Part shown: positions 1 to 64,000 of the stretch, in pieces
Layout of the letters: each line of letters begins with the position of its first letter
How positions within the stretch are numbered: the first letter of the stretch is position 1
Origin: an uncultured Clostridia bacterium
GTDB taxonomy: Bacteria; Bacillota; Clostridia; Christensenellales; Borkfalkiaceae
DNA length: 64,000 nucleotides
Direction: 5' to 3'
NCBI GenBank assembly: GCA_930989535.1
Contig: CAKNLK010000007.1
Coordinates: forward strand, 1-64,000
Program-made: the position numbers and the translations under genes
The notes under the pieces: model-generated
What the model was told of the DNA's origin: nothing
Database searches by the model: none
What the model saw: only the letters and a program-made list of their open reading frames with translations

Positions 1-26
1 GCTATATCCTTTCGACGCAGCTTCAT
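1..26 (-). CDS. 5' end of an unidentified gene (cut by window edge)
   Basis: An ATG at 24-26 read on the minus strand is preceded by a good ribosome binding site (AGGAGT, 6 bases upstream) and opens a frame that runs off the window (M-K-L-R-R-K-D-I). Eight residues are too few to name it. A 200-base leader with a promoter and an intrinsic terminator lies upstream, so the gene is probably controlled by transcription attenuation. Confidence 0.55.
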
Positions 27-70
27 ATTTACTCCTGAACAGTAAATCTATACTTAAATTGACATAAAAA

Positions 71-104
71 AAGGCCTGCACATATATGTGCAAACCTGCT
101 TTTA
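71..104 (-). terminator. Intrinsic terminator in the leader of the gene at 1-26 (attenuator candidate)
   Basis: On the minus strand a hairpin built on TGCACAT/ATGTGCA, extended by AGG/CCT with small mismatches, is followed directly by seven T. It lies between the promoter at 242-270 and the start codon at 24-26, so it would end transcripts before the gene unless prevented. Confidence 0.6.
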
Positions 105-180
105 ATCGATATTCCGTTAATTTTTCTGCCGTCAGTTAAAGTATGATTATTTTGTAATAATACTCTAAACTACTATTTTT

Positions 181-226
181 GCTATCCGCGTAGTCCCCCA
201 TTTCCGCTCTTTCGCTATCCGTGTAG
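181..226 (-). promoter_or_regulatory. Leader region with a 13-bp direct repeat
   Basis: GCTATCCGCGTAG at 181-193 and GCTATCCGTGTAG at 214-226 are direct repeats within the predicted 5' leader transcribed from 242-270 towards 26. Together with the terminator they could form alternative structures. I do not recognise a known riboswitch or T-box core. The rest of 105-360 is AT-rich and holds no gene I can support. Confidence 0.35.
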
Positions 227-241
227 CAAATCTATATTCAT

Positions 242-270
242 ACTATATCACACAATATTCACTTTGTCAA
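242..270 (-). promoter_or_regulatory. Promoter of the attenuator leader
   Basis: Minus strand TTGACA (265-270), 17-bp spacer, TATAGT (242-247). This near-consensus vegetative promoter would start a leader of about 210 bases before the gene at 1-26. Confidence 0.7.
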
Positions 271-387
271 TACCTTTTTTTAAAATTTCACCAACAAAAA
301 TTTAAATTTGAGAGGCTCTAAAAAAGACTTTAAATACAGCTTTAAATTACATTTGCCCCTTCAAAACTTTGCGGTAGTCTCTTATAA

Positions 388-421
388 AGGGAAAAGCGGC
401 ACAACTGTGCCGCTTTTCCTT
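388..421 (-). terminator. Strong hairpin downstream of pnp
   Basis: GGAAAAGCGGCACA and TGTGCCGCTTTTCC pair around a 2- to 3-base loop. It is the second of two hairpins after pnp and probably a back-up terminator. Confidence 0.6.
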
Positions 422-442
422 ATCATGTATATCTTCTAATAA

Positions 443-470
443 CAGGGCCGCCCTTACGGACGGCCCTGCG
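443..470 (-). terminator. Terminator hairpin of pnp
   Basis: CAGGGCCGTCC and GGGCGGCCCTG pair with one mismatch, starting 12 bases after the pnp stop codon. A T-rich but not pure T tract follows. Confidence 0.55.
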
Positions 471-481
471 TATGCCGAATA

Positions 482-2581
482 TTAAACGTCCATCTTTTCG
501 AGGAGCTTCAAATCGATGCCCTTTTCGCCGATCTTGATGATTTCGACTTTGACGGTATCGCCGATGTTCAAAACGTCCTCTACCTGGTTGATGCGCTTGT
601 CGCTCATCTTGGAGATGTGAATCATGCCGTCTTTGCCGGGAGCCAGCTCGACGAACGCGCCGACCTTGGACAGGATGCGGACGACCGAGCCGATGAACAT
701 ATCGCCCACCTCGGGGTCGCGCGCGATGGAGAGGATAATCGCCTTGGCGCGCTCGGCGTTTTCGGTGTTCTCGCCGTACGTCGCAATGCAGACCTTTCCG
801 TCGTCGTCGATGTCGATTTTGACACCCGTCTCCTCGATGATCTTGTTGATGACCTTGCCGCCGCTGCCGATGACCTCGCGGATCTTATCGGGATCGATGT
901 TGAAGGAGATAATCTTCGGCGCGAACTTGGACAGCTCTTTGCGCGGCGCGGGCAACACGTCGAGCATCTTGTGCAGGATGAACTGCCTGCCCTCGTTCGC
1001 CTGCGCAATGGCGCGGCGGAGGATATCTTCGGAGATGCCCTTGATTTTGATATCCATCTGAATGGCGGTGATGCCCTTTTCGGTACCCGCGACCTTGAAG
1101 TCCATGTCGCCGAGGAAGTCCTCGAGCCCCTGGATATCCGTCAAAATCGCGACGCGGTCGCTGTTCGTATCCTTGATGAGCCCCATCGCGCAGCCCGCGA
1201 CGGGAGCCTTGATGGGAACGCCCGCATCCATGAGCGCCAGCGTGGAGCCGCAGACGCTCGCCTGCGACGTGGAGCCGTTCGAGCTCATGACGTCGGACAC
1301 CATGCGGATGGCGTACGGGAATTCCTCTGCACTCGGAACGACGGGTTCGAGCGCGCGCTCGGCAAGGGCGCCGTGGCCGATTTCGCGGCGGCCGGGGCTC
1401 TTGAGGCCCTTCGCTTCGCCCGTGGAATAGCCGGGGAAATTATACTGGTGCATATAGCGCTTGGAAGTTTCGTCGTCCAAACCGTCCAGCTTCTGCACTT
1501 CGGACAGGGTGCCGAGGGTGCAGGTGGAGAGCACCTGCGTCTGCCCGCGGGTGAACACCGCCGAGCCGTGCACGCGGGGCAGAATGCCCGTTTCGCACCA
1601 GATCGGGCGAATTTCTTTGAGGCTGCGGCCGTCGGGGCGAATGCCCTTGTCCAAGATCTTCGCGCGGACTTTCTCTTTCGTGAGATAGTACAGGCTGTCC
1701 TTGATTTCGCGCGCCTTGTCGGGATAGGTATCGGCGAAGTGCGCCAACACGTCCTTTTCGACTTCGTTCTGCTTTTCCTCGCGCGCCTGGCGGTCGTACT
1801 CGTCAAGCGCCTTATCCAGCATGTCGGAAGCGTACGCGCGCACCGCGGCGTCGATGTCCTCGGGGACGTGGTACAGCTCCATCTGGCGCTTCGGCTTGCC
1901 GATCTCCTTCTGAATCATTTCAATGAAGGCGCACTGCTTTTTGATTTCCTCGTGGCCGAACAGAATCGCGCCGACCATCTCCTCGTCGGAGATTTCCTTC
2001 GCGCCCGCTTCGACCATCATGATGGCATCCTTCGTGCCCGAAAGGCCGAGCGAGAGAACGCTCTTTTCGCGCTGGGCGTTGTCGGGGTTGATGACGTACT
2101 GCCCGTCGACCAGGCCGACCTGCACCGAACCCGTGGGGCCTGCCCAAGGGATGTCGGAGATGCTCAGGGCGATCGAGCTGCCCATCATTGCGAACGGCTC
2201 GGGGGGGATGTTCGTATCGACGGAGAGCGCGGTCGCAATGACCACGACGTCGTTATACAGCCCCTTCGGGAAGAGCGGGCGGATGGGCCTGTCGATGAGG
2301 CGGGAGGTGAGGATACCCTTGTCGCTCGCCCTGCCCTCGCGCTTTTTGAAGCCGCCCGGAATTTTGCCTACCGCATACATCTTCTCTTCGAAATCCACCT
2401 GCAGGGGGAAGAAATCCATCCCCTCGCGCGGGGTTTCGGACATGGTGACGTTGACCATCACCACCGTGTCGCCGCAGCGGACGACGCAGGAACCGTTTGC
2501 CTGTTCGGCGTATTTCCCCGTTTCTACGATGACTTTCCTGCCGCCGACTTCCGTTTCAAACTGTCTGAAAGTTTTTGTCAT
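482..2581 (-). CDS. pnp: Polyribonucleotide nucleotidyltransferase (PNPase)
   Basis: PNPase degrades RNA 3' to 5' with phosphate, releasing nucleoside diphosphates, and takes part in mRNA turnover. At 699 residues it has the usual length and order: two RNase PH domains joined by a helical linker, a KH domain with the GxxG loop (IGSGGK near residue 571), and a C-terminal S1 domain from about residue 626. The start ATG has an AAGGAG site. It follows rpsO at a 95-bp gap, the conserved rpsO-pnp pair, so it is probably transcribed with rpsO by read-through of the hairpin between them. Nothing is missing. Confidence 0.98.
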   Translation of the reverse strand: MTKTFRQFETEVGGRKVIVETGKYAEQANGSCVVRCGDTVVMVNVTMSETPREGMDFFPLQVDFEEKMYAVGKIPGGFKKREGRASDKGILTSRLIDRPIRPLFPKGLYNDVVVIATALSVDTNIPPEPFAMMGSSIALSISDIPWAGPTGSVQVGLVDGQYVINPDNAQREKSVLSLGLSGTKDAIMMVEAGAKEISDEEMVGAILFGHEEIKKQCAFIEMIQKEIGKPKRQMELYHVPEDIDAAVRAYASDMLDKALDEYDRQAREEKQNEVEKDVLAHFADTYPDKAREIKDSLYYLTKEKVRAKILDKGIRPDGRSLKEIRPIWCETGILPRVHGSAVFTRGQTQVLSTCTLGTLSEVQKLDGLDDETSKRYMHQYNFPGYSTGEAKGLKSPGRREIGHGALAERALEPVVPSAEEFPYAIRMVSDVMSSNGSTSQASVCGSTLALMDAGVPIKAPVAGCAMGLIKDTNSDRVAILTDIQGLEDFLGDMDFKVAGTEKGITAIQMDIKIKGISEDILRRAIAQANEGRQFILHKMLDVLPAPRKELSKFAPKIISFNIDPDKIREVIGSGGKVINKIIEETGVKIDIDDDGKVCIATYGENTENAERAKAIILSIARDPEVGDMFIGSVVRILSKVGAFVELAPGKDGMIHISKMSDKRINQVEDVLNIGDTVKVEIIKIGEKGIDLKLLEKMDV

Positions 2582-2639
2582 TGTACACTCCTTACTCTTT
2601 GTTCTTTTTGCGAGGGGCCCTTGCCCGGCGCAATTTATA

Positions 2640-2668
2640 AAAGGGCCGAACGCATGTTCCGCCCTTAA
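2640..2668 (-). terminator. Hairpin between rpsO and pnp
   Basis: AAGGGC-GAAC pairs with GTTC-GCCCTT, followed on the minus strand by TTTTATAAA. It probably acts as a partial terminator or mRNA-stabilising structure after rpsO, as is common between rpsO and pnp. Confidence 0.55.
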
Positions 2669-2676
2669 ATAATCGA

Positions 2677-2940
2677 TTATTTACGCAGATCCAAGCGGGC
2701 AACGATTTCCCTGTACTTCTCGATGTCCTTGGATTTGATATAGTCGAGCAGGCCGCGGCGCTGGCCGACCATTTTCAAAAGACCGCGGCGGCTGTGGTTG
2801 TCGTGCGGGTGCTCTTTGAGGTGCTCGTTGAGGTGGTTGATGCGCTCGGTGAGAAGAGCGATCTGCACTTCGGAAGAACCGGTGTCGCCGTCGTGACGCT
2901 TGAACTCGTCGATGATTTGGGTTTTCTTTTCCTTTTCCAT
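2677..2940 (-). CDS. rpsO: 30S ribosomal protein S15
   Basis: S15 binds 16S rRNA early in assembly of the 30S platform. The 87-residue protein has the family length and the typical [11 protein letters not shown] segment (about residues 15-25) and the R-R-G-L-L-x-x-x-x-x-R-R-x-L-L core. AAGGAG lies 7 bases before the ATG. It has its own promoter at 3026-3054 and precedes pnp. Confidence 0.98.
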
Positions 2941-3025
2941 TGTTTTACTCCTTGGAAATAAATTTTATTGGCGCGAAACAAAGCGCGGCGAGGAGAACCG
3001 CTCGGCTTTGATTGCGTACAGCTAT

Positions 3026-3054
3026 ATTTTAGCATAAATCGCGGTGCTTGTAAA
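3026..3054 (-). promoter_or_regulatory. Promoter of rpsO-pnp
   Basis: Minus strand TTTACA (3049-3054), 17-bp spacer, TAAAAT (3026-3031). The predicted leader before rpsO is about 75 bases. Confidence 0.65.
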
Positions 3055-3129
3055 CTGTTTCTCGCCCGCAACGGAAAATCTGTTCAAAAAGATATTGTTC
3101 AACCTCTTGCCCGAATGTATTCCCCTGTC

Positions 3130-3158
3130 TTGACAAAAATGCCGTTTTGGTGTATAGT
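3130..3158 (+). promoter_or_regulatory. Promoter of the HNH nuclease gene
   Basis: TTGACA (3130-3135), 17-bp spacer, TATAGT (3153-3158), directed at the gene starting at 3197. Confidence 0.7.
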
Positions 3159-3196
3159 ATAGTCGCATTACAAACGGGGAACAAAAATAAATTTAA

Positions 3197-4024
3197 ATGA
3201 TAATTTTTATAATTATGTTAGCAATAGTGATTGCTATTGGAGCTGTTTTAGCAGTAATACTCTTGCTACAAGCACGACAAAGAAAATATGCAGACTTTAT
3301 ACTTAAAAACAGCCTTTGCTTAAAACAACTGACTGAACTAAACAATCGATATACATTCTACTCGGATATAAACCTCAACCAAAATCATACATACGATAAT
3401 GAAAATTTTTTTAATGATATTTCTTGTCAAGATTTTTTGATTTATCAATTACAATTCATCAAAAAGGATGTCGTTGACCAAATTGAAAAAATCAGAATCA
3501 ATGAACGATTATACGATAAATATCTTGAAGAAATAGCTACTATAAAACAATCCGGTCAATTTCAGACTAATGCAGGAAAGTTAAAAGTTGAAAAATTACT
3601 AATACTCGAAAAAAAATTGATAGAGGAGCAAATATATCATCCGATTATCCAATTTATTTTGACAGTAACATTGTATTGCTCGACAATCAATGGACAAATA
3701 TACAATTCGAAAAGCAAAGATTTTTTTGATAACGATGTACTGTCTCTCATTGCAAGACTAAACAAAAAAAGAGGCACCTATTTTACAGACCGTGAAATTT
3801 GGAATGCTATCTGCCGTGTAGAGAGAGGGAAAGTTTCAAATAAAATGAGATTTTCCATTTATGCCCGAGACAGATACAGGTGTTGCAGATGCGGCGCGTC
3901 GGGAAGATTCGTCCAATTAGAGATTGACCATATCATCCCAATCGCAAAAGGGGGCAAATCTACCTATGATAATTTACAGACCTTGTGTCATAATTGCAAT
4001 GTCGAAAAAGGTGATAAATACTGA
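3197..4024 (+). CDS. Membrane-anchored HNH endonuclease-like protein
   Basis: The 275-residue protein starts with one hydrophobic segment (about residues 2-24, an N-terminal membrane anchor). A charged helical region follows, and it ends in an HNH domain: C-x-x-C near 229-232, D-H-I-I-P at 244-248, and a closing C-H-N-C at 264-267. That is a zinc-stabilised HNH nuclease fold of the McrA/5-methylcytosine-nuclease kind. The gene is strikingly AT-rich next to its GC-rich neighbours and interrupts conserved chromosome order, so transfer is likely. It has its own promoter. The ribosome binding site (GGGGA about 15 bases upstream) is poorly spaced; a second ATG lies at codon 8. A role in defence or DNA processing is inference. 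The middle region is not recognised. Confidence 0.8.
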   Translation: MIIFIIMLAIVIAIGAVLAVILLLQARQRKYADFILKNSLCLKQLTELNNRYTFYSDINLNQNHTYDNENFFNDISCQDFLIYQLQFIKKDVVDQIEKIRINERLYDKYLEEIATIKQSGQFQTNAGKLKVEKLLILEKKLIEEQIYHPIIQFILTVTLYCSTINGQIYNSKSKDFFDNDVLSLIARLNKKRGTYFTDREIWNAICRVERGKVSNKMRFSIYARDRYRCCRCGASGRFVQLEIDHIIPIAKGGKSTYDNLQTLCHNCNVEKGDKY

Positions 4025-4035
4025 TACATATATTT

Positions 4036-4068
4036 AAGCGGTTGACACAAAATGTGCGCCGCTTTTTC
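4036..4068 (+). terminator. Terminator of the HNH gene
   Basis: AAGCGG and CCGCTT enclose an inner CACA/TGTG stem, followed by TTTTTCTTT. It lies between convergent genes. Confidence 0.7.
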
Positions 4069-4074
4069 TTTCGC

Positions 4075-5448
4075 TCATTTCCCGCCGAACAATGCGCGCT
4101 TGCCAGCGATGATGCCGTCGATTTTTTTGATGTAGGTCGGGATGTCCTTCGGGGCGCCCTGCCGCTCGATACGGCCCTCGTGCAAAAAAATCTTTTTGCC
4201 CACCGCGTTCGCGCCGCAGGCGAGGTTGTCGGTGATTTCCTCCATCACGTCCACGTTGTACACGCACGCCTTGCCCGGCTTCGTCCAACCCGTATTTTCG
4301 CAGTTGCCAGCCATGTACTTCTGGCGGTACATATAGTACGGAACGTACCCGCTTTGGCTCAACCGTTCGCGCGAATAGGCGATCATCTCCTGGATGCGCT
4401 CCACGTTCAAAAAGGACTCCTCCTCTTTGAGCTGCGCGCCCTTTTTCAGGCACAGCGTGTGCACGGTGATGTTTTCGGGCGAGAGCGCGATCGCCCTGTC
4501 AACGCTCTCCTCAAACTCCTCGCAGGTTTCGCCCGTAAGCCCCGCGATGAGGTCGAAATTGACGTCGAAGCCGAACTTCTGCGCCATTTCGTAGGCGCGG
4601 TAGATGTCCGCACTCGTATGCCTTCTGCCGATGCGCTCGAGCGTCGCGTCGCAGAAGCTCTGCGGGTTGACACAGATGCGCGTGACGCCGTAATCCTTTA
4701 AAAGCTGCAGTTTTTCGTCGGTGAACACGTCCGGCCGCCCCGCCTCGACGGTGTACTCCCCCGCGTCCGCCGCAAACGGCGCGGCTGCTTCGAGCACGCG
4801 GCCGAGCTCCGATTCGGAGAGGACGAGGGGCGTTCCCCCGCCGATATACACGCTTTTCAGCCTCCTGTACAGCCCGCGGCAGGAGGCAATTTCCTGTTCG
4901 AGCGCGGTCAGGTAGTCGCCGACGTACTGCCCCGTTTTACTGATATCCGCCGTGATGAAGGAGCAGTAGTTGCACTTGGAGGGGCAGAACGGGATGCCTA
5001 TGTACAAGTCCGCCGCGCCCTCCTCCTTGGAGTAGATGCCCTCCTGCGATTGCAAAACGGAGCGCACGAGGGCGATATTTTCGGGGGAAACGCCGAATTT
5101 TTCGAACATCGGCTCGAAGGGCCTGCCCGCCTCCAACTCTGCATAGGCGAGCTTGGTGGGCCGTATGCCCGTGAGCGCGCCCCACGGCATGCTCCTGCCC
5201 GTCTCTTTGCGCAGCGCCTCGTACACGGCGAGTTTGGCAAAGCGCTTGGCGTAGCGCTTGAATTCCAGCTCGTTCGCGCAGGCGTGCGCTTCGCAGAAGT
5301 CGTATTCCCTGCCGCCGACGAGCACCGTATTGATGAAGTTGTTTTCCGCATAGAGGAAAGTGTGGGCGACGTCGGGCGCGTTTTCCCCGAACAGCCGCAC
5401 CACGTCCATCAGCTCGGGATGCAGAAATTCCGTATTCGTAGTCAACAT
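4075..5448 (-). CDS. hemZ: Coproporphyrinogen III oxidase-like radical SAM protein HemZ
   Basis: Radical SAM enzyme of the HemN/HemZ group, named for oxygen-independent coproporphyrinogen dehydrogenation. The 457-residue protein has a C-P-S-K-C-N-Y-C cluster motif near residue 173, the glycine-rich G-G-G-T-P segment, and the T-V-E-A-G-R-P-D motif typical of HemZ. Its roughly 165-residue N-terminal extension also fits HemZ. It is the last gene of the tgt-to-hemZ block, the usual clostridial position. No other haem genes are in the window, so the real substrate is not certain. Confidence 0.9.
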   Translation of the reverse strand: MLTTNTEFLHPELMDVVRLFGENAPDVAHTFLYAENNFINTVLVGGREYDFCEAHACANELEFKRYAKRFAKLAVYEALRKETGRSMPWGALTGIRPTKLAYAELEAGRPFEPMFEKFGVSPENIALVRSVLQSQEGIYSKEEGAADLYIGIPFCPSKCNYCSFITADISKTGQYVGDYLTALEQEIASCRGLYRRLKSVYIGGGTPLVLSESELGRVLEAAAPFAADAGEYTVEAGRPDVFTDEKLQLLKDYGVTRICVNPQSFCDATLERIGRRHTSADIYRAYEMAQKFGFDVNFDLIAGLTGETCEEFEESVDRAIALSPENITVHTLCLKKGAQLKEEESFLNVERIQEMIAYSRERLSQSGYVPYYMYRQKYMAGNCENTGWTKPGKACVYNVDVMEEITDNLACGANAVGKKIFLHEGRIERQGAPKDIPTYIKKIDGIIAGKRALFGGK

Positions 5449-5517
5449 AAAATCAAAACCTTATTCACGAAAACAGCGGCTAAAAAGCTGCCGCTGAACA
5501 GATTTTTTATAAAAGTA

Positions 5518-5708
5518 CGAAACAGGGAAAACCGCGTTTTTACCTGTTTCACCCTATTTGCCGATACCTCGGCTCACAGAAGGGGTGAATGTCCGCGATT
5601 GTATAATATGTGTGCCCCTATATATCGCGGACACAGGGGAAAACCGCTCGGGTTTCCCCTTAAATTCTCGGCATTTCGCAGCCGACAGCTCGGCGAGAAA
5701 TGCGAGAA
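5518..5708 (+). repeat. Multi-hairpin element copy 1 (E-A-B-C-D, complete)
   Basis: E: GAAACAGG/CCTGTTTC at about 5519-5550. A: GCCGA-TACC-TCGGC (5560-5573). B: GTCCGCGAT/ATCGCGGAC with the conserved loop ATAATATGTGTGCCC (5590-5632). C: GGGGAAA/TTTCCCC (5636-5659). D: CTCGGCATTTCGC against GAGAAATGCGAG (5667-5706). D touches the stop codon of the MBL hydrolase gene (5709). The gap to hemZ (5449-5517) also holds an AGCGGC/GCCGCT hairpin. Confidence 0.8.
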
Positions 5709-6311
5709 CTATTTCGCAAAGGGGTTGAATTTGCGCTCGTGCGAAAGGGTCGTCGGCTCGTCGTGCCCCGGGTACACCGTTTTATCCCCTTCGAGCGCAA
5801 GGAGCGCCTGCACGCTCTGGCGAAGCTGCGCCGCGCTTCCGCCGGGGAAATCGGTACGGCCTACGCTCTCGCAAAAGAGAGTGTCGCCGGTAAACAGGGA
5901 ATTGCCGCATAGGAAACAGCACCCGCCCTTCGTGTGCCCGGGCGTAGCGATGACGGAAAAGCGCATGCCGCACAAGTCGAGCGTTTCGCCGCCGCGGAAG
6001 GTGAAATCGATGCGGAACGGCTCGACAGGCACGCCCATCGCGGAAGCGAGGTTGGCGGAGGAGCCGACGAGCTTTTCCTCCTCGGCAAGGCAGCCGATCT
6101 TTGCGCCCGCCGCCTGCAGCGCCGCACAGCCGCCGATATGGTCGAAATGTCCGTGGGTAAGCAAAACGGTATGAATTTTTATGCCCTTTTGTGCCGCGAA
6201 CGCGAGCGGCTCTTTGCCGCCGCAGTCGATGAGAACGGCGTTTTTTCCGTCCTCGGTGACGATATAGGAATTGGCCCGCAAAATGCCCGCGGGGACTGTG
6301 AAGATAGTCAT
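5709..6311 (-). CDS. MBL-fold metallo-hydrolase (glyoxalase II-like)
   Basis: A 200-residue metallo-beta-lactamase-fold hydrolase with the metal motif T-H-G-H-F-D-H-I-G near residue 53, a second histidine in A-T-P-G-H-T-K-G-G, the metal-bridging aspartate in F-T-G-D-T-L-F, and a terminal G-H in Y-P-G-H-D-E-P-T. This is the layout of the YcbL/GloB-like group, thioester or related hydrolases in the cytoplasm. It sits between rel and hemZ, its usual clostridial position. The AAGGA ribosome binding site lies just outside hairpin D of the reverse repeat copy at 6323-6662. The substrate is not known. Confidence 0.9.
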   Translation of the reverse strand: MTIFTVPAGILRANSYIVTEDGKNAVLIDCGGKEPLAFAAQKGIKIHTVLLTHGHFDHIGGCAALQAAGAKIGCLAEEEKLVGSSANLASAMGVPVEPFRIDFTFRGGETLDLCGMRFSVIATPGHTKGGCCFLCGNSLFTGDTLFCESVGRTDFPGGSAAQLRQSVQALLALEGDKTVYPGHDEPTTLSHERKFNPFAK

Positions 6312-6322
6312 AAAAAAAATTT

Positions 6323-6662
6323 CCTTCGCGCGAATCTCGCAAAAGAGATGCTGCGATTCGCTTGATTTCAGAGAAAACCCGCGGGCACGCGGCTTTGCCG
6401 CTGACCGCCTGTTTTCTCTCTTTGCGCTCGTCGCAACAAGGCGACAAAGGACAGGCGGCGTGCGTTGCTTGCCGCCAAGTCCTCGTGTGCTTGTTGCTCC
6501 TTTTCCCCAAAAATCTCACACCGCTTTGCGCGTTGCGATTTTCGGGGGCCCCATTATTTAGGGCTCTCTTATTATAGAGCGCGCACAAATTCACTCTTTC
6601 CGCATATGCCCTTCGGCATATCGGGGGCAAAAACGAAAATTGCGATTTCCGTTTTTGCGAGA
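6323..6662 (-). repeat. Multi-hairpin element copy 2 (reverse, B loop carries a 127-bp insert)
   Basis: Read on the minus strand the order is E (GCAAAAACG/CGTTTTTGC, 6627-6659), A-like region, B (GCGCTC/GAGCGC), C and D (CGAATC/GATTCG, 6333-6360). The B loop holds an insert at about 6429-6553 also found in the copies at 55111-55237 and 55432-55559. D lies just upstream of the MBL hydrolase start. Confidence 0.7.
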
Positions 6663-6673
6663 AATTATTTCCG

Positions 6674-6890
6674 TTCACACTTTTTGTTTTGAGCTGACAA
6701 AACAAAAAGTCGTGATTTTCAGGACAACCCCATTGCCCTCGCTTTGCTCGGGTCAATCGGAGTTTTCCTCGCCGCGGCATAATTAAGGGCACACATATTA
6801 TTAAAATGCCGCGGCTCACCTTTCCTGCAAAAGCAAAAGTGTTTGCAATTTGGGTGCGCTGGCGCAGAGGCGCGACTCTGCTTGCGCAAG
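6674..6890 (-). repeat. Multi-hairpin element copy 3 (reverse)
   Basis: D: CTTTTTGTTTTG/CAAAACAAAAAG with the conserved GAGCTGAC loop (6680-6710). C: 6721-6766. B: GCCGCGGCAT/ATGCCGCGGC with loop TAAGGGCACACATATTA read on the plus strand (6771-6813). E-like: GCAGAG/CTCTGC (6864-6880). It faces copy 4 head to head. Confidence 0.75.
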
Positions 6891-6915
6891 TAATTATTTT
6901 AACGATTACTTGCGC
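6884..6915. repeat. Palindrome joining repeat copies 3 and 4
   Basis: GCGCAAGTAAT and ATTACTTGCGC are perfect 11-base arms around a 10-base loop. They are the centre of a 464-bp inverted pair made of repeat copies 3 and 4 (6674-7137). Confidence 0.8.
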
Positions 6916-7137
6916 GTTCCAAAATCGCTATTTTGATAATTTCTCGAAAAAGGCAAAACCACGCTTTTGCCTTTTTCACCCAATTTGCCGATACCTCGGC
7001 TCACGGAAAGGGTGAAAGCGACGCGCATATTTACGGTGTGCTCCTAAAAGGCGCGTCGCTGAGGGGAAAACCGCTCGGGTTTCCCCTCAAACTCTCGGCA
7101 TTTCGCAGCCGACAGCTCGGCGAGAAATGCGAGAACC
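6916..7137 (+). repeat. Multi-hairpin element copy 4
   Basis: E: AAAAAGGCAAAA/TTTTGCCTTTTT (6947-6977). A: GCCGATACCTCGGC (6987-7000). B: AGCGACGCGC/GCGCGTCGCT (7016-7061). C: GGGGAAA/TTTCCCC. D: CTCGGCATTTCGC/GAGAAATGCGAG (7093-7132). It ends 13 bases before the rel stop codon. Confidence 0.8.
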
Positions 7138-7150
7138 TTTTTTCGTGAAC

Positions 7151-9283
7151 TCATTTCGTCGCCGTGCGGAATACCTCGGTGATGCGCTCGTCAGCGCGAA
7201 TCTTTTTTATCAATAAATCGATGTCTTCCTTGCCGTTTAAGCGGATATTCGCCTCGATGACGGCGTCTTTATTCTTATCGAAGCGGGAATTGACGCCCGT
7301 AATCATCAGACGCATATCGGACACGACGGAGGTGAGCACGGAAAGCGCCACGCCCTGGTCTTTCGCCTTGATGACGATGCCCGCGACAAACCTGCCGCTG
7401 CCGCCTGCCGCCCATTCGGCGGGCAAAATACGCCCCTTTTCCACTTCCAGCGTTTTAATGTTGGGGCAATCGGCGCGGTGGATGACTACCCCCCTGCCCC
7501 GCGACACGAAGCCGACGATTTCGTCGCCCGGCACGGGGTTGCAGCAGCCCGCAAAACGAGTCAACAGCCCGCTCATGCCCTTGACGATGACGCCGCTCGA
7601 ATCGCTCGGCGTTTCCCCGCGGTAGATGACCGGCTTGGGCACCTCTTTCCGATAAAAGTCGATGAGGCGGAACAGCACCTGGTTAACGGTGATGGCGCCG
7701 TAGCCGACGGACGCGAACATCTCGTCCTGCGAGGAGAAGGAAAACTTTTCCGCGACCTTGGCAAAGCTCTCCTCGGTGAGGATGTCGGAAAGGGCATAGC
7801 CGCGGTGCTTGGCCTCCGCTTCGAGCATGCTCTTGCCGAGCTTGACGTTTTCCTCCTTCATCTCCCGCTTGAAAAACTGCTTGATTTTCGCGCGGGCGCT
7901 GGAGGATTTGACGATTTTCAGCCAATCCCACGACGGGCCTTTGGAGTTCGTGGAGGTGAGAATCTCCACTACGTCGCCCGTCTGCAAGGTCGAATCGAGC
8001 GGCACGATTTTCGAATTGACGCGCGCGCCCGTGCAGCGGTTGCCCACCTCGCTGTGGATGGCGTACGCGAAGTCGATGGGCGTAGCGTCCTTCGGGAGGG
8101 AGATGACCTTGCCCTTGGGCGTGAACACCAAGAGCTCGTTGGAGTACAGCTCCGTTTTGAGGGACTGCATGAACTCCTTCGAGTCTTTTAATCCCCCCTC
8201 CCAGTCGAGCACCTCGCGAATCCACGAGAGCCGCTCGGTAAAGGAGGTGTCCTCCGTCTTTTTTTCCTTGTATTTCCAGTGCGCCGCGATACCGAACTCG
8301 GCGGTGCGGTGCATCTCGAAGGTGCGTATCTGAATTTCGAACGGCTGCCCGAAGTTGGTGACGACCGTCGTGTGCAGGGACTGGTACATGTTCGCCTTGG
8401 GGGTAGCGATGTAGTCTTTGATGCGGCCGGGGATGGGCTTCCAGCGCTTGTGGATTTTGCCGAACACCTCGTAGCACTCGTCCACCGTATTGACGATGAC
8501 GCGCACCGCCGTCAAATCGTAGATTTGGTCGAGCGTCTTGTTCTGCGTCTTCATCTTCTTATAGATGGAATAAAAGTGCTTGGGGCGGCCGAACACTTCG
8601 CCCTGGATTTTGCTCTCCTCGAGGATGTTTTTGATTTCCTTGACGACGAAATCGACGAAGTTGTGCCGCTCGTACAGCTTTTGGTGGATGTTTTCGACGA
8701 GGTACTCGTACGCCTCCGGCTCGAGGTATTTGAGGCACAAATCCTCCAATTCGCACTTGATTTGCGAAATACCTAAGCGTCCCGCGAGCGGGGTGTAGAT
8801 GTCGAGCGTCTCCTGCGCCATCTTGATTTGGCGCTCCTTGGACAGGAAGTTGAGGGAGCGCATGTTGTGCAGACGGTCGGCGAGCTTGATGATGATGACG
8901 CGGATATCCTTCGCCATCGCCACGAAAATTTTGCGGAAGTTCTCCGCTTCCTCCTCCTCGCGCGACTTAAAGACAATTTTATCCAGCTTGGTGACGCCCG
9001 AAACGAGCAGGAGCACCTCTTCGCCGAAGTCGCGGCGGATGTCCTCCTCGGTGACGGGGGTATCCTCGATGACGTCGTGCAGAAAGGCGGCCGCGACCGT
9101 CGCGCTGTCCAGCCCCAGCTCGATGAGAATCTGCGCCACGGCGCACGGGTGGATGAAGTACGCCTCGCCCGAGGCGCGCTTCTGCCCGCTGTGCGCCTGT
9201 TCGGCGTAGTGGTAGGCGCGGACGAGAAGCTCCCTGTCCTCGCCCGTGTAATTGTCGTAAATCATCTGCAATACGGTATTCAT
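7151..9283 (-). CDS. rel: Bifunctional (p)ppGpp synthetase/hydrolase (RelA/SpoT family)
   Basis: Makes and degrades the alarmone (p)ppGpp in the stringent response. The 710-residue protein has the full family order: N-terminal HD hydrolase (H-D-V-I-E-D-T near residue 68), synthetase domain (Y-Q-S-L-H-T-T-V and R-T-x-E-M-H segments, about 230-360), TGS domain, helical region with conserved cysteines, and C-terminal ACT domain. Both catalytic halves look intact. I chose the ATG at 9281-9283 because it overlaps the recJ stop (ATGA), implying translational coupling; an upstream frame extension has no good ribosome binding site. The apt gene often found between recJ and rel is absent. Confidence 0.97.
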   Translation of the reverse strand: MNTVLQMIYDNYTGEDRELLVRAYHYAEQAHSGQKRASGEAYFIHPCAVAQILIELGLDSATVAAAFLHDVIEDTPVTEEDIRRDFGEEVLLLVSGVTKLDKIVFKSREEEEAENFRKIFVAMAKDIRVIIIKLADRLHNMRSLNFLSKERQIKMAQETLDIYTPLAGRLGISQIKCELEDLCLKYLEPEAYEYLVENIHQKLYERHNFVDFVVKEIKNILEESKIQGEVFGRPKHFYSIYKKMKTQNKTLDQIYDLTAVRVIVNTVDECYEVFGKIHKRWKPIPGRIKDYIATPKANMYQSLHTTVVTNFGQPFEIQIRTFEMHRTAEFGIAAHWKYKEKKTEDTSFTERLSWIREVLDWEGGLKDSKEFMQSLKTELYSNELLVFTPKGKVISLPKDATPIDFAYAIHSEVGNRCTGARVNSKIVPLDSTLQTGDVVEILTSTNSKGPSWDWLKIVKSSSARAKIKQFFKREMKEENVKLGKSMLEAEAKHRGYALSDILTEESFAKVAEKFSFSSQDEMFASVGYGAITVNQVLFRLIDFYRKEVPKPVIYRGETPSDSSGVIVKGMSGLLTRFAGCCNPVPGDEIVGFVSRGRGVVIHRADCPNIKTLEVEKGRILPAEWAAGGSGRFVAGIVIKAKDQGVALSVLTSVVSDMRLMITGVNSRFDKNKDAVIEANIRLNGKEDIDLLIKKIRADERITEVFRTATK

Positions 9284-11598
9284 CGCTTTTCCTTCAATGC
9301 GCACACGGCGCTGTAGATGTGCGAGCGGCTGAGCTCCGAACGCTTTCCGCGCACTACCGCGAGGCGGCCGCGCTCAAAGCGCAAGAGCCCCAGCTCGCAG
9401 AACACCTCCGCCGCAAACACGACTTGGCGATAATCGAAGCCGGCGCCCGCGGAAAGGGCGGCGGATACGCTGTCCTCCCCTTTCAGCCCGCTGCGCAGGG
9501 CGCGGTAAATTTCGCCCATCACCTCGCGCGAAGTTTCCAACGCCGCAATACTATTATACCCGCAAAGTTCGCGATTGACAATTATTTTTTTGCCTGCGAG
9601 CGCTTCTATATTGAAATCGGCGGGCCTGTCGAGGAAAATAACGTCGCGGTACATGCCGATTTCCGCGTCCGCCGCGGGGGAAACGAGCAGCATGTTGCCC
9701 GCGTTGCGCATGCCGGGGCGGAACAGCTCGACGTCCAGCCCCGCCACCGCCTCGGCAAACTGCGGCGGAATTTCACCCGAACACACGCACAGCAGCCCGT
9801 ACGCGCACGCCGCCCGCGCCGCGCGGATACGGGCGCAAATCTTTTCCGAGCTCTCGAACACGGCGGAGAGCGGCGGCTGCGGCGCGCGCAGGCGCTGCAA
9901 ATCGTTGCGGAAACAGTACAGGCGGGATAAATCGGTCAGCTCCGCCGAGCAGACCATGTCCCGCACGATGCCGCGCGGCGTTTCTTCGCCGCGGAAGCGG
10001 GAGATGCCGCACTCAAACACGATTTTTTTCGGCAAGTCGGCGGCGAGCAGCGGCAGAGCCTTTTCCCCGCCGAACCACACCAGCTCCAGCTCCGAGGCTT
10101 CGACGGCGATGTGCGGCGAACCATCCTTGAGCCGCCGCGCCTCCAGCGCGTGCGCGGTAACCGAAAAGAGCGGCTTTTTGTTGCCCACCCCGCACGGCTC
10201 GAGTTTTTCCAATTCCCGGACGAGGGCGAGGTCGATTTTAAAATCGATATCCTCGCACACGCTCAGAACGGGCGCAAAGTCCTCCGCCGTATACGTTTCG
10301 CCGAGGTAGTCGTCCAGCGCGTTTTTCAGCCGCTCGAAATTCTCCGCGCGCACGTTGACGCCCGCCGCCTGCGCATGGCCGCCGAATTCCTCGATGAACT
10401 CCGAACAGCTCCTGAGCGCCTCGTAAATGTTGACGTTTTCGATGGTGCGGGCGGAGCCCTTGAGCATGTCGCCGTGCTTTACGAACAGAATGGCGGGGCG
10501 GTTGAACTCCTCCGCTATCTTTGCCGCGACGATGCCGACCAATCCCGTGCTCCAATCTTCGCCGCAAAGCATAATGATGTTGCCGTAGGCGCCGCCGCTT
10601 TCGGCGATCTGCTCCTTCGCACTTCGGTACACCTCGTCGCACAGCTGCTGCCGCTCGAGGTTGTATTCGCCCAGCATGCAGGCAAGTTCGTAAATTTCGG
10701 CGCTGTCTTTCGAGGTAAACAGCCTGAGCGCGCAGTTCGCGTCTCCCATTCTGCCCGCGGCGTTGACGCGCGGCGCGACGGTGAACGCGAGCGACTGGGC
10801 GGTAATCTCCTCCTTTTTGCCCGCCAAGAGGTACTTCAGCGCGGCACGGGGGCGGGTATTGATGCGCTTCAAGCCCTCGAACACGATGTCGCGGTTCTCC
10901 CCCACGAGCGGAACGCTGTCCGCCACGGTGGACACGGCGGCGAGGTCGAGCAAATCGTACGCGTCCTCGCCCAAGAGCGCGCAGGCGACCTTGAACGCCA
11001 CCCCCGCGCCGCACAGATTGTCGTACGGGTAATCGTCCTTCAGTTTCGGGTTGACGATGGTGCAGTCCGGGAGCTGTTCGGGCAGTTCGTGGTGGTCGGT
11101 GACGATGACGCGAACCCCGCGCGACTTGACGTACTCGACCTCCTCGCGGTTGGAAACGCCGCAGTCGACGGTGACGATGAGGTCGGGCGCGCGGGCGTCA
11201 ATCATCTCGCGGAGCGCCTCGACGGACATGCCGTACCCCTCGCTGCGCTCGGGGATATGCACCGCCGTGCGCACGCCGTACCGCTCGAGCGCGGTGAGGA
11301 GGATGGACGCGGCGCCGATGCCGTCCGCATCGTAATCGCCGAACACGGCGACGAGCCCGCCCTTCTCCTTCACCTCGCCGACGGCGTCGACGAGTTCGCG
11401 CATGCCGTGCATCAGAAAGGGGGAAAGAAAATTATCCCCGGAAGGGTGCAGAAAGCGCCGCGCCTTTTCGGGCGTATCCACCCCGCGGGAAAAGAGAATT
11501 TTCGCCGTAAGTTCACGCAGTCCGCAATCCTTTGCGAGGCTTTGAATCGTATTGAGTTGTTCGGGGGTGTAGCGGTACTCCGCCGTAATCTTTTTCAT
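9280..11598 (-). CDS. recJ: Single-stranded-DNA-specific exonuclease RecJ
   Basis: A 5' to 3' single-strand exonuclease in recombination and mismatch repair. The 772-residue protein carries the DHH phosphoesterase motifs: G-D-Y-D-A-D-G-I-G near residue 78, V-D-C-G-V-S, T-D-H-H-E, and the DHHA1 segment G-G-H-A-Q-A-A-G near 440. An OB-like region and a long C-terminal extension follow, longer than in E. coli. The start ATG (11596-11598) has GGGAGA 7 bases upstream. It lies between secDF and rel, as usual in Clostridia. Confidence 0.96.
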   Translation of the reverse strand: MKKITAEYRYTPEQLNTIQSLAKDCGLRELTAKILFSRGVDTPEKARRFLHPSGDNFLSPFLMHGMRELVDAVGEVKEKGGLVAVFGDYDADGIGAASILLTALERYGVRTAVHIPERSEGYGMSVEALREMIDARAPDLIVTVDCGVSNREEVEYVKSRGVRVIVTDHHELPEQLPDCTIVNPKLKDDYPYDNLCGAGVAFKVACALLGEDAYDLLDLAAVSTVADSVPLVGENRDIVFEGLKRINTRPRAALKYLLAGKKEEITAQSLAFTVAPRVNAAGRMGDANCALRLFTSKDSAEIYELACMLGEYNLERQQLCDEVYRSAKEQIAESGGAYGNIIMLCGEDWSTGLVGIVAAKIAEEFNRPAILFVKHGDMLKGSARTIENVNIYEALRSCSEFIEEFGGHAQAAGVNVRAENFERLKNALDDYLGETYTAEDFAPVLSVCEDIDFKIDLALVRELEKLEPCGVGNKKPLFSVTAHALEARRLKDGSPHIAVEASELELVWFGGEKALPLLAADLPKKIVFECGISRFRGEETPRGIVRDMVCSAELTDLSRLYCFRNDLQRLRAPQPPLSAVFESSEKICARIRAARAACAYGLLCVCSGEIPPQFAEAVAGLDVELFRPGMRNAGNMLLVSPAADAEIGMYRDVIFLDRPADFNIEALAGKKIIVNRELCGYNSIAALETSREVMGEIYRALRSGLKGEDSVSAALSAGAGFDYRQVVFAAEVFCELGLLRFERGRLAVVRGKRSELSRSHIYSAVCALKEKR

Positions 11599-11713
11599 GC
11601 TATCTCCCGATATCTGCCATAAAAATTTGCAGCCCATACGCGGGCGAGAATTTGAACGCCGCTTCCGCAGCGAGCACAGCACGCAACGCGCCGCAAACGC
11701 CGATAAAACAAAA

Positions 11714-11755
11714 GGCGGGTACATTCCCCGCCCTTTCGGGCGGAAAACCCCCGCC
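11714..11755 (-). terminator. Terminator after secF
   Basis: Outer GGCGGG/CCCGCC arms enclose an inner CCGCCC-GAAA-GGGCGG hairpin, followed on the minus strand by TTTTGTTTT. It separates secDF from recJ-rel. Confidence 0.75.
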
Positions 11756-11774
11756 AGCTGTAAATATCGTTCGT

Positions 11775-12824
11775 TTAGTTGGAAGATTCGGCGGGAGCCT
11801 GTTTTTCGGCTGCCTTTGCCGCCTTTTCCTGGGCCTTTTCGGAAGCGTAGTTGTACTTCGCCTTCTTCGCGCGAATCGCATCCGAACGCTCCTTGATGCA
11901 GGCGTAAACGGAGGGTGCGAGGAAGAGGGACGAATAGGCGGAAATCACAATCGCCATCAGCGTGCTGAGCATTACGGAGAGCAAATCGAAACCGATAAAC
12001 GCGCCGACCGCACCCAAGCAGACGGTGAGCGCCGCGAGCATGATGCAGACAATCAAAACGCTCTTCACGCTGTCCTTGACGGAGAGGGCAATTCCCTCGC
12101 GCGCAGGCAGGCCCTTGCGCTCTTCCGAGCGGAAATCGCGCCGCATTTTTCCGAAGACGATGAGGTTCAGAATTGCCGACAGGAGCAGCGAGAACGCCGC
12201 AACCCCGATGAGCGTTACGCCGGCGGGTATGCGCAGGAGCGCTACGACCGCGAGCGTCAAAAGAACGTCGTGCACGGCGGCGATGAGGGCGGTGACGCCC
12301 ATGCCGACCTTGAAGCGGATGGCGACGTACGCGAACAGCAGTACGAACGCGACGCCCGCGCCGATTGCCGTGCGCCAGATAAATTCATAGTACGGCTGGT
12401 TCTGAACGGAATGGTAGGAGACGGTGACGATGGCGCTGTCGCCGTATTCCTGAAATTCTTGGCCGATTCTCTTCTGCAGCGTAGGCACAAACTCCTGAAT
12501 CTGCTGCGCCGTACTGCCGCTGATAATAAATTCCACCGTGTTGCCGAGCGCGGTCGAATCGGTTTCGCGCTCGTCGGAGACCGAAAAACCGGCCTTTTCG
12601 ATTTCGCTGCGGCAGAAATCGGTGAGAGACTGCCCGCTCGCCCCCGTGACCTCTTCGTCGCGGAAAGAGCTGATATAGTCGGAAACCTCTATCATCTCGT
12701 AGCTTTTCGTCGTCGAATCGGTATTGAAACCTAAAAATCCGAACAGGAATGCGCCGGCGATGATGATGACCAAGCTGATTGCGAGGCAGACAAACAGACG
12801 TTTTTTGGTGACGGGCTTACTCAT
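11775..12824 (-). CDS. secF: Protein-export membrane protein SecF
   Basis: SecF works with SecD to use the proton motive force in a late step of Sec export. The 349-residue protein has an N-terminal membrane segment (about residues 9-29), an extracellular loop, and five more membrane segments from about 135 to 305. A charged, alanine- and lysine-rich C-terminal tail follows. The start overlaps the end of secD by 8 bases, so the two are translationally coupled. Confidence 0.95.
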   Translation of the reverse strand: MSKPVTKKRLFVCLAISLVIIIAGAFLFGFLGFNTDSTTKSYEMIEVSDYISSFRDEEVTGASGQSLTDFCRSEIEKAGFSVSDERETDSTALGNTVEFIISGSTAQQIQEFVPTLQKRIGQEFQEYGDSAIVTVSYHSVQNQPYYEFIWRTAIGAGVAFVLLFAYVAIRFKVGMGVTALIAAVHDVLLTLAVVALLRIPAGVTLIGVAAFSLLLSAILNLIVFGKMRRDFRSEERKGLPAREGIALSVKDSVKSVLIVCIMLAALTVCLGAVGAFIGFDLLSVMLSTLMAIVISAYSSLFLAPSVYACIKERSDAIRAKKAKYNYASEKAQEKAAKAAEKQAPAESSN

Positions 12825-14301
12825 CTTCCGTTTCCTCCCTCTTGAGATTGCAGAATGCTATTTTATTTTTCGGCTGCGCGAGGAATACATACAGGCAGAA
12901 GCGGGTGACGGCGAGCGTGCAGGCCGCCGAGATAACCGTGCCGAGCAGGAATATAAGCCCCGCATAGAACATCGTGCCCGTGGAAATGAGGCAGATGACC
13001 GCCGAAAGCAGGAGCAAAGCGACGTGCGCGTCGATGGTGAAGGCGAGGCTCTTTTTGTAGCCGGCTTTCACGGACGCGGTGAGCGTTTTGCCCGTGGCAA
13101 ACTCTTCGCGGATATTGTTGAAGGCGTACCAGTTAAAGAACACCATAACCGCCGCCGACAGGGCGATGGCGATAACCCCCGCAATCGAGAGCTGAATTAC
13201 ATTGATAAGCGCAAGGCACAGGATAAACGCAATCGCATACGCCAAAAAGCCGTACAGGTGCGCCAATCCCATTCCCTTAAAGCGAATGAGGAAAAATACG
13301 AGCATCGCGACGACGAGCACGCCGATTACGATTGCCGCAATGAGCGCCGCATTGTCGCCGAGGGTAGCTTCAAAGGTAGCCACGCGCGAAGCGTCGAGCT
13401 GAATGTCGAACGCGTTGCTCTCGTCGATTGCGGAATTGATGACAGCCACGATTGTCTCCGCCGATCCGCGCTCGGTAAACGAGCCGCTGAAGCCGAACGA
13501 ATTTTCATCGACCGCCGCGCTGATGGAGACGCCGCCGGAAACGAGGTCATTCTCCCCTACGCGGATATAGACGGTCGCCGAAGACGAAGAGCTCGAATCG
13601 CTTGAACTGCTGTCGCTCGAAGCGCTTATCATGGCGGAGGTGAGTTCGTTGAACGCCTGCCGGCCTTCGCTCGTAAATTCGATCGAAACGCCGTAGCCGT
13701 TCACGGTGTCGACGACGCGCGCACGCTTGATATACTCCGCAGTGCCCTCCATCGTGTTCGAACTGCCGTCGGTAAACACCAACCGTCCGCTGTATGCCAT
13801 CGTGTCGAACATATTGCTGACGTCTTCTTCGGTATACGGTACGTCGACGCGAATGGTATAGTCGTCCTGCAGTTTAATCGAATACGAAGAATAGCTCTTC
13901 TGCTCGAATCTTTTCTGCAGAGCGCGGAACGCGCTGTCAAACTCGTTCTGGAAGGACTCGGTTACCACTCCGTCCGCCGTACAGACCTCGTCTTCAATAG
14001 AAAGGTAGATGCCGCCGTGCGGCCGATAAATCTCGGCCGGGTTCTGCGTCGCCCCGTCGGTGCCCTGCGTTTCCTCGTATTCCGCAACGAACGCATTGTA
14101 TTCTTCCTGCGAGATAACCCCCTCGGGATAATACACGGTCGTATATCCGCCGCCCAGGTCTGTGCTCAAATCGATCATGCTGAGCAGCGAATTGTAGTTG
14201 TATACGGCGGACACCTGGAAACTTGCCACGCTCATAAAGATAAGCCCGACGAGTACCACGGTGAAAAGAACGATCAGCGCCGCCGATTTCTTCTTGCCCA
14301 T
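12817..14301 (-). CDS. secD: Protein translocase subunit SecD
   Basis: Partner of SecF in Sec export. I start it at the ATG at 14299-14301, preceded by GGAGGAGG, giving 494 residues; an upstream frame extension lacks a binding site. It has one N-terminal membrane segment, a long extracellular part with the conserved Y-T-I-R-V-D-V-P region, then five membrane segments from about residue 325. A serine/aspartate-rich low-complexity stretch lies near residue 240. The promoter at 14378-14406 serves secDF. Confidence 0.94.
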   Translation of the reverse strand: MGKKKSAALIVLFTVVLVGLIFMSVASFQVSAVYNYNSLLSMIDLSTDLGGGYTTVYYPEGVISQEEYNAFVAEYEETQGTDGATQNPAEIYRPHGGIYLSIEDEVCTADGVVTESFQNEFDSAFRALQKRFEQKSYSSYSIKLQDDYTIRVDVPYTEEDVSNMFDTMAYSGRLVFTDGSSNTMEGTAEYIKRARVVDTVNGYGVSIEFTSEGRQAFNELTSAMISASSDSSSSDSSSSSSATVYIRVGENDLVSGGVSISAAVDENSFGFSGSFTERGSAETIVAVINSAIDESNAFDIQLDASRVATFEATLGDNAALIAAIVIGVLVVAMLVFFLIRFKGMGLAHLYGFLAYAIAFILCLALINVIQLSIAGVIAIALSAAVMVFFNWYAFNNIREEFATGKTLTASVKAGYKKSLAFTIDAHVALLLLSAVICLISTGTMFYAGLIFLLGTVISAACTLAVTRFCLYVFLAQPKNKIAFCNLKREETEDE

Positions 14302-14377
14302 TGCCTCCTCCTGCAACTGTGATTTGTTCAAACATCCGTTTCTTATGCGAGTATTTGAAAAAGAAATATACTCATTT

Positions 14378-14406
14378 ATTATAATAAAGAATCAAAATTT
14401 AGTCAA
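14378..14406 (-). promoter_or_regulatory. Promoter of secDF
   Basis: Minus strand TTGACT (14401-14406), 17-bp spacer, TATAAT (14378-14383). Confidence 0.7.
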
Positions 14407-14448
14407 GCGCAAATTATCGCATTTTCCGCTTTTTTACGGGATTATCAT

Positions 14449-14580
14449 AAAGTTTCTCGCGATTTGTTTTGAGCTGCCCCCTTCCGTGAGCCGAGGTATC
14501 GGCTCATCGGGGGAAAAGGGCAAAAGCGTCGCTTTGCCCTTTTCAAACTATTTTTAAAATTTCGTGAACAAGGCACTTTT
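14449..14580 (-). repeat. Multi-hairpin element copy 5 (reverse, truncated)
   Basis: Only half of D (TTGTTTTGAGCTG), A (GCCGAGGTATCGGC at 14490-14503) and E (AAAAGGGCAAAAGC/GCTTTGCCCTTTT, 14514-14543) remain. B and C are missing. It fills the gap between the hexapeptide-repeat gene and the secD promoter. Confidence 0.65.
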
Positions 14581-14604
14581 TTATCGGCTTGTTCGGTGAC
14601 GAAT

Positions 14605-15093
14605 TCATTGCCCTTCCTTCGCGTAGCTCTCCGCGAGGCGCAGGTATTCCTCCGCATTGCGGGTTATCCCCGCTATCTCCTCTTCCGTCAGCTGCCGCAC
14701 GATGCGGAAGGGGTTGCCGAATACGAGGCTGCCCGCGGGGATTTCCTTGCGCTGCGGAATGAGCGTCGCCGCACCGATGAGCACGTTGTCCCCAATCTTC
14801 GCGCCGTCCAGAATCACCGAACCCATGCCGACGAGCACGTTATTCCCCACCGTACAGCCGTGCACCACCGCATTGTGCCCCACCGTAACGTTGTCGCCCA
14901 GCACGGCGGGTGAATTGTACCCGACGTGGATTGTCGCGTTGTCTTGTACGTTAGTGTTTTTGCCGATAACAACGGGCGCGATGTCGCCGCGGACGCAGGC
15001 GCCGCACCAGATGTTGGCACCCTCTAAAAGCGTCACGTCGCCCGCGACGTACGCGCGCTCGTGGATGAATACGTTTTTATCCTTTTTAATCAT
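14605..15093 (-). CDS. Gamma-carbonic-anhydrase-like hexapeptide-repeat protein
   Basis: A 162-residue left-handed beta-helix protein of the gamma carbonic anhydrase/YrdA family. It has hexapeptide turns from about residue 15 to 130, N-x-Q-D-N-A, and histidines in A-T-I-H-V-G, V-G-H-N-A and V-V-H-G that match the metal-binding triad. Family members are trimers; many have no proven carbonic anhydrase activity. It sits between scfB and secD. Function beyond the fold is uncertain. Confidence 0.88.
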   Translation of the reverse strand: MIKKDKNVFIHERAYVAGDVTLLEGANIWCGACVRGDIAPVVIGKNTNVQDNATIHVGYNSPAVLGDNVTVGHNAVVHGCTVGNNVLVGMGSVILDGAKIGDNVLIGAATLIPQRKEIPAGSLVFGNPFRIVRQLTEEEIAGITRNAEEYLRLAESYAKEGQ

Positions 15094-15148
15094 TTGCCAC
15101 CTGTTTGCGCTTCAAAAACCGCGTTTTCAACGCAAGGCCGTGCGCAGG

Positions 15149-16480
15149 CTAAATCTGCCCCTTGCGCCGCTTGCGCTCGGCGAGGATGTGCATCGCGTTT
15201 TCGGTGCGCTTTTTCATCATCTCGCAGGTCATCTCGTACGGGATATTGATGTCGCCGTTATAGTGGTAGTTGTTCGCGTTGCACCCGCCGCTGCAGATAA
15301 ACTTTGCAAAGCAGGAATCGCACTTCTGCCGCGTGAACAGGCAGGAGTTTTTGAACTTGCCGCGAATCTCCTCGTCCAGCCTGCCCTCGAACACGTTGCC
15401 CATCTTAAAGGCGGAATCGCCCGCAAATTGATGGCAGGGATAGATATCGCCGTTGGGCACGACGGAGAAATACTCGTTGCCCGCGCCGCACGCGCTCACG
15501 CGCTTGGCAAGGCAGGGGCCGCCCTCCAGATCGACGTTGAAATGGAAGAAGTTGAAGCCCTTCCCCTCCGCTTCGCGCTTTAAGTAGGCGTCGCACAGGC
15601 GGTCGTACTCGGCGCAGACTTCGGGGAGCATGTCCTTGGTGATTTCCAAATCGGGAATGTCGGTGACGACCGGCTCCATGGAGATGCTGTCGAACCCGTT
15701 ATCCGCCAAAAAGAGCACGTCTTTGCCGAAATCGAGGTTCCTCGCCGTGAAGGTGCCGCGGACGTAATAGCTCTTGTCGCCGCGGATTTTGACGAAGTTT
15801 TTGATGTTTTCGATGACGAAATCGAAGCTGCCCTTGCCGTTGGCCGTCTTGCGCACGGCGTCGTGCACCTCTCTGCGCCCGTCCAGGCTCAGCACGACGT
15901 TCTCCATCTCCTCATTGAGGAACTGCGCGACGTCGTCTTTGAGCAGAAGCCCGTTCGTGGTGAGGGTGAACAGGAATTTTTTGCCCCGCTTTGCCGCCTG
16001 CTCTTTGGCGTAATAGACGGTCTCCTTGACGACGTCGAAATTCATGAGCGGCTCGCCGCCGAAGAAGTCCGTTTCGAGAATCTTGCGGTTGCCCGAATTT
16101 TCGATGAGGAAGTCGATGGCCTTTTTGGCGACTTCCAGGCTCATGAACTCGCGGCGGGCGTGGTAGGCGCCCTCGTCGGCAAAGCAGTACTTGCAGCGCA
16201 GGTTGCAGTCGTGGCAGATGTGCAGGCACAGCGCCTTGACCTCGTTGGATTTGACGGGGTACGCCTTGACTTCCTCCGCGAACAGAAGCCCCTGCGCCTG
16301 CAATTCGGCGAGGTCGGCCTCGTACTCCCTGCGCTCTTCGGGGGTGACGGCGGAGGTATCCACTGTTTCCCCCAGCTTTTCGCGCAGGATGAGCGCGCAC
16401 TTTTCGTCGCACTCGTGCAGCGACGAGCTGCCCGTATCGAATATGTAATAGTTGTCTTTGAAATTAAAAACGTGAACCAT
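15149..16480 (-). CDS. scfB: SCIFF peptide maturase, radical SAM/SPASM enzyme
   Basis: Forms thioether cross-links from cysteines of the ScfA (SCIFF) peptide, a ribosomally made modified peptide near-universal in Clostridia. The 443-residue protein has an N-terminal peptide-recognition region, the radical SAM motif C-N-L-R-C-K-Y-C near residue 92, and a C-terminal SPASM domain rich in cysteines (C-G-A-G-N-E, Y-P-C-H-Q, C-D-S-C, C-S-G-G-C). Its precursor gene scfA lies 367 bases upstream. The ribosome binding site (GAGG, 8 bases before ATG) lies at the edge of repeat copy 6; the same leader is found before yicC. Confidence 0.96.
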   Translation of the reverse strand: MVHVFNFKDNYYIFDTGSSSLHECDEKCALILREKLGETVDTSAVTPEERREYEADLAELQAQGLLFAEEVKAYPVKSNEVKALCLHICHDCNLRCKYCFADEGAYHARREFMSLEVAKKAIDFLIENSGNRKILETDFFGGEPLMNFDVVKETVYYAKEQAAKRGKKFLFTLTTNGLLLKDDVAQFLNEEMENVVLSLDGRREVHDAVRKTANGKGSFDFVIENIKNFVKIRGDKSYYVRGTFTARNLDFGKDVLFLADNGFDSISMEPVVTDIPDLEITKDMLPEVCAEYDRLCDAYLKREAEGKGFNFFHFNVDLEGGPCLAKRVSACGAGNEYFSVVPNGDIYPCHQFAGDSAFKMGNVFEGRLDEEIRGKFKNSCLFTRQKCDSCFAKFICSGGCNANNYHYNGDINIPYEMTCEMMKKRTENAMHILAERKRRKGQI

Positions 16481-16483
16481 AGA

Positions 16484-16795
16484 AAAAACCTCGCTCGGCG
16501 AAAGCTTTTTGAAAGAGACAAAAACCTTTCGTCCGATTTTAGGGAGACACCGCCCATCAAAACGCTTTCAGCGTTTTCTGCGGCGTTTTCTCCCTCTTTT
16601 TGCCCTTTTAAGGGCTCTCCATTTTTATGGGCAAAAATTCACCCTCTTCCCAAAAGCCGTACGTATGCGGCAAATTGGGGGCGCTTACCAAAAGGCGTGG
16701 CTTTTGGCCGCGCATTTAATTATAAAATGTAAATCTTTATACTCACGAAAAATCCCAGCGAAGCGAGATTTTCGTGATCAAGGCGCTGATTTTTG
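16484..16795 (-). repeat. Multi-hairpin element copy 6 (reverse), leader of scfB
   Basis: Read on the minus strand: a D-like hairpin half (about 16742-16780), E (CCAAAAGC/GCTTTTGG, about 16689-16712), A (GCCGCATACGTACGGC), B (TTTTTGCCC/GGGCAAAAA, 16609-16650), C (AAAACGCT/AGCGTTTT) and D (CGAAAG/CTTTCG, 16498-16531). The segment 16484-16672 is about 95% identical to 42526-42714 before yicC. It supplies the GAGG ribosome binding site of scfB. Confidence 0.75.
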
Positions 16796-16806
16796 CGGGA
16801 ACATAA

Positions 16807-16835
16807 TTTAAGGAGCAGAAACTCTGCTCCTTAAA
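16807..16835 (-). terminator. Hairpin after scfA
   Basis: Perfect 13-base arms TTTAAGGAGCAGA/TCTGCTCCTTAAA with a 3-base loop, 13 bases after the scfA stop codon. The following T tract is weak, so it may be a partial terminator or a 3'-end stabiliser that keeps scfA mRNA in excess over scfB. Confidence 0.6.
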
Positions 16836-16847
16836 ATCGCGATTGAT

Positions 16848-17009
16848 TTACTTGTTTTCTTCGGGATTGTTTTCCCTCGAAATGCGCTCGCAGGACTGGT
16901 TGCCGACCGTGCAGCTGGTTTTGCAGGCGGACTGGCAGGTGCTTCTGCATTCGCCGCAGCCCGTGACTTTCTTTTCCGCGGGGCGGGCAATCGTTTTAAT
17001 CTTATTCAT
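16848..17009 (-). CDS. scfA: SCIFF family ribosomal peptide precursor
   Basis: A 53-residue peptide with a lysine-rich N-terminal leader and a C-terminal core that has six cysteines at 18, 21, 25, 29, 33 and 40 (C-G-E-C-R-S-T-C, then C-K-T-S-C). This is the Six-Cysteines-in-Forty-Five pattern. ScfB links cysteine sulfurs to neighbouring residues; the final biological role is unknown. It has its own promoter (17048-17076), an 8-codon leader frame whose stop overlaps its start, and a hairpin after it. Confidence 0.95.
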   Translation of the reverse strand: MNKIKTIARPAEKKVTGCGECRSTCQSACKTSCTVGNQSCERISRENNPEENK

Positions 17010-17032
17010 GGTACTTTCTCCTCGCTTGTCAT
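17006..17032 (-). CDS. Possible 8-residue leader peptide before scfA
   Basis: ATG at 17030-17032 opens an 8-codon frame (M-T-S-E-E-K-V-P) whose TGA overlaps the scfA ATG (ATGA). It has GGGGA upstream at a plausible distance. It could couple or set scfA translation. It may instead be chance. Confidence 0.35.
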   Translation of the reverse strand: MTSEEKVP

Positions 17033-17047
17033 TTTTATTTCCCCTAA

Positions 17048-17076
17048 ATTATAATATACCGCGGAGAAAATTGCAA
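17048..17076 (-). promoter_or_regulatory. Promoter of scfA
   Basis: Minus strand TTGCAA (17071-17076), 17-bp spacer, TATAAT (17048-17053). Confidence 0.7.
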
Positions 17077-17124
17077 GCGTTTTTGCAAAATATCGTAGAT
17101 TCCGAAAATTTTTCGCAAGCCCCG

Positions 17125-17505
17125 TCAGCGTCCGCTCCGCACGAGCGAGCGGATGGCGCCGCTGATGCCGCCCGCGAGCGCGCCGAATACGAAGTCGAGC
17201 ACGTTCCCCCAGCCGAAGGATATTTCGCCCGCGATAATCGCAAACAAAAAGTAGGTGACGATAACCGTGCCCAGACCGCAAATCGCGCCCTTGAGCGCCG
17301 TTTTGCCCGGCTTTAAACAAAAAAAGCAACCCAAAAAGATGGCGAGCACCTTGATAACCTGGTTTACGGGCATAATTGCCGACGAGCCGATGGAAAACAA
17401 TTTAATAAAAAGCGCAAAGACAAGCACCAACGCCAGCGTGATTACCGCCGCGAGCGCGATGCCCTTGCCCACTTCCGCCGCCGCGCGGCCCCCTTCGCTC
17501 TGCAT
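17125..17505 (-). CDS. TIGR04086 family membrane protein
   Basis: A 126-residue, strongly hydrophobic protein with four predicted membrane segments (about residues 14-36, 42-62, 67-90, 97-118) and the G-x-x-x-G-A-x-x-G-x-x-S-G pattern near the end. Members of this uncharacterised Firmicutes family lie next to yajC and scfA, as here. Its ribosome binding site GGAGG lies in the distal arm of the hairpin at 17512-17551. Function unknown. Confidence 0.8.
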   Translation of the reverse strand: MQSEGGRAAAEVGKGIALAAVITLALVLVFALFIKLFSIGSSAIMPVNQVIKVLAIFLGCFFCLKPGKTALKGAICGLGTVIVTYFLFAIIAGEISFGWGNVLDFVFGALAGGISGAIRSLVRSGR

Positions 17506-17511
17506 ACAAAA

Positions 17512-17551
17512 AACCTCCGCAAGAAATCTATCCTATCTCTATGCGGAGGTT
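17512..17551 (-). terminator. Terminator/ribosome-site-sequestering hairpin between yajC and the TIGR04086 gene
   Basis: AACCTCCGCA and TGCGGAGGTT pair perfectly around a 20-base loop and are followed on the minus strand by TTTTTTG. The distal arm contains the GGAGG of the next gene. The hairpin can therefore both end yajC transcripts and mask that gene's translation start. Confidence 0.7.
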
Positions 17552-17577
17552 TGTTCTTTTATTCCGTTGTGCGCGGA

Positions 17578-18042
17578 TTATTTGTCCTCGCCCTCGCCCT
17601 TCTTTTCCTCGGCGGGAGTCTCTTCCGCTTTCGTCTCCTCGAACGGCTCTGCGGGAGTCTCGGCAGATTCGGCAGGCTGTTCGGCGGGAACCTCTTCCTT
17701 TTCTTTCTTTTCCTCAGCGGGTTCGGGCTTGGCGTCCGTTTGGTAGATGGCCTGCTTGTCGAACTTCATATAGCTGTAATTGCCCTCGCTGTCGCCCGTT
17801 TTCAGAACGAACGTGCCCTCCGCGTCGTCCACTTCGACCACTTCGCCGACGATGCCGCCGATGGTCTTGACTTTATTGCCGGGGCGCACGGCGTTGACCG
17901 TGTCATTGAACGCCTTCTGCTTCTTTTTCTGCGAGATGAACGACCACACGAAGAACGCGACGAGCAGCAGTACGATGATGATGATGGGAATATAGCTCGT
18001 CCAGGGGGTGGTATCTCCTTCCGCTAAAAGATTGAACAACAT
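17578..18042 (-). CDS. yajC: Preprotein translocase subunit YajC
   Basis: Small membrane protein associated with SecDF. It has one membrane segment (about residues 16-38), then the YajC core with V-R-P-G-N-K-V-K-T-I-G-G-I-x-G. At 154 residues it is longer than the usual 90-110 because of a glutamate/proline/lysine-rich acidic tail from about residue 105. It follows tgt, as in most bacteria, and has its own promoter. Confidence 0.94.
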   Translation of the reverse strand: MLFNLLAEGDTTPWTSYIPIIIIVLLLVAFFVWSFISQKKKQKAFNDTVNAVRPGNKVKTIGGIVGEVVEVDDAEGTFVLKTGDSEGNYSYMKFDKQAIYQTDAKPEPAEEKKEKEEVPAEQPAESAETPAEPFEETKAEETPAEEKKGEGEDK

Positions 18043-18084
18043 ATCCGTGTTATCTCCTTATTTGCTTGTTTTGCGATTGACAAT

Positions 18085-18113
18085 ATAATACCTGTTTTGC
18101 CGCGTTTTGGCAA
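18085..18113 (-). promoter_or_regulatory. Promoter of yajC
   Basis: Minus strand TTGCCA (18108-18113), 17-bp spacer, TATTAT (18085-18090). Confidence 0.55.
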
Positions 18114-18185
18114 CTGTTTTTTCGCACTTTGCAGACAAAATCTTGCCTGGCCGCCTAAATTTCGCTTTTTCGACACAAATTCCGC

Positions 18186-19779
<1,594 letters not shown>

Positions 19780-19787
19780 ATCCCCCC

Positions 19788-20213
19788 CTTGCGGCTGCGC
19801 ACGAGGCCGGTTTTTCGCAATACCCTGTCGGGCATTGCTCGCTTCCGCCTCGGCTCCGCCGTCTTGCTCACGAAAATCTCGCTACGTTGCGATTTTCCGT
19901 GAGTTTGCGGTTTTATATAATAATCAATTGCGCGTGGCAAAATCACACTTTTACCTAAGCGCACCCAATTTGTTGCATACTTGTTAAATAATCTACTCGC
20001 GCAAGCAAAACCGCGCTTTTGCGCTAGCGCACCTGTATTTGCGCGAAAGCGCTTTCGCAGGAAAGGTGAATGCGGCGCGCATAATGTGGCGCGCCCTCAA
20101 AAAGCGCGCCGCAGAGGAAAACTCCGACGGTCAGCGGCTTTGCCGCGTGCCGTGGGGTTGTCCTCAATCTCACGGAAATTTGTTTTGTCAGCTCAAAACA
20201 AATTTCGTGAATT
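19788..20213 (+). repeat. Multi-hairpin element copy 7, preceded by module H and a partial copy
   Basis: Module H at 19788-19905 (GCAATACCC/GGGCATTGC hairpin, then GAAAATCTCGC/GCGATTTTC), an E-A fragment to 19985, then a full set. E about 20001-20030. A 20038-20060. B TGCGGCGCGC/GCGCGCCGCA (20070-20112). C 20113-20164. D GGAAATTTGTTTTG/CAAAACAAATTTC (20173-20209). D ends 5 bases from the hisI stop codon. This fills the gap 19780-20214. Confidence 0.8.
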
Positions 20214-20214
20214 G

Positions 20215-20817
20215 CTATTGATGCCGCTTCTCCAACTCCGCGCACACGTCGGACAGCTTTACGCCCGCGTCGGCGAGCAAAACGAGGGTATGGTAGAACA
20301 AATCGGCGCACTCGCCCACGATTTCCTCCTTGTCCCCGTTTTTGGCTGCGATGACAAGTTCCACTGCCTCCTCGCCCGTCTTTTTGGCGATTTTATCCAC
20401 GCCCTTCTGGAACAGGTACGAGGTGTAGCTCCCCTCCTCGGGGTTCTCCTTCCTGTCCTCGACGACGCGCTGCAATTTGCCGAGCATCGCCGCACCCTCG
20501 CAGCACTCTTTTACGGGCGTAAAAAAGCAAGTGTAGTTGCCCGTATGGCACGCCGCGCCGACCTGTTCCACCTTTAAGAGAACGCAGTCTTTATCGCAGT
20601 CGAGGTAAATGCCGCGCACCTTTTGCAGGTGCCCGCTCTCCTCGCCCTTCTTCCACAATTTTTTGCGCGAACGGCTCCAATAGTGCGCGTAGCCCGTTTC
20701 CAACGTCTTTTTGTACGCTTCCTCGTTCATGTACGCCTGCATGAGCACCTCGCCGCTCTCAAAGTCCTGCGCGACGGCGCAGATTAAGCCGTGCGCGTTC
20801 CACTTCAATTCTTCCAT
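20215..20817 (-). CDS. hisI: Bifunctional phosphoribosyl-AMP cyclohydrolase/phosphoribosyl-ATP pyrophosphatase
   Basis: Catalyses histidine steps 2 and 3: removal of pyrophosphate from phosphoribosyl-ATP and opening of the adenine ring. The first half (to about residue 105) is HisI with H-Y-W-S-R-S-R and the zinc cysteines D-C-D-K-D and C-H-T-G-N-Y-T-C-F. The second half is HisE with helices containing G-E-E-A-V-E-L and L-F-Y-H. The 200-residue fusion has the usual HisIE length. It is the last gene of the operon, 3 bases after hisF. Confidence 0.97.
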
Positions 20818-20820
20818 ATT

Positions 20821-21582
20821 TTACACCGTCCTTATGGGGATACCCTGCCCCGCGAGATATTGTTTGAGCGCCCGCATTTCGATTTCGCCGAAATGAAAGA
20901 GGGATGCCGCGAGCGCCGCGTCCGCCTTGCCCGCGGTGAGCACCTCGGCGAAGTCCTCCATTTTCCCCGCGCCGCCCGAGGCGATGACGGGGATATTGAC
21001 CGCTTCCGCCGCGCGGCGCGTGAGCTTGATGTCGTAGCCCGATTTTGTACCGTCCTTGTCCATACTGGTGAGCAGGACTTCGCCCGCGCCCAGCTTTTCC
21101 GCCCTTGTTATCCACTCGATGGCGTCCAGCCCCGTATTCACGCGGCCGCCGTTTAAGTACACGTCCCAAGAGCCGCGGCTGTTCGCCTTGGCGTCTACCG
21201 CCAGAACCACGCACTGCGAGCCGAATTTGAGCGCCGCCTCGGTGATGAGTTCGGGGTTTTTGATGGCCGCGGAATTGACGGCGATTTTATCCGCCCCCGC
21301 CGACAGGAGCTTCCGGAAATCCTCCACCGAGCGAATGCCGCCGCCGATTGTGAGCGGGATGAACACCTGTTCACTTGCACGACTGAGCAGCTCGACGGCG
21401 GTGTTGCGCCCGTCGCTGGATGCGGTGATGTCGAGGAACACGATTTCGTCGGCGCCGATTTTATCGTACGCCTTCGCCGTTTCGACGGGGTCGCCCGCGT
21501 CGATGAGGTTGACGAAATTCACGCCCTTGACGACTCTGCCCTTGTCGATATCCAGGCAGGGAATGATTCGTTTTGCGAGCAT
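20821..21582 (-). CDS. hisF: Imidazole glycerol phosphate synthase, cyclase subunit HisF
   Basis: Uses ammonia delivered by HisH to form imidazole glycerol phosphate and AICAR. This 253-residue TIM barrel has the catalytic aspartates in C-L-D-I-D near residue 9 and in T-S-M-D-K-D-G near 130, and the phosphate-binding G-G-I-R and A-S-G-G-A-G loops. The ATG at 21580-21582 is preceded by GGGAGG; a GTG two codons earlier is less likely. Confidence 0.97.
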
Positions 21583-21618
21583 TGGCACCTCCCGTCTTTT
21601 TTATTCCGTATGGAACGT

Positions 21619-22332
21619 TTAACGCCCAAATTTTTCGATTGCCTCTTTCAAATCGATGGCGCCGGAATAGATGGATTTGCCCAAAACCGCGCCGTATACG
21701 CCGCTCTCCTGCAAATTTTCGAGGTCGCGCATCGAGGATATGCCGCCCGAGGCGATGACCGAGAGCCCCGTCTCCTTGTTCATGCGCACCGTTTCGCAGA
21801 TATTCGGCCCCCGCATGGCGCCGTCTTTGGAGATATCCGTATACAGCGCACATTCGATGCCCATATGCTTGCACTTTTTGCCGAACTCGACGGCGGAGAT
21901 ATCCGTCTCCTCCGTCCAGCCCTTGACGGCGAACATGCCGTTTTTCGCGTCGATGCCGGCGACGATTTTTCCCGGAAATTCGTATGCCGCGAGGGCGAAA
22001 TCGTCGGGGTGGTATACCGCCATCGTGCCGATGACGGCGCGGTCGGCGCCTGCGTCTAACCGGCGGCGAATCTTTTCGATGGTTCGAAGCCCCCCGCCGC
22101 TCTGCACCTTGAGCTTGAACCGCTTTTTAATTTCGGTAATGATGGGGTCGATTTCGCTCTCCCCCGAAAAGGCGCCCGAAAGGTCGACGATATGCAGCCA
22201 TTCTGCGCCCGCTTCGGCCCATTTTTCGGCAAATTCGAGCGGGTTGCCGTAATCCGTCGATTGATTTTTGTCCCCTTTGTACAGCCGTACCGCTCTGCCG
22301 TTTAAAATGTCGATTGCCGGAAATAAAAGCAT
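21619..22332 (-). CDS. hisA: Phosphoribosylformimino-AICAR ribotide isomerase HisA
   Basis: Isomerises ProFAR to PRFAR in histidine synthesis. The 237-residue TIM barrel starts with the family P-A-I-D-I-L-N-G and has G-G-G-L-R, a central Y-T-D-I-S-K-D-G and A-S-G-G-I-S near the end. It lies 36 bases before hisF. A 374-bp gap with a repeat copy separates it from hisH, an unusual break in this operon. Confidence 0.97.
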   Translation of the reverse strand: MLLFPAIDILNGRAVRLYKGDKNQSTDYGNPLEFAEKWAEAGAEWLHIVDLSGAFSGESEIDPIITEIKKRFKLKVQSGGGLRTIEKIRRRLDAGADRAVIGTMAVYHPDDFALAAYEFPGKIVAGIDAKNGMFAVKGWTEETDISAVEFGKKCKHMGIECALYTDISKDGAMRGPNICETVRMNKETGLSVIASGGISSMRDLENLQESGVYGAVLGKSIYSGAIDLKEAIEKFGR

Positions 22333-22371
22333 TGTTTGACCTCTTTATATAATTTATTGGTTTTTATATTT

Positions 22372-22724
22372 ATAATAATCACTCGCGCGAACAAAACCGC
22401 GCTTTTAGCGGCTGCGCACGAGGCCGGTTTGTCGCAATACCCTATCGGGCATTGCTCGCTTCCGCCTCGGCTCCGTCGCCTTTCTTCACGAAAATCTCGC
22501 TCCGCTGCGATTTTCCGTGAGTTTATGGTTTTATATTTAATAATTAAATGCGCGTTCCAAAACGACGCTTTTGGATAAGCGCACCCAATTTGTCGCATAC
22601 CTGCGACCTGAGCGGGTGAATGCGGCGCGCATATATTTGGTGTGCCCTTAAAAGGCGCGCCGCAGAAGGCAGAGCCCTCCAACTCTCGTCTTTTTCTTTT
22701 GTCAGCTCAAAAGAAAAAGTGAGA
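22372..22724 (+). repeat. Multi-hairpin element copy 8 (H-E-A-B-C-D, complete)
   Basis: H: 22406-22522. E: CCAAAA-CGACGC-TTTTGG (22557-22574). A: GTCGCA-TACC-TGCGAC (22592-22607). B: TGCGGCGCGC/GCGCGCCGCA with loop TTGGTGTGCCCTTA (22621-22664). C: GGC-AGAGCC. D: CTTTTTCTTTTG/CAAAAGAAAAAG (22689-22719). The hisH stop codon (22707-22709) lies within D. Confidence 0.85.
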
Positions 22725-23312
22725 ACTCATTTTGCAAAAGTTTTTCAAAAGCCGCAGCCCCGCCTCACCGCTCTTTTCGGGGTGGAACTGCACGCCGAAC
22801 ACGTTTCCGCGCCAGATTGCGGAGGGATAATCGATATAATACTCCGTCTTGGCGCAGGCGAACTCGTCCGCGCAGTCGGCGCGGTAGCTGTGTACGAAAT
22901 AAAAGCGCGTGCCCTCGGCGATGCCCTCGAACAGCGGCGTTTTCAGCCCGTGTACCTCGTTCCAGCCGATTTGCGGAATTTTGCCCTCGATAAAGCGCAC
23001 GACCTGCCCGGGGATGAGCCCCAGCCCCGCAAACTCGCCGTCTTCGAAGCTCTTTTCCAGCAAAAACTGCATGCCGAGGCAGATGCCCAAAATCTTCGTA
23101 TCCGCGGCGCGCGCCTTGATATATAAATCCAATCCCCGCGCGGAAAGCTCCGCCATGCCCGCGCCGAAGGAGCCGACGCCGGGCAGAATCAGCTTGTCGC
23201 ACCCGTCCAAAGCGGCGGGCACGCCCGAAACGAGCGCGCGCTCGCCGATGGCTTCGAGCGCCTTTTGCACCGAGCGCAGGTTCCCCGCGCCGTAGTCGAC
23301 GATGCCGAGCAT
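22707..23312 (-). CDS. hisH: Imidazole glycerol phosphate synthase, glutaminase subunit HisH
   Basis: Glutamine amidotransferase that feeds ammonia to HisF. The 201-residue protein has the class I triad: cysteine in G-I-C-L-G-M-Q, and histidine and glutamate in Q-F-H-P-E-K-S. It directly follows hisB. The family-like end is L-L-K-N-F; the last few residues (S-S-H-F-F-F) are encoded by the D arm of repeat copy 8, which supplies the stop codon. Confidence 0.96.
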   Translation of the reverse strand: MLGIVDYGAGNLRSVQKALEAIGERALVSGVPAALDGCDKLILPGVGSFGAGMAELSARGLDLYIKARAADTKILGICLGMQFLLEKSFEDGEFAGLGLIPGQVVRFIEGKIPQIGWNEVHGLKTPLFEGIAEGTRFYFVHSYRADCADEFACAKTEYYIDYPSAIWRGNVFGVQFHPEKSGEAGLRLLKNFCKMSSHFFF

Positions 23313-23884
23313 TTACAGCACCCCTTTGGAGGAAGGAACCTTGTCGGACACGATTTTCACCGCATCCTGCAGGCACTTGGCGAGCGCCTTGAAAATTGCC
23401 TCCGCCTCGTGGTGCATGTTACCGCCCTTTAAAAGTTTGATATACAGGTTGACGCCCGCGTTGAACGCGAACGCGCGCATGAACTCCTCGACGAGCTCCG
23501 CGTCGAATTCGCCGATTTTGCCCGAAAGTTTATCCTCAAAATTCAAAAACGGCCGCCCCGAAATATCGAGAGCCACGAGCGCGGCGCACTCGTCCATGGG
23601 CACGATGCGGTCGGCAAAGCGGGCGATGCCCTTTTTATCGCCGAGCGCCTGCTTAAACGCCTGCCCGAGGCAGATGCCCACGTCCTCCACGCTGTGGTGG
23701 AAGTCGACCTGCGTATCCCCCTTGCACTCGACGGACAAATCCATGCCCGAATGCACGGACAGAAGTTCGAGCATATGGTCGAAAAATCCGACACCCGTAT
23801 GCACGGAATTGGTACCGTTCCCGTCTAAATTGAGGGATAATTTGATTTTTGTTTCGCGCGTTTCGCGCGCAATTTCGGCTGTTC

Positions 23885-23888
<4 letters not shown>
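23313..23888 (-). CDS. hisB: Imidazoleglycerol-phosphate dehydratase HisB
   Basis: Dehydrates imidazole glycerol phosphate to imidazole acetol phosphate. At 191 residues it is the monofunctional form without a phosphatase domain. It has the manganese motifs F-F-D-H-M-L near residue 41, D-x-H-H-S-V-E-D near 68 and H-H-E-A-E near the end. It overlaps hisD by four bases and abuts hisH. Confidence 0.97.
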
Positions 23889-25159
<1,271 letters not shown>

Positions 25160-25211
25160 GGCAAACCTCGCATTCTGCGCCCCTTTCGGCGCAGTTTTCC
25201 GCCGAAAAGGA

Positions 25212-25838
25212 CTACCCTTCGATGTATTTCTTCATTTCGGCGATGAGCGGCAGAACTTCCGCCGCCTTCGTCTTTAAGCTGACCTTGTTCGCCACGAGGC
25301 GGGCGGAGATGTCGAACACCTCTTCCAAGACCACCAGCCCGTTGGCGCGCAGGGTGCCGCCCGACTGCACGATGTCGAAGATGACGTCGGCAAGCCCCGT
25401 GAGCGGCGCGAGCTCGATGGAGCCGTTGAGTTTGATGATCTCCACGTCCTCCCCGCGCGAGAAGAACAGCTTTTTCGCCGTGTTGACGTACTTGGTCGCA
25501 ACCCGCAGATGCGGCGAGGAGAGCGCCGCCTTCTTTTCGGGGAAGCCCGCAAGGCACAGCCTGCACTTTTCAAATTTTAAATCGAGCATCTCGTACAGGT
25601 CGGCGCCCGCTTCGAGCAGGGTGTCCTTGCCGACGATGCCGATATCCGCGATGCCGTACTCCACATAGGTGGGTACGTCGGCGGGTTTTACGAAAAAAAA
25701 GCGGAATTTTTTATCCGGCGTTTCGAGGACGAGCTTGCGCGTTTCCTCCTTTAAAATCTCCGCGCGGATGCCGCATTTCAGAAAAATATCGGCGCAGGAA
25801 TCGGCGAGCCGCCCCTTTGCCAGCGCTACGTTCAGCAT
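25212..25838 (-). CDS. hisG: ATP phosphoribosyltransferase, catalytic subunit (short form)
   Basis: First step of histidine synthesis, joining ATP and PRPP. At 208 residues it is the short form, which lacks the C-terminal regulatory domain and needs HisZ. It shows A-L-A-K-G-R-L at the start and D-I-V-Q-S-G-G-T-L-R, the PRPP-binding loop, near residue 155. The start ATG (25836-25838) has AAAGGAGG; it overlaps the hisZ stop. Confidence 0.96.
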   Translation of the reverse strand: MLNVALAKGRLADSCADIFLKCGIRAEILKEETRKLVLETPDKKFRFFFVKPADVPTYVEYGIADIGIVGKDTLLEAGADLYEMLDLKFEKCRLCLAGFPEKKAALSSPHLRVATKYVNTAKKLFFSRGEDVEIIKLNGSIELAPLTGLADVIFDIVQSGGTLRANGLVVLEEVFDISARLVANKVSLKTKAAEVLPLIAEMKKYIEG

Positions 25839-26815
25839 TGTTCCGCCTCCTTTGCTTCCAAAGCGCGAAGCACGCGCATCAGCCCGATGGCAAACCCGAC
25901 CGCGGATAAATCCTTGCCGAATTGGGCGCACAGTTCGTCGTAGCGGCCGCCCGAAAGGACGGGCGCGCCCACCCCTTCCGCCAGCCCCGTGAACACCATG
26001 CCCGAATAGTAGGACAGGCTTTTGACGGTGCCGAGGTCGAAGGAAACGTATTTTTCCGCCTTTAAATCCTTCAAGTGCGCGTACACGCGGCGCAGGTGCT
26101 CGATGGACGAGAGGGCGAGGGCGTTGTCGGTGAGTTTTTCCGCCTCGTCTAAAACGGCGGCGCCGCCGAACAGAGACGGAAGCGCTAAAATCGCCGCCTG
26201 CGCCCGCTCGCTCGCGCCGTGGCGTTTGAGCGCGATTTCGGTGTTGACGGCGTCCTTCGCATTGATGTAGCCGCGGATTTCCTCCGCCGCCGCGCCCGAA
26301 AGACCGCTGCCCTCCAAGAGCCCCTTATAAAAACCGACGTGGCCGATATCGACGATAAAATCTTTCAGCCCGACCGACTTTAAGCAGTCGATGGCGAAGG
26401 CGACCGCCTTGGCGTCGGAGAGGGCGCCGCCCTCTCCGAAGATCTCCACACCTGCCTGCGCGACCTCGCGGTCGGAGTTTCCGCCCGCGGAAAAGTCGTA
26501 GATGTTGGAAAAATAGCACAGCTTCGCCGCGCCCTCGCGCAGCTTGGTCGCCGCGATGCGCGCGCAAGCGAGCGTCATATCCGGCCGCAGGACGATGAGG
26601 TTGCCGTCCTTGTCCGTCATCTTGAACATCTTGTTCTGCTCGACGGAGCTTTTGATGTTCGCGAACGTATCGTAGTATTCCAGCCCCGCCGTGCGCACCG
26701 ACGAAAAGCCCGCCGCCCTGAATTTTTTGCGGAGCGTTTCCTCCGCCGCGTCCAGCTTTTCGCTTTCGGCGGGGAGAATATCGCGTATACCTGCGGGCAA
26801 TTTGAAGTATTGCAT
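25832..26815 (-). CDS. hisZ: ATP phosphoribosyltransferase regulatory subunit HisZ
   Basis: A paralogue of histidyl-tRNA synthetase that forms the active and feedback-regulated complex with short HisG. The 327-residue protein has the class II synthetase fold: L-P-A-G-I-R-D near the start, L-R-P-D-M-T near residue 79, and Y-Y-S-G-M-V-F-T-G with a final S-G-G-R-Y-D. It is shorter than HisS and lacks the anticodon-binding domain. First gene of the his operon, 68 bases after the promoter. Confidence 0.94.
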   Translation of the reverse strand: MQYFKLPAGIRDILPAESEKLDAAEETLRKKFRAAGFSSVRTAGLEYYDTFANIKSSVEQNKMFKMTDKDGNLIVLRPDMTLACARIAATKLREGAAKLCYFSNIYDFSAGGNSDREVAQAGVEIFGEGGALSDAKAVAFAIDCLKSVGLKDFIVDIGHVGFYKGLLEGSGLSGAAAEEIRGYINAKDAVNTEIALKRHGASERAQAAILALPSLFGGAAVLDEAEKLTDNALALSSIEHLRRVYAHLKDLKAEKYVSFDLGTVKSLSYYSGMVFTGLAEGVGAPVLSGGRYDELCAQFGKDLSAVGFAIGLMRVLRALEAKEAEQC

Positions 26816-26882
26816 GCCTTTTCCCTCACGAATTTGTATAATTATGCGCTTTATTCCGTTTTTCGCGCCCTTTTACCGTATA

Positions 26883-26912
26883 ATTTTACCACGTTTTGCG
26901 CGCGCGTGTCAA
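26883..26912 (-). promoter_or_regulatory. Promoter of the histidine operon
   Basis: Minus strand TTGACA (26907-26912), 18-bp spacer, TAAAAT (26883-26888). The leader before hisZ is only about 60 bases, too short for a T-box. Confidence 0.75.
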
Positions 26913-27002
26913 TAATATTGTTTCAATTCAGCGGACAAAACAATTTGCGGCAAATCTGAAAAGCCCCTATACGCATTTTCCGGCTGATTAAGGCGCGCAT
27001 TT

Positions 27003-27242
27003 TTATATAAAAACCAACTGCGCGTTCCAAAAGCGGTTTTATAATAATTACTCGCAAGAGCAAAAACCACGCTTTTTGCTCTTGCCCCATATTTGCCGAT
27101 ACCTCGGCTTACGGAAAGGGTGAAGTTGCGGCATTCTAATAATATGCGTGCCACTAAAAATGCCGCAACGAGGGGAAAGCCGCTCGGGTTTCCCCTCAAC
27201 TCACGAAAATTTGTTTTGTCAGCTCAAAACAAATTTTGTGAA
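27003..27242 (+). repeat. Multi-hairpin element copy 9
   Basis: E: GCAAGAGCAAAAA/TTTTTGCTCTTGC (27054-27085). A: GCCGATACCTCGGC (27095-27108). B: GTTGCGGCATT/AATGCCGCAAC (27125-27169). C: GGGGAAA/TTTCCCC (27172-27195). D: CACGAAAATTTGTTTTG/CAAAACAAATTTTGTG (27202-27240). It ends 6 bases from the recG stop. No gene is supported in 26913-27002. Confidence 0.8.
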
Positions 27243-27246
27243 CCCC

Positions 27247-29249
<2,003 letters not shown>

Positions 29250-29259
<10 letters not shown>

Positions 29260-29816
29260 TGCTTCTCTCCTGCCTTGTATTCCTTCGCACTTTTCAAGCG
29301 GAAAAGCGCCGCGATTTTTTCTTCGTCCTCGGATTCAAACTTGATACTGCTGATTGAACTGCGCTCAAAAAACGTTTCCCCATCGGGATTGCCGTGTTCA
29401 TCCAACATTGCAAAAACAAGTTCTTCCCCGTCAATTTCCGTTAAAAAACCGATAACGTCGTCGCAGCCGCTGTCGTACAATTCAACCGTACACAATTTTT
29501 TGCCGCGCAATGCCTCGGTGAGAAATGCGTCTAATACATTCCCTTGCCGTTCGATTTTTTGCCGACGTGTTTGCCTGCGATAACCGGCAAGCAATTCTAA
29601 ATCCTCATTATAGAGTGTATCCGTTTCGACTTTTGTGATGCATTCGATGCGTTGGCAGCACAAGCCGTCCGAATAACCGTACGGGTTGAACAATTCCATG
29701 AGCATATATTCCCCGTCCGAATCCAACAGATACCCTGCCATAAATTTCTCCGCATCGTTCGTAAAAACGCTGCAAAGTTTATCTTCCCGCAAAAGTTTCG
29801 CAATAATTCCTTTCAT
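29250..29816 (-). CDS. Unknown protein made of two copies of one domain
   Basis: A 188-residue protein, AT-richer than its neighbours, not recognised. The two halves resemble each other. Residues 1-80 contain K-L-C-S-V-F then G-Y-L-L-D-S-D-G-E-Y; residues 95-175 contain K-L-C-T-V-E then G-F-L-T-E-I-D-G-E-E, both followed by a long helix-like tail. The repeats suggest tandem small beta-barrel domains. No membrane segment or signal is seen. It lies between fakA and recG and overlaps recG, so it is in that operon. Confidence 0.75.
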
Positions 29817-29845
29817 TGTTCAATCCCCTCTCTTATCAAAAATCA

Positions 29846-29874
29846 AAAAACGGCGGGTAATTTCGCCCCGCCGT
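29846..29874 (-). terminator. Terminator after fakA
   Basis: ACGGCGGG/CCCGCCGT stem followed on the minus strand by TTTTTTG. Read-through would be needed to reach the unknown gene and recG. Confidence 0.75.
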
Positions 29875-29888
29875 GTTCTCTTCCGTTT

Positions 29889-31535
29889 TTATTCGAGCGA
29901 CACGATGTAGTAGTAGATCGGCTGGCCGCCGAAGTGATAGTCTACGTCGCAATCGGGGAACTTTTCGGCGAGTTTGCCCGCCAATTCCTCCGCTTCCTCC
30001 TCCGAGACGTCCTGCCCGTAGTAGAGGGTGATAATCTCGTGCGAGCCGTCCTTCAGCCGCTCGACGAGGTGGATGAGCGTGTCGTCTACGTTGTTGCCCT
30101 TGGCGAGAATCTTTTTATCGTCCAGCCCGATAATGTCGCCCTCTTTCAGGTTGAAGCCGTTCACGCTCGTCGAGCGCACTGCGTAGGTCACCTGCCCCGC
30201 GCGCACATTGTCGATGGCGTGAATCATATCCGTCTTGTTCTCCTCGGCGGTGGATTCGCTGTTGAAGGCGAGCGCCGCCGCAAAACCCTGCGGCACGTTC
30301 TTCGTCGGAATGACGTGGATGGTGCGGTTTTGCACGAGCGCCTTCGCCTGCTCCGCCGCCAGAATGATGTTCTTGTTGTTCGGGAACACGAAAACGTGCT
30401 CCGCGTTGATCTTCTGCACCGCGCCGGCGATGTCCTCCGCGCTCGGGTTCATCGTCTGCCCGCCCTCGATGACGCGGTCGACGAGCAAATCCTTGAAGAT
30501 GGCAGCGATGCCATCGCCCGTGCAGATGGCGAGCATGCCCATCTCTTTCTTTTCCGCCTCGAGCTTGGCGCGAAGGGCGCGGTTCTGCTCGAGCATGTTC
30601 TCGATTTTTACCCTGTCGAGCTCGCCCAGCTCCACCGCGTATTGCAGCGCCTGCCCCGGGTTATTGGTATGCACGTGCACCTTTACAAGCTCCAAATCGC
30701 CGATGCAGATGACCGAATCGCCGATGCGCATGAGCTTTTCTTTCAGCTTATCGATGTCTGCGAGGGTGGTGGATTTTTTGAGGTTGATAACGAAAAATTC
30801 GGTGCAGTAGGCAAATTCGATTTCGCCCAAATCGAGGTTGATGATGTCGGAATTGTCGCCGAACACGTCCTCTTCCGACTTGCCCGCCTCGGCGGAGATG
30901 TCCAACTCTCCCGCAACTTCCTCGCCGTTGAGGGCGCTGAGGAAACCGCGGTAGACGCACAGAAGGCCCATGCCGCCCGAATCGACGACGCCCGCCTTTT
31001 TGAGAACGGGGAGAAGTTCGGGCGTTTCGGCGAGCGCTTCCTCGCCCTTTTTGATGACCGAATCCAAAAATTCGGAGAAATCGCGGAATTTCGGCGCGGC
31101 CTGGCGGGCATATTCGCTCATCTTGCGCGCGACCGTCAAAATGGTGCCCTCTTTGGGCTTGGAAACGGCGGAATAGGCGACTTTGGTGCCGTTCTCCATC
31201 GCTTTCGCGAAGGATTTGAGGGTAATCTCCTCCGCCTTTTTGATTTCCGAACAGATGCCGCGGAACAGCTGCGACAAAATGACGCCCGAATTTCCGCGCG
31301 CGCCCTTCAAGGCGCCCTTGGATACGGCGTCACAGAGTTCGGAAAGGCGGTTGGATGTGCACAAGGACAGCTCCTTGACCGCCGACTGTATGGTGAGGGA
31401 CATGTTCGTGCCCGTATCCCCGTCCGGCACGGGGAACACGTTGAGCGAGTCCACCTTCGACCTGTTTATCTCTAACACTTTGGCACCGGAAACAATCATC
31501 TTGCGGAACTCGGTGCCGCCAATCGATTTTGGCAT
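29889..31535 (-). CDS. fakA: DAK2/fatty acid kinase-type protein FakA (YloV)
   Basis: FakA phosphorylates fatty acids bound to FakB (DegV-family) carriers. The 548-residue protein has the N-terminal DAK2 kinase domain with the nucleotide/metal motif P-V-P-D-G-D-T-G-T-N-M near residue 36 and G-A-R-G-N-S-G-V near 98. A middle region and a C-terminal DegV-like part with Y-Y-G-Q-D follow. It follows the asp23 gene, exactly as yloU-yloV in Bacillus. Confidence 0.93.
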   Translation of the reverse strand: MPKSIGGTEFRKMIVSGAKVLEINRSKVDSLNVFPVPDGDTGTNMSLTIQSAVKELSLCTSNRLSELCDAVSKGALKGARGNSGVILSQLFRGICSEIKKAEEITLKSFAKAMENGTKVAYSAVSKPKEGTILTVARKMSEYARQAAPKFRDFSEFLDSVIKKGEEALAETPELLPVLKKAGVVDSGGMGLLCVYRGFLSALNGEEVAGELDISAEAGKSEEDVFGDNSDIINLDLGEIEFAYCTEFFVINLKKSTTLADIDKLKEKLMRIGDSVICIGDLELVKVHVHTNNPGQALQYAVELGELDRVKIENMLEQNRALRAKLEAEKKEMGMLAICTGDGIAAIFKDLLVDRVIEGGQTMNPSAEDIAGAVQKINAEHVFVFPNNKNIILAAEQAKALVQNRTIHVIPTKNVPQGFAAALAFNSESTAEENKTDMIHAIDNVRAGQVTYAVRSTSVNGFNLKEGDIIGLDDKKILAKGNNVDDTLIHLVERLKDGSHEIITLYYGQDVSEEEAEELAGKLAEKFPDCDVDYHFGGQPIYYYIVSLE

Positions 31536-31565
31536 GAATTACCTTTCTCCTTGCTCGATGGAAAA

Positions 31566-31916
31566 TTACAGCTTGACGCCAATCACGTTCACGTTGACCG
31601 TATCCACAATCATACCCGTGAATTTTTCCACCCTGTATTTGACGCTCTCCTTGAGCGACTCGGCGACCGCGTTGATGGACACGCCGAATTTGATAATCAC
31701 ATATACATCGATATATATGCGGTCTCCGCTGGTAGTGACCTTGACGCCCCTGCCCTGCGGCTCGCGCTTGAAGAGTTCGGAGAGGCTGTCGGTAAAACGG
31801 CGCGAAACGGTTTCGACGATGCCGTAACATTCCATCGCCGCCTGCGAAGCGACTTTCGAAATCGCCATATCGGAAATTGTGATTTTGCCGTAGGCATTGC
31901 TCGTATTTACTGACAT
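31566..31916 (-). CDS. Asp23/Gls24 family protein (YloU-like)
   Basis: A 116-residue cytoplasmic protein of the Asp23/Gls24 envelope-stress family, with V-A-S-Q-A-A-M-E-C-Y-G-I-V near residue 19, a beta-rich centre (I-Y-I-D-V-Y-V) and a final V-N-V-N-V. The ATG at 31914-31916 has GGGAG 8 bases upstream. First gene before fakA; promoter at 31984-32012. Confidence 0.92.
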   Translation of the reverse strand: MSVNTSNAYGKITISDMAISKVASQAAMECYGIVETVSRRFTDSLSELFKREPQGRGVKVTTSGDRIYIDVYVIIKFGVSINAVAESLKESVKYRVEKFTGMIVDTVNVNVIGVKL

Positions 31917-31983
31917 AAGACGCACTCCCGTACCATAGAGAAGGGCGCGATAGGTTCGCACCGAATCTGTATGTTACACACAT

Positions 31984-32012
31984 ATTCTATACTATTTTTG
32001 TTGATTTTGCAA
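31984..32012 (-). promoter_or_regulatory. Promoter of asp23-fakA
   Basis: Minus strand TTGCAA (32007-32012), 17-bp spacer, TAGAAT (31984-31989). Confidence 0.65.
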
Positions 32013-32081
32013 GGAAAAAGTTTACTCCCCGCCCATTTTTTTATTTTCGACGAAAATTTGCGGAAAAACACGCAAAATCGA

Positions 32082-32110
32082 TTGATTTTTTTTGCTCGTT
32101 TTGGTATAGT
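32082..32110 (+). promoter_or_regulatory. Promoter of rpmB
   Basis: TTGATT (32082-32087), 17-bp spacer, TATAGT (32105-32110), divergent from the asp23 promoter. Confidence 0.65.
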
Positions 32111-32182
32111 ATTTATGCTCGTTTTGAGCGGGGCGGCTTTTTGCGCCCATTTTGCGAGACTACGACCGTGGAGGTGTGAAAT

Positions 32183-32371
32183 ATGTCGAGAGTGTGCAGC
32201 GTCTGCAACAAGGGCCAGACTTCGGGCAACAATGTCAGCCACAGCAACCGCAAGACGAGGAGAACTTTCAAAGCGAACGTACAGAAAGTGAAAATCGTAA
32301 AAGACGGAAAGATTGAATCCGCTTACGTCTGCGCGCGTTGCCTCAAGAGCGACAAAGTGGAACGCGCTTAA
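32183..32371 (+). CDS. rpmB: 50S ribosomal protein L28
   Basis: Ribosomal protein of the large subunit. The 62-residue protein has the zinc-type C-x-x-C pairs (C5/C8 and C50/C53), [10 protein letters not shown] near residue 18 and the basic centre of the family. GGAGG lies upstream. It is the only housekeeping gene here on the plus strand, matching its inverted position between spoVM and asp23 in Bacillus. Confidence 0.97.
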
Positions 32372-32390
32372 TTGAATTCAGAGAGCTTGA

Positions 32391-32420
32391 AAGCCTCCCC
32401 TATCGGGGAGGCTTTTTGCG
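32391..32420 (+). terminator. Terminator of rpmB
   Basis: AAGCCTCCCC-TATC-GGGGAGGCTT hairpin followed by TTT. Confidence 0.85.
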
Positions 32421-32624
32421 CTTTTAGCGGCATTGGATAAGCGCACCCGATTCGCCGTATACCTGCGGCTTTTGGGAAGAGGGTGAATTTGCGGCATTTT
32501 ATAATATGTGTGCCCTTAAAAATGCCGCAAAAAGAGAAAATCCCGCCGCTCGGCTTATGCCGACGGCGGGTTGTCTTTTAACTCACGGAAAATCGCAGGC
32601 GACAGCTCGCCGAGATTTTCGTGA
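32418..32624 (+). repeat. Multi-hairpin element copy 10
   Basis: E is partial. A: GCCGTA-TACC-TGCGGC (32454-32469). B: TTTGCGGCATT/AATGCCGCAAA (32488-32531) with the full conserved loop. C: CCCGCCG/CGGCGGG (32541-32570). D: CGGAAAATCGC with GGCGA/TCGCC and GAGATTTTCG (32586-32621). D ends a few bases before the DUF2284 stop codon. Confidence 0.8.
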
Positions 32625-32630
32625 ACTGCT

Positions 32631-33173
32631 TCATTTCAATAAAAAGCAACTCGTATACGCAATGGTGTTCGGGCCGTAGTTGTACGGGATGCCCGAAAGC
32701 TCGCACACCTTGCTCACCCACAGCCCGTACGCTTCCATCGACGAATAGGAATCTTCGGGGAAGCGGCAGGGCGCATCGGGATAGGTACAGGACTTGCAGC
32801 GCCGGCAGGTGCCTGCGCCCATGCCCAGAACGTCGGGATACATCGCCTTGATTTTCCGCATCATCTTAATAAAGCAATCGGCGTGTTCCTTGCCCGCGCG
32901 CTCGATGGTCTCGTAGTCGTATTCGTCCTCCATCTGCCCCACCGTCTGCACAATCATGCCGAAGGAATACTGCGCGGCGAGCGCCGCCGATTCCTCCAAC
33001 GTTCCGCATGCGGGCGGGCACCGCCAATTCCGGCCGTAGGCGTGGCACTTATCCGCACTGCACATCTGCCGCACCTCGGGCATGAACACGAGCGCCTTGA
33101 GATTCAGCTGCCCCGCGTTGGTAAACCCCTCTTCCAAAGCCAGTTTTTTTAAATCCTCTACCGAATATTCCAT
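32631..33173 (-). CDS. DUF2284 domain protein (cysteine-rich metal-binding)
   Basis: A 180-residue protein of the DUF2284 family, often described as a predicted metal-binding protein. It has cysteines in M-C-S-A-D-K-C, W-R-C-P-P-A-C-G near residue 52 and the cluster C-R-R-C-K-S-C-T-Y-P-D-A-P-C near 122-135, suggesting an iron-sulfur or zinc site. GAGG is 8 bases before the ATG at 33171-33173 and only 2 bases from an ATG two codons earlier, so I prefer the former. It is inserted between rpmB and spoVM, where Bacillus has no gene. Function unknown. Confidence 0.88.
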   Translation of the reverse strand: MEYSVEDLKKLALEEGFTNAGQLNLKALVFMPEVRQMCSADKCHAYGRNWRCPPACGTLEESAALAAQYSFGMIVQTVGQMEDEYDYETIERAGKEHADCFIKMMRKIKAMYPDVLGMGAGTCRRCKSCTYPDAPCRFPEDSYSSMEAYGLWVSKVCELSGIPYNYGPNTIAYTSCFLLK

Positions 33174-33206
33174 ATACATTCCTCGCTGTATCGTTGTAAC
33201 GGATGT

Positions 33207-33235
33207 ATTATAACACGGCGGGACGGGCTTTGCAA
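33207..33235 (-). promoter_or_regulatory. Promoter of the DUF2284 gene
   Basis: Minus strand TTGCAA (33230-33235), 17-bp spacer, TATAAT (33207-33212). Confidence 0.7.
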
Positions 33236-33282
33236 TTCCTTTATTTGCGCAAAATCTGTAATTTTTTGTTGCTAAAAAATCT

Positions 33283-33310
33283 GCGGGCGCACATCGCGAT
33301 GTGCGCCCGC
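33283..33310 (-). terminator. Terminator of the priA-spoVM operon
   Basis: GCGGGCGCACAT-CGCG-ATGTGCGCCCGC, a perfect 12-base stem, followed on the minus strand by AGATTTTTT. Confidence 0.85.
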
Positions 33311-33323
33311 CTTTTTCTTTCGT

Positions 33324-33404
33324 CTACTTTTCCTTTGTATTTACGAACAGGCGGAGCACCGCTTGCACGGTCTTCGGCGGTTTGATGCAGATGATGCGAA
33401 TCAT
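33324..33404 (-). CDS. spoVM: Stage V sporulation protein M
   Basis: SpoVM is a tiny amphipathic peptide that senses the positive curvature of the forespore membrane and anchors SpoIVA to start coat assembly. This 26-residue frame (M-I-R-I-I-C-I-K-P-P-K, then V-L-R-L-F-V) matches the SpoVM pattern of a hydrophobic start, I-K-x-P-K with a helix-breaking proline, and an L-R helix. Its ATG overlaps the thiN stop (ATGA) and GGAGG lies upstream. The thiN-spoVM-rpmB order is that of Bacillus, which supports the call despite the short length. Confidence 0.85.
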   Translation of the reverse strand: MIRIICIKPPKTVQAVLRLFVNTKEK

Positions 33405-34021
33405 ACCATCTCCTCCCGCACGGCGAATATGAAGAGCGCGCCCTCCGCACATTCGACGCGCGCGCAGTCCGCTTCGATTACGTTGCTCACGCCGCGGCAG
33501 CTGCCCGCTTGCAATGTGAGCCCGATGAGCGGATAGCGCAGCCCTTCACTCTCCAATATATGCGCCCGCTCGCCCACGGGTGCGAGCGAAAGCGTTCTGC
33601 CCTGCATGCCCCGCCATTCGATTTTTCCGCTGCCGCAGGAGATATCCGAATACTTGGTATGCAGCACGGCATGCGCGCCCGCTTTATGCGCCGCGTATAA
33701 GAGCTGCATGTTGCCGAAAAGGTGGTCTTCCCGGCCTCCGCCCCCGCCGTAAATTTCGATTTCGCGGACGCCCTCTTTCAAGAGTATATCGAGCGCGATT
33801 TCGCCGTCGGTGAAGTTTTTGCGGCTGGGATATACGATTGCGTTATCGGGAATATACCCGAGCGAATCGAAGTCGCCCGCCTTGATGTCGATGCGCGCCT
33901 TCCCCTCCGCCCATTTCAAAGCGCCGTCGCAGCAGACGACGAGCGCGTTTTCGCAGTCGATTTCCCCCTGCCACGGCTCGCCGTTGAGGAGGATGATGCC
34001 CCGCTTTTGCTCTCTGCCCAT
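33401..34021 (-). CDS. thiN: Thiamine pyrophosphokinase
   Basis: Makes thiamine diphosphate from thiamine and ATP. The 206-residue protein has C-C-D-G-A-L near residue 30, G-D-F-D-S-L-G near 50, K-N-F-T-D-G-E-I-A-L near 68 and G-G-G-G-G-R-E-D-H near 92, the catalytic aspartate/glutamate and glycine motifs of the family. It overlaps spoVM by 4 bases and follows rpe by 5. Confidence 0.94.
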   Translation of the reverse strand: MGREQKRGIILLNGEPWQGEIDCENALVVCCDGALKWAEGKARIDIKAGDFDSLGYIPDNAIVYPSRKNFTDGEIALDILLKEGVREIEIYGGGGGREDHLFGNMQLLYAAHKAGAHAVLHTKYSDISCGSGKIEWRGMQGRTLSLAPVGERAHILESEGLRYPLIGLTLQAGSCRGVSNVIEADCARVECAEGALFIFAVREEMV

Positions 34022-34026
34022 ACCGT

Positions 34027-34686
34027 TTACGCCTTACGGCGCAGCGCCGCGATGGTGCCCGCCATGTCCGCCGAGCGAAACACGGTGTTGCCCGCCACGA
34101 GCACGTCGACGCCCGCGCCGGCGATGCGCGCCGCGTTCTCCTCGGTGACGCCGCCGTCGATTTCGACGAGACAGGAAAGCCCGTGCGAAAGGATATAATT
34201 TTTCGCCTGTTCCGCCTTGGGGAGGGTGCGCCCGATGAACTTCTGCCCGCCCAAGCCGGGGTACACGCTCATCACGAGGAACATATCGCACAGCTCCAAC
34301 GCGCTCTCCGCCGCCGAAAAGGGAGTATCGGGGCTGATGACCGCGCCGCACTTTACCCCCTGCGAGCGGATATAGCGGAGCGTTTCGGCGAGCCGCTCCC
34401 CGCACGCTTCGGCATGCACGGTGATAAAGTCCGCGCCCGCCTCGGCAAAATCTTTGACCTTATCCATGGGGTTTACGACCATGAGATGCACGTCGAGCGG
34501 CAATTTTGTATGCGGCCGAATCGCCGATACCATCTGCGAGCCGAAGGTAATGCGCGGCACAAAGGAGCCGTCCATCACATCGCAATGGATGAAGTCCGCG
34601 CCGCATTGTTCGAGTTTTTCCACAGCCGCGCCCATCGCGGCGAAATCCGCCGACAGAATGGACGGCGCTATTTTGACATTTTGCAT
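34027..34686 (-). CDS. rpe: Ribulose-phosphate 3-epimerase
   Basis: Pentose phosphate pathway enzyme interconverting ribulose 5-phosphate and xylulose 5-phosphate. The 219-residue TIM barrel has I-A-P-S-I-L-S-A-D-F, the metal-binding H-C-D-V-M-D-G-S-F-V-P near residue 34, D-V-H-L-M-V near 66, V-Y-P-G-L-G-G-Q-K-F and E-I-D-G-G-V. The start ATG 34684-34686 has GGAGAATAGG upstream. It lies 5 bases after rlmN; rsgA and the prkC/prpC pair usual between them are absent. Confidence 0.96.
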   Translation of the reverse strand: MQNVKIAPSILSADFAAMGAAVEKLEQCGADFIHCDVMDGSFVPRITFGSQMVSAIRPHTKLPLDVHLMVVNPMDKVKDFAEAGADFITVHAEACGERLAETLRYIRSQGVKCGAVISPDTPFSAAESALELCDMFLVMSVYPGLGGQKFIGRTLPKAEQAKNYILSHGLSCLVEIDGGVTEENAARIAGAGVDVLVAGNTVFRSADMAGTIAALRRKA

Positions 34687-34691
34687 TTTTC

Positions 34692-35741
34692 CTATTCTCC
34701 TTTTTCCTCTTTCAAGCGCGAAGCGCGCAGCTGCCCGCATGCGCCGCCGATGTCCGCGCCGATTTGCCGCCGCAGCGTTGCCGACAGCCCGCCCCGCTCC
34801 AACAGCCCCAAAAAGCGGTAGGCCTCCTTTTCGGAGATTCCCGCAAGGTGCTTTTCCTTGACCTCGTTGAGTCGGATGAGGTTGACGTGGCAGGGTCTGC
34901 CTTTTAAAAGCGCGATGAGCTTTTCGGCGTGCTCGCGCCCCGCATTCTCCCCCGCGATGAGGGAGTACTCGAAGATGTAGCGGCGCCCCGTCTTTTCAAA
35001 ATAATAATCGCACGCCTTTAAAATATCGGCAATGGCGTACGCCTTGGCGACGGGCATGATGCGCGCCCGCTCCGCATCGTCCGGCGAGTGCAGGGACACG
35101 GTGAGGTTGACGGGGATGCCCTCCTCCGCCAGCTCGTACATCTTGGGCACAAGCCCGCAGGTGGACAGGCTTATATTGCGCGCGCTGACGCAGATGCCGC
35201 CCTCCGACGTCACGTTTTTCAGGAACTTGACGGTGTTCTCGTAATTGTCGAGCGGTTCGCCGCTGCCCATGAGCACCACGTTGGTGACGGCGCGCTTTTC
35301 GGGCGTGCCGCCATGGCGGGCGTTGACGACGAGTATCTGCGCCAGGATTTCCCCCGCCGTGAGGTTGCGGATGAGCCCGTTCAGCCCCGACGCGCAGAAG
35401 GCGCAGTTCATGCGGCAGCCGACCTGCGTGGAAACGCACTGCGTGTTGCCGTATTTATAAGACATGAGCACCCCTTCGATGATGTTGCCGTCCGCAAGTT
35501 CGAAGAGGTATTTTTCGGTGCCGTCTGCCGAGGTGAACACCTCGCGCACCTTGACGGGCTCGTCCTCAAATATTTCCGCCAGCTTCGCGCGGAGGGATTT
35601 GGACAAATCGCTCATATCCGAAATGCGCTTGCCGAGCATGACGCCGCGGTAAATCTGCGCGGCGCGGAATTTCGGCTCGCCCAGCTCCGCCACGAGCGAC
35701 TGTATCTCCGCAAGGGATAAATCCTGCAAAATTCGTTTCAT
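34692..35741 (-). CDS. rlmN: 23S rRNA (adenine-2503-C2)/tRNA A37 methyltransferase RlmN
   Basis: Radical SAM enzyme that methylates A2503 of 23S rRNA and A37 of some tRNAs. The 349-residue protein has the cluster motif C-A-F-C-A-S near residue 112, within a segment that also has C-V-S-T-Q-V-G-C, and M-G-S-G-E-P-L-D-N-Y. A cysteine in S-T-C-G-L-V-P is present near residue 203. The ATG at 35739-35741 has AAGGAGG and overlaps the rsmB stop (ATGA). Confidence 0.96.
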   Translation of the reverse strand: MKRILQDLSLAEIQSLVAELGEPKFRAAQIYRGVMLGKRISDMSDLSKSLRAKLAEIFEDEPVKVREVFTSADGTEKYLFELADGNIIEGVLMSYKYGNTQCVSTQVGCRMNCAFCASGLNGLIRNLTAGEILAQILVVNARHGGTPEKRAVTNVVLMGSGEPLDNYENTVKFLKNVTSEGGICVSARNISLSTCGLVPKMYELAEEGIPVNLTVSLHSPDDAERARIMPVAKAYAIADILKACDYYFEKTGRRYIFEYSLIAGENAGREHAEKLIALLKGRPCHVNLIRLNEVKEKHLAGISEKEAYRFLGLLERGGLSATLRRQIGADIGGACGQLRASRLKEEKGE

Positions 35742-36976
35742 TCGCCCCTCCTTCTGAGCTTGCAGACGTAAAACCCCGCGCCCATGGAAAGATGCGGCAG
35801 GAACTGCATGCCGTACTCCGTATCCCTGTGCGCGAGCGGGCTTTCCGCCTTTTCGGGCGCAAAATCGGAATACGTCTGCAAAAAGCGCGACACAGTTCCG
35901 TCGTTCTCTTCGCCCAGCACCGAACAGGTGGAATAGTACAAATACCCGCCCTTCTTCACGTACTTCGCGCACGCCGACAGAATGGCGAGCTGCGTTTTTT
36001 CGATTTCCGCGAGGCTCTCTTCCTTACGGAAAAACTTGATGTCGGGGTTGTCCGAAACGACGCCGAAGCCCGAGCAGGGCGCGTCGACGAGGACGGCGTC
36101 GAATTTCTCCGCATAAGCTCCGTCATAGACGGAGGAATCGCGGCAGGTAATTTCGATGTTTTCCGCGCCCATGCGCGCGGCGTATTGTTTGATGAGTTCG
36201 GCGCGGTGCTCGTGCAATTCAAAGGCGGTGACGCGCCCGCATTTTTGAGACAGAAGCACGCTCTTGCCGCCCGGCGCGGCGCACGCGTCCAGCAGGTTTT
36301 CGCACGGCTCGACCGCCTCGCAGATGGCGACGGAGCCGATTGACTGGAAGGTGTATTTCCCCGCGGCAAAGCCCTCGCCGCGCCGGAAATTGGAGAAGGA
36401 GTACACGTTTTCGAAGGGCGTTTTTTCCGCGCTTTGCAGGTACGGCTTTGCCGCCTCCGCCGAGGCAAAGCGCACGAAGGTGCGCGGCGGGCGGTGCTGT
36501 ATGATTTTTTCCGCTTCCTCCCCGCCGTACTCTCTGACGAGGCGGGAAACGGCGAACGCGGGGTACGAATATTGTACCGACAGCGCGGCAATTTTATCCT
36601 GCGGCAAAGTCAGCTTGTCCGCGTCGAAGGCGCGCAGAAAGGCGTTGATGAAGCCCGCCGCGCCCCCCTTGCCCAGCTTTTTGGCGAGTGCGACCGCGTT
36701 GTCCGTGACCATATAGCGCTGTTTTTCCATAAATAGAAGCATGTACAGCGCGATTTTGAGCAGGATACGCACGGGGAGCTTCGGATTTTTCGGGGCGAAA
36801 CTTTTGATGCAGAAATCGAGGTAGATGTCGTTTTCCAGCACGCCGTAGACGATTTTGACGGTGCGGGCGCGGTTTATTTCCTCGATGAACGTTTCGGCAA
36901 TGGCCTGCTTCAAATAGCTGCCCCTGCCGTACACCTTCTGCAAAATTTGGTACGGGTCGTAGAGCGGGTTCGTCAT
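35738..36976 (-). CDS. rsmB: 16S rRNA (cytosine-967-C5)-methyltransferase RsmB
   Basis: Methylates C967 of 16S rRNA. The 412-residue protein has the N-terminal NusB-like helical domain (about 1-130) and a C-terminal Rossmann methyltransferase with D-A-C-A-A-P-G-G-K near residue 233, D-A-P-C-S-G-F-G-V near 300 and the catalytic Y-S-T-C-S-V near 352. The two cysteines of this family are both present. It overlaps fmt by 4 bases. Confidence 0.95.
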   Translation of the reverse strand: MTNPLYDPYQILQKVYGRGSYLKQAIAETFIEEINRARTVKIVYGVLENDIYLDFCIKSFAPKNPKLPVRILLKIALYMLLFMEKQRYMVTDNAVALAKKLGKGGAAGFINAFLRAFDADKLTLPQDKIAALSVQYSYPAFAVSRLVREYGGEEAEKIIQHRPPRTFVRFASAEAAKPYLQSAEKTPFENVYSFSNFRRGEGFAAGKYTFQSIGSVAICEAVEPCENLLDACAAPGGKSVLLSQKCGRVTAFELHEHRAELIKQYAARMGAENIEITCRDSSVYDGAYAEKFDAVLVDAPCSGFGVVSDNPDIKFFRKEESLAEIEKTQLAILSACAKYVKKGGYLYYSTCSVLGEENDGTVSRFLQTYSDFAPEKAESPLAHRDTEYGMQFLPHLSMGAGFYVCKLRRRGE

Positions 36977-37920
36977 TGCGGCTCCCTGGCGAACACGTCG
37001 CCTACGGCGACCTTGCGGCCGTTGACGAAGTCCGCCGCACGCATCCGCTTGCCGCCCGACGCCTGCAATTCGAGGATTTTGACGAGCCCCTCGCCCGCGC
37101 GGACATAGATGCCCGTCTTATCGGCGCGCACCACTTCGCCCGCCTGCGCCCCCTCCGCATGTTCCGCTTCCGCGGGCTGTGCGAAGAACAGGTTGACGGG
37201 CGCGCCGCGCAGATACGAAAACGCGAGCGGCGCGGGGTTCATCGCGCGGATGAGGTTGCAGATTTCCGCAGACGTATTCGAAAAATCGACGGCGCACTCC
37301 TCTTTTTTGATTTTTTTGCAGAGGGTTATCCCCTCGGTAGGCTGGGGCGTAAAAGCCGCCGTGCCGTCTTCGATTTTGTGCAGCGCCTCGACGATACACT
37401 CGCCGCCGAGCGCGGACAATTTATCCGAGAGGGTTGCCGCGGTGTCGTCGGCGGCAATCGGAATTTCCCGCACCAAAAGCATATCGCCCGTATCCAGCCC
37501 GACGTCCGTCCGCATGACCGTGACGCCCGTCTGCGCATCGCCCGCGAGGATGGCGTGCTGGATGGGCGAGGCGCCCCGCCAGCGGGGCAGGAGCGACGCG
37601 TGGATATTGTACACGCCGCGCGGAAAAACATCGAGCACCTCCGCCGTCAAAATCTGCCCGTAGGCGCAGGTGACCATGCAGTCGGCCCCGACGGAGGAAA
37701 GCTCGGCGGCGTGCTCGCGCACCTTAGGGAAATCGAGCACGGGGATGCCCTGCTCCGCCGCAAACGCCTTGAGGGGGGTGGGCGTGAGCACAGCCTTTCT
37801 GCCGACGGGCTTGTCCGGCTGAGTTAAAACCGCCGCGACGTCGAACCCCGCTTCGAGCAGGGCCTTTAAGGGCGGCACGGAAAAGGCGGGCGCACCCGCA
37901 TAAATGATTTTTGTACCCAT
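36973..37920 (-). CDS. fmt: Methionyl-tRNA formyltransferase
   Basis: Adds the formyl group to initiator Met-tRNA. The 315-residue protein has the A-Y-G-Q-I-L catalytic region near residue 87, N-I-H-A-S-L-L-P-R-W-R-G-A-S-P-I near 106, D-T-G-D-M, and the C-terminal OB-like domain. Two bases separate it from def, its usual partner. Confidence 0.97.
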   Translation of the reverse strand: MGTKIIYAGAPAFSVPPLKALLEAGFDVAAVLTQPDKPVGRKAVLTPTPLKAFAAEQGIPVLDFPKVREHAAELSSVGADCMVTCAYGQILTAEVLDVFPRGVYNIHASLLPRWRGASPIQHAILAGDAQTGVTVMRTDVGLDTGDMLLVREIPIAADDTAATLSDKLSALGGECIVEALHKIEDGTAAFTPQPTEGITLCKKIKKEECAVDFSNTSAEICNLIRAMNPAPLAFSYLRGAPVNLFFAQPAEAEHAEGAQAGEVVRADKTGIYVRAGEGLVKILELQASGGKRMRAADFVNGRKVAVGDVFAREPQ

Positions 37921-37921
37921 A

Positions 37922-38374
37922 TCAGTCCTTTACGACCTTTTCGGCGCGGTCGGTGTATAAAACGCCGTCGAGGTGGTCGAGCTCATGGCAGACGGCGCGC
38001 GCAAAGAAGCCGCGCGCGGTGAGCTTTTTCTTTTTGCCCGTGCGGTCGAAATATTCGACTTTAACCGTCTGCGGGCGCACGACGATGCCGCGCTTTCCGC
38101 GCACGGAAAGGCAGCCCTCCCAGCCCTTTTGCTCGCCCTTGCTCTCGACGATGACGGGGTTGACAAGCTCGAAAAAGCCCTCCTCCACGTCGATGACGAC
38201 GGCGCGGCGCAAGATTCCGACCTGCGGCGCGGCGAGCCCTGCGCCCTCCTCTTTGCGGACGGTCTCCTTCATATCGTCTAAAAGGGTGGCGAGCTTTTCG
38301 TCGAACACCGTCACCTCAAAGCATTTTTTGCGCAAAACGTCGTCGCCGACCTGCACTACGTTTCTGATAGCCAT
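37922..38374 (-). CDS. def: Peptide deformylase
   Basis: Removes the N-formyl group from nascent proteins. The 150-residue metalloprotein has the three family motifs in order: G-x-G-L-A-A-P-Q-V-G near residue 43, E-G-C-L-S-V near 87 and the zinc box H-E-L-D-H-L-D-G near 131. Confidence 0.97.
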   Translation of the reverse strand: MAIRNVVQVGDDVLRKKCFEVTVFDEKLATLLDDMKETVRKEEGAGLAAPQVGILRRAVVIDVEEGFFELVNPVIVESKGEQKGWEGCLSVRGKRGIVVRPQTVKVEYFDRTGKKKKLTARGFFARAVCHELDHLDGVLYTDRAEKVVKD

Positions 38375-38432
38375 CTATGCAAACCTCGGAATTAAAAAAT
38401 AGTAAAAAGGTAATGGGTAATCAATCTCCGCT

Positions 38433-40598
38433 TTACGAGAGGTTGGAAGGGTTTTCCTCCACGTACACGTTCACGTCGCGCGTCTTGTATTGCAGGGCGC
38501 GCGTGTAAATTTCCGGCAAAAGCCGCTCGTCTGACAGGCGCATGAGCACCTGATAGCGGAATTTATTCTGGATGCGCTTGACGGGCGATTTCATCTTGTT
38601 GAAAAACAGGAAATCCTCCCGATGCGCTTCGAACACCTCTTGGAGGGAAAAATACACCCCTTTGAGCACTTCCAGCGCCTTTTTCTCCTCTTCGCCCACG
38701 ACCATCACGCGCACGATTTTGGCAAAGGGCGGGAATGCCGTGGATTTGCGCACGGAAATTTCGTGCTTGAAAAAGCCCTCGTAATCGTAATTGACCGCAA
38801 AGCGCAGGATGTAATTTTCGGGGTCGTACGTCTGCAAAACGACCTTCCCCTTTTCCTCCGCGCGGCCGCTCCGCCCCGATACCTGCGTGACCAGCTGAAA
38901 GGTGCGCTCGCCGCTGCGGTAGTCGGAAAAATGCAGGCTCATATCCGCGTCCAAAATCCCCACGAGGGTGACGGACGGAAAATCGTGCCCCTTGGCGATC
39001 ATCTGCGTGCCGACGAGGATATCCGCCTTGTGCTCGGCAAACTGCTTGAGTATTTTATAATGCCCCTCCTTGCCGCTCGTCGTATCCACGTCCATGCGCA
39101 AAATGCGCGCCTGCGGCAGAAGTTCTTTGAGCTGGCTGACGACCTTCTGCGTGCCCGTGCCCGTATAACTCAAATGTACGCCGCCGCACTCGGGGCAGGC
39201 GGAAAGCATTTTATACGTCGCGCCGCAGTAATGGCACTTTAAACAGTTTTCTTCGCTGTGGTAGGTGAGCGAAACGTCGCACTGCGCGCACTTGACGACC
39301 GCGCCGCACTCGCGGCACACGACGCTCTGCGCCCAGCCGCGGCGGTTTAAAAAGATAATCGCCTGGTTGCCCTCGGCGAGGCTGTTTTCGAGTTCCTCCC
39401 GCAGCGCCGCCGAAAAGGGAGTGTTGTTGCCGCGGCGCACCTCCCGCCGCATGTCCGCGATGATGATTTCGGGCATCGGGCCTTTGTTGATGCGCTCGGG
39501 GAGTTTTAAGAGGTTGTACTCCCCCTCCGTCGCCTTTAAATAGGTATCCACCGACGGCGTGGCACTGCCGAGCACCAGCTTGCAGCCGTTATACTTTGCG
39601 CGCAGTTCGGCGATTTCCGCCGTGTTGTAGCGGGGCGCCGTTTCGCTCGCGTAGCTGCCGTCGTGCTCCTCGTCCAAAATGATGACGCCGATATTTTCGA
39701 CGGGCGCGAACACGGCGCTGCGCGCGCCGACGGCGATTTTCGCTTCGCCCGTGCGCAACCGCTGCCACTCGTCGAACTTCTCCCCCGCCGACAGTCCGCT
39801 GTGCAAAATCGCCGCGCTGTCGCCGAAGCGGGCGCGCAGCTGCGAAAACATCTGCGGCGTGAGCGAAATTTCGGGAACAAGAAAAATGGCGTTTTTCCCT
39901 TCGGCGAGCGCCTTGGCGATGAGCGTTAAGTAGATTTCCGTCTTGCCGCTGCCCGTTACGCCGTGCAGAAGCTGCACCGTCTTTTCCGATTTTCCGATAT
40001 TCTCCACCGCCGCGCTCTGGGCGGGCGTGAGCGTCCTCTCCGCCGCCTGCCCCTGTACGCCGCTGTACGGCGTGCGGAGCACCCGCTCCTTTTCCAAAGA
40101 GATTACTCCCTTTTCGGCGAGGGCGTTCACCGCGCCGCGGCCGAATCTGTCGCAGAGCTCGGTATATCCGAAGCGGGGATTATCCTGTAAAAAGGCGAAT
40201 GCCGCCGCCTGCGCCTTGGCTCGCGCGGGAATTTCCGCCGTTCCGTCTTTCAGGACGGCAATCGTCTTGAAAAGTTCGCGCACGGCGCCCTTGCGCATCT
40301 CCGATGGCAGAAACAGCCGCAGAACGAGCGCCTTCGGGCAATGGTAGCGCGAAGAGATACTCTCAACGAGGGAGAGGCACTCCTCGGTGAGCGGCTCGTC
40401 CACCACCGAAAGGACGGATTTCAGCTTGGCGGGGTCGAAATCGCTCCCCTCCTTGAGCCGCATGACGTAGCCCTCAATCGTCCTGCCGCCGAAGGGAACG
40501 CGCACGCGGCAACCCGGTTTGACGCCTTCGATTGCACGGTATTCAAATATTTTGTCCACTTCGCTGTGGGCGATGTCTACGATTACTTCAGCGGTCAT
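38433..40598 (-). CDS. priA: Primosomal protein N' (replication restart helicase PriA)
   Basis: Restarts stalled replication forks. The 721-residue protein has an N-terminal DNA-binding domain, Walker A in T-G-S-G-K-T-E near residue 217, D-E-E-H-D motif II near 308, and the zinc-binding insertion with C-R-E-C, C-A-Q-C, C-H-Y-C and C-P-E-C pairs (about 430-475). First gene of priA-def-fmt-rsmB-rlmN-rpe-thiN-spoVM. Its ribosome binding site (GAGG) lies at the end of hairpin D of reverse repeat copy 11. Confidence 0.97.
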   Translation of the reverse strand: MTAEVIVDIAHSEVDKIFEYRAIEGVKPGCRVRVPFGGRTIEGYVMRLKEGSDFDPAKLKSVLSVVDEPLTEECLSLVESISSRYHCPKALVLRLFLPSEMRKGAVRELFKTIAVLKDGTAEIPARAKAQAAAFAFLQDNPRFGYTELCDRFGRGAVNALAEKGVISLEKERVLRTPYSGVQGQAAERTLTPAQSAAVENIGKSEKTVQLLHGVTGSGKTEIYLTLIAKALAEGKNAIFLVPEISLTPQMFSQLRARFGDSAAILHSGLSAGEKFDEWQRLRTGEAKIAVGARSAVFAPVENIGVIILDEEHDGSYASETAPRYNTAEIAELRAKYNGCKLVLGSATPSVDTYLKATEGEYNLLKLPERINKGPMPEIIIADMRREVRRGNNTPFSAALREELENSLAEGNQAIIFLNRRGWAQSVVCRECGAVVKCAQCDVSLTYHSEENCLKCHYCGATYKMLSACPECGGVHLSYTGTGTQKVVSQLKELLPQARILRMDVDTTSGKEGHYKILKQFAEHKADILVGTQMIAKGHDFPSVTLVGILDADMSLHFSDYRSGERTFQLVTQVSGRSGRAEEKGKVVLQTYDPENYILRFAVNYDYEGFFKHEISVRKSTAFPPFAKIVRVMVVGEEEKKALEVLKGVYFSLQEVFEAHREDFLFFNKMKSPVKRIQNKFRYQVLMRLSDERLLPEIYTRALQYKTRDVNVYVEENPSNLS

Positions 40599-40608
40599 AA
40601 CAGAACCT

Positions 40609-40975
40609 CACACATTTTGTTTTGAGCTGTCAAAACAAAATGTCGTGATTTTTAGGACAACCCCACGGCGCGCGGCTACGCCGCTGACCGTCGGAGTTTT
40701 CCTCGCCGCGCAATATTTCAGCGCACGCTTATTATTAAAATTGCGCGGCTCACCTTTCCTGCAAAAGCCGCAGGTATGCGGCAAATGGAGTGCGCTTTCC
40801 GAAAAGCGCGGTTTTCGGATGCGCAGTTGATTATTATAAAACCATATACTCACGGAAAATCGCAGCGTAGCGAGATTTTCGTGAACAAGGCGGCGGAGCC
40901 GAGGCGGAAATGAGCGATGCCCGACAGGGCATTGCGAAAAACCGGACTCGTGCGCAGCCGCTAAAAGCGTCGTTT
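40609..40975 (-). repeat. Multi-hairpin element copy 11 (reverse, H-E-A-B-C-D complete)
   Basis: D: CATTTTGTTTTG/CAAAACAAAATG with the GAGCTGTC loop (40613-40643). C: 40653-40702. B: GCCGCGCAAT/ATTGCGCGGC (40706-40748). A: GCCGCAGGTATGCGGC (40767-40782). E: CCGAAAAGC/GGTTTTCGG (40799-40819). H: about 40849-40966. D ends at the priA ribosome binding site. Confidence 0.85.
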
Positions 40976-40999
40976 TGCTTGCGCGAGTGTTTATTCAGC

Positions 41000-41212
41000 T
41001 CGTGAAATTTGTTTTAAGCTGTTAAAACAAATTTCTACGATTTCAGGGGAAACCCGAACGGCTTTCCCCTCACGGCGGCATATTTTAAGAGCATACATAT
41101 TATTTTAATGCCGCCGTTTCACCCTTTCCGTAAGGCAAGGGATTGCCAAATAGGGTTGCGCTGCGGAAAATTGCGATTTCCCTTGCGCGAGTGATTATAA
41201 ATAATAAACCCA
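41000..41212 (-). repeat. Multi-hairpin element copy 12 (reverse)
   Basis: D: GAAATTTGTTTTAA/TTAAAACAAATTTC (41003-41035). C: GGGGAAA/TTTCCCC (41046-41069). B: ACGGCGGCAT/ATGCCGCCGT (41072-41117). A: GGCAAGGGATTGCC (41133-41147), a different loop. E: GGAAAATTGCGATTTCC (41164-41181). It is followed on the rpoZ side by 41213-41339, where I see no gene. Confidence 0.75.
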
Positions 41213-41339
41213 AATTTCTCGCGCAAAAATTGCCGTAAAAAACAGAATGCCCCGAAGAATTTCGGAGCAGAAAATGCGCAAAATACGCCCTCGCCGCAGC
41301 TATTGCCGCCGCGAGAAGCACAACAATGCCGTTTGCGCG

Positions 41340-41561
41340 TCAGTCTTTGGTCATCGTCAGCTTGCCCGACATGATTTCCTGGCAGGCGAGCGCAATTTCC
41401 TTGACGTTGCCCGGAAGCTCGGTAAGCCCTTGGTTCTGCTCCTGATCGATAATCTGGCGGGCGCGCTTTGCAACGACCACGCACAGCGCATAGCGCGACG
41501 CGGGATGCCCGTCTGTACCCAACTTTTCAACCAACCTGTCCACTACCGGTTCATTTATCAT
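41340..41561 (-). CDS. rpoZ: DNA-directed RNA polymerase subunit omega
   Basis: Small subunit that stabilises the beta' subunit. The 73-residue protein starts M-I-N-E-P and has R-Y-A-L-C-V-V-V-A-K-R-A-R-Q-I near residue 25, the conserved omega core. AAAGGAGA lies 7 bases before the ATG at 41559-41561. It lies between yicC and priA, as in Bacillus, but gmk and coaBC are missing. Confidence 0.93.
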   Translation of the reverse strand: MINEPVVDRLVEKLGTDGHPASRYALCVVVAKRARQIIDQEQNQGLTELPGNVKEIALACQEIMSGKLTMTKD

Positions 41562-41596
41562 AACTTTATCTCCTTTTACAAAGCGAATTGTTCCGT

Positions 41597-41645
41597 TGCA
41601 CCTCGACATTTCGCAGGCGGCAGCCCGCCGAAAAATGCGAGAACT
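41597..41645 (+). repeat. Single D hairpin of the multi-hairpin element
   Basis: CATTTCGC and GGCGG/CCGCC with AAAAATGCGAG reproduce the D module of copies 1 and 4 alone. It ends 3 bases before the yicC stop codon, in the gap to rpoZ. Confidence 0.65.
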
Positions 41646-41648
41646 TTT

Positions 41649-42524
41649 TTACTCGATATTCTGCACCTGCTCGCGAACCTTTTCGATTTCGTTTTTGAGC
41701 GCGAGCCCGGTATTCGTAACTTCGATGTCGTTGCTCTTCGAGCAAATCGTGTTCGATTCGCGGTTGAACTCCTGCACCAAAAAGTCGAGCTTTCTGCCCA
41801 CGCGCTCCTCCCTGCAGATGGAGCGGAACTGCGCGATGTGCGAAAACAGCCGCGTCAGCTCCTCGTCGATGTTCGATTTATCCGCAAACACGGCTACCTC
41901 GGTGAGAAGCCTCGTTTCGTCGTAATCCACGCCCGAAAGCACTTCTTTCATGCGCTCGCCCATCTTTTTGCGGTAATTTTCCGCGACCAGCGGTGCGCGC
42001 GCCTTGATGCCGTTTACCAGCTTTTCGATTGTCTCCATGCGCGAAAGCATGTCGTCCGCCAGCTTTTTGCCCTCTTTTAAGCGCATGGCGTTCAGATTGT
42101 CGAGCGCCTTGCCCAAAGCCGAGGAAAGCGCGCCCAAAAGCTCGTCGTCCGCGCCCTGCGCCTCCTCCTGCCGCACGACGTCTGCACTCTTCATGAGCGC
42201 GGTGAGGGTGAAATCGTCCGTCAAATCGGGGAACATGGTTTTCAGCCGAAGCGCGGCGGCGGCATACGCCCTGGCGGCGTTTTCGTCGACGAACAATTGC
42301 TTCGCCTTTTCGCGCTTATCGACAAAGACGATGAAGATATCCGCATGCCCGCGCGTCAATTTTTCGCGCACCTGCGAGCGGATGGCTTCCTCGTAAGCGT
42401 TGAATATTTTGGGGCTTTTGACGGAAATATCGAGGTAGCGGTTGTTGACCGTTTTGATTTCAACGGTCAGCTCGATGCCGCCCTCCTTATATTCGCCCTT
42501 TCCGTAACCGGTCATGCTGTACAT
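41649..42524 (-). CDS. yicC: YicC/YloC family endoribonuclease
   Basis: Members (YicC in E. coli, YloC in Bacillus) are stress-linked endoribonucleases. The 291-residue protein begins with the signature S-M-T-G-Y-G-K-G and has the K-T-V-N-N-R-Y-L-D region near residue 23, R-x-H-A-D near 60 and the C-terminal D-F-L-V-Q-E-F-N-R-E-S-N-T-I-C-S-K-S family motif. The ATG at 42522-42524 has GAGG 7 bases upstream, supplied by repeat copy 13; an upstream frame extension lies wholly inside that repeat. Confidence 0.93.
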   Translation of the reverse strand: MYSMTGYGKGEYKEGGIELTVEIKTVNNRYLDISVKSPKIFNAYEEAIRSQVREKLTRGHADIFIVFVDKREKAKQLFVDENAARAYAAAALRLKTMFPDLTDDFTLTALMKSADVVRQEEAQGADDELLGALSSALGKALDNLNAMRLKEGKKLADDMLSRMETIEKLVNGIKARAPLVAENYRKKMGERMKEVLSGVDYDETRLLTEVAVFADKSNIDEELTRLFSHIAQFRSICREERVGRKLDFLVQEFNRESNTICSKSNDIEVTNTGLALKNEIEKVREQVQNIE

Positions 42525-42525
42525 A

Positions 42526-42940
42526 GAAAAACCTCGCTCGGCGAAAGCTTTTTGAAAGAGACAAAAATCTTTCGTCCGATTTGAGGGCGACACCGCCCAT
42601 CAAAACGCTTTCAGCGTTTTCTGCGGCGTTTTCTCCCTCTTTTTGCCCTCTTTAAGGGCTCTCATTTTTTATGGGCAAAAATTCACCCTCTTCCCAAAAG
42701 CCGCAAGTATACGGCTACTTGGGGGCGCTTTTTGAGAAGCGCGGTTCTCAAACGCGCTTTTGATTGTTATAAAACCAAAAACTCACGGAAAATCGCAGCG
42801 CAGCAAGATTTTCGTGAACAAAGCGGCGAAGCCGAGGCGGAAACGAGCAATGCCCGATAGGGTATTGCGAGAAACCAGACTCGTGCGCAGCCGCTAAAAG
42901 CGCGGTTTTGCCTTTTTCAAGCGATTATTTTACGCGCGCC
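42526..42940 (-). repeat. Multi-hairpin element copy 13 (reverse), leader of yicC
   Basis: D: CGAAAG/CTTTCG (42540-42573). C: AAAACGCT/AGCGTTTT. B: TTTTTGCCC/GGGCAAAAA (42650-42690). A: GCCGCAAGTATACGGC. E: TTGAGAAGC/GGTTCTCAA (42731-42750). H: 42783-42898. The part 42526-42714 is about 95% identical to the scfB leader (16484-16672). Confidence 0.8.
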
Positions 42941-43125
42941 GCATTCACCTTTCCCGCAAAAGCCGTAAGTATGCGGCAAATGGAGGGCGCTTTTTGAGAA
43001 GCGCGGTTCTCAAACGCGCTTTTGATTGTTATAAAACCAAAAACTCACGGAAAATCGCAGCGCAGCAAGATTTTCGTGAACAAAGCGGCGGAGCCTCATG
43101 CGCAGCCGCAATAAGCCTCTTTTTC
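42941..43125 (-). repeat. Partial multi-hairpin copy joined in tandem to copy 13
   Basis: Only one B arm (GCGCGCCGCA), A (GCCGTAAGTATGCGGC, 42961-42978), E and a shortened H remain. The stretch 42985-43091 is nearly identical to 42721-42826, a direct repeat of about 107 bases. Confidence 0.7.
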
Positions 43126-43165
43126 CGCATATTGCATTATAACAGAAAACGCGGAAAATTTCAAG

Positions 43166-45362
<2,197 letters not shown>

Positions 45363-45371
45363 TAAATAAAC

Positions 45372-45551
45372 TTGCTGCGCGTGGCAAAACGACGCTTTTG
45401 CCTAAGCGCACCCAATTTGTCGCATACCTGCGACCTGAGCGGGTGAAGTTGCGCGATTTTATAATATGTGTGCCCTATAAATCGCGCAACGAGGGCAGAG
45501 CCCTCAAAATCTCGACTTTTTGTTTCATCAGCTTGAAACAAAAAGTGAGAA
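45372..45551 (+). repeat. Multi-hairpin element copy 15
   Basis: E: GGCAAAACGACGCTTTTGCC (45383-45402). A: GTCGCA-TACC-TGCGAC (45419-45434). B: GTTGCGCGATTT/AAATCGCGCAAC (45447-45490) with the full loop. C: GAGGGC-AGA-GCCCTC (45491-45505). D: CTTTTTGTTTC/GAAACAAAAAG (45515-45545). It ends 1-2 bases before the pcrA stop codon. Confidence 0.85.
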
Positions 45552-45552
45552 T

Positions 45553-47913
45553 TTATTTGATTATCGTAATTGGCGCAATCTGCACGGAGAGCGACTTGAT
45601 GCCGAGGCCGGGGAAGCTGACGTTCGCAACCAATGCCGCCCCCTCGCCGCGGGTTGAGATAATCATGCCGTCGCCGAATTTCGGGTGCCGCACGCGCACG
45701 CCCGCCTTGAACTGCGCATAATCTTTCGCCGCCGTACCGGGGGAAGAACTCCGCCCTCCCGCCTGCGCGCGCTTGTACCCCGCCGCCGCGGAGAAAGACT
45801 TGCCCGCCGAAACGGACGGAACGTCGTCCGCGGGGACATCGGCACGGTAGCCGTACTCGTCCTCGTCGTTCCGCGAGGAGCGGGAAAAGGTGCGCCGCGC
45901 GCCGTACCCGCCATAAGATGAACCGTAGGGGGAAGAGCCGTACCGCGACCCGTACCCCCCGCCGTAGCGGCTGCCGCGCGCGTAGTCGGAGTATGCCGAA
46001 CGCTGCGGCTCCACGTCCATCACGGAGGAAAGCTCCTTCATGAACCGCGATTCGAGCGTCATGCTCCGCTCGCCGTACAGGTAGCGGCTGCGCGAGCGGG
46101 TGAAGAACAGCCGTTCCCGCGCGCGGGTGATGGCGACGTATAGGAGCCGCCGCTCCTCTTCCAGCTCGTTGTCGTCGTAGGCGGCGCGGGAAACGGGGAA
46201 GATGTTCTCCTCCATGCCGACCACGAACACCACCTTGAACTCCAACCCCTTGACCGAATGGACGGTGGCAATGGTGACGTAGTTCGTGTCGTCCATCTCG
46301 TCGGTATCCGAGCTGAGCGTGACCTGGTTGAGGAAATCGCCGAGCGTCGCGCCCTTGTTCATGCGGCAAAATTCGTCGACGGAATTGACAAATTCGTCGA
46401 TATTCGCTTTTTTGTTGATGCTCTCGTCCGAGTCGTCGGCGTACATGCTCAATATGCCGCTGTCGTTGATGACGTCGCGCACGATTTCGTCGGCGCCCGC
46501 CTCCATGCCCTTCAACACGAGGCTTTTGAGGAGTGCGCCGAACGCCCTGACCTTCTGTTTGCTGCCCGCATTCAGCGGCAGATCGTCCACGTCTAAAACC
46601 GCATCATACACCGACAGGTCGTTTTCGGCGGCGTACTGCTCCAGTATTTCGACGGTGCGCGCGCCGATGCCGCGCTTGGGAACATTGACGATGCGGGAGA
46701 CTGCCTCGCTGTCGAACGGGTTGTTGATGACGCGCAGATACGCGAGCAAATCTTTGATTTCCTTGCGCTCGTAGAACTTGAAGCCGCCGAACACCTTGTA
46801 CGGCACGCTGTACTTGGAAAATTCCTGCTCGTATGCGCGGGTGAGCGCGTTGATGCGCATGAGGATAGCGAAGTCGGAAAAGCTGTACCCCTCGCGCATG
46901 AGGTTGCTGATGGTGCGCGTAACCCAAAGCGCCTCGTCGTTCTCCGTTTCCGCCTGGTAGTACTGCGCCTCGCTCCCCTCGCCGTTCTCCGTCCACAGCA
47001 CCTTGTCCTTGCGGCGGCCATTGTTGCGGATGACGGTGTTCGCGAGCTTTAAAATATTTTTGGTGGAGCGGTAGTTGCGCTCCAGTTTATACACTTTCGC
47101 GTTCGGGAAATCCTTTTCGAAGTCGAGGATGTTCTCGATTTTCGCGCCCCGCCAGCCGTAGATGCTCTGGTCGTCGTCGCCGACGGCGAACAGGTTGCCG
47201 TGCACGGTGGACAGCAGTTTTACGATGTCGTACTGCACGGCGTTGGTGTCCTGAAACTCGTCCACGTGTATGTAGCGGAATCGGCCGGAAAGGTATTCGA
47301 GCGCGTCCTTATCCGTTTCGAGGAGGCGCAGCGCCTCGGTGAGCAAATCGTCGAAGTCGAGCGCGTTGTTCTTTTTGAGGTGGTCGCAGTAGGCGGCATA
47401 GACGGCGCAGATGTCGCGTATCTCATTGACATCTGCATTTTCCTCGGCGTACTGCTGGGGCGTTTTGCCGAGCATTTTGGCGTTCGCGACGTGGAATTTG
47501 ACGTTTTTGAGGAGTTTTTCGTCCTCCAAACCGCAATCGGCGAACGCCTTTTTGATGACGTTCGCCCGCTCCGTTTCGCTGTAGATGGAAAAGTTTTTAT
47601 TGTACCCGAGCCGCTCGGCGTACATGCGCAGGATGCGCACGCACATGCTGTGGATGGTGCAAATCCACATGCTCTCGCTCCCCTCGACCATATCCGAAAG
47701 GCGCACGCGCATCTCGTTCGCCGCCTTATTCGTAAAAGTTATGGCGAGGATGGACGAGGGGCGCACCCCCTTTTCCTCGACGAGGTAGGCGATGCGCGAG
47801 GTAAGCACGCGCGTTTTGCCGCTGCCCGCGCCCGCGAGCACCAAAACCGCCCCCTCCGTGTCGGTGACGGGCTTTAATTGTTCTTCGTTGAGTTTTTCCA
47901 AAATTTCCTGCAT
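45553..47913 (-). CDS. pcrA: ATP-dependent DNA helicase PcrA/UvrD
   Basis: 3' to 5' helicase of superfamily 1 in repair and replication. The 786-residue protein has Walker A in A-G-A-G-S-G-K-T-R near residue 30, F-T-N-K-A-A-N-E-M, V-D-E-F-Q-D-T near 215, G-D-D-D-Q-S-I-Y-G-W-R-G near 240, and V-H-S-V-K-G-L-E-F and Y-V-A-I-T-R-A-R in the late motifs. After the helicase core comes a glycine/tyrosine/serine-rich low-complexity stretch (about 680-720), then the C-terminal Tudor-like end. Confidence 0.96.
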   Translation of the reverse strand: MQEILEKLNEEQLKPVTDTEGAVLVLAGAGSGKTRVLTSRIAYLVEEKGVRPSSILAITFTNKAANEMRVRLSDMVEGSESMWICTIHSMCVRILRMYAERLGYNKNFSIYSETERANVIKKAFADCGLEDEKLLKNVKFHVANAKMLGKTPQQYAEENADVNEIRDICAVYAAYCDHLKKNNALDFDDLLTEALRLLETDKDALEYLSGRFRYIHVDEFQDTNAVQYDIVKLLSTVHGNLFAVGDDDQSIYGWRGAKIENILDFEKDFPNAKVYKLERNYRSTKNILKLANTVIRNNGRRKDKVLWTENGEGSEAQYYQAETENDEALWVTRTISNLMREGYSFSDFAILMRINALTRAYEQEFSKYSVPYKVFGGFKFYERKEIKDLLAYLRVINNPFDSEAVSRIVNVPKRGIGARTVEILEQYAAENDLSVYDAVLDVDDLPLNAGSKQKVRAFGALLKSLVLKGMEAGADEIVRDVINDSGILSMYADDSDESINKKANIDEFVNSVDEFCRMNKGATLGDFLNQVTLSSDTDEMDDTNYVTIATVHSVKGLEFKVVFVVGMEENIFPVSRAAYDDNELEEERRLLYVAITRARERLFFTRSRSRYLYGERSMTLESRFMKELSSVMDVEPQRSAYSDYARGSRYGGGYGSRYGSSPYGSSYGGYGARRTFSRSSRNDEDEYGYRADVPADDVPSVSAGKSFSAAAGYKRAQAGGRSSSPGTAAKDYAQFKAGVRVRHPKFGDGMIISTRGEGAALVANVSFPGLGIKSLSVQIAPITIIK

Positions 47914-47960
47914 TTTTTCTCTTGTCCTTCTTTTACCCTGCTGTACCGTTTGATTCTTCC

Positions 47961-47989
47961 ATTATACCACAAAACGCGGCGCACTGCAA
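47961..47989 (-). promoter_or_regulatory. Promoter of pcrA-ligA
   Basis: Minus strand TTGCAG (47984-47989), 17-bp spacer, TATAAT (47961-47966). The remaining gap 47990-48169 is very GC-rich and holds no gene or RNA I recognise. Confidence 0.65.
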
Positions 47990-48169
47990 TCGGCGGGGCG
48001 GCATTTTTGAAAATGTGCAAAACGCACAGGCACGCCGATTCGGAGAGCCGCCCATGGCGCGCTCAGTCCTCCGGGGTGCGGGCGCATGGCCCGCCTCTGC
48101 CGGCAAGCCAACACCCTCGCCGCAGGATTGCGCACGGCTTCCGCCGCTCCCGCCGCCCGCCCGCGGCGA

Positions 48170-48574
48170 TTAACCGTGGTAGCGCCCCTCGTACTCCGAC
48201 TCGCGCCGGAAGCGCTCGAGCGCCTTTAAATACCGCTCGGACAAAGTGAGGGTGTAGCGCTGTTTCTCCTCGTAGGAAAGGGTATCGTAATAGGCGTGGT
48301 CGGTGAGCCTGCCGATGGCGTCGGACACTTCCCCGTCGGAGAGGAGCATGGCTTTGACCTTTTCGTAAAAGGCGTCGTCGTCGCCGCCCTTGACGGTGCA
48401 GGTGATTTTACCCGCAAAGTAGCGCCCGGCGCGGCTTTCGGAGATGCCCGCGTCCTTCGCGCGGGCGACCTCGGCGTGAAATTCGTCTTTGCAGTTCTCC
48501 CAAAAACCGCTCTTTAAGCGGCTTTTCGCCTCTTTTGCAATGCTCTTGAAGTTCCGTTCGCGTATTTTCTGCAT
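48170..48574 (-). CDS. Unknown 134-residue helical protein
   Basis: Not recognised. The protein is short, basic and mostly helical, starting M-Q-K-I-R-E-R-N and ending R-R-E-S-E-Y-E-G. It has Y-Y-D-T-L-S-Y-E-E-K-Q-R-Y near residue 100 and no membrane segment. The ATG at 48572-48574 has GGGAGGG 5 bases upstream. It follows rpsU across a terminator hairpin. Confidence 0.7.
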   Translation of the reverse strand: MQKIRERNFKSIAKEAKSRLKSGFWENCKDEFHAEVARAKDAGISESRAGRYFAGKITCTVKGGDDDAFYEKVKAMLLSDGEVSDAIGRLTDHAYYDTLSYEEKQRYTLTLSERYLKALERFRRESEYEGRYHG

Positions 48575-48610
48575 TTTTCCCTCCCTTTCGCCATAATTCG
48601 CACAAACAAA

Positions 48611-48641
48611 AAGCCCGTTATTTTTCAATAACAGGCTTTCG
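48611..48641 (-). terminator. Terminator of rpsU
   Basis: AAAGCC-GTTATT pairs with AATAAC-GGCTTT around a short loop, followed on the minus strand by TTTGTTTG. Confidence 0.75.
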
Positions 48642-48644
48642 TGT

Positions 48645-48824
48645 TTAATTCTTGTTGCTTCTTTTGCGTGCCGCTTCCGACTTCTTCTTTTTCCGCACGG
48701 AAGGCTTTTCGTAATGCTCTTTGCGGCGAAGATCTCCGAGAATCCCGTCGCGGGAGCACTTTCTCTTAAAACGGCGCAGCGCGCTGTCGATCGATTCGTT
48801 CTCTCCGACTTTAATCGTAGACAT
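48645..48824 (-). CDS. rpsU: 30S ribosomal protein S21
   Basis: The 59-residue protein has the S21 start [19 protein letters not shown] and a basic tail. ATG 48822-48824 is preceded by AAGGAGG. Own promoter at 48870-48898. Confidence 0.96.
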
Positions 48825-48869
48825 TCCTTTCAACCCTCCTTCGCCTTACGCATTTACTCAACATATGCT

Positions 48870-48898
48870 ATTTTACAAAAAAAGGAAGAAGATGTCAA
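48870..48898 (-). promoter_or_regulatory. Promoter of rpsU
   Basis: Minus strand TTGACA (48893-48898), 17-bp spacer, TAAAAT (48870-48875). Confidence 0.75.
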
Positions 48899-48957
48899 GT
48901 TATTTGCGGGCATATCCGCGCGGTTTTTTTGCGCGGGCGAAAAATCTGCCAACGCAC

Positions 48958-49731
48958 TCAGCGGGCGGTACCGTCGCGGAGAGCGGCGCTTTTTCCTCTC
49001 TCGCGGCGGGCCTGCAGGATGCGCGCAATCCCCTTGTAATCCAGCGCCCAGTTAACCAGGAAGAGGATGAGAATAGCGAACACGCCCATCGTGATGAACT
49101 GCGGAACGCCCGGGATGACGAACGGCAGGCCGCTGTCGAGATACATATAGTCACCCGGGTAGCCGAACACCGTGCTCAAGCCGTAGCTGTTGGCGACGTG
49201 AATAATCAGCCCCAGCAGAACGTAGCCGAATTTTTCCAGCCGCGGGCGGTAGGTGCCGCGTACATATTCAAATACGGGGATGAAAATGATGCCCGTGTGC
49301 TGCAAAATGCTCTTTAAGACGCTGAATTGCAAATACGGCGTAATAAAGATGCCTACAGGGTATACAAACGTAATAACTCCACCTATAAAGCCGAACAGGT
49401 AAAAGCAATCCTTCATCTTCTCGTTTTTGATAAGTAGCGCGATTGGCAGAAGAAAATCCGCCAAATTGCAAGGATAGAACGGCCAAAGCGACAGAAATTT
49501 GTTCCCCTTGTACAAGTAGAGTATCCGCCACCCAACTTCAAATACTATCTGAAAAACGGCAACCGCTATAATTGTATTGTTTTTCGCGCGGTCGGATATG
49601 CGCTTACTCCCCGCGATGAACGCGAGCGCGACGGCAATTGCCGCCACCACGGCAAAACTTACCCAATGAATCGCCGTATAAGCAAAATCGCCCTCCCAGG
49701 CGTCTGCCATGAAAAAATCGTAAAACGGCAT
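48958..49731 (-). CDS. YwaF/TMEM164 family membrane protein (TIGR02206)
   Basis: A 257-residue protein with about seven membrane segments spread from residue 15 to 240. It has the W-x-x-Y-P-C-N-L-A-D segment near residue 80 and H-T-G-I-I near 142, typical of the YwaF family. The function in bacteria is not known. The ATG at 49729-49731 has AGAGGA upstream and a promoter at 49754-49782. Confidence 0.85.
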   Translation of the reverse strand: MPFYDFFMADAWEGDFAYTAIHWVSFAVVAAIAVALAFIAGSKRISDRAKNNTIIAVAVFQIVFEVGWRILYLYKGNKFLSLWPFYPCNLADFLLPIALLIKNEKMKDCFYLFGFIGGVITFVYPVGIFITPYLQFSVLKSILQHTGIIFIPVFEYVRGTYRPRLEKFGYVLLGLIIHVANSYGLSTVFGYPGDYMYLDSGLPFVIPGVPQFITMGVFAILILFLVNWALDYKGIARILQARRERGKSAALRDGTAR

Positions 49732-49753
49732 AATAATTCCTCTCTTGTTTCCT

Positions 49754-49782
49754 ATTATAGCAAATACTTCCAATACAGGCAA
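49754..49782 (-). promoter_or_regulatory. Promoter of the YwaF-family gene
   Basis: Minus strand TTGCCT (49777-49782), 17-bp spacer, TATAAT (49754-49759). Confidence 0.6.
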
Positions 49783-49870
49783 GAAAAATCGACGCAGTTT
49801 GATAAAAAGGTATTTTGCGCGGCATCCCATGCCCGAACGGCGGCCGCGCAGCGAAATATGTTTGAACCGC

Positions 49871-49900
49871 TTGACAAAAATCTTCCGTTGCGCTTATAAT
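49871..49900 (+). promoter_or_regulatory. Promoter of the membrane protein gene at 49942
   Basis: TTGACA (49871-49876), 18-bp spacer, TATAAT (49895-49900). Confidence 0.75.
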
Positions 49901-49941
49901 AAATACGAAAAATATACATATCTGTACGAGGTTGCAACAAT

Positions 49942-51120
49942 ATGAAAGTCAATTACGGCAACTATGCCAGCGAGCAGCTGCAGAGCGAGCGGCGCAAGCT
50001 GCACCGAAAGCTGATTCTGCCCAACATCTTTATCCTGCTCATCTCGCTCGCGGCGGCGGTTTCGCTGCTCTTCGGGCAGCTTTTGAGCGTTTCGGTACAT
50101 ATCGACGCGCAATTCGGCGAGGCCGTCGCGCAGATGATGAGCGAACAGGCGGGCGAAGAGAGCGGCGCGGGCGACGCGGCAAAACAATACGCCTTTTTGT
50201 TCAAGGACGCCGATGCAGACGTGACCGTTTCCGTGCGGCCCCTTGACCTTCTGGCGGCGGGATTCGACGGCGGCAGAGAGGGAGTGCGGCAGCTAATTAC
50301 GAACGCCCTCGGCGGGCTTTCGGATACCGTGAATGAACTGAGCGAACAGATTCTGCCCGCCATGATTTCCGTGAGCGTTGCAGGCGCGGCGGGCGCCGAT
50401 TTGGAAAACGCCGATTTGGAGAACATCGACACGGGCATCTTCGCGGATACCGTCGCAAAACTGAACGACCAGGATTTTGAGGGCGCAGAAGCGGAATTCT
50501 CCTCGCAGTTGGACGGCTTTCTGGCGCAATTCGGCGTCACCCTCACCGAAGACGAACGGGCGCAGGTGATGAGTACCTACGACGAATTGGTCAGCCAGGC
50601 AACCGTGGACGGAGAGTTCAATGCGGCGAATATCTTTGCCGCGATGGGCGGCTCGGGGGAAGGTTCGGAGGGTGAAGGCGGCGCAACGGATATTCTCGCC
50701 ATACTCTCCGACCCCGGCGCGTTTGCCGACCAATTGGACGAGGAAACGCTGCGCACGGTGAACCTCGCCTGCACGGGGCTTTCCGCTTTCCTGCTCGTAC
50801 AGGCGGGTTTGTGGGCGATTTTGGCGCTGTTTGCATTCCTGCACATCTTTTTGCCCAACAAAAAGGTGGGCATGTGGTATGTGAAACTGCTGTGCTGGCT
50901 CCCCTGCTTTATCTTTTTTATCGCGCCGCCGCTGGCGCTCGCCGTTGCCCCCAACTTTGTCGAACTGCCCGCCGTTGTTTCCTCGCTCGCGTTCGGCGGC
51001 ATGACGTTTATCTCCGGCATCTGCCTGTTGGCGCTGTGGCTCATCTCCATCTTCTGGTGCCACCCCATCAAAAAGCGCATCAAACAGTGCACGCGCGTGC
51101 TCAAAGAGCGCAGAGCGTAA
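49942..51120 (+). CDS. Unknown membrane protein with a large acidic outside domain
   Basis: Not recognised. The 392-residue protein has an N-terminal membrane segment (about 26-49), then some 210 residues of acidic, alanine/aspartate-rich sequence. This contains L-E-N-A-D-L-E-N-I-D, a short tandem near residue 153, and a glycine/glutamate-rich stretch near 240. Three membrane segments follow (about 270-293, 310-332, 342-370) with a short basic tail. The layout predicts a large domain outside the cell between segments 1 and 2. GAGG lies 11 bases before the ATG, and it has its own promoter and two terminators. Confidence 0.75.
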   Translation: MKVNYGNYASEQLQSERRKLHRKLILPNIFILLISLAAAVSLLFGQLLSVSVHIDAQFGEAVAQMMSEQAGEESGAGDAAKQYAFLFKDADADVTVSVRPLDLLAAGFDGGREGVRQLITNALGGLSDTVNELSEQILPAMISVSVAGAAGADLENADLENIDTGIFADTVAKLNDQDFEGAEAEFSSQLDGFLAQFGVTLTEDERAQVMSTYDELVSQATVDGEFNAANIFAAMGGSGEGSEGEGGATDILAILSDPGAFADQLDEETLRTVNLACTGLSAFLLVQAGLWAILALFAFLHIFLPNKKVGMWYVKLLCWLPCFIFFIAPPLALAVAPNFVELPAVVSSLAFGGMTFISGICLLALWLISIFWCHPIKKRIKQCTRVLKERRA

Positions 51121-51141
51121 GAGCGTAATCGTAAAATTTAT

Positions 51142-51166
51142 CCCCGCGCGACCGCGCGGGGATTTT
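51142..51166 (+). terminator. First terminator after the membrane protein gene
   Basis: CCCCGCGCG-AC-CGCGCGGGG followed by ATTTTTC. Confidence 0.8.
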
Positions 51167-51170
51167 TCAA

Positions 51171-51200
51171 GGGGGCGGCAATCTGCCGCCCCCTTTTTAT
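51171..51200 (+). terminator. Second terminator after the membrane protein gene
   Basis: GGGGGCGGC-AATCT-GCCGCCCCC followed by TTTTTAT, between convergent genes. Confidence 0.8.
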
Positions 51201-51212
51201 AAAAATAATCTC

Positions 51213-51998
51213 TCATTTGTTCAGAATCTTCGCTTTTTCGTCGTTAAACTCCTGCTCCGTCAAAACTCCCTCATCGTACAATTCTTTCAGTTTTTTCAAC
51301 TTTTCAAAATATCCCTGCTCCGCTTGAGCACAAGCACCGGCAGTTTCATTCACCGGCGCAATACTTTCCGTATCGTAGACCGGGTGTCCTTCTCCCACTT
51401 TATAGTACACACACCAAAACACGATTTCAAAGACAGCTATCAAAATTAAGGGAATATACCCGTACGTCGTAAAAATATTTTCGATAAATAAACTTTGCAC
51501 GTCCGAATCGGCACCGAGCAAGGTATGCCACTCCGAATTGAGAAAAATAACAAACAAAAGCCCCTCAATCAAATACACCGCGCCAACCCAAACGGACGCC
51601 AGCGCAATCGTTTTTACAATCCGCTCGCTTTTAACCGTAAACAACCAAAGCAAAGCGGCTCCGCACATGAGAATCGAGCATACTAAAATCAATATATTAA
51701 AAACCTGCGAAAATATTTCCAACACTTTCAAAGACGGAAGTGCATAATTTATACCGGATGTCTCCGCATAGCCCTGCGCAAAGAGTTCAAACGCCTCCAC
51801 AACGCCGCTGTTCCCGTCTAAGAGTGCAAATCCGTTTTCCTGCACTTGTCGAAAGAATATCCCGTAATCCTGAAAAAGCCCTTCAAACTGTGAAAAATCC
51901 ATCGCAACGGGCGCAAAAAGCAGGCTGAGCAATGACAGCACTGCCAACGCAAGCGCCACCCCTCCCAAACATAAACGCCGTACCGTCAGTTTTATCAT
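51213..51998 (-). CDS. Membrane protein with C-terminal SHOCT domain
   Basis: A 261-residue, AT-richer protein with a first membrane segment at about residues 9-31, an outside loop, three more segments (about 95-120, 128-152, 180-200) and a C-terminal SHOCT domain (F-E-K-L-K-K-L-K-E-L-Y-D-E-G-V-L-T near 231-247, then E-F-N-D-E-K-A-K-I-L). SHOCT is a short oligomerisation motif. The promoter (52027-52055) is covered by inverted repeats, and the divergent XRE gene probably encodes its repressor. Confidence 0.8.
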   Translation of the reverse strand: MIKLTVRRLCLGGVALALAVLSLLSLLFAPVAMDFSQFEGLFQDYGIFFRQVQENGFALLDGNSGVVEAFELFAQGYAETSGINYALPSLKVLEIFSQVFNILILVCSILMCGAALLWLFTVKSERIVKTIALASVWVGAVYLIEGLLFVIFLNSEWHTLLGADSDVQSLFIENIFTTYGYIPLILIAVFEIVFWCVYYKVGEGHPVYDTESIAPVNETAGACAQAEQGYFEKLKKLKELYDEGVLTEQEFNDEKAKILNK

Positions 51999-52026
51999 TC
52001 GTATTCCCTCCCGTTTGAATATATTT

Positions 52027-52055
52027 ATTATATCAGGTCTTTTGACCTAAGTCAA
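52027..52055 (-). promoter_or_regulatory. Promoter of the SHOCT gene
   Basis: Minus strand TTGACT (52050-52055), 17-bp spacer, TATAAT (52027-52032). The spacer contains an inverted repeat. Confidence 0.8.
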
Positions 52056-52067
52056 GACTTTTGACCT
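52035..52067. promoter_or_regulatory. Operator-like inverted repeats between the SHOCT and XRE genes
   Basis: AGGTC-TTTT-GACCT (52035-52048) and GTCAA-GACTT-TTGAC (52051-52065) overlap the promoter. CTTTTGACCT occurs twice, 19 bases apart, so sites may lie on one DNA face. This is a likely binding site for the adjacent XRE protein. Confidence 0.6.
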
Positions 52068-52080
52068 GATTCTACATAAA

Positions 52081-52109
52081 ATAAAGGGCATGGAAACCAT
52101 GCCCTTTAT
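52081..52109. repeat. Perfect 13-bp palindrome over the XRE start codon
   Basis: ATAAAGGGCATGG and CCATGCCCTTTAT flank AAA. Both candidate start codons (52090 and 52099) lie within the arms, so the mRNA start would fold into a hairpin. Confidence 0.8.
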
Positions 52110-52299
52110 CGACGTTATAAAACAACTGATGAGCGAAAAAAATTTAAGCCAGCAAAAACTTGCCGACGAACTTGGAGTGAACCAAACGACGGTGAGCCAA
52201 TGGCTGTTGGGACGCAAGAAACCGGGATACGACAGCATTTTGCTGCTATACGAAAAGTTCGGCGTTTCCCCGAATCAACTTTTCGGAATCGACGACTGA
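52090..52299 (+). CDS. Small XRE-family transcriptional regulator
   Basis: A 69-residue protein consisting of one helix-turn-helix of the Cro/CI type: S-Q-Q-K-L-A-D-E-L-G-V then Q-T-T-V-S-Q-W-L-L-G-R-K-K-P (about residues 20-48). It has no extra domain, so dimerisation must use the short tail. It is divergent from the SHOCT gene with operator-like repeats between them, suggesting it represses that gene and perhaps itself. The start may be the ATG at 52099 rather than 52090. Confidence 0.85.
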   Translation: METMPFIDVIKQLMSEKNLSQQKLADELGVNQTTVSQWLLGRKKPGYDSILLLYEKFGVSPNQLFGIDD

Positions 52300-52344
52300 A
52301 CGACGCTATCCCCGTCCGTTTTATTTTAATAGAACGGACGCCCG

Positions 52345-52689
52345 TTACACCAACTTTTCGCCCATGTCCTGCCCGCCCAGAATGTGGATGTGCAGGTGAA
52401 AGACCGTCTGCCCCGCGTCCTTGCCCTGATTGACAATTAAACGGTATCCGCCGTCCAGCCCCAGCGACTTTGCGATTTCGGGGATTTTGACGAAGCACTT
52501 TTTGAGCAGTTCCGCCTGTTCGGCGTTCATCTCCGCCAGCGTTGCAAAGTGCGACTTGGGCACGACCAGAACGTGCGTTTTTGCCTGCGGGTTGATGTCG
52601 CGGAAGGCGAGCATATCCTCGTCTTCATACACCTTGTTCGAGGGGATTTCCCCCGCGATAATCTTGCAGAAAAGGCAGTTTTTATCCAT
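52345..52689 (-). CDS. HIT-family nucleotide-binding protein
   Basis: A 114-residue Hint-type hydrolase of nucleoside phosphoramidates or AMP conjugates. It has C-L-F-C-K-I-I-A-G-E-I-P-S at the start and the histidine triad H-L-H-I-H-I-L near residue 98. GGAGGG lies upstream of ATG 52687-52689. A CGTCCGTT/AACGGACG hairpin (about 52309-52334) separates it from the convergent XRE gene. Confidence 0.95.
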   Translation of the reverse strand: MDKNCLFCKIIAGEIPSNKVYEDEDMLAFRDINPQAKTHVLVVPKSHFATLAEMNAEQAELLKKCFVKIPEIAKSLGLDGGYRLIVNQGKDAGQTVFHLHIHILGGQDMGEKLV

Positions 52690-52809
52690 GATGTTTCCCT
52701 CCAAATGGTTCGATATTTTTCAACCGTGCCGCAAAAGTAAGTACCGCGGCGCGGTTTTTTATTTTGTTTTTGCGCTAAAAAATACGCGCCTGCGCTTCCC
52801 CTGCCGCGC

Positions 52810-54132
52810 TTATTCTACTCGCTCGGCGAGCAGTCCGTCCTCGAAGAGGGCGACGGCGCGCACGCGCACCTTTTGGCCGGCCGGCGCCCCGCCCGCAAGG
52901 TACAGGCGGATGTAATTTTCCGAATACCCGACGGTGTACCCGTTCTTTTCCTCTTCGGGAATCATTTCCAGCGTTTTGCCGATGTGCGCCCGCTCGTACT
53001 GTTCGCGCAGCTCCCTGCCCAAGGCAAGCAGGCGGTGCAGCCGCTCCTTTTTGACGGCGGCGGGCAGCTCCTTCAGTTTTGCGGCGTTCGTGCCCGTGCG
53101 GCGGCTGTATGCGAAGCAATGGATCTGCGAAAACGCCGCCCTGCGCGCGAGCGAAAGCGTCTCCTCGAAATTTTCCTCCGTTTCCGTCGGGAAGCCCGCG
53201 ATGATGTCCGTCGTAATCGCCGCGTCGGGGAAATATTCGCGGATGAGCGCCACGCGCGCGAGGTACTCCTCGCCCGTGTAGTGGCGGTTCATCTTTCTGA
53301 GCACCGCGTCCGAACCGCTCTGCAGGGACAAATGGAACTGCGGCGCGAAGTCGCGCACCTGCTTTGCCGCCCGCAAGAGTTTCTCCGTGACGACGCCGAC
53401 CTCCAAAGAACCGAGGCGTATGCGCGATTTTGCGTCCTTGACGGCAAGGAGAAGTTCGGGCAGGCCTCGCTCCCCGTCGCGATAGGAAGAGATGTCGATG
53501 CCCGTAACGACGCACTCGGCGGCGTTGCATTGTAAGATTTCCGCCGCCGCGCTCTCCACCGTGCGCGAGCGGCTCCTGCCGCGCAGGTACGGGATGATGC
53601 AGTAGGAGCAGAAATTGTTGCACCCGTCCTGAATTTTAATGAACGCGCGCGTTTTCAGCTGCACGGGCGCGGGAAGTTCGTCGTACTCCCTATCTGCCTC
53701 GTCGATGCGCACCTTCTCCGCCGAATATGAAACGGGTATCGTTTGCGACTCGCAAAGCTCGGGCGCTTCCGCAAAGGGCAACCCTTCGCCGCGGGCAAAG
53801 CCGTCGATGAGTTCCAGAATTTTGCCCTTCTGCCGCGCGCCGGTAACGAGGGTGACGTTGCGCTTATCCGCAAATGCCGCGGGCGCCTTTTCCGCCGCGC
53901 AGCCGCACACGATGACGGGCGCATCCGGCGAAACGGCGGCGATGCGCGCGATGGCCTGGCGCGACTTTTTTTCCGCCTCGCCCGTGACGGCGCAGGTGTT
54001 CAGAATATACAAATCGGCGGGCACGAGCTCGTCCGAAACCTCCCAGCCGCGCTCGGAAAGCCCGCGCGCGAGCGAGCCGCTCTCGCAGCCGTTGACCTTG
54101 CAGCCGAGGGTGAAAACGACAGCCTTCTTCAT
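52810..54132 (-). CDS. mtaB: tRNA (t6A37) methylthiotransferase MtaB
   Basis: Adds a methylthio group to t6A at position 37 of tRNAs reading ANN codons. The 440-residue protein has the N-terminal UPF0004 domain with three cluster cysteines (L-G-C-K-V-N, L-N-T-C-A-V-T, V-C-G-C-A), radical SAM C-N-N-F-C-S-Y-C-I-I-P near residue 150 and a C-terminal TRAM domain. L-G-C-K-V-N is typical of MtaB rather than MiaB. The ATG at 54130-54132 (GGGGGAG upstream) overlaps the rsmE stop. Confidence 0.95.
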   Translation of the reverse strand: MKKAVVFTLGCKVNGCESGSLARGLSERGWEVSDELVPADLYILNTCAVTGEAEKKSRQAIARIAAVSPDAPVIVCGCAAEKAPAAFADKRNVTLVTGARQKGKILELIDGFARGEGLPFAEAPELCESQTIPVSYSAEKVRIDEADREYDELPAPVQLKTRAFIKIQDGCNNFCSYCIIPYLRGRSRSRTVESAAAEILQCNAAECVVTGIDISSYRDGERGLPELLLAVKDAKSRIRLGSLEVGVVTEKLLRAAKQVRDFAPQFHLSLQSGSDAVLRKMNRHYTGEEYLARVALIREYFPDAAITTDIIAGFPTETEENFEETLSLARRAAFSQIHCFAYSRRTGTNAAKLKELPAAVKKERLHRLLALGRELREQYERAHIGKTLEMIPEEEKNGYTVGYSENYIRLYLAGGAPAGQKVRVRAVALFEDGLLAERVE

Positions 54133-54845
54133 GCCCACTCCCCCAGTTCGAACATTGCGGCGGAGAGGAAAGCGATGGCTGCCGTTTCCGCGCGCAGAAT
54201 GCGCTTGCCGAGCGTAATGCCCGCAAAGCCCGCCGCCTTTGCTGCCGCGAACTCCTCCTCCGAAAAGCCGCCCTCGCTGCCAACGACGAGCGCCGTGCTA
54301 CCTGCGAGGGAATGGAGGTCAAAATCGGACGCATGCGCAAATTCGCAGGCGAACAATTTATGTTCGTACCCCGCGCAGGAGGCGAGCGCCCCCTCCAACG
54401 AGTCGAAATATTCGATATGCGGAACGGTGGCGCGCAGGCACTGTTTTGCCGCCTCGCGCGCGACCTTTTTCAGCCGTTCGAGCTTGTTTTCGTTCATATA
54501 CGCGGCGCAAAAGCGGGAGGAAAACACGGCGATCTCCTTGGCGCCGAGTTCGGTCGCCTTCTGCACGACCAGCTCCGTTTTATCCCCTTTGAGCGCGCCG
54601 ATGAGGAGTTTGACGGGCGTTTTCGCCTCCTTGTCGGAAGGGCGTTCACCCACGACGCCGCACAGCATTTCGCCCTTGCCGATTTTATTGACGACGGCAT
54701 CGTATTCGTTGCCGCTGCCGTCGAGCAGGACGATTTCGTCCCCCTCTTTGAGGCGCAGAACGTTTTTGGCGTGCGAATACTCATCGCCCGTCAAAGCCGT
54801 TTCCCGCGCTATTTTGTCGACATAAAATCTGCGTACCGTCGCCAT
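54129..54845 (-). CDS. rsmE: 16S rRNA (uracil-1498-N3)-methyltransferase RsmE
   Basis: Methylates U1498 of 16S rRNA. The 238-residue SPOUT enzyme has an N-terminal PUA-like domain with H-A-K-N-V-L-R near residue 25, K-A-T-E-L-G-A-K near 94, and the knot loop V-G-S-E-G-G-F-S-E-E-E near 195 with L-G-K-R-I-L-R-A-E-T-A near the end. It is coupled to mtaB. Confidence 0.96.
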   Translation of the reverse strand: MATVRRFYVDKIARETALTGDEYSHAKNVLRLKEGDEIVLLDGSGNEYDAVVNKIGKGEMLCGVVGERPSDKEAKTPVKLLIGALKGDKTELVVQKATELGAKEIAVFSSRFCAAYMNENKLERLKKVAREAAKQCLRATVPHIEYFDSLEGALASCAGYEHKLFACEFAHASDFDLHSLAGSTALVVGSEGGFSEEEFAAAKAAGFAGITLGKRILRAETAAIAFLSAAMFELGEWA

Positions 54846-54857
54846 AAAACTCCTTTT

Positions 54858-55318
54858 TTTAGCGGCTGCGCACGAGGCAAGTTTCTCGCAATGCCCTGTC
54901 GGGTATTGCTCGTTTCCGCCTCGGCTCCGCCGCCTTGTTCACGAAAATCTCACCGCGCTGCGATTTTCCGTGAGTCTGTGGTTTATAATTAAAATAATTA
55001 CTCGCAAAAGCAAAAACCGCGCTTTTTGCTTTTGCACTCAATTTGCCGACACCTCGGCTCACGGAAGGGGTGAAGTTGCGGCATTTTATAATATGAGTGC
55101 CCTTAAAAACAACGGGGCCCCCGAAAATCGCAACGCGCATAGCAGTGTGAGATTTTTGGGGAAGAGGAGCAACAAGTGTACGAGGGCTTGGCGGCAAGCT
55201 ACGCGCGCCGCTTGCCCTCCGTCGCCTTGTTGCGACGTGGCATGAGGGGAAAGCCGCTCGGGTTTCCCCTAAATTCGCAGAAATTTGTTTTATCAGCTTA
55301 AAACAAATTTCGCGAGCA
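54858..55318 (+). repeat. Multi-hairpin element copy 16 (with H and a 127-bp insert in B)
   Basis: H: 54863-54975. E: GCAAAAGCAAAAA/TTTTTGCTTTTGC (55004-55034). A: GCCGACACCTCGGC (55045-55058). B left arm GTTGCGGCATT (55076-55086) and conserved loop, then the insert (55111-55237); the right arm is not well preserved. C: GGGGAAA/TTTCCCC. D: GCAGAAATTTGTTTTA/TAAAACAAATTTCGC (55276-55314). Confidence 0.75.
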
Positions 55319-55740
55319 ATTCTCTCGCGCAAGCAAAACCGCGCTTTTGCGCAGCGCACCCCTATTTGCAAACACCTTTGCTTTTGCAGGAAAGGTGAAT
55401 GCGGCGCGCGCAAAATGGTGTGCCCTAAATAAACAGGGTCCCCGAAAATCGCAACGCGCGTAGCGGTGTGAGATTTTTGGGGAAAAGGAGCAACAAGTGT
55501 ACGAGGGCTTGGCGGCAAGCTATGCGCACCGCCCGCCCTCCGTCACCTTGTTGCGACGAGCGCCGCAGAGGAAAACTCTGAACGCCGCGCCGCTTATTAA
55601 GCGGCGCGCGTTGGGGTTGTCATCAAAATCACGGAAAAAAGTTTTATAATCGCTTAGGCGATTGCGGTGCACTCGTTTTCGCTTTTGCGAGCAAGTGAAA
55701 GCCTCGCGCACCTTCAGCTTAAAACTTTTTTCGTGAATCA
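55319..55740 (+). repeat. Multi-hairpin element copy 17 (127-bp insert in B, enlarged D)
   Basis: E near 55329-55360, A near 55371-55390, B TGCGGCGC/GCGCCGCA around the insert (55432-55559), C 55565-55623. D has arms AAAAAAGTTTTA/TAAAACTTTTTT separated by about 70 bases of further palindromic sequence (55634-55737). It touches the prmA stop codon (55742). Confidence 0.7.
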
Positions 55741-55741
55741 C

Positions 55742-56683
55742 TTATTTTCTCATTGCCAACGCAAACCACTCGCCCTTGCGCACCTGTTTGACGAGCTTCA
55801 GCCCGATGCCCTCGTAGGCGGAAATCACCTGCTCCAGCTTCGGCTCGATGATGCCGCTGAGAATCAGCGTTCCGCCCTCCTTCAGATTCTTCGGGATGCT
55901 CTCCGAAAGGCGGCAGAGAATGTCCGCGGTGATATTCGCCGTCATCACCTCGCCGCGCACCTCCGCGTTTTCAAGCAAATCGGAAAGGTCGATTTTCACC
56001 CTTTCCGCGACACCGTTGAGCGCGGCGTTGTGCTCGGCACTGCGCACCGCGACGTAGTCGATATCCGTCATATACGCGAATTTCGCCCCCAGTTTGACGG
56101 CGGAAATACCCAGAATACCGCTGCCGCACCCGACGTCGATGACGGTATCCCCCTCGCGCAGGTATTCCTGCAGCAATTCAAGGCACATGGACGTCGTTTC
56201 GTGCTCGCCCGTGCCGAATGCCATGTTCGAATCGAGCTTGATGACGACCTCGCCCTCCTTCGGCTCGTAGGCAATCCACTCGGGGCAGACGACGACGCGC
56301 CCGCCGATGTGGATGGGGCGGAAATGCTTTTTCCACACGTCGATCCAATCGTCCCCCTCGATTTCGCGGCGGGAAGTTTCGAGCGTCCCCAAGGGGACAA
56401 AGCCCGCGCTGCGCTCCTTCAAAAGCTCCAAATCGGCGTTGATGGAGCGGATGTTTTCGTCCGCGATGTCCAGGGGCAGAAAGCACTTGACGAGCACGTC
56501 GCTCTGCGGCGCCGCCAAATCGTCGTCCATGTAGTCCCAAAAGGTGCGCTTGTCCTTTTGCAGGGCGATGATGTCGTTCACGTCGCAGATGGTGACGCCG
56601 TAGTTGGTGTAGTTCCAAAAGATGTCGGAGACGAGTTCGCTCCCCTCGGTGGTCGTATGTACGGTATATTCGATAAATTTCAT
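55742..56683 (-). CDS. prmA: Ribosomal protein L11 methyltransferase
   Basis: Methylates lysines of ribosomal protein L11. The 313-residue protein has an N-terminal substrate-binding domain and a C-terminal Rossmann domain with F-G-T-G-E-H-E-T-T near residue 163 and D-V-G-C-G-S-G-I-L-G-I near 185, and N-I-T-A-D-I in place of the usual N-I-L-A. ATG 56681-56683 is preceded by GGAGG. Confidence 0.95.
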   Translation of the reverse strand: MKFIEYTVHTTTEGSELVSDIFWNYTNYGVTICDVNDIIALQKDKRTFWDYMDDDLAAPQSDVLVKCFLPLDIADENIRSINADLELLKERSAGFVPLGTLETSRREIEGDDWIDVWKKHFRPIHIGGRVVVCPEWIAYEPKEGEVVIKLDSNMAFGTGEHETTSMCLELLQEYLREGDTVIDVGCGSGILGISAVKLGAKFAYMTDIDYVAVRSAEHNAALNGVAERVKIDLSDLLENAEVRGEVMTANITADILCRLSESIPKNLKEGGTLILSGIIEPKLEQVISAYEGIGLKLVKQVRKGEWFALAMRK

Positions 56684-56711
56684 GGCGCGCCTCCGCGTTT
56701 TTTCTCCTACT

Positions 56712-56740
56712 ATTGTACCCGTTTTTGCGCCGTTCGTCAA
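56712..56740 (-). promoter_or_regulatory. Promoter of prmA
   Basis: Minus strand TTGACG (56735-56740), 17-bp spacer, TACAAT (56712-56717). Confidence 0.65.
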
Positions 56741-56802
56741 CCTCTTTTGCAGCGGTGCGGGCGCGGATACGGAGCCGAAGTCCGCGCCGATTCCGGGCAG
56801 AC

Positions 56803-56827
56803 AAAAAGCCCCGCGTTTTTGCGGGGC
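56803..56827 (-). terminator. Terminator after sigE
   Basis: GCCCCGC-AAAAAC-GCGGGGC followed on the minus strand by TTTTTG. Confidence 0.8.
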
Positions 56828-56903
56828 AGGACAAAGCGCAAAAGCACACCGGCGATGCGCGGGCGCTTTTTGCGGCTTATGTTCGGTTATGCTTTGGGTA
56901 TCC

Positions 56904-57611
56904 CTATATCAATTTGCTCATTTCGCTCTTTAAGCGGGCGATAATCTTTTTTTCCAGGCGGGATATGTACGACTGCGAGATGCCGAGAAGGTCTGCAACG
57001 TCCTTTTGCGTCATCTCCTCGCCGCCGTCCAATCCGAAGCGCAGGTTCATGATTTTTTTCTCGCGCTCGGGCAGTTTTTCGAGCGCGCCGCGGAGCAGCT
57101 CCTTTTCCACGCCCGTTTCGATGTCTTTATACACCGTGTCCGAATCGGTGCCGAGAACGTCAGAGAGGAGCAGTTCGTTCCCCTCCCAATCGGTGTTGAG
57201 CGGCTCGTCGAAGGATACCTCGCTCTTCAGCCGCACGAGGCGGCGCAGGTACATGAGAATTTCGTTTTCGATGCAGCGCGAGGCATAGGTGGCGAGCTTG
57301 ATGTTTTTGGCGGGGTCGAAGGAGTTGACCGCCTTAATCAGCCCGATGGTGCCCACGGAAATCAAATCGTCGGAATCGGCGCCCGTGTTGTCGAACTTGC
57401 GCGCGATGTAGATGACCAGGCGCAGGTTGTGTTCGATGAGCGCGCTTTTGACCGCCTCGTCCCCTGCGGAAAGTTTGCCCAGCATATCCGATTCTTCCTC
57501 CGCGGAATAGGGCAGCGGCAGCGCTTCGCTCCCGCAGATATAGTCGAGTACGTTTTCGCCGCGCATCCCCTGCAGCAGCCGCAGAATTTTTGCCTTGATG
57601 TCCTTGAGCAT
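56904..57611 (-). CDS. sigE: RNA polymerase sporulation sigma factor SigE
   Basis: Mother-cell sigma factor made as an inactive precursor and cut by SpoIIGA. The 235-residue protein has an N-terminal pro-region (about residues 1-30), region 2 with [13 protein letters not shown] near 72 and [12 protein letters not shown], and region 4 with [15 protein letters not shown] and the helix-turn-helix [19 protein letters not shown]. It lies 3 bases after spoIIGA. sigG, usually next, is not here. Confidence 0.96.
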
Positions 57612-57614
57612 GAT

Positions 57615-58472
57615 TTATTCTCCCTTCCCTTCGAAATCCTCCTCCTTTGCAAACGCGGGCGGCAGAATGAGCGAATATTCCCCCGCCAGCGGGCGCGGGC
57701 TGATTGCCACCGCCACATCTCTTACTATATGCGCCTTGCCTCGAAAATATATCTCCAATTCATCGATTCGGAACACCGTCAGCTCGCTTTTGCCGTTGAC
57801 CGTTTCCACTGCCTGCTTTTCGCACGGCGTTTTGCCCGTGAACAGCCCGTCCGCCAAAAGCGAGAGCGCCAGCGAGCGCTCCGCCACCGCCACGGGGTTG
57901 CCACGCCTGTCTTTGAGGCGGTTGCCCGTATCGACGAACGCTTTCGCCTCCGCGCTGCTGCCCCCGAGCGTCAGGCGGCAGGTAAAAATGTATGCCGCCG
58001 TTTTGCCGTGTCTTGTCAGCATTTTTGCAAAACGTATCCCGAAAACGACGACCAGCACGCACCCCGCGACCAGCACGCCCGAGGGCAGGCGGAACAGGGT
58101 GTACGTCAGTTCCCCCTCCCCCTCGTTGGGGGAAATTTGCGCAAACAGCGCGGTGAGCATGCCCGCCAGGGCGAACATGTACCCGACGAACGCGAGCGAG
58201 CAGAGGGCGTACGTCCGCTTTTTTTTGAACTTTGCCGCGGGCAGGGGCAATACCGCCGCCACCCCGTACTTGACCAAAATATCGACGGCGGCGGGAACGG
58301 TATAATACAGCTTAAAAACCGTATACCCCACGGCGAGCGCCGTGCCGAAGAGCGCCGTCAAAAAGATGCGCCACAGCTTTGCCTCCCCCTTGACCGTTTT
58401 GACCGCGCAGTACAAGAGAGCCGCGTCGGCGCAGAAGTTATCGAGGATGAGCGTATCGAGATAGACGACCAT
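57615..58472 (-). CDS. spoIIGA: Sporulation sigma-E factor processing peptidase SpoIIGA
   Basis: Membrane aspartic protease that activates pro-SigE after a signal from the forespore. The 285-residue protein has five membrane segments in the first 150 residues and a C-terminal protease domain with the catalytic F-V-D-T-G-N-R-L near residue 186. The start ATG 58470-58472 has GGAGGGGAG upstream. First gene of spoIIGA-sigE. Confidence 0.94.
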   Translation of the reverse strand: MVVYLDTLILDNFCADAALLYCAVKTVKGEAKLWRIFLTALFGTALAVGYTVFKLYYTVPAAVDILVKYGVAAVLPLPAAKFKKKRTYALCSLAFVGYMFALAGMLTALFAQISPNEGEGELTYTLFRLPSGVLVAGCVLVVVFGIRFAKMLTRHGKTAAYIFTCRLTLGGSSAEAKAFVDTGNRLKDRRGNPVAVAERSLALSLLADGLFTGKTPCEKQAVETVNGKSELTVFRIDELEIYFRGKAHIVRDVAVAISPRPLAGEYSLILPPAFAKEEDFEGKGE

Positions 58473-58505
58473 TTCTCCCCTCCCGCCCGCCTTTTTTCCG
58501 ATTTC

Positions 58506-58511
58506 ATTATA
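58506..58511 (-). promoter_or_regulatory. -10 box of the spoIIGA-sigE promoter
   Basis: Minus strand TATAAT at 58506-58511, about 35 bases before the start codon. No -35 box at 17 bases; the Bacillus spoIIG promoter is likewise Spo0A-dependent with unusual spacing. Confidence 0.55.
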
Positions 58512-58543
58512 CACCCGCGCCGCGGCGGTTTTTTGGATACGAT

Positions 58544-58560
58544 TGCCGAAACCCGCCGAA
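58544..58560. promoter_or_regulatory. Possible Spo0A boxes upstream of spoIIGA
   Basis: TGCCGAA (58544-58550) fits the 0A box TGNCGAA; CGCCGAA (58554-58560) follows 10 bases later. They lie about 45-60 bases upstream of the predicted transcript start, where Spo0A acts on spoIIG in Bacillus. Confidence 0.4.
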
Positions 58561-58605
58561 TTTTATACTTTCACACAGTTTGCGCAGAAATCGTTAATCA
58601 AGTGC

Positions 58606-58635
58606 TTGACATTTTCACGGGGGGGGGGATACTAT
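58606..58635 (+). promoter_or_regulatory. Promoter with a 10-G run in the spacer
   Basis: TTGACA (58606-58611), 18-bp spacer that contains ten G (58619-58628), TACTAT (58630-58635). Slippage in the run would change the spacing, the classic setup for phase variation. It points at the ABC transporter remnant. Confidence 0.65.
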
Positions 58636-59707
58636 TGTGCAATAGCAAATTTGATATCGGGAAACAACGTATACTGGAAGTAAAAAACATATGTAAAACT
58701 TACCGCCCGAAAAAGGGCGCGGAGACGAAGGCGCTGGACGACGTTTCCGTCTCCTTCCCCGAGACGGGCATGGTGTTCCTGCTCGGCAAATCGGGAAGCG
58801 GAAAATCGACGCTTTTAAACATCTGCGGCGGACTGGACAGGGCGGACTCGGGCGAAATTATCATCAAGGGCAAGAGCAGCAAGGACTTCACCCCTACCGA
58901 CTTCGACAGCTGCCGCAACACGCTCGTCGGGTTCGTGTTCCAGGAATACAATATCCTCAGCGAATTTACCGTGGAGGACAACATAGCGCTCGCGCTCGAA
59001 CTGCAAAACAAAAAGCGGGACGAAAAGCGAATCGCCGAAATTTTCACGACAGGGAGTTTGCGTAGAACTACGCCGACCGCATCATCGAACTCAAAGACGG
59101 CAAAATCATCGCCGACCGCACGCGGGAGGGAGACGCGGCGCAACTGAAAAACGTGCAGTTCATCGGCAACGACACGATTGCCGTGCGCGACGGCTCGGCG
59201 CTGACTGACAGCATCTTTACAATCCGTGACGACGACTCGACAGACTCCATCGCCAACGCAGTCGTGGGCGAAATACTCGGCGCGAGCGCCATCATACAGG
59301 GCATACAATATCTGACTCTCGGCGTGGGGCTCGGATTTACCGTATTCGCCATGCTGCTCATGTTCAACTTCATCTCCGCTTCCATCACGGCGAAAAAGAA
59401 GGAAATCGGTATACTGCGCGCCATCGGCGCACGGAGCACCGACGTGTTCAAAATATTCTGGTCGGAGGCGCTCATCGTGGCGGGGGCATGCCTGGTGCTG
59501 TCGGTAATCGTCTGCGTCGCGCTCTGCCCCGTCATCAATGCGGCTATCATCGATAACACGGCTTTGAACGTATCCCTGCTCCTGTTTACGCCCCTGTCTT
59601 TCCTGTTTATGGCGGCGGTGGCGCTGGTAACCGCAACCCTCTCCACCCTGCTCCCCGTTTCGCTCTACGCCAAAAAGCCGCCCGTGGAGAGTATCCGCGC
59701 CCTGTAA
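58635..59707 (+). pseudogene. Decayed ABC transporter (ATPase-permease fusion of the MacB/FtsX type)
   Basis: The first part encodes the start of an ABC ATPase: V-K-N-I-C-K-T-Y-R-P, Walker A G-K-S-G-S-G-K-S-T-L-L and the Q-loop F-Q-E-Y-N-I-L. The signature and Walker B are deleted. The sequence resumes in another frame at the H-loop region (H-D-R-E-F-A), hits a TAG near 59065 and continues as Y-A-D-R-I-I-E-L-K-D-G. The first membrane segment and most of the outside domain of the permease are missing; from 59153 a run of about 184 codons gives the last three FtsX-type membrane segments with K-K-K-E-I-G-I-L-R-A-I-G-A. At least two deletions and one stop make it non-functional. Confidence 0.85.
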
Positions 59708-59749
59708 TTCAGAGCACAGGTGCAGCCGCAGCGCTATCTATATGAAAAC

Positions 59750-59773
59750 AGCCCCGCGCAATAGCGCGGGGCT
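59750..59773. terminator. Bidirectional terminator hairpin
   Basis: AGCCCCGCGC-AATA-GCGCGGGGCT between the transporter remnant and the convergent acetyltransferase gene; on the minus strand GTTTTC follows. Confidence 0.7.
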
Positions 59774-59790
59774 ACTTTCTGTATGAATTT

Positions 59791-60402
59791 TTATTCGTTC
59801 GGCAGCTTCATCTTGTCCTTTTCGGTGATGGGGCGGATGACGCGGCAAGGGTTGCCCGCCGCAAACACGCCCGCGGGAATGTCCTTCGTGACGACGCTTC
59901 CCGCGCCGATGACCGAGTCGTGCCCGATGGTGACGCCGCCGCACACCGTGACGTTCGAGGCGAGCCAGACATTGTCTTCAATCGTAATCGGGCGGGCGTA
60001 CTCGTAGTCGAATGTGCCGCCCTTGCCGTCCGGGCGCATATTCCGGTCGCACGCAAGGAGCGGATGCACGGGCGTGACGATGGAAACGTTCGGCCCGATA
60101 AAGCACTGCTTCCCGATTTTTACGGGCGCGACATCGAGGATTGTGAGGTTGAAGTTGGAGAAAAAATCTTCCCCCACGGTGGTATTGACACCGTAATCGA
60201 AGCGGATGGGCGGCTCGCACCAGATGCGCTCCCCGCACCCGCCGAAGATACGGCGCAAGAGAGCCTGCCGCTTTTCCCGCTCGTCCTCCTCCGAATTGTT
60301 GTATTGGTAGAACAGTCGGCGCACGCGGCTGCGCATAGAGGCGAGTTCCTCGTCTGCGGGGTTGTACAGTTCGCCGCGTATCATCTTTTCATATTCGCGC
60401 AT
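59791..60402 (-). CDS. Sugar O-acetyltransferase (maltose/galactoside acetyltransferase type)
   Basis: Transfers acetyl from acetyl-CoA to a sugar hydroxyl. The 203-residue protein has the N-terminal Mac domain (M-I-R-G-E-L-Y-N-P at residues 7-15), then left-handed beta-helix repeats with the catalytic histidine region V-H-P-L near residue 112 and I-G-A-G-S-V-V-T-K-D-I-P-A-G-V-F-A-A-G-N-P near 165. It lies 9 bases after the UroD-family gene, so they are probably one transcript. Confidence 0.92.
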   Translation of the reverse strand: MREYEKMIRGELYNPADEELASMRSRVRRLFYQYNNSEEDEREKRQALLRRIFGGCGERIWCEPPIRFDYGVNTTVGEDFFSNFNLTILDVAPVKIGKQCFIGPNVSIVTPVHPLLACDRNMRPDGKGGTFDYEYARPITIEDNVWLASNVTVCGGVTIGHDSVIGAGSVVTKDIPAGVFAAGNPCRVIRPITEKDKMKLPNE

Positions 60403-60411
60403 GAAATTCCC

Positions 60412-61509
60412 TCAATAGCGGCCGTATTTGTACGCCGCATTGTACATAGCGATGAGATTTTCGACGGGGGTATTGTCCTGAATTTGATGCGTGGGCGCAA
60501 AATGGTAGCCGCGCACCGCCTTCATCACCTCCAGCGTATCCTTGCAGACGGCGTCCACCTCTTCGGGCGTGCCGTAGGCGAGCGGCCCCGCCGTGGAGAT
60601 GCAGCCGCGGAAGTTCAGGCGGCCGCCGAAGTGCTCGGCAAGGTAGCGCGGGCTCATGTTCACCGCCTCGGGCTGCAGCGTATCGACGCCGCGTACCCCC
60701 ATTTCGATAAAGTCTTCATATGCCCAACTGCTGCTGCCGCAGGTATGCACAATTGCCGGCAGATTGTACGACTTGGCGAGGTCGACGAACATCTTATGGA
60801 TGGGTTTGATTTGCTCGCGGTACAAATCGAGGCTGATCATCGGGCCGATTTGCGTGCCGAGGTCTTCTCCCAGCCAGACAAAGTCGATGTATCCCCTGCA
60901 CTTGGCGAGGAGTTTATCCATCATTTCCAGCTGAAATTTCGCGCGGCGGTGCATAAAGCGGAGCGCCGCTTCGTCCCCCAGCATGACGTGGCAGAGCACG
61001 TCTTCCACGCCCATAATCCTGCCGTTGGAGTTGAGCACGTCGGGAACGCCTGCGCTGCCGACGTACAGTCCGTATTCGCCGCCGTAGCTCTTCGCCTGCG
61101 CGAGCGCCGCGTCGTAATCGAAATCGTTCGCGTCGGGGACGGGGAAATTGTCGAACATCTCATCCGTCGCGTCCTTGAGCGGAAAATCGCAGAAGTCCCA
61201 ATAATAGCCGCTCTCGTTTTCCACTTTGCGCATGATGCAGCCCTCGAGCGGGTCGACCATGCGGTCGGGCGGGCAATGAAAAATCTGCTTGCCGATATAC
61301 GGCGGATTGATGCCGCGGTAATCGACGCCGAGCGCACGATACATCGCCTCCATGTCGTCGGTCGGAAGCCCGAGCGCGCGGCAGAATCTGGAATGCACCG
61401 TGGGATTGGTGTCGTACCCGATGGTCACGCGGTCGGTCTTTTCAAATTCAAAGGTGCGGCGAACCCGCTCCCTGGAAGTCATCGTTTCCTTGCATTTTTC
61501 AATCAGCAT
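60412..61509 (-). CDS. Uroporphyrinogen decarboxylase-family protein
   Basis: A 365-residue TIM-barrel protein of the UroD superfamily, which also includes corrinoid methyltransferases (MtaA/MtbA-like). The N-terminal T-S-R-E-R-V-R-R-T-F-E-F and the V-H-T-C-G-S-S region near residue 258 fit the methyltransferase-like branch, where such histidine and cysteine residues bind zinc. H-F-G-G-R-L-N-F-R-G-C-I-S-T follows near 300. No other haem genes lie near, so a haem role is unlikely. Substrate unknown. GGGGGG lies 6 bases before ATG 61507-61509. Confidence 0.85.
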   Translation of the reverse strand: MLIEKCKETMTSRERVRRTFEFEKTDRVTIGYDTNPTVHSRFCRALGLPTDDMEAMYRALGVDYRGINPPYIGKQIFHCPPDRMVDPLEGCIMRKVENESGYYWDFCDFPLKDATDEMFDNFPVPDANDFDYDAALAQAKSYGGEYGLYVGSAGVPDVLNSNGRIMGVEDVLCHVMLGDEAALRFMHRRAKFQLEMMDKLLAKCRGYIDFVWLGEDLGTQIGPMISLDLYREQIKPIHKMFVDLAKSYNLPAIVHTCGSSSWAYEDFIEMGVRGVDTLQPEAVNMSPRYLAEHFGGRLNFRGCISTAGPLAYGTPEEVDAVCKDTLEVMKAVRGYHFAPTHQIQDNTPVENLIAMYNAAYKYGRY

Positions 61510-61541
61510 AAAGTTTCCCCCCAAATAAGGTTTCTTTAAAA

Positions 61542-61570
61542 ATTATAAAATAAATTCATAAAAAAGACAA
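61542..61570 (-). promoter_or_regulatory. Promoter of the UroD-family/acetyltransferase pair
   Basis: Minus strand TTGTCT (61565-61570), 17-bp spacer, TATAAT (61542-61547). Confidence 0.65.
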
Positions 61571-61609
61571 CGATATAAATATATTATTTTGACAAAAATT
61601 TTTTATAAC

Positions 61610-61646
61610 GGTATGCGCCGCGGGCATTCAGCCCGCGGCGCATACC
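61610..61646 (-). terminator. Terminator after the surface lipoprotein gene
   Basis: A perfect 16-base stem, GGTATGCGCCGCGGGC with its complement, around a 5-base loop, followed on the minus strand by an A/T-rich tract. Confidence 0.75.
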
Positions 61647-61664
61647 ATTCCTCTTAACCTCCTC

Positions 61665-63692
61665 TTAACCCCAACGCCCGCACAAATCGTCCGTTTGCGA
61701 AGCGGTGAGAGCCCCCGTATAAGTACAATTATAAAATATCCCTTCGTGTTCGATATGCCCCATATACCCGACGATACCGCCGGCCGCTTCTGCCGCAATA
61801 ACGTCTGCATCCACGCTGCAATCGGTAAACGTATAATTAAAGCGGTTCGAGCCGTAAAAATGATAAGCAAACCCTGCAATACCGCCGGCATAACAGTCTG
61901 CCCCATCCTGCGAAGCCGGCTTTTCTGCCTTGACTGTACCAGTAAACGAGCAGCCGCGGAAAACCGCATCGTTGGCCGAACCGACCAAACCGCCGGCGCG
62001 GCTCCCGACTACAACGCCTTGCGCGCTGCAATTTTGAAAGACTGCCCGCCCGCCGTTGCACCCGACGAGCGCCCCCGCGCACGCTCTGGACTGCCGATCG
62101 CCCGCATAATCGCTTACGTCGACAAAAACATTTTCCAACTGCAAACCGATAAAGCAAGCCGATACAGACTCCGCAAACAGCCCGGCATAGACATGTTCGT
62201 CGTCAAGGGAGGAAGAATCTATCGTAAGATTGCGTATCGTATAACCGCCCGGGTTGAAAAACATGCCCGTAAACGGAGCATCGTAGCCGAGAGGCCTCCA
62301 ATCGACGCCCGTCAAGTCTATATCCGCAGCAAGAACATAATTCCCGGCAAGGTTATTTTCAATATTTTGCAAATCTTCCGCCGTCCGCACGGCAATCATC
62401 GTATCTGCATCCGCAACAACGATTTCGCCGCACAGCCCGCCGATATATTGTTTCGTATCGTCCACCAAGTGGAGATACAGCTCTGTTTTTCCGTTTCCGA
62501 CGGCGACGAGACGGTCGCCCGATACAGCCGCAACGGACGGATCGCCCGTAACAGCGTAGGCAAGGTGATATTCGATACCCGTTCCCTCCGCCAATGCCGC
62601 TGCGTCAATCAGTTCCGTTTCCCAGGCGTCGAGCAGATATGTGACAAACGGAAGGCCCTCGATTACGTTCGTAACCCCATTGCGGAAGCTGTGCCACATC
62701 ACTTTGCAGCCGCCGTTCCAACTATCCGCCCAACCGGCGGGCTTTTCCGCGTCCCCGCAATAGATTTGCGTAATCTCCGAAGCGGAAAAAACTTCCTCCC
62801 CCATTGTCTCCACGCTTCCCTCGAAAATTGCCCGCTTCAACGCCGTACAGCCGTAAAAGGCGCGGTCGCCCACCGCTTTGAGAGAACCGTCTAAATCGAT
62901 CGTTAAATCGGAGAGATTGGCACAATTTTCGAAGGCGTGCGCACCGATTCGTGTAACAGTAGACGGAATATACACCGAGCGCATTGTGCAATCGGCAAAC
63001 CCGTTCGGCTCGACCGCTACGACGGGAGCGCCTTTATATTCGGCGGGGATTACGATATCGTCCAGATATTTGGCTCTCCCCGCGGAAACCGCGTAGCCGC
63101 GGCTCCCGCCCGGCGTTCCGATCGGATAAAATTCCAACAAAGCGCTCTGTCCGGGCAATGCCTCTCCCGCGTAAATACCGGTGTCCGTGTTGCCTATCCA
63201 CCAATTTCCGTTTTCGCCGATTGCAGGCGTTTTTCCGTCCTGTCCGTCCGCGCCGGGTATCCCCTGCTCGCCCTGCATGCCTTGCTCGCCTTGTTCTCCC
63301 TGTTCCCCCTGCTCACCTGCCGGGCCTTGCTCTCCCTGTTCTCCGCGGGCGGGAATACCCGTATCGGTATCGCCTATCCACCAATTTCCGTTTTCACCGA
63401 TTGCGGGCGTTTTTCCGTCCTTCCCGTCGGCCCCCATTAACGATGAAAGCCACTCCTCCTCCGTCCCGGAGTACCCATGCCGGCAAGCAATTTCATAGGC
63501 CGAATCGCCCTCAAAAAGCGCTGCAAATTCCTCATATGTGCCCTCGTATCCCTCTGCTACGGCGGCTTCGTAAACGTCCTGCAGCGTTTCAACAGAACCG
63601 CCGCACCCGACAGCGAGTATAGCGATGCCCGCACACAGGAGCAATACAACCCATACAGAAATAAACCGATAAAGGCACTGCATCTTTTTCAT
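61665..63692 (-). CDS. Surface lipoprotein with collagen-like, BspA-type LRR and GLUG regions
   Basis: A 675-residue predicted lipoprotein: hydrophobic signal and lipobox L-A-V-G-C with lipidated Cys30. Two short helical repeats follow (G-Y-E-G-T-Y-E-E-F near 49, G-Y-S-G-T-E-E-E-W near 74). Then come two near-identical segments ([16 protein letters not shown]) flanking a collagen-like stretch of G-E-Q/G-x-x triplets (about 115-148). Next is a BspA-type leucine-rich repeat region ([15 protein letters not shown] near 247) and a C-terminal third with GLUG-like repeats (G-A-L-V-G, G-G-L-V-G, G-G-I-A-G, G-G-I-V-G). This looks like an adhesion or host-contact protein. Its promoter has a 9-G spacer run. 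GGAGG precedes the ATG. Confidence 0.85.
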
Positions 63693-63725
63693 TGTTCATC
63701 CTCCCATAATTCATATTCTAAATCC

Positions 63726-63755
63726 ATTATACCCCCCCCCGAGCGGAATTGTCAA
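63726..63755 (-). promoter_or_regulatory. Promoter with a 9-G run in the spacer, for the surface lipoprotein
   Basis: Minus strand TTGACA (63750-63755), 18-bp spacer, TATAAT (63726-63731). Nine consecutive G (63732-63740, C on the plus strand) directly abut the -10 box. Length change in the run would alter promoter spacing, as in known phase-variable promoters. Confidence 0.8.
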
Positions 63756-63821
63756 TCGTTTATCATTATTCGTTTATGCGGCAAACAATCCGGCATCTTC
63801 GTGATTTGTTCAGGATACAGC

Positions 63822-63856
63822 AAAAAAGACTTCGGTTTTCACCGAAGTCTTTTTTA
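63822..63856 (-). terminator. Terminator of tuf
   Basis: AAAGACTTCGGT-TTTC-ACCGAAGTCTTT with T tracts on both sides, 15 bases after the tuf stop codon. Confidence 0.85.
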
Positions 63857-63870
63857 TTAGTAATTTTCAA

Positions 63871-64000
63871 TTACTTGACGATTTTGGAAACGACGCCCGA
63901 ACCGACCGTTCTGCCGCCCTCACGGATAGCGAAACGGAGACCTTCTTCGACCGCGACCGGCTTGATGAGCGAAACGTCGATTTTGACGTTGTCGCCGGGC
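63871..64000 (-). CDS. tuf: Elongation factor Tu, C-terminal end (cut by window edge)
   Basis: The last 42 codons match the EF-Tu C-terminus: [33 protein letters not shown]. This is part of domain III, which binds aminoacyl-tRNA. The rest lies beyond 64000. Confidence 0.95.

Follow-up and report, generated by a model that had tools for sequence, protein, structure and literature searches.

Gene-border hairpin elements in a genus of gut Clostridia: a large covarying repeat family with features of REPIN-like mobile DNA

Introduction

Are the multi-hairpin elements that recur between the genes of an uncultured gut Clostridia bacterium (Borkfalkiaceae) the templates of a structured RNA, or are they pieces of mobile DNA? 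Among the kinds of evidence that a sequence can give for a functional RNA, stem covariation usually ranks as the best. A sequence-only reading of the 64,000-nt stretch of the genome analysed here (the window) had listed about 19 such features and left three options, namely a large structured RNA, a non-autonomous mobile element, or a mobile element whose RNA structure is used by the host.

Results

A large family of hairpin elements

A covariance model (R1) was built on an alignment of 31 copies. In the window it recognises 16 copies strongly (E <= 1e-15), and it has at least 150 matches in the 2.1 Mb genome to which the window belongs and matches in 35 of 37 genomes of the genus; the family is real and large, with more than 100 copies in the genome. 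Sixteen of the features listed earlier hold such a strong match, and the remaining three are by eye partial, that at 14449 consisting of E-A plus half of D, that at 41597 of D alone and that at 42941 of A-E. It had been stated that the elements fill almost every long gap, which was too strong, as a count by hand from the R1 matches and the gap list places a copy in 12 of the 18 window gaps of at least 200 bp (in one of them only a partial one), and in 440 kb that were scanned 46 of 130 gaps have a copy. The fold z-scores of two copies (-7.4 and -7.1), together with the covariation measured against shuffled alignments, exclude chance.

No match was found in Rfam 15 at the gathering score, and a permissive search (up to E = 1) gave six weak matches, none of them on any listed copy. 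A blastn search of phage and plasmid collections with one copy was also empty, and a search of the open-access literature found no described family of the same kind. The features of the window are as follows.

5506..5709 (+): arm E-A-B-C-D, type I (short GGGG C), D touching the stop of gene 5709-6311 (-); R1 core 5550-5709, E 1.5e-47
6324..6672 (-): arm, long C, with B-loop insert, D 12 nt upstream of the start codon at 6311; R1 6324-6627, E 9.5e-18
6429..6559 (-): B-loop insert (~130 bp) of the 6324 arm; matches 55107-55237 as inverted repeat I1, 89%
6673..6900 (-): arm, long C, E-to-E with the next arm (6933..7136); R1 6673-6856, E 1.6e-35
6933..7136 (+): arm, type I, D 14 nt from the RelA-like stop at 7151; R1 6977-7136, E 2.8e-47
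14449..14590 (-): partial arm with E, A and half of D, lacking B and C; from sequence, weak overlapping R1 match, E 1.3e-5
16493..16728 (-): arm, long C, D 12 nt upstream of the start codon at 16480; R1 16493-16681, E 2.1e-24
19791..19917 (-): H unit whose far end is 11 nt from the gene start of 19321-19779 (-); repeat I3/D4
19987..20212 (+): arm, long C, D 2 nt from the HisIE stop (20215-20817, -), preceded by a truncated E-A; R1 20031-20212, E 1.3e-33
22408..22541 (-): H unit upstream of HisA; repeat D4
22538..22726 (+): arm between HisH and HisA, D supplying the last codons and stop of HisH; R1 22582-22726, E 7.9e-25
27041..27243 (+): arm, type I, D 3 nt from the RecG stop (27247-29259, -); R1 27085-27243, E 6.8e-49
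32418..32626 (+): arm, long C, D 4 nt from the stop of 32631-33173 (-); R1 32444-32626, E 3.9e-38
40606..40836 (-): arm, long C, D 7 nt upstream of the PriA start codon (38433-40598, -); R1 40606-40792, E 2.7e-32
40839..40966 (+): H unit; repeat I2, 91% to 54857-54984
40998..41208 (-): arm, type I, inner copy of its gap; R1 40998-41157, E 6.7e-46
41597..41643 (+): D hairpin alone, adjoining the stop of the YicC-like gene 41649-42524 (-); from sequence, without an R1 match of its own
42536..42765 (-): arm, long C, D 11 nt upstream of the start codon at 42524; R1 42536-42725, E 7.5e-22
42772..42899 (+): H unit; repeat I4
42941..43095 (-): partial arm (A-E) and H fragment; from sequence, repeats D1 and D10
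45160..45362 (+): arm, type I, first of a tandem pair; R1 45204-45362, E 1.1e-47
45372..45552 (+): arm, minimal C, D touching the stop of UvrD/PcrA (45553-47913, -); R1 45409-45552, E 5.6e-30
54857..54984 (-): H unit whose far end precedes the start of 54129-54845 (-) by 16 nt; repeat I2
54987..55317 (+): arm, type I, with B-loop insert 55107-55237; R1 55035-55317, E 1.1e-37
55319..55738 (+): arm, long C, with B-loop insert 55427-55558, D 3 nt from the PrmA stop (55742-56683, -); R1 55358-55738, E 9.8e-16

Arms and inverted pairs

The unit is a single arm of ~205 bp without a coding frame, in which an AT-rich foot is followed by five hairpins in the fixed order E-A-B-C-D. Arms differ in the C hairpin, which is the short GGGG C in type I and long or minimal in others. 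The earlier module order, H-E-A-B-C-D, is kept in the 31-copy alignment from E to D, H being a separate unit that lies beside E in some gaps; the conserved A-B linker reported with it is present in the alignment as GGTGA(A/G). Both the conserved loop and linker words and the fixed order extend across genera.

Arms are often paired E-to-E, that is foot-to-foot, which gives an inverted pair with the D hairpins outermost; neighbours less than 600 bp apart comprise 12 E-E, 10 tandem and no D-D arrangements. Close E-E pairs (<200 bp) account for just 20 of the 71 arms, so the pair is a candidate for the mobile unit. A terminal inverted repeat, reported earlier as lacking, is indeed lacking from the single arm; inverted ends occur only where two arms are paired, the D hairpins of an E-E pair being those ends. 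Such pairs, dispersed, intergenic and non-coding, are what would be expected of a conventional MITE, which would derive from a cut-and-paste transposon, carry inverted repeats, be moved in trans and have the D hairpins as its ends. We regard this as unlikely, given that 51 of the 71 arms (71%) lie outside close E-E pairs and that the end sequence is fixed over a few bases at most (GTTCACG, GCTCGCG, GTTCTCG). In the 31-copy alignment the D feet read TCNC, with ends GTGAAC, GCGAGC or GAGAAC. The five internal hairpins are moreover kept and shuffled, which is not known to be a trait of MITEs; the transposase families examined against this explanation were Y1 and IS110.

The idea that D is a free-standing repeat was dropped, as a strict scan gave 31 D hairpins, all at called copies and none solitary, although this is weak evidence because the sensitivity of the scan is below one half and the imperfect D hairpin at 41597 escapes it. 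For a pseudoknot of A stem and B loop, a comparison by eye of ~18 copies gave no clear correlation, and a promoter in the AT-rich centre or the B loop was unconvincing by eye and is not claimed. No gene set that might mark an autonomous version was noticed between paired arms in a non-systematic look.

Placement at gene borders

Copies sit in intergenic gaps; in a few cases D overlaps the end of a gene. In 57 of 71 copies a coding edge lies no more than 40 nt from the D end, which typically follows a stop codon by 0-7 nt or sits shortly before a ribosome site; the edge of the E core comes within 90 nt of a coding edge in only six. Behind stop codons, in antisense orientation, are 38 of the 71, and a further 19 end 7-20 nt upstream of start codons.

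Two operons can be compared with those of relatives. The gap between RelA and MBL is -8 to 244 bp in 28 relatives and 821 bp here (estimates from BLAST ends), with one weak element match among 29 loci, and that between HisH and HisA is 13-239 bp in 28 relatives and 374 bp here, the relatives' gaps having been searched and found to hold no element. In all 28 relatives the similarity to HisH stops at residue 195 or 196, no more than 2 nt from where D ends. By these comparisons the element sites are lineage-specific, with copies shown to occupy new positions in one species, and two operons that are closely spaced in about 28 relatives are split here. No near-identical empty site was found among the relatives (59-79% identity in the proteins searched), and no target duplication was established from the few flanks inspected by eye.

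Covariation without a G-U signature

An alignment of 78 distinct copies fitted to the model gives a covariation score of 0.601, as opposed to 0.177 when shuffled, and none of 500 shuffles reaches it, whilst one of five measures (further pair types) does not exceed the shuffles. Together with the fixed order and the words conserved across genera, this strong covariation is what a mobile structured RNA would display, with the E-to-D strand transcribed as a leader or small RNA and selection keeping the fold; the 19 copies close upstream of start codons would be transcribed as leaders.

The types of pair in the variable stems, however, are unlike those of RNase P RNA. The E, B and D hairpins of 58 copies have 1726 Watson-Crick, 6 G-T and 7 A-C pairs, and the B and D stems of alignment A2 have 1 G-U and 12 A-C of 768, whereas RNase P RNA of the same genus, taken as a control, has 332 G-U (12%) and 11 A-C (0.4%) of 2760 cells. 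Weak exceptions that favour RNA lie in the C and A stems; the C hairpins have 15 G-T to 4 A-C, and all alifold pairs of alignment A1 taken together have 63 G-U to 21 A-C. The variable stems covary almost only by Watson-Crick swaps, with no G-U signature on either strand. Since the hairpins also vary independently of one another (below), the larger group of copies is antisense behind stop codons and Rfam has no match, selection on an RNA is an improbable account of the family. An RNA role is possible for the copies directly upstream of ribosome sites.

Hairpins vary independently within a genome

Mantel correlations between hairpins range from -0.15 to 0.09 in 21 copies, from -0.10 to 0.06 in two genomes, with values as high as 0.18 in a third sample, set against 0.94-1.00 for arm against arm. 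Four-gamete violations are found for four of six hairpin pairs, E-D and B-D being without any. As counterpoints, pooling of subtypes raises the correlations between modules up to 0.75, and B-D gives r = 0.18 (p = 0.025) in genomes G012 and G026 combined. Statistically, an arm within a genome is shown to be a near-random combination of hairpin alleles, and whole hairpins seem to be exchanged between copies. With the hairpins so near linkage equilibrium, whole-hairpin exchange suffices to explain the covariation. The check suggested by the sequence-only reading (a covariance model, further copies, no Rfam match) did yield many genome-wide copies, covariation and an empty Rfam; because covariation cannot tell RNA from DNA here, this outcome does not decide between the two.

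Search for a mover

Genes for a Y1 (IS200-type) transposase occur in 20 of 38 genus genomes, which are incomplete MAGs; they are absent from the element-rich G012, G016 and G026 and present in the element-free G002 and G005, and none of eight Y1 loci retrieved has an element. Reverse transcriptase was found in 4 and IS110 in 5 of the 38. None of these three enzyme families, the ones searched, is associated with the elements, and each was set aside as the mover.

This would agree with the arms having no mobilising enzyme at all, and multiplying and diversifying only via replication template switching and gene conversion of hairpins, as would the behaviour of the hairpin as a unit of exchange and the perfect, Watson-Crick-only stems, which are those that template-switch correction, as outlined in PMC8794818, would give. 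The loops keep one orientation in the alignments, though, and template switching as described there can invert them (PMC8794818). We consider such an origin unlikely. New distant copies flush on stop codons also look to be placed with greater precision than is known of template switching.

Discussion

With moderate confidence we interpret the family as non-autonomous REPIN/BIME-like mobile DNA that diversifies via hairpin exchange. Amongst the three options of the sequence-only reading it is the non-autonomous mobile element that is supported, because copies are dispersed, sites are lineage-specific and operons are split, whereas a large structured RNA as the source of the covariation is not, given the absence of a G-U signature in the variable stems and hairpins near linkage equilibrium. 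A mover enzyme would recognise the folded strand and insert the unit at gene borders, and whole hairpins may be copied from element to element by gene conversion or replication template switching; it is through this copying, rather than compensatory mutation at the RNA level, that stems would stay perfect yet vary.

More tentatively, the family may constitute a combinatorial repeat system, in which five ordered hairpin slots, each with its own allele pool, are reassorted among more than 100 copies by hairpin-specific exchange (through an enzyme or a replication mechanism) and delivered precisely to gene borders. If true, this would be a source of stem covariation beyond RNA selection and simple template-switch correction. 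As a strongly covarying family that bears the marks of DNA-level exchange, it offers RNA discovery both a test case and a warning. In one gut genus it also splits operons, gives a protein a new end and supplies genes with new leaders, and its many natural insertions can be used to find whatever moves folded DNA.

Comparison with known systems

REPINs are extragenic, abundant inverted doublets of REP sequences that can fold as hairpins and are treated in the source as a replicating unit; the present elements resemble them in position, in abundance, in their inverted, hairpin-forming doublets and in lacking a coding frame (PMC3116915). As that source outlines them, REPINs are short and linked to RAYTs (PMC3116915). 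Here each half is a five-hairpin arm of ~205 bp, one genome contains diverse stems, hairpins are reassorted and the distribution of Y1 genes does not follow that of the elements. REPs and BIMEs with RAYT likewise have more than 100 copies, extragenic positions, mosaic clusters and alternating orientation; in that account REPs have a GTAG-type foot and a nearly fixed short palindrome, neither of which is seen in the 31-copy alignment (PMC2817692). Extragenic position, high copy number (at least 150) and inverted doublets are thus present in this family, whilst the GTAG foot and a RAYT (Y1) link are absent. The stem-loop repeat families of 40 bacterial genomes are also repeated intergenic sequences with a common predicted fold, with no five-hairpin arm or hairpin shuffling among those compared (PMC2267715). 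Template-switch stems share a DNA-level process, perfect stems and multi-base compensatory changes; as presented in that source they arise within one gene over time, whereas here hairpin alleles are common to different copies, in many combinations (PMC8794818).

Copies in the window and their model

The element, a repeat of ~205 bp with five hairpins, is described by R1, a covariance model of 158 positions and 46 pairs whose alignment, A2, holds 31 copies taken from the window and its genome. A sequence-only reading of the window had listed 19 features as copies and these are real, 16 having a strong R1 match (E <= 1e-15) and the other three being partial copies; the weaker R1 matches that remain in the window we take as antisense or H cross-matches. 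The module order claimed in that reading, H-E-A-B-C-D, is borne out for E-A-B-C-D and for the GGTGA linker, but H is not a fixed part of it, being a separate unit of ~130 bp with a D-like hairpin and a ~75-bp tail that adjoins E in some gaps. The far-end motif of H has seven sites in 440 kb; at two of them the end lies 11 and 16 nt away from a start codon, and H is possibly another leader-type arm. The B loop of three window arms holds an insert of ~130 bp with its own hairpins, and similar inserts are visible in other copies of the genome (L015, L028).

H units and B-loop inserts in the window
19791-19917, H unit
22408-22541, H unit
40839-40966, H unit
42772-42899, H unit
54857-54984, H unit
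6429-6559, B-loop insert
55107-55237, B-loop insert
55427-55558, B-loop insert

Short, TTTTTTCGTGAAC-like stubs of the D end adjoin D at 7137-7150 and in copy L256, and look as if they were displaced older copies. The window also encodes, at 61665-63692, a predicted protein that combines leucine-rich repeats of BspA type, collagen-like repeats and a GLUG motif.

Insertion into conserved gene orders

The gene order RelA-MBL-radical SAM is conserved in relatives. By estimates from BLAST ends, RelA and MBL are 821 bp apart here (839 bp by gene calls) and between -8 and 244 bp apart in 28 relatives. From MBL to the radical SAM gene the distance here is 263 bp; 28 of 29 relatives have 4 to 161 bp and the other has 1044 bp. 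A weak element match was found at these loci in one of the 29. Within the his operon, HisH and HisA are separated by 374 bp here and by 13-239 bp in 28 relatives, the 29th having no HisH in its fetched piece. In the relatives' his loci, element matches are confined to the far ends of the retrieved stretches and none is in the HisH-HisA gap. Judged by sequence comparison with relatives whose flanks are not near-identical, the copies at these loci are insertions. In all 28 relatives, similarity to HisH stops at residue 195 or 196 (of 201), and 2 nt separate the end of residue 195 from the D end of the inserted arm, so that the last HisH residues and the stop come from the element:

22707-22728, HisH end supplied by the element, its last codons and stop being the D hairpin of the inserted arm

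Placement beside genes

Placement was surveyed over 440 kb with our own simple gene caller, using 71 of 72 matches (one 44-nt fragment was excluded). The D end lies at most 40 nt from a coding edge in 57 of the 71 copies, the edge being a stop codon in 38 (31 of these at -1 to 7 nt) and a start, at 7-20 nt, in the other 19, and the E core edge lies within 90 nt of a coding edge in six; among the 14 exceptions to D-end placement, several occupy an inner position in a tandem or paired set. Of the 38 at stops, 31 show, when read along the gene, the stop codon, at most 8 nt and then D, and in two copies the outermost base of D is the G of a TAG stop. Of the arms with the short GGGG C hairpin (type I), 19 of 21 are at stops, against 19 of 36 long-C arms (Fisher p = 0.004; arms sorted by motif search). 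Neighbouring arms within 600 bp are arranged E-E in 12 cases, in tandem in 10 and D-D in none, and seven of the 12 E-E pairs have a core-to-core distance of 86-89 bp. Among gaps of at least 150 bp, copies occur in 2 of the 30 between divergent genes, in 38 of the 116 between co-directional genes and in 7 of the 19 between convergent genes. By our own reading, with no computed null, 11 of 18 copies in another genus, g26, have their end -15 to 24 nt away from the border of an open frame of at least 170 codons; three copies in genus g6, read likewise, showed no clear placement.

Copy number and spread among genomes

Many copies across the genome, for which the sequence-only reading had proposed a search, do exist: there are at least 150 R1 matches, every one of the 150 candidates scored being a match and a few being two halves of one copy. 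Their distribution is uneven, the longest contig (C1, 184 kb) having one R1 match among those scored and C10, C18 and C7 being densely clustered. Among the genomes compared, which are incomplete MAGs, R1 matches occur in 35 of 37 in the genus, several having few, with per-genome counts drawn from the best 48 candidates at most and so lower bounds; the members G002 and G005 gave no R1 matches, although their relatives are full of them, and both carry Y1 transposase genes. Outside the genus R1 matched in one of 24 genomes, and across the order elements were found in 14 of 297 genomes and 3 of 125 genera, namely the genus itself, g26, which belongs to the same family (8 of 9 genomes listed), and g6 of another family (four genomes, weaker matches). 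Distant copies have almost wholly different stems and keep the hairpin order and the linker and loop words. The three nearest records to one host protein are uncultured Clostridia/Firmicutes MAGs (66-73%), with Candidatus Coproplasma at 47%.

Probable exchange of hairpins between copies

Whole hairpins seem to be exchanged between copies. In 21 copies of this genome the between-copy distances on E, A, B, C and D do not predict one another (r = -0.15 to 0.09); those on B stem and B loop give r = 0.73, and the two sides of one stem 0.94-1.00. With type I arms only, hairpin-hairpin r is -0.07 to 0.06 in this genome (33 copies), -0.10 to 0.02 in genus genome G017 (21 copies) and 0.08 to 0.18 in G012 and G026 together (19 copies; 0.18 has p = 0.025). 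Pooling the subtypes gives r of up to 0.46 here (A-C hairpins) and 0.20-0.75 in G012 and G026, which we read as subfamily structure. All four allele combinations are present among the 21 copies in three cases for E-A, three for E-B, five for A-B and three for A-D, with no case for E-D or B-D, and near-identical G012 copies have, by eye, whole stem replacements inside D or A.

RNA or DNA

Covariation, a further check proposed from the sequence, is 0.601 in 78 distinct copies against 0.177 when shuffled and at most 0.134 when slid, in an alignment fitted to the model; 92% of cells pair, both sides change in 41 of 46 pairs, and the number of pair types, 82, is not above shuffles (85.6). Covariation of this strength would ordinarily be read as RNA. 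The B and D stems of A2, however, have 1 G-U and 12 A-C among 768 cells, compared with 12.0% G-U and 0.4% A-C in RNase P RNA of 30 genus genomes (6.0% and 0.6% in variable pairs), a set of 86% identity against 65% for the element. A contrary count comes from all alifold pairs, with 63 G-U and 21 A-C in A1, another alignment of copies, and 43 and 12 in A2, though this excess is mainly in the A stem, where alifold pairs are doubtful, and in C; with our own structure A2 gives 26 G-U and 27 A-C. Single hairpins were counted with a finder that penalises G-T and A-C equally.

Pairs by hairpin (58/65 copies)
E: 486 Watson-Crick, 1 G-T, 1 A-C
B: 613 Watson-Crick, 4 G-T, 4 A-C
D: 627 Watson-Crick, 1 G-T, 2 A-C
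C: 569 Watson-Crick, 15 G-T, 4 A-C

G-T is thus as scarce as A-C in the variable stems, which have no G-U signature for either strand. Perfect stems without G-U would be expected from exchange of whole hairpins or from template switching, described in excerpts of PMC8794818 as a DNA-level process by which stems stay perfect.

Comparison with known systems

No previously described family of this kind was found, either as a match in Rfam or in the open-access literature. The insertions, inverted pairs, intergenic placement and lack of coding capacity together argue for mobile DNA comparable to REPINs and BIMEs as excerpts of PMC3116915 and PMC2817692 describe them, and the element would be moved by a putative mover. 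The GTAG-type foot of REPs, as excerpts of PMC2817692 describe it, is however absent from the element in A2, and no RAYT tracks the elements among the genus genomes. We file them as elements that would work like REPINs but are not REPs.
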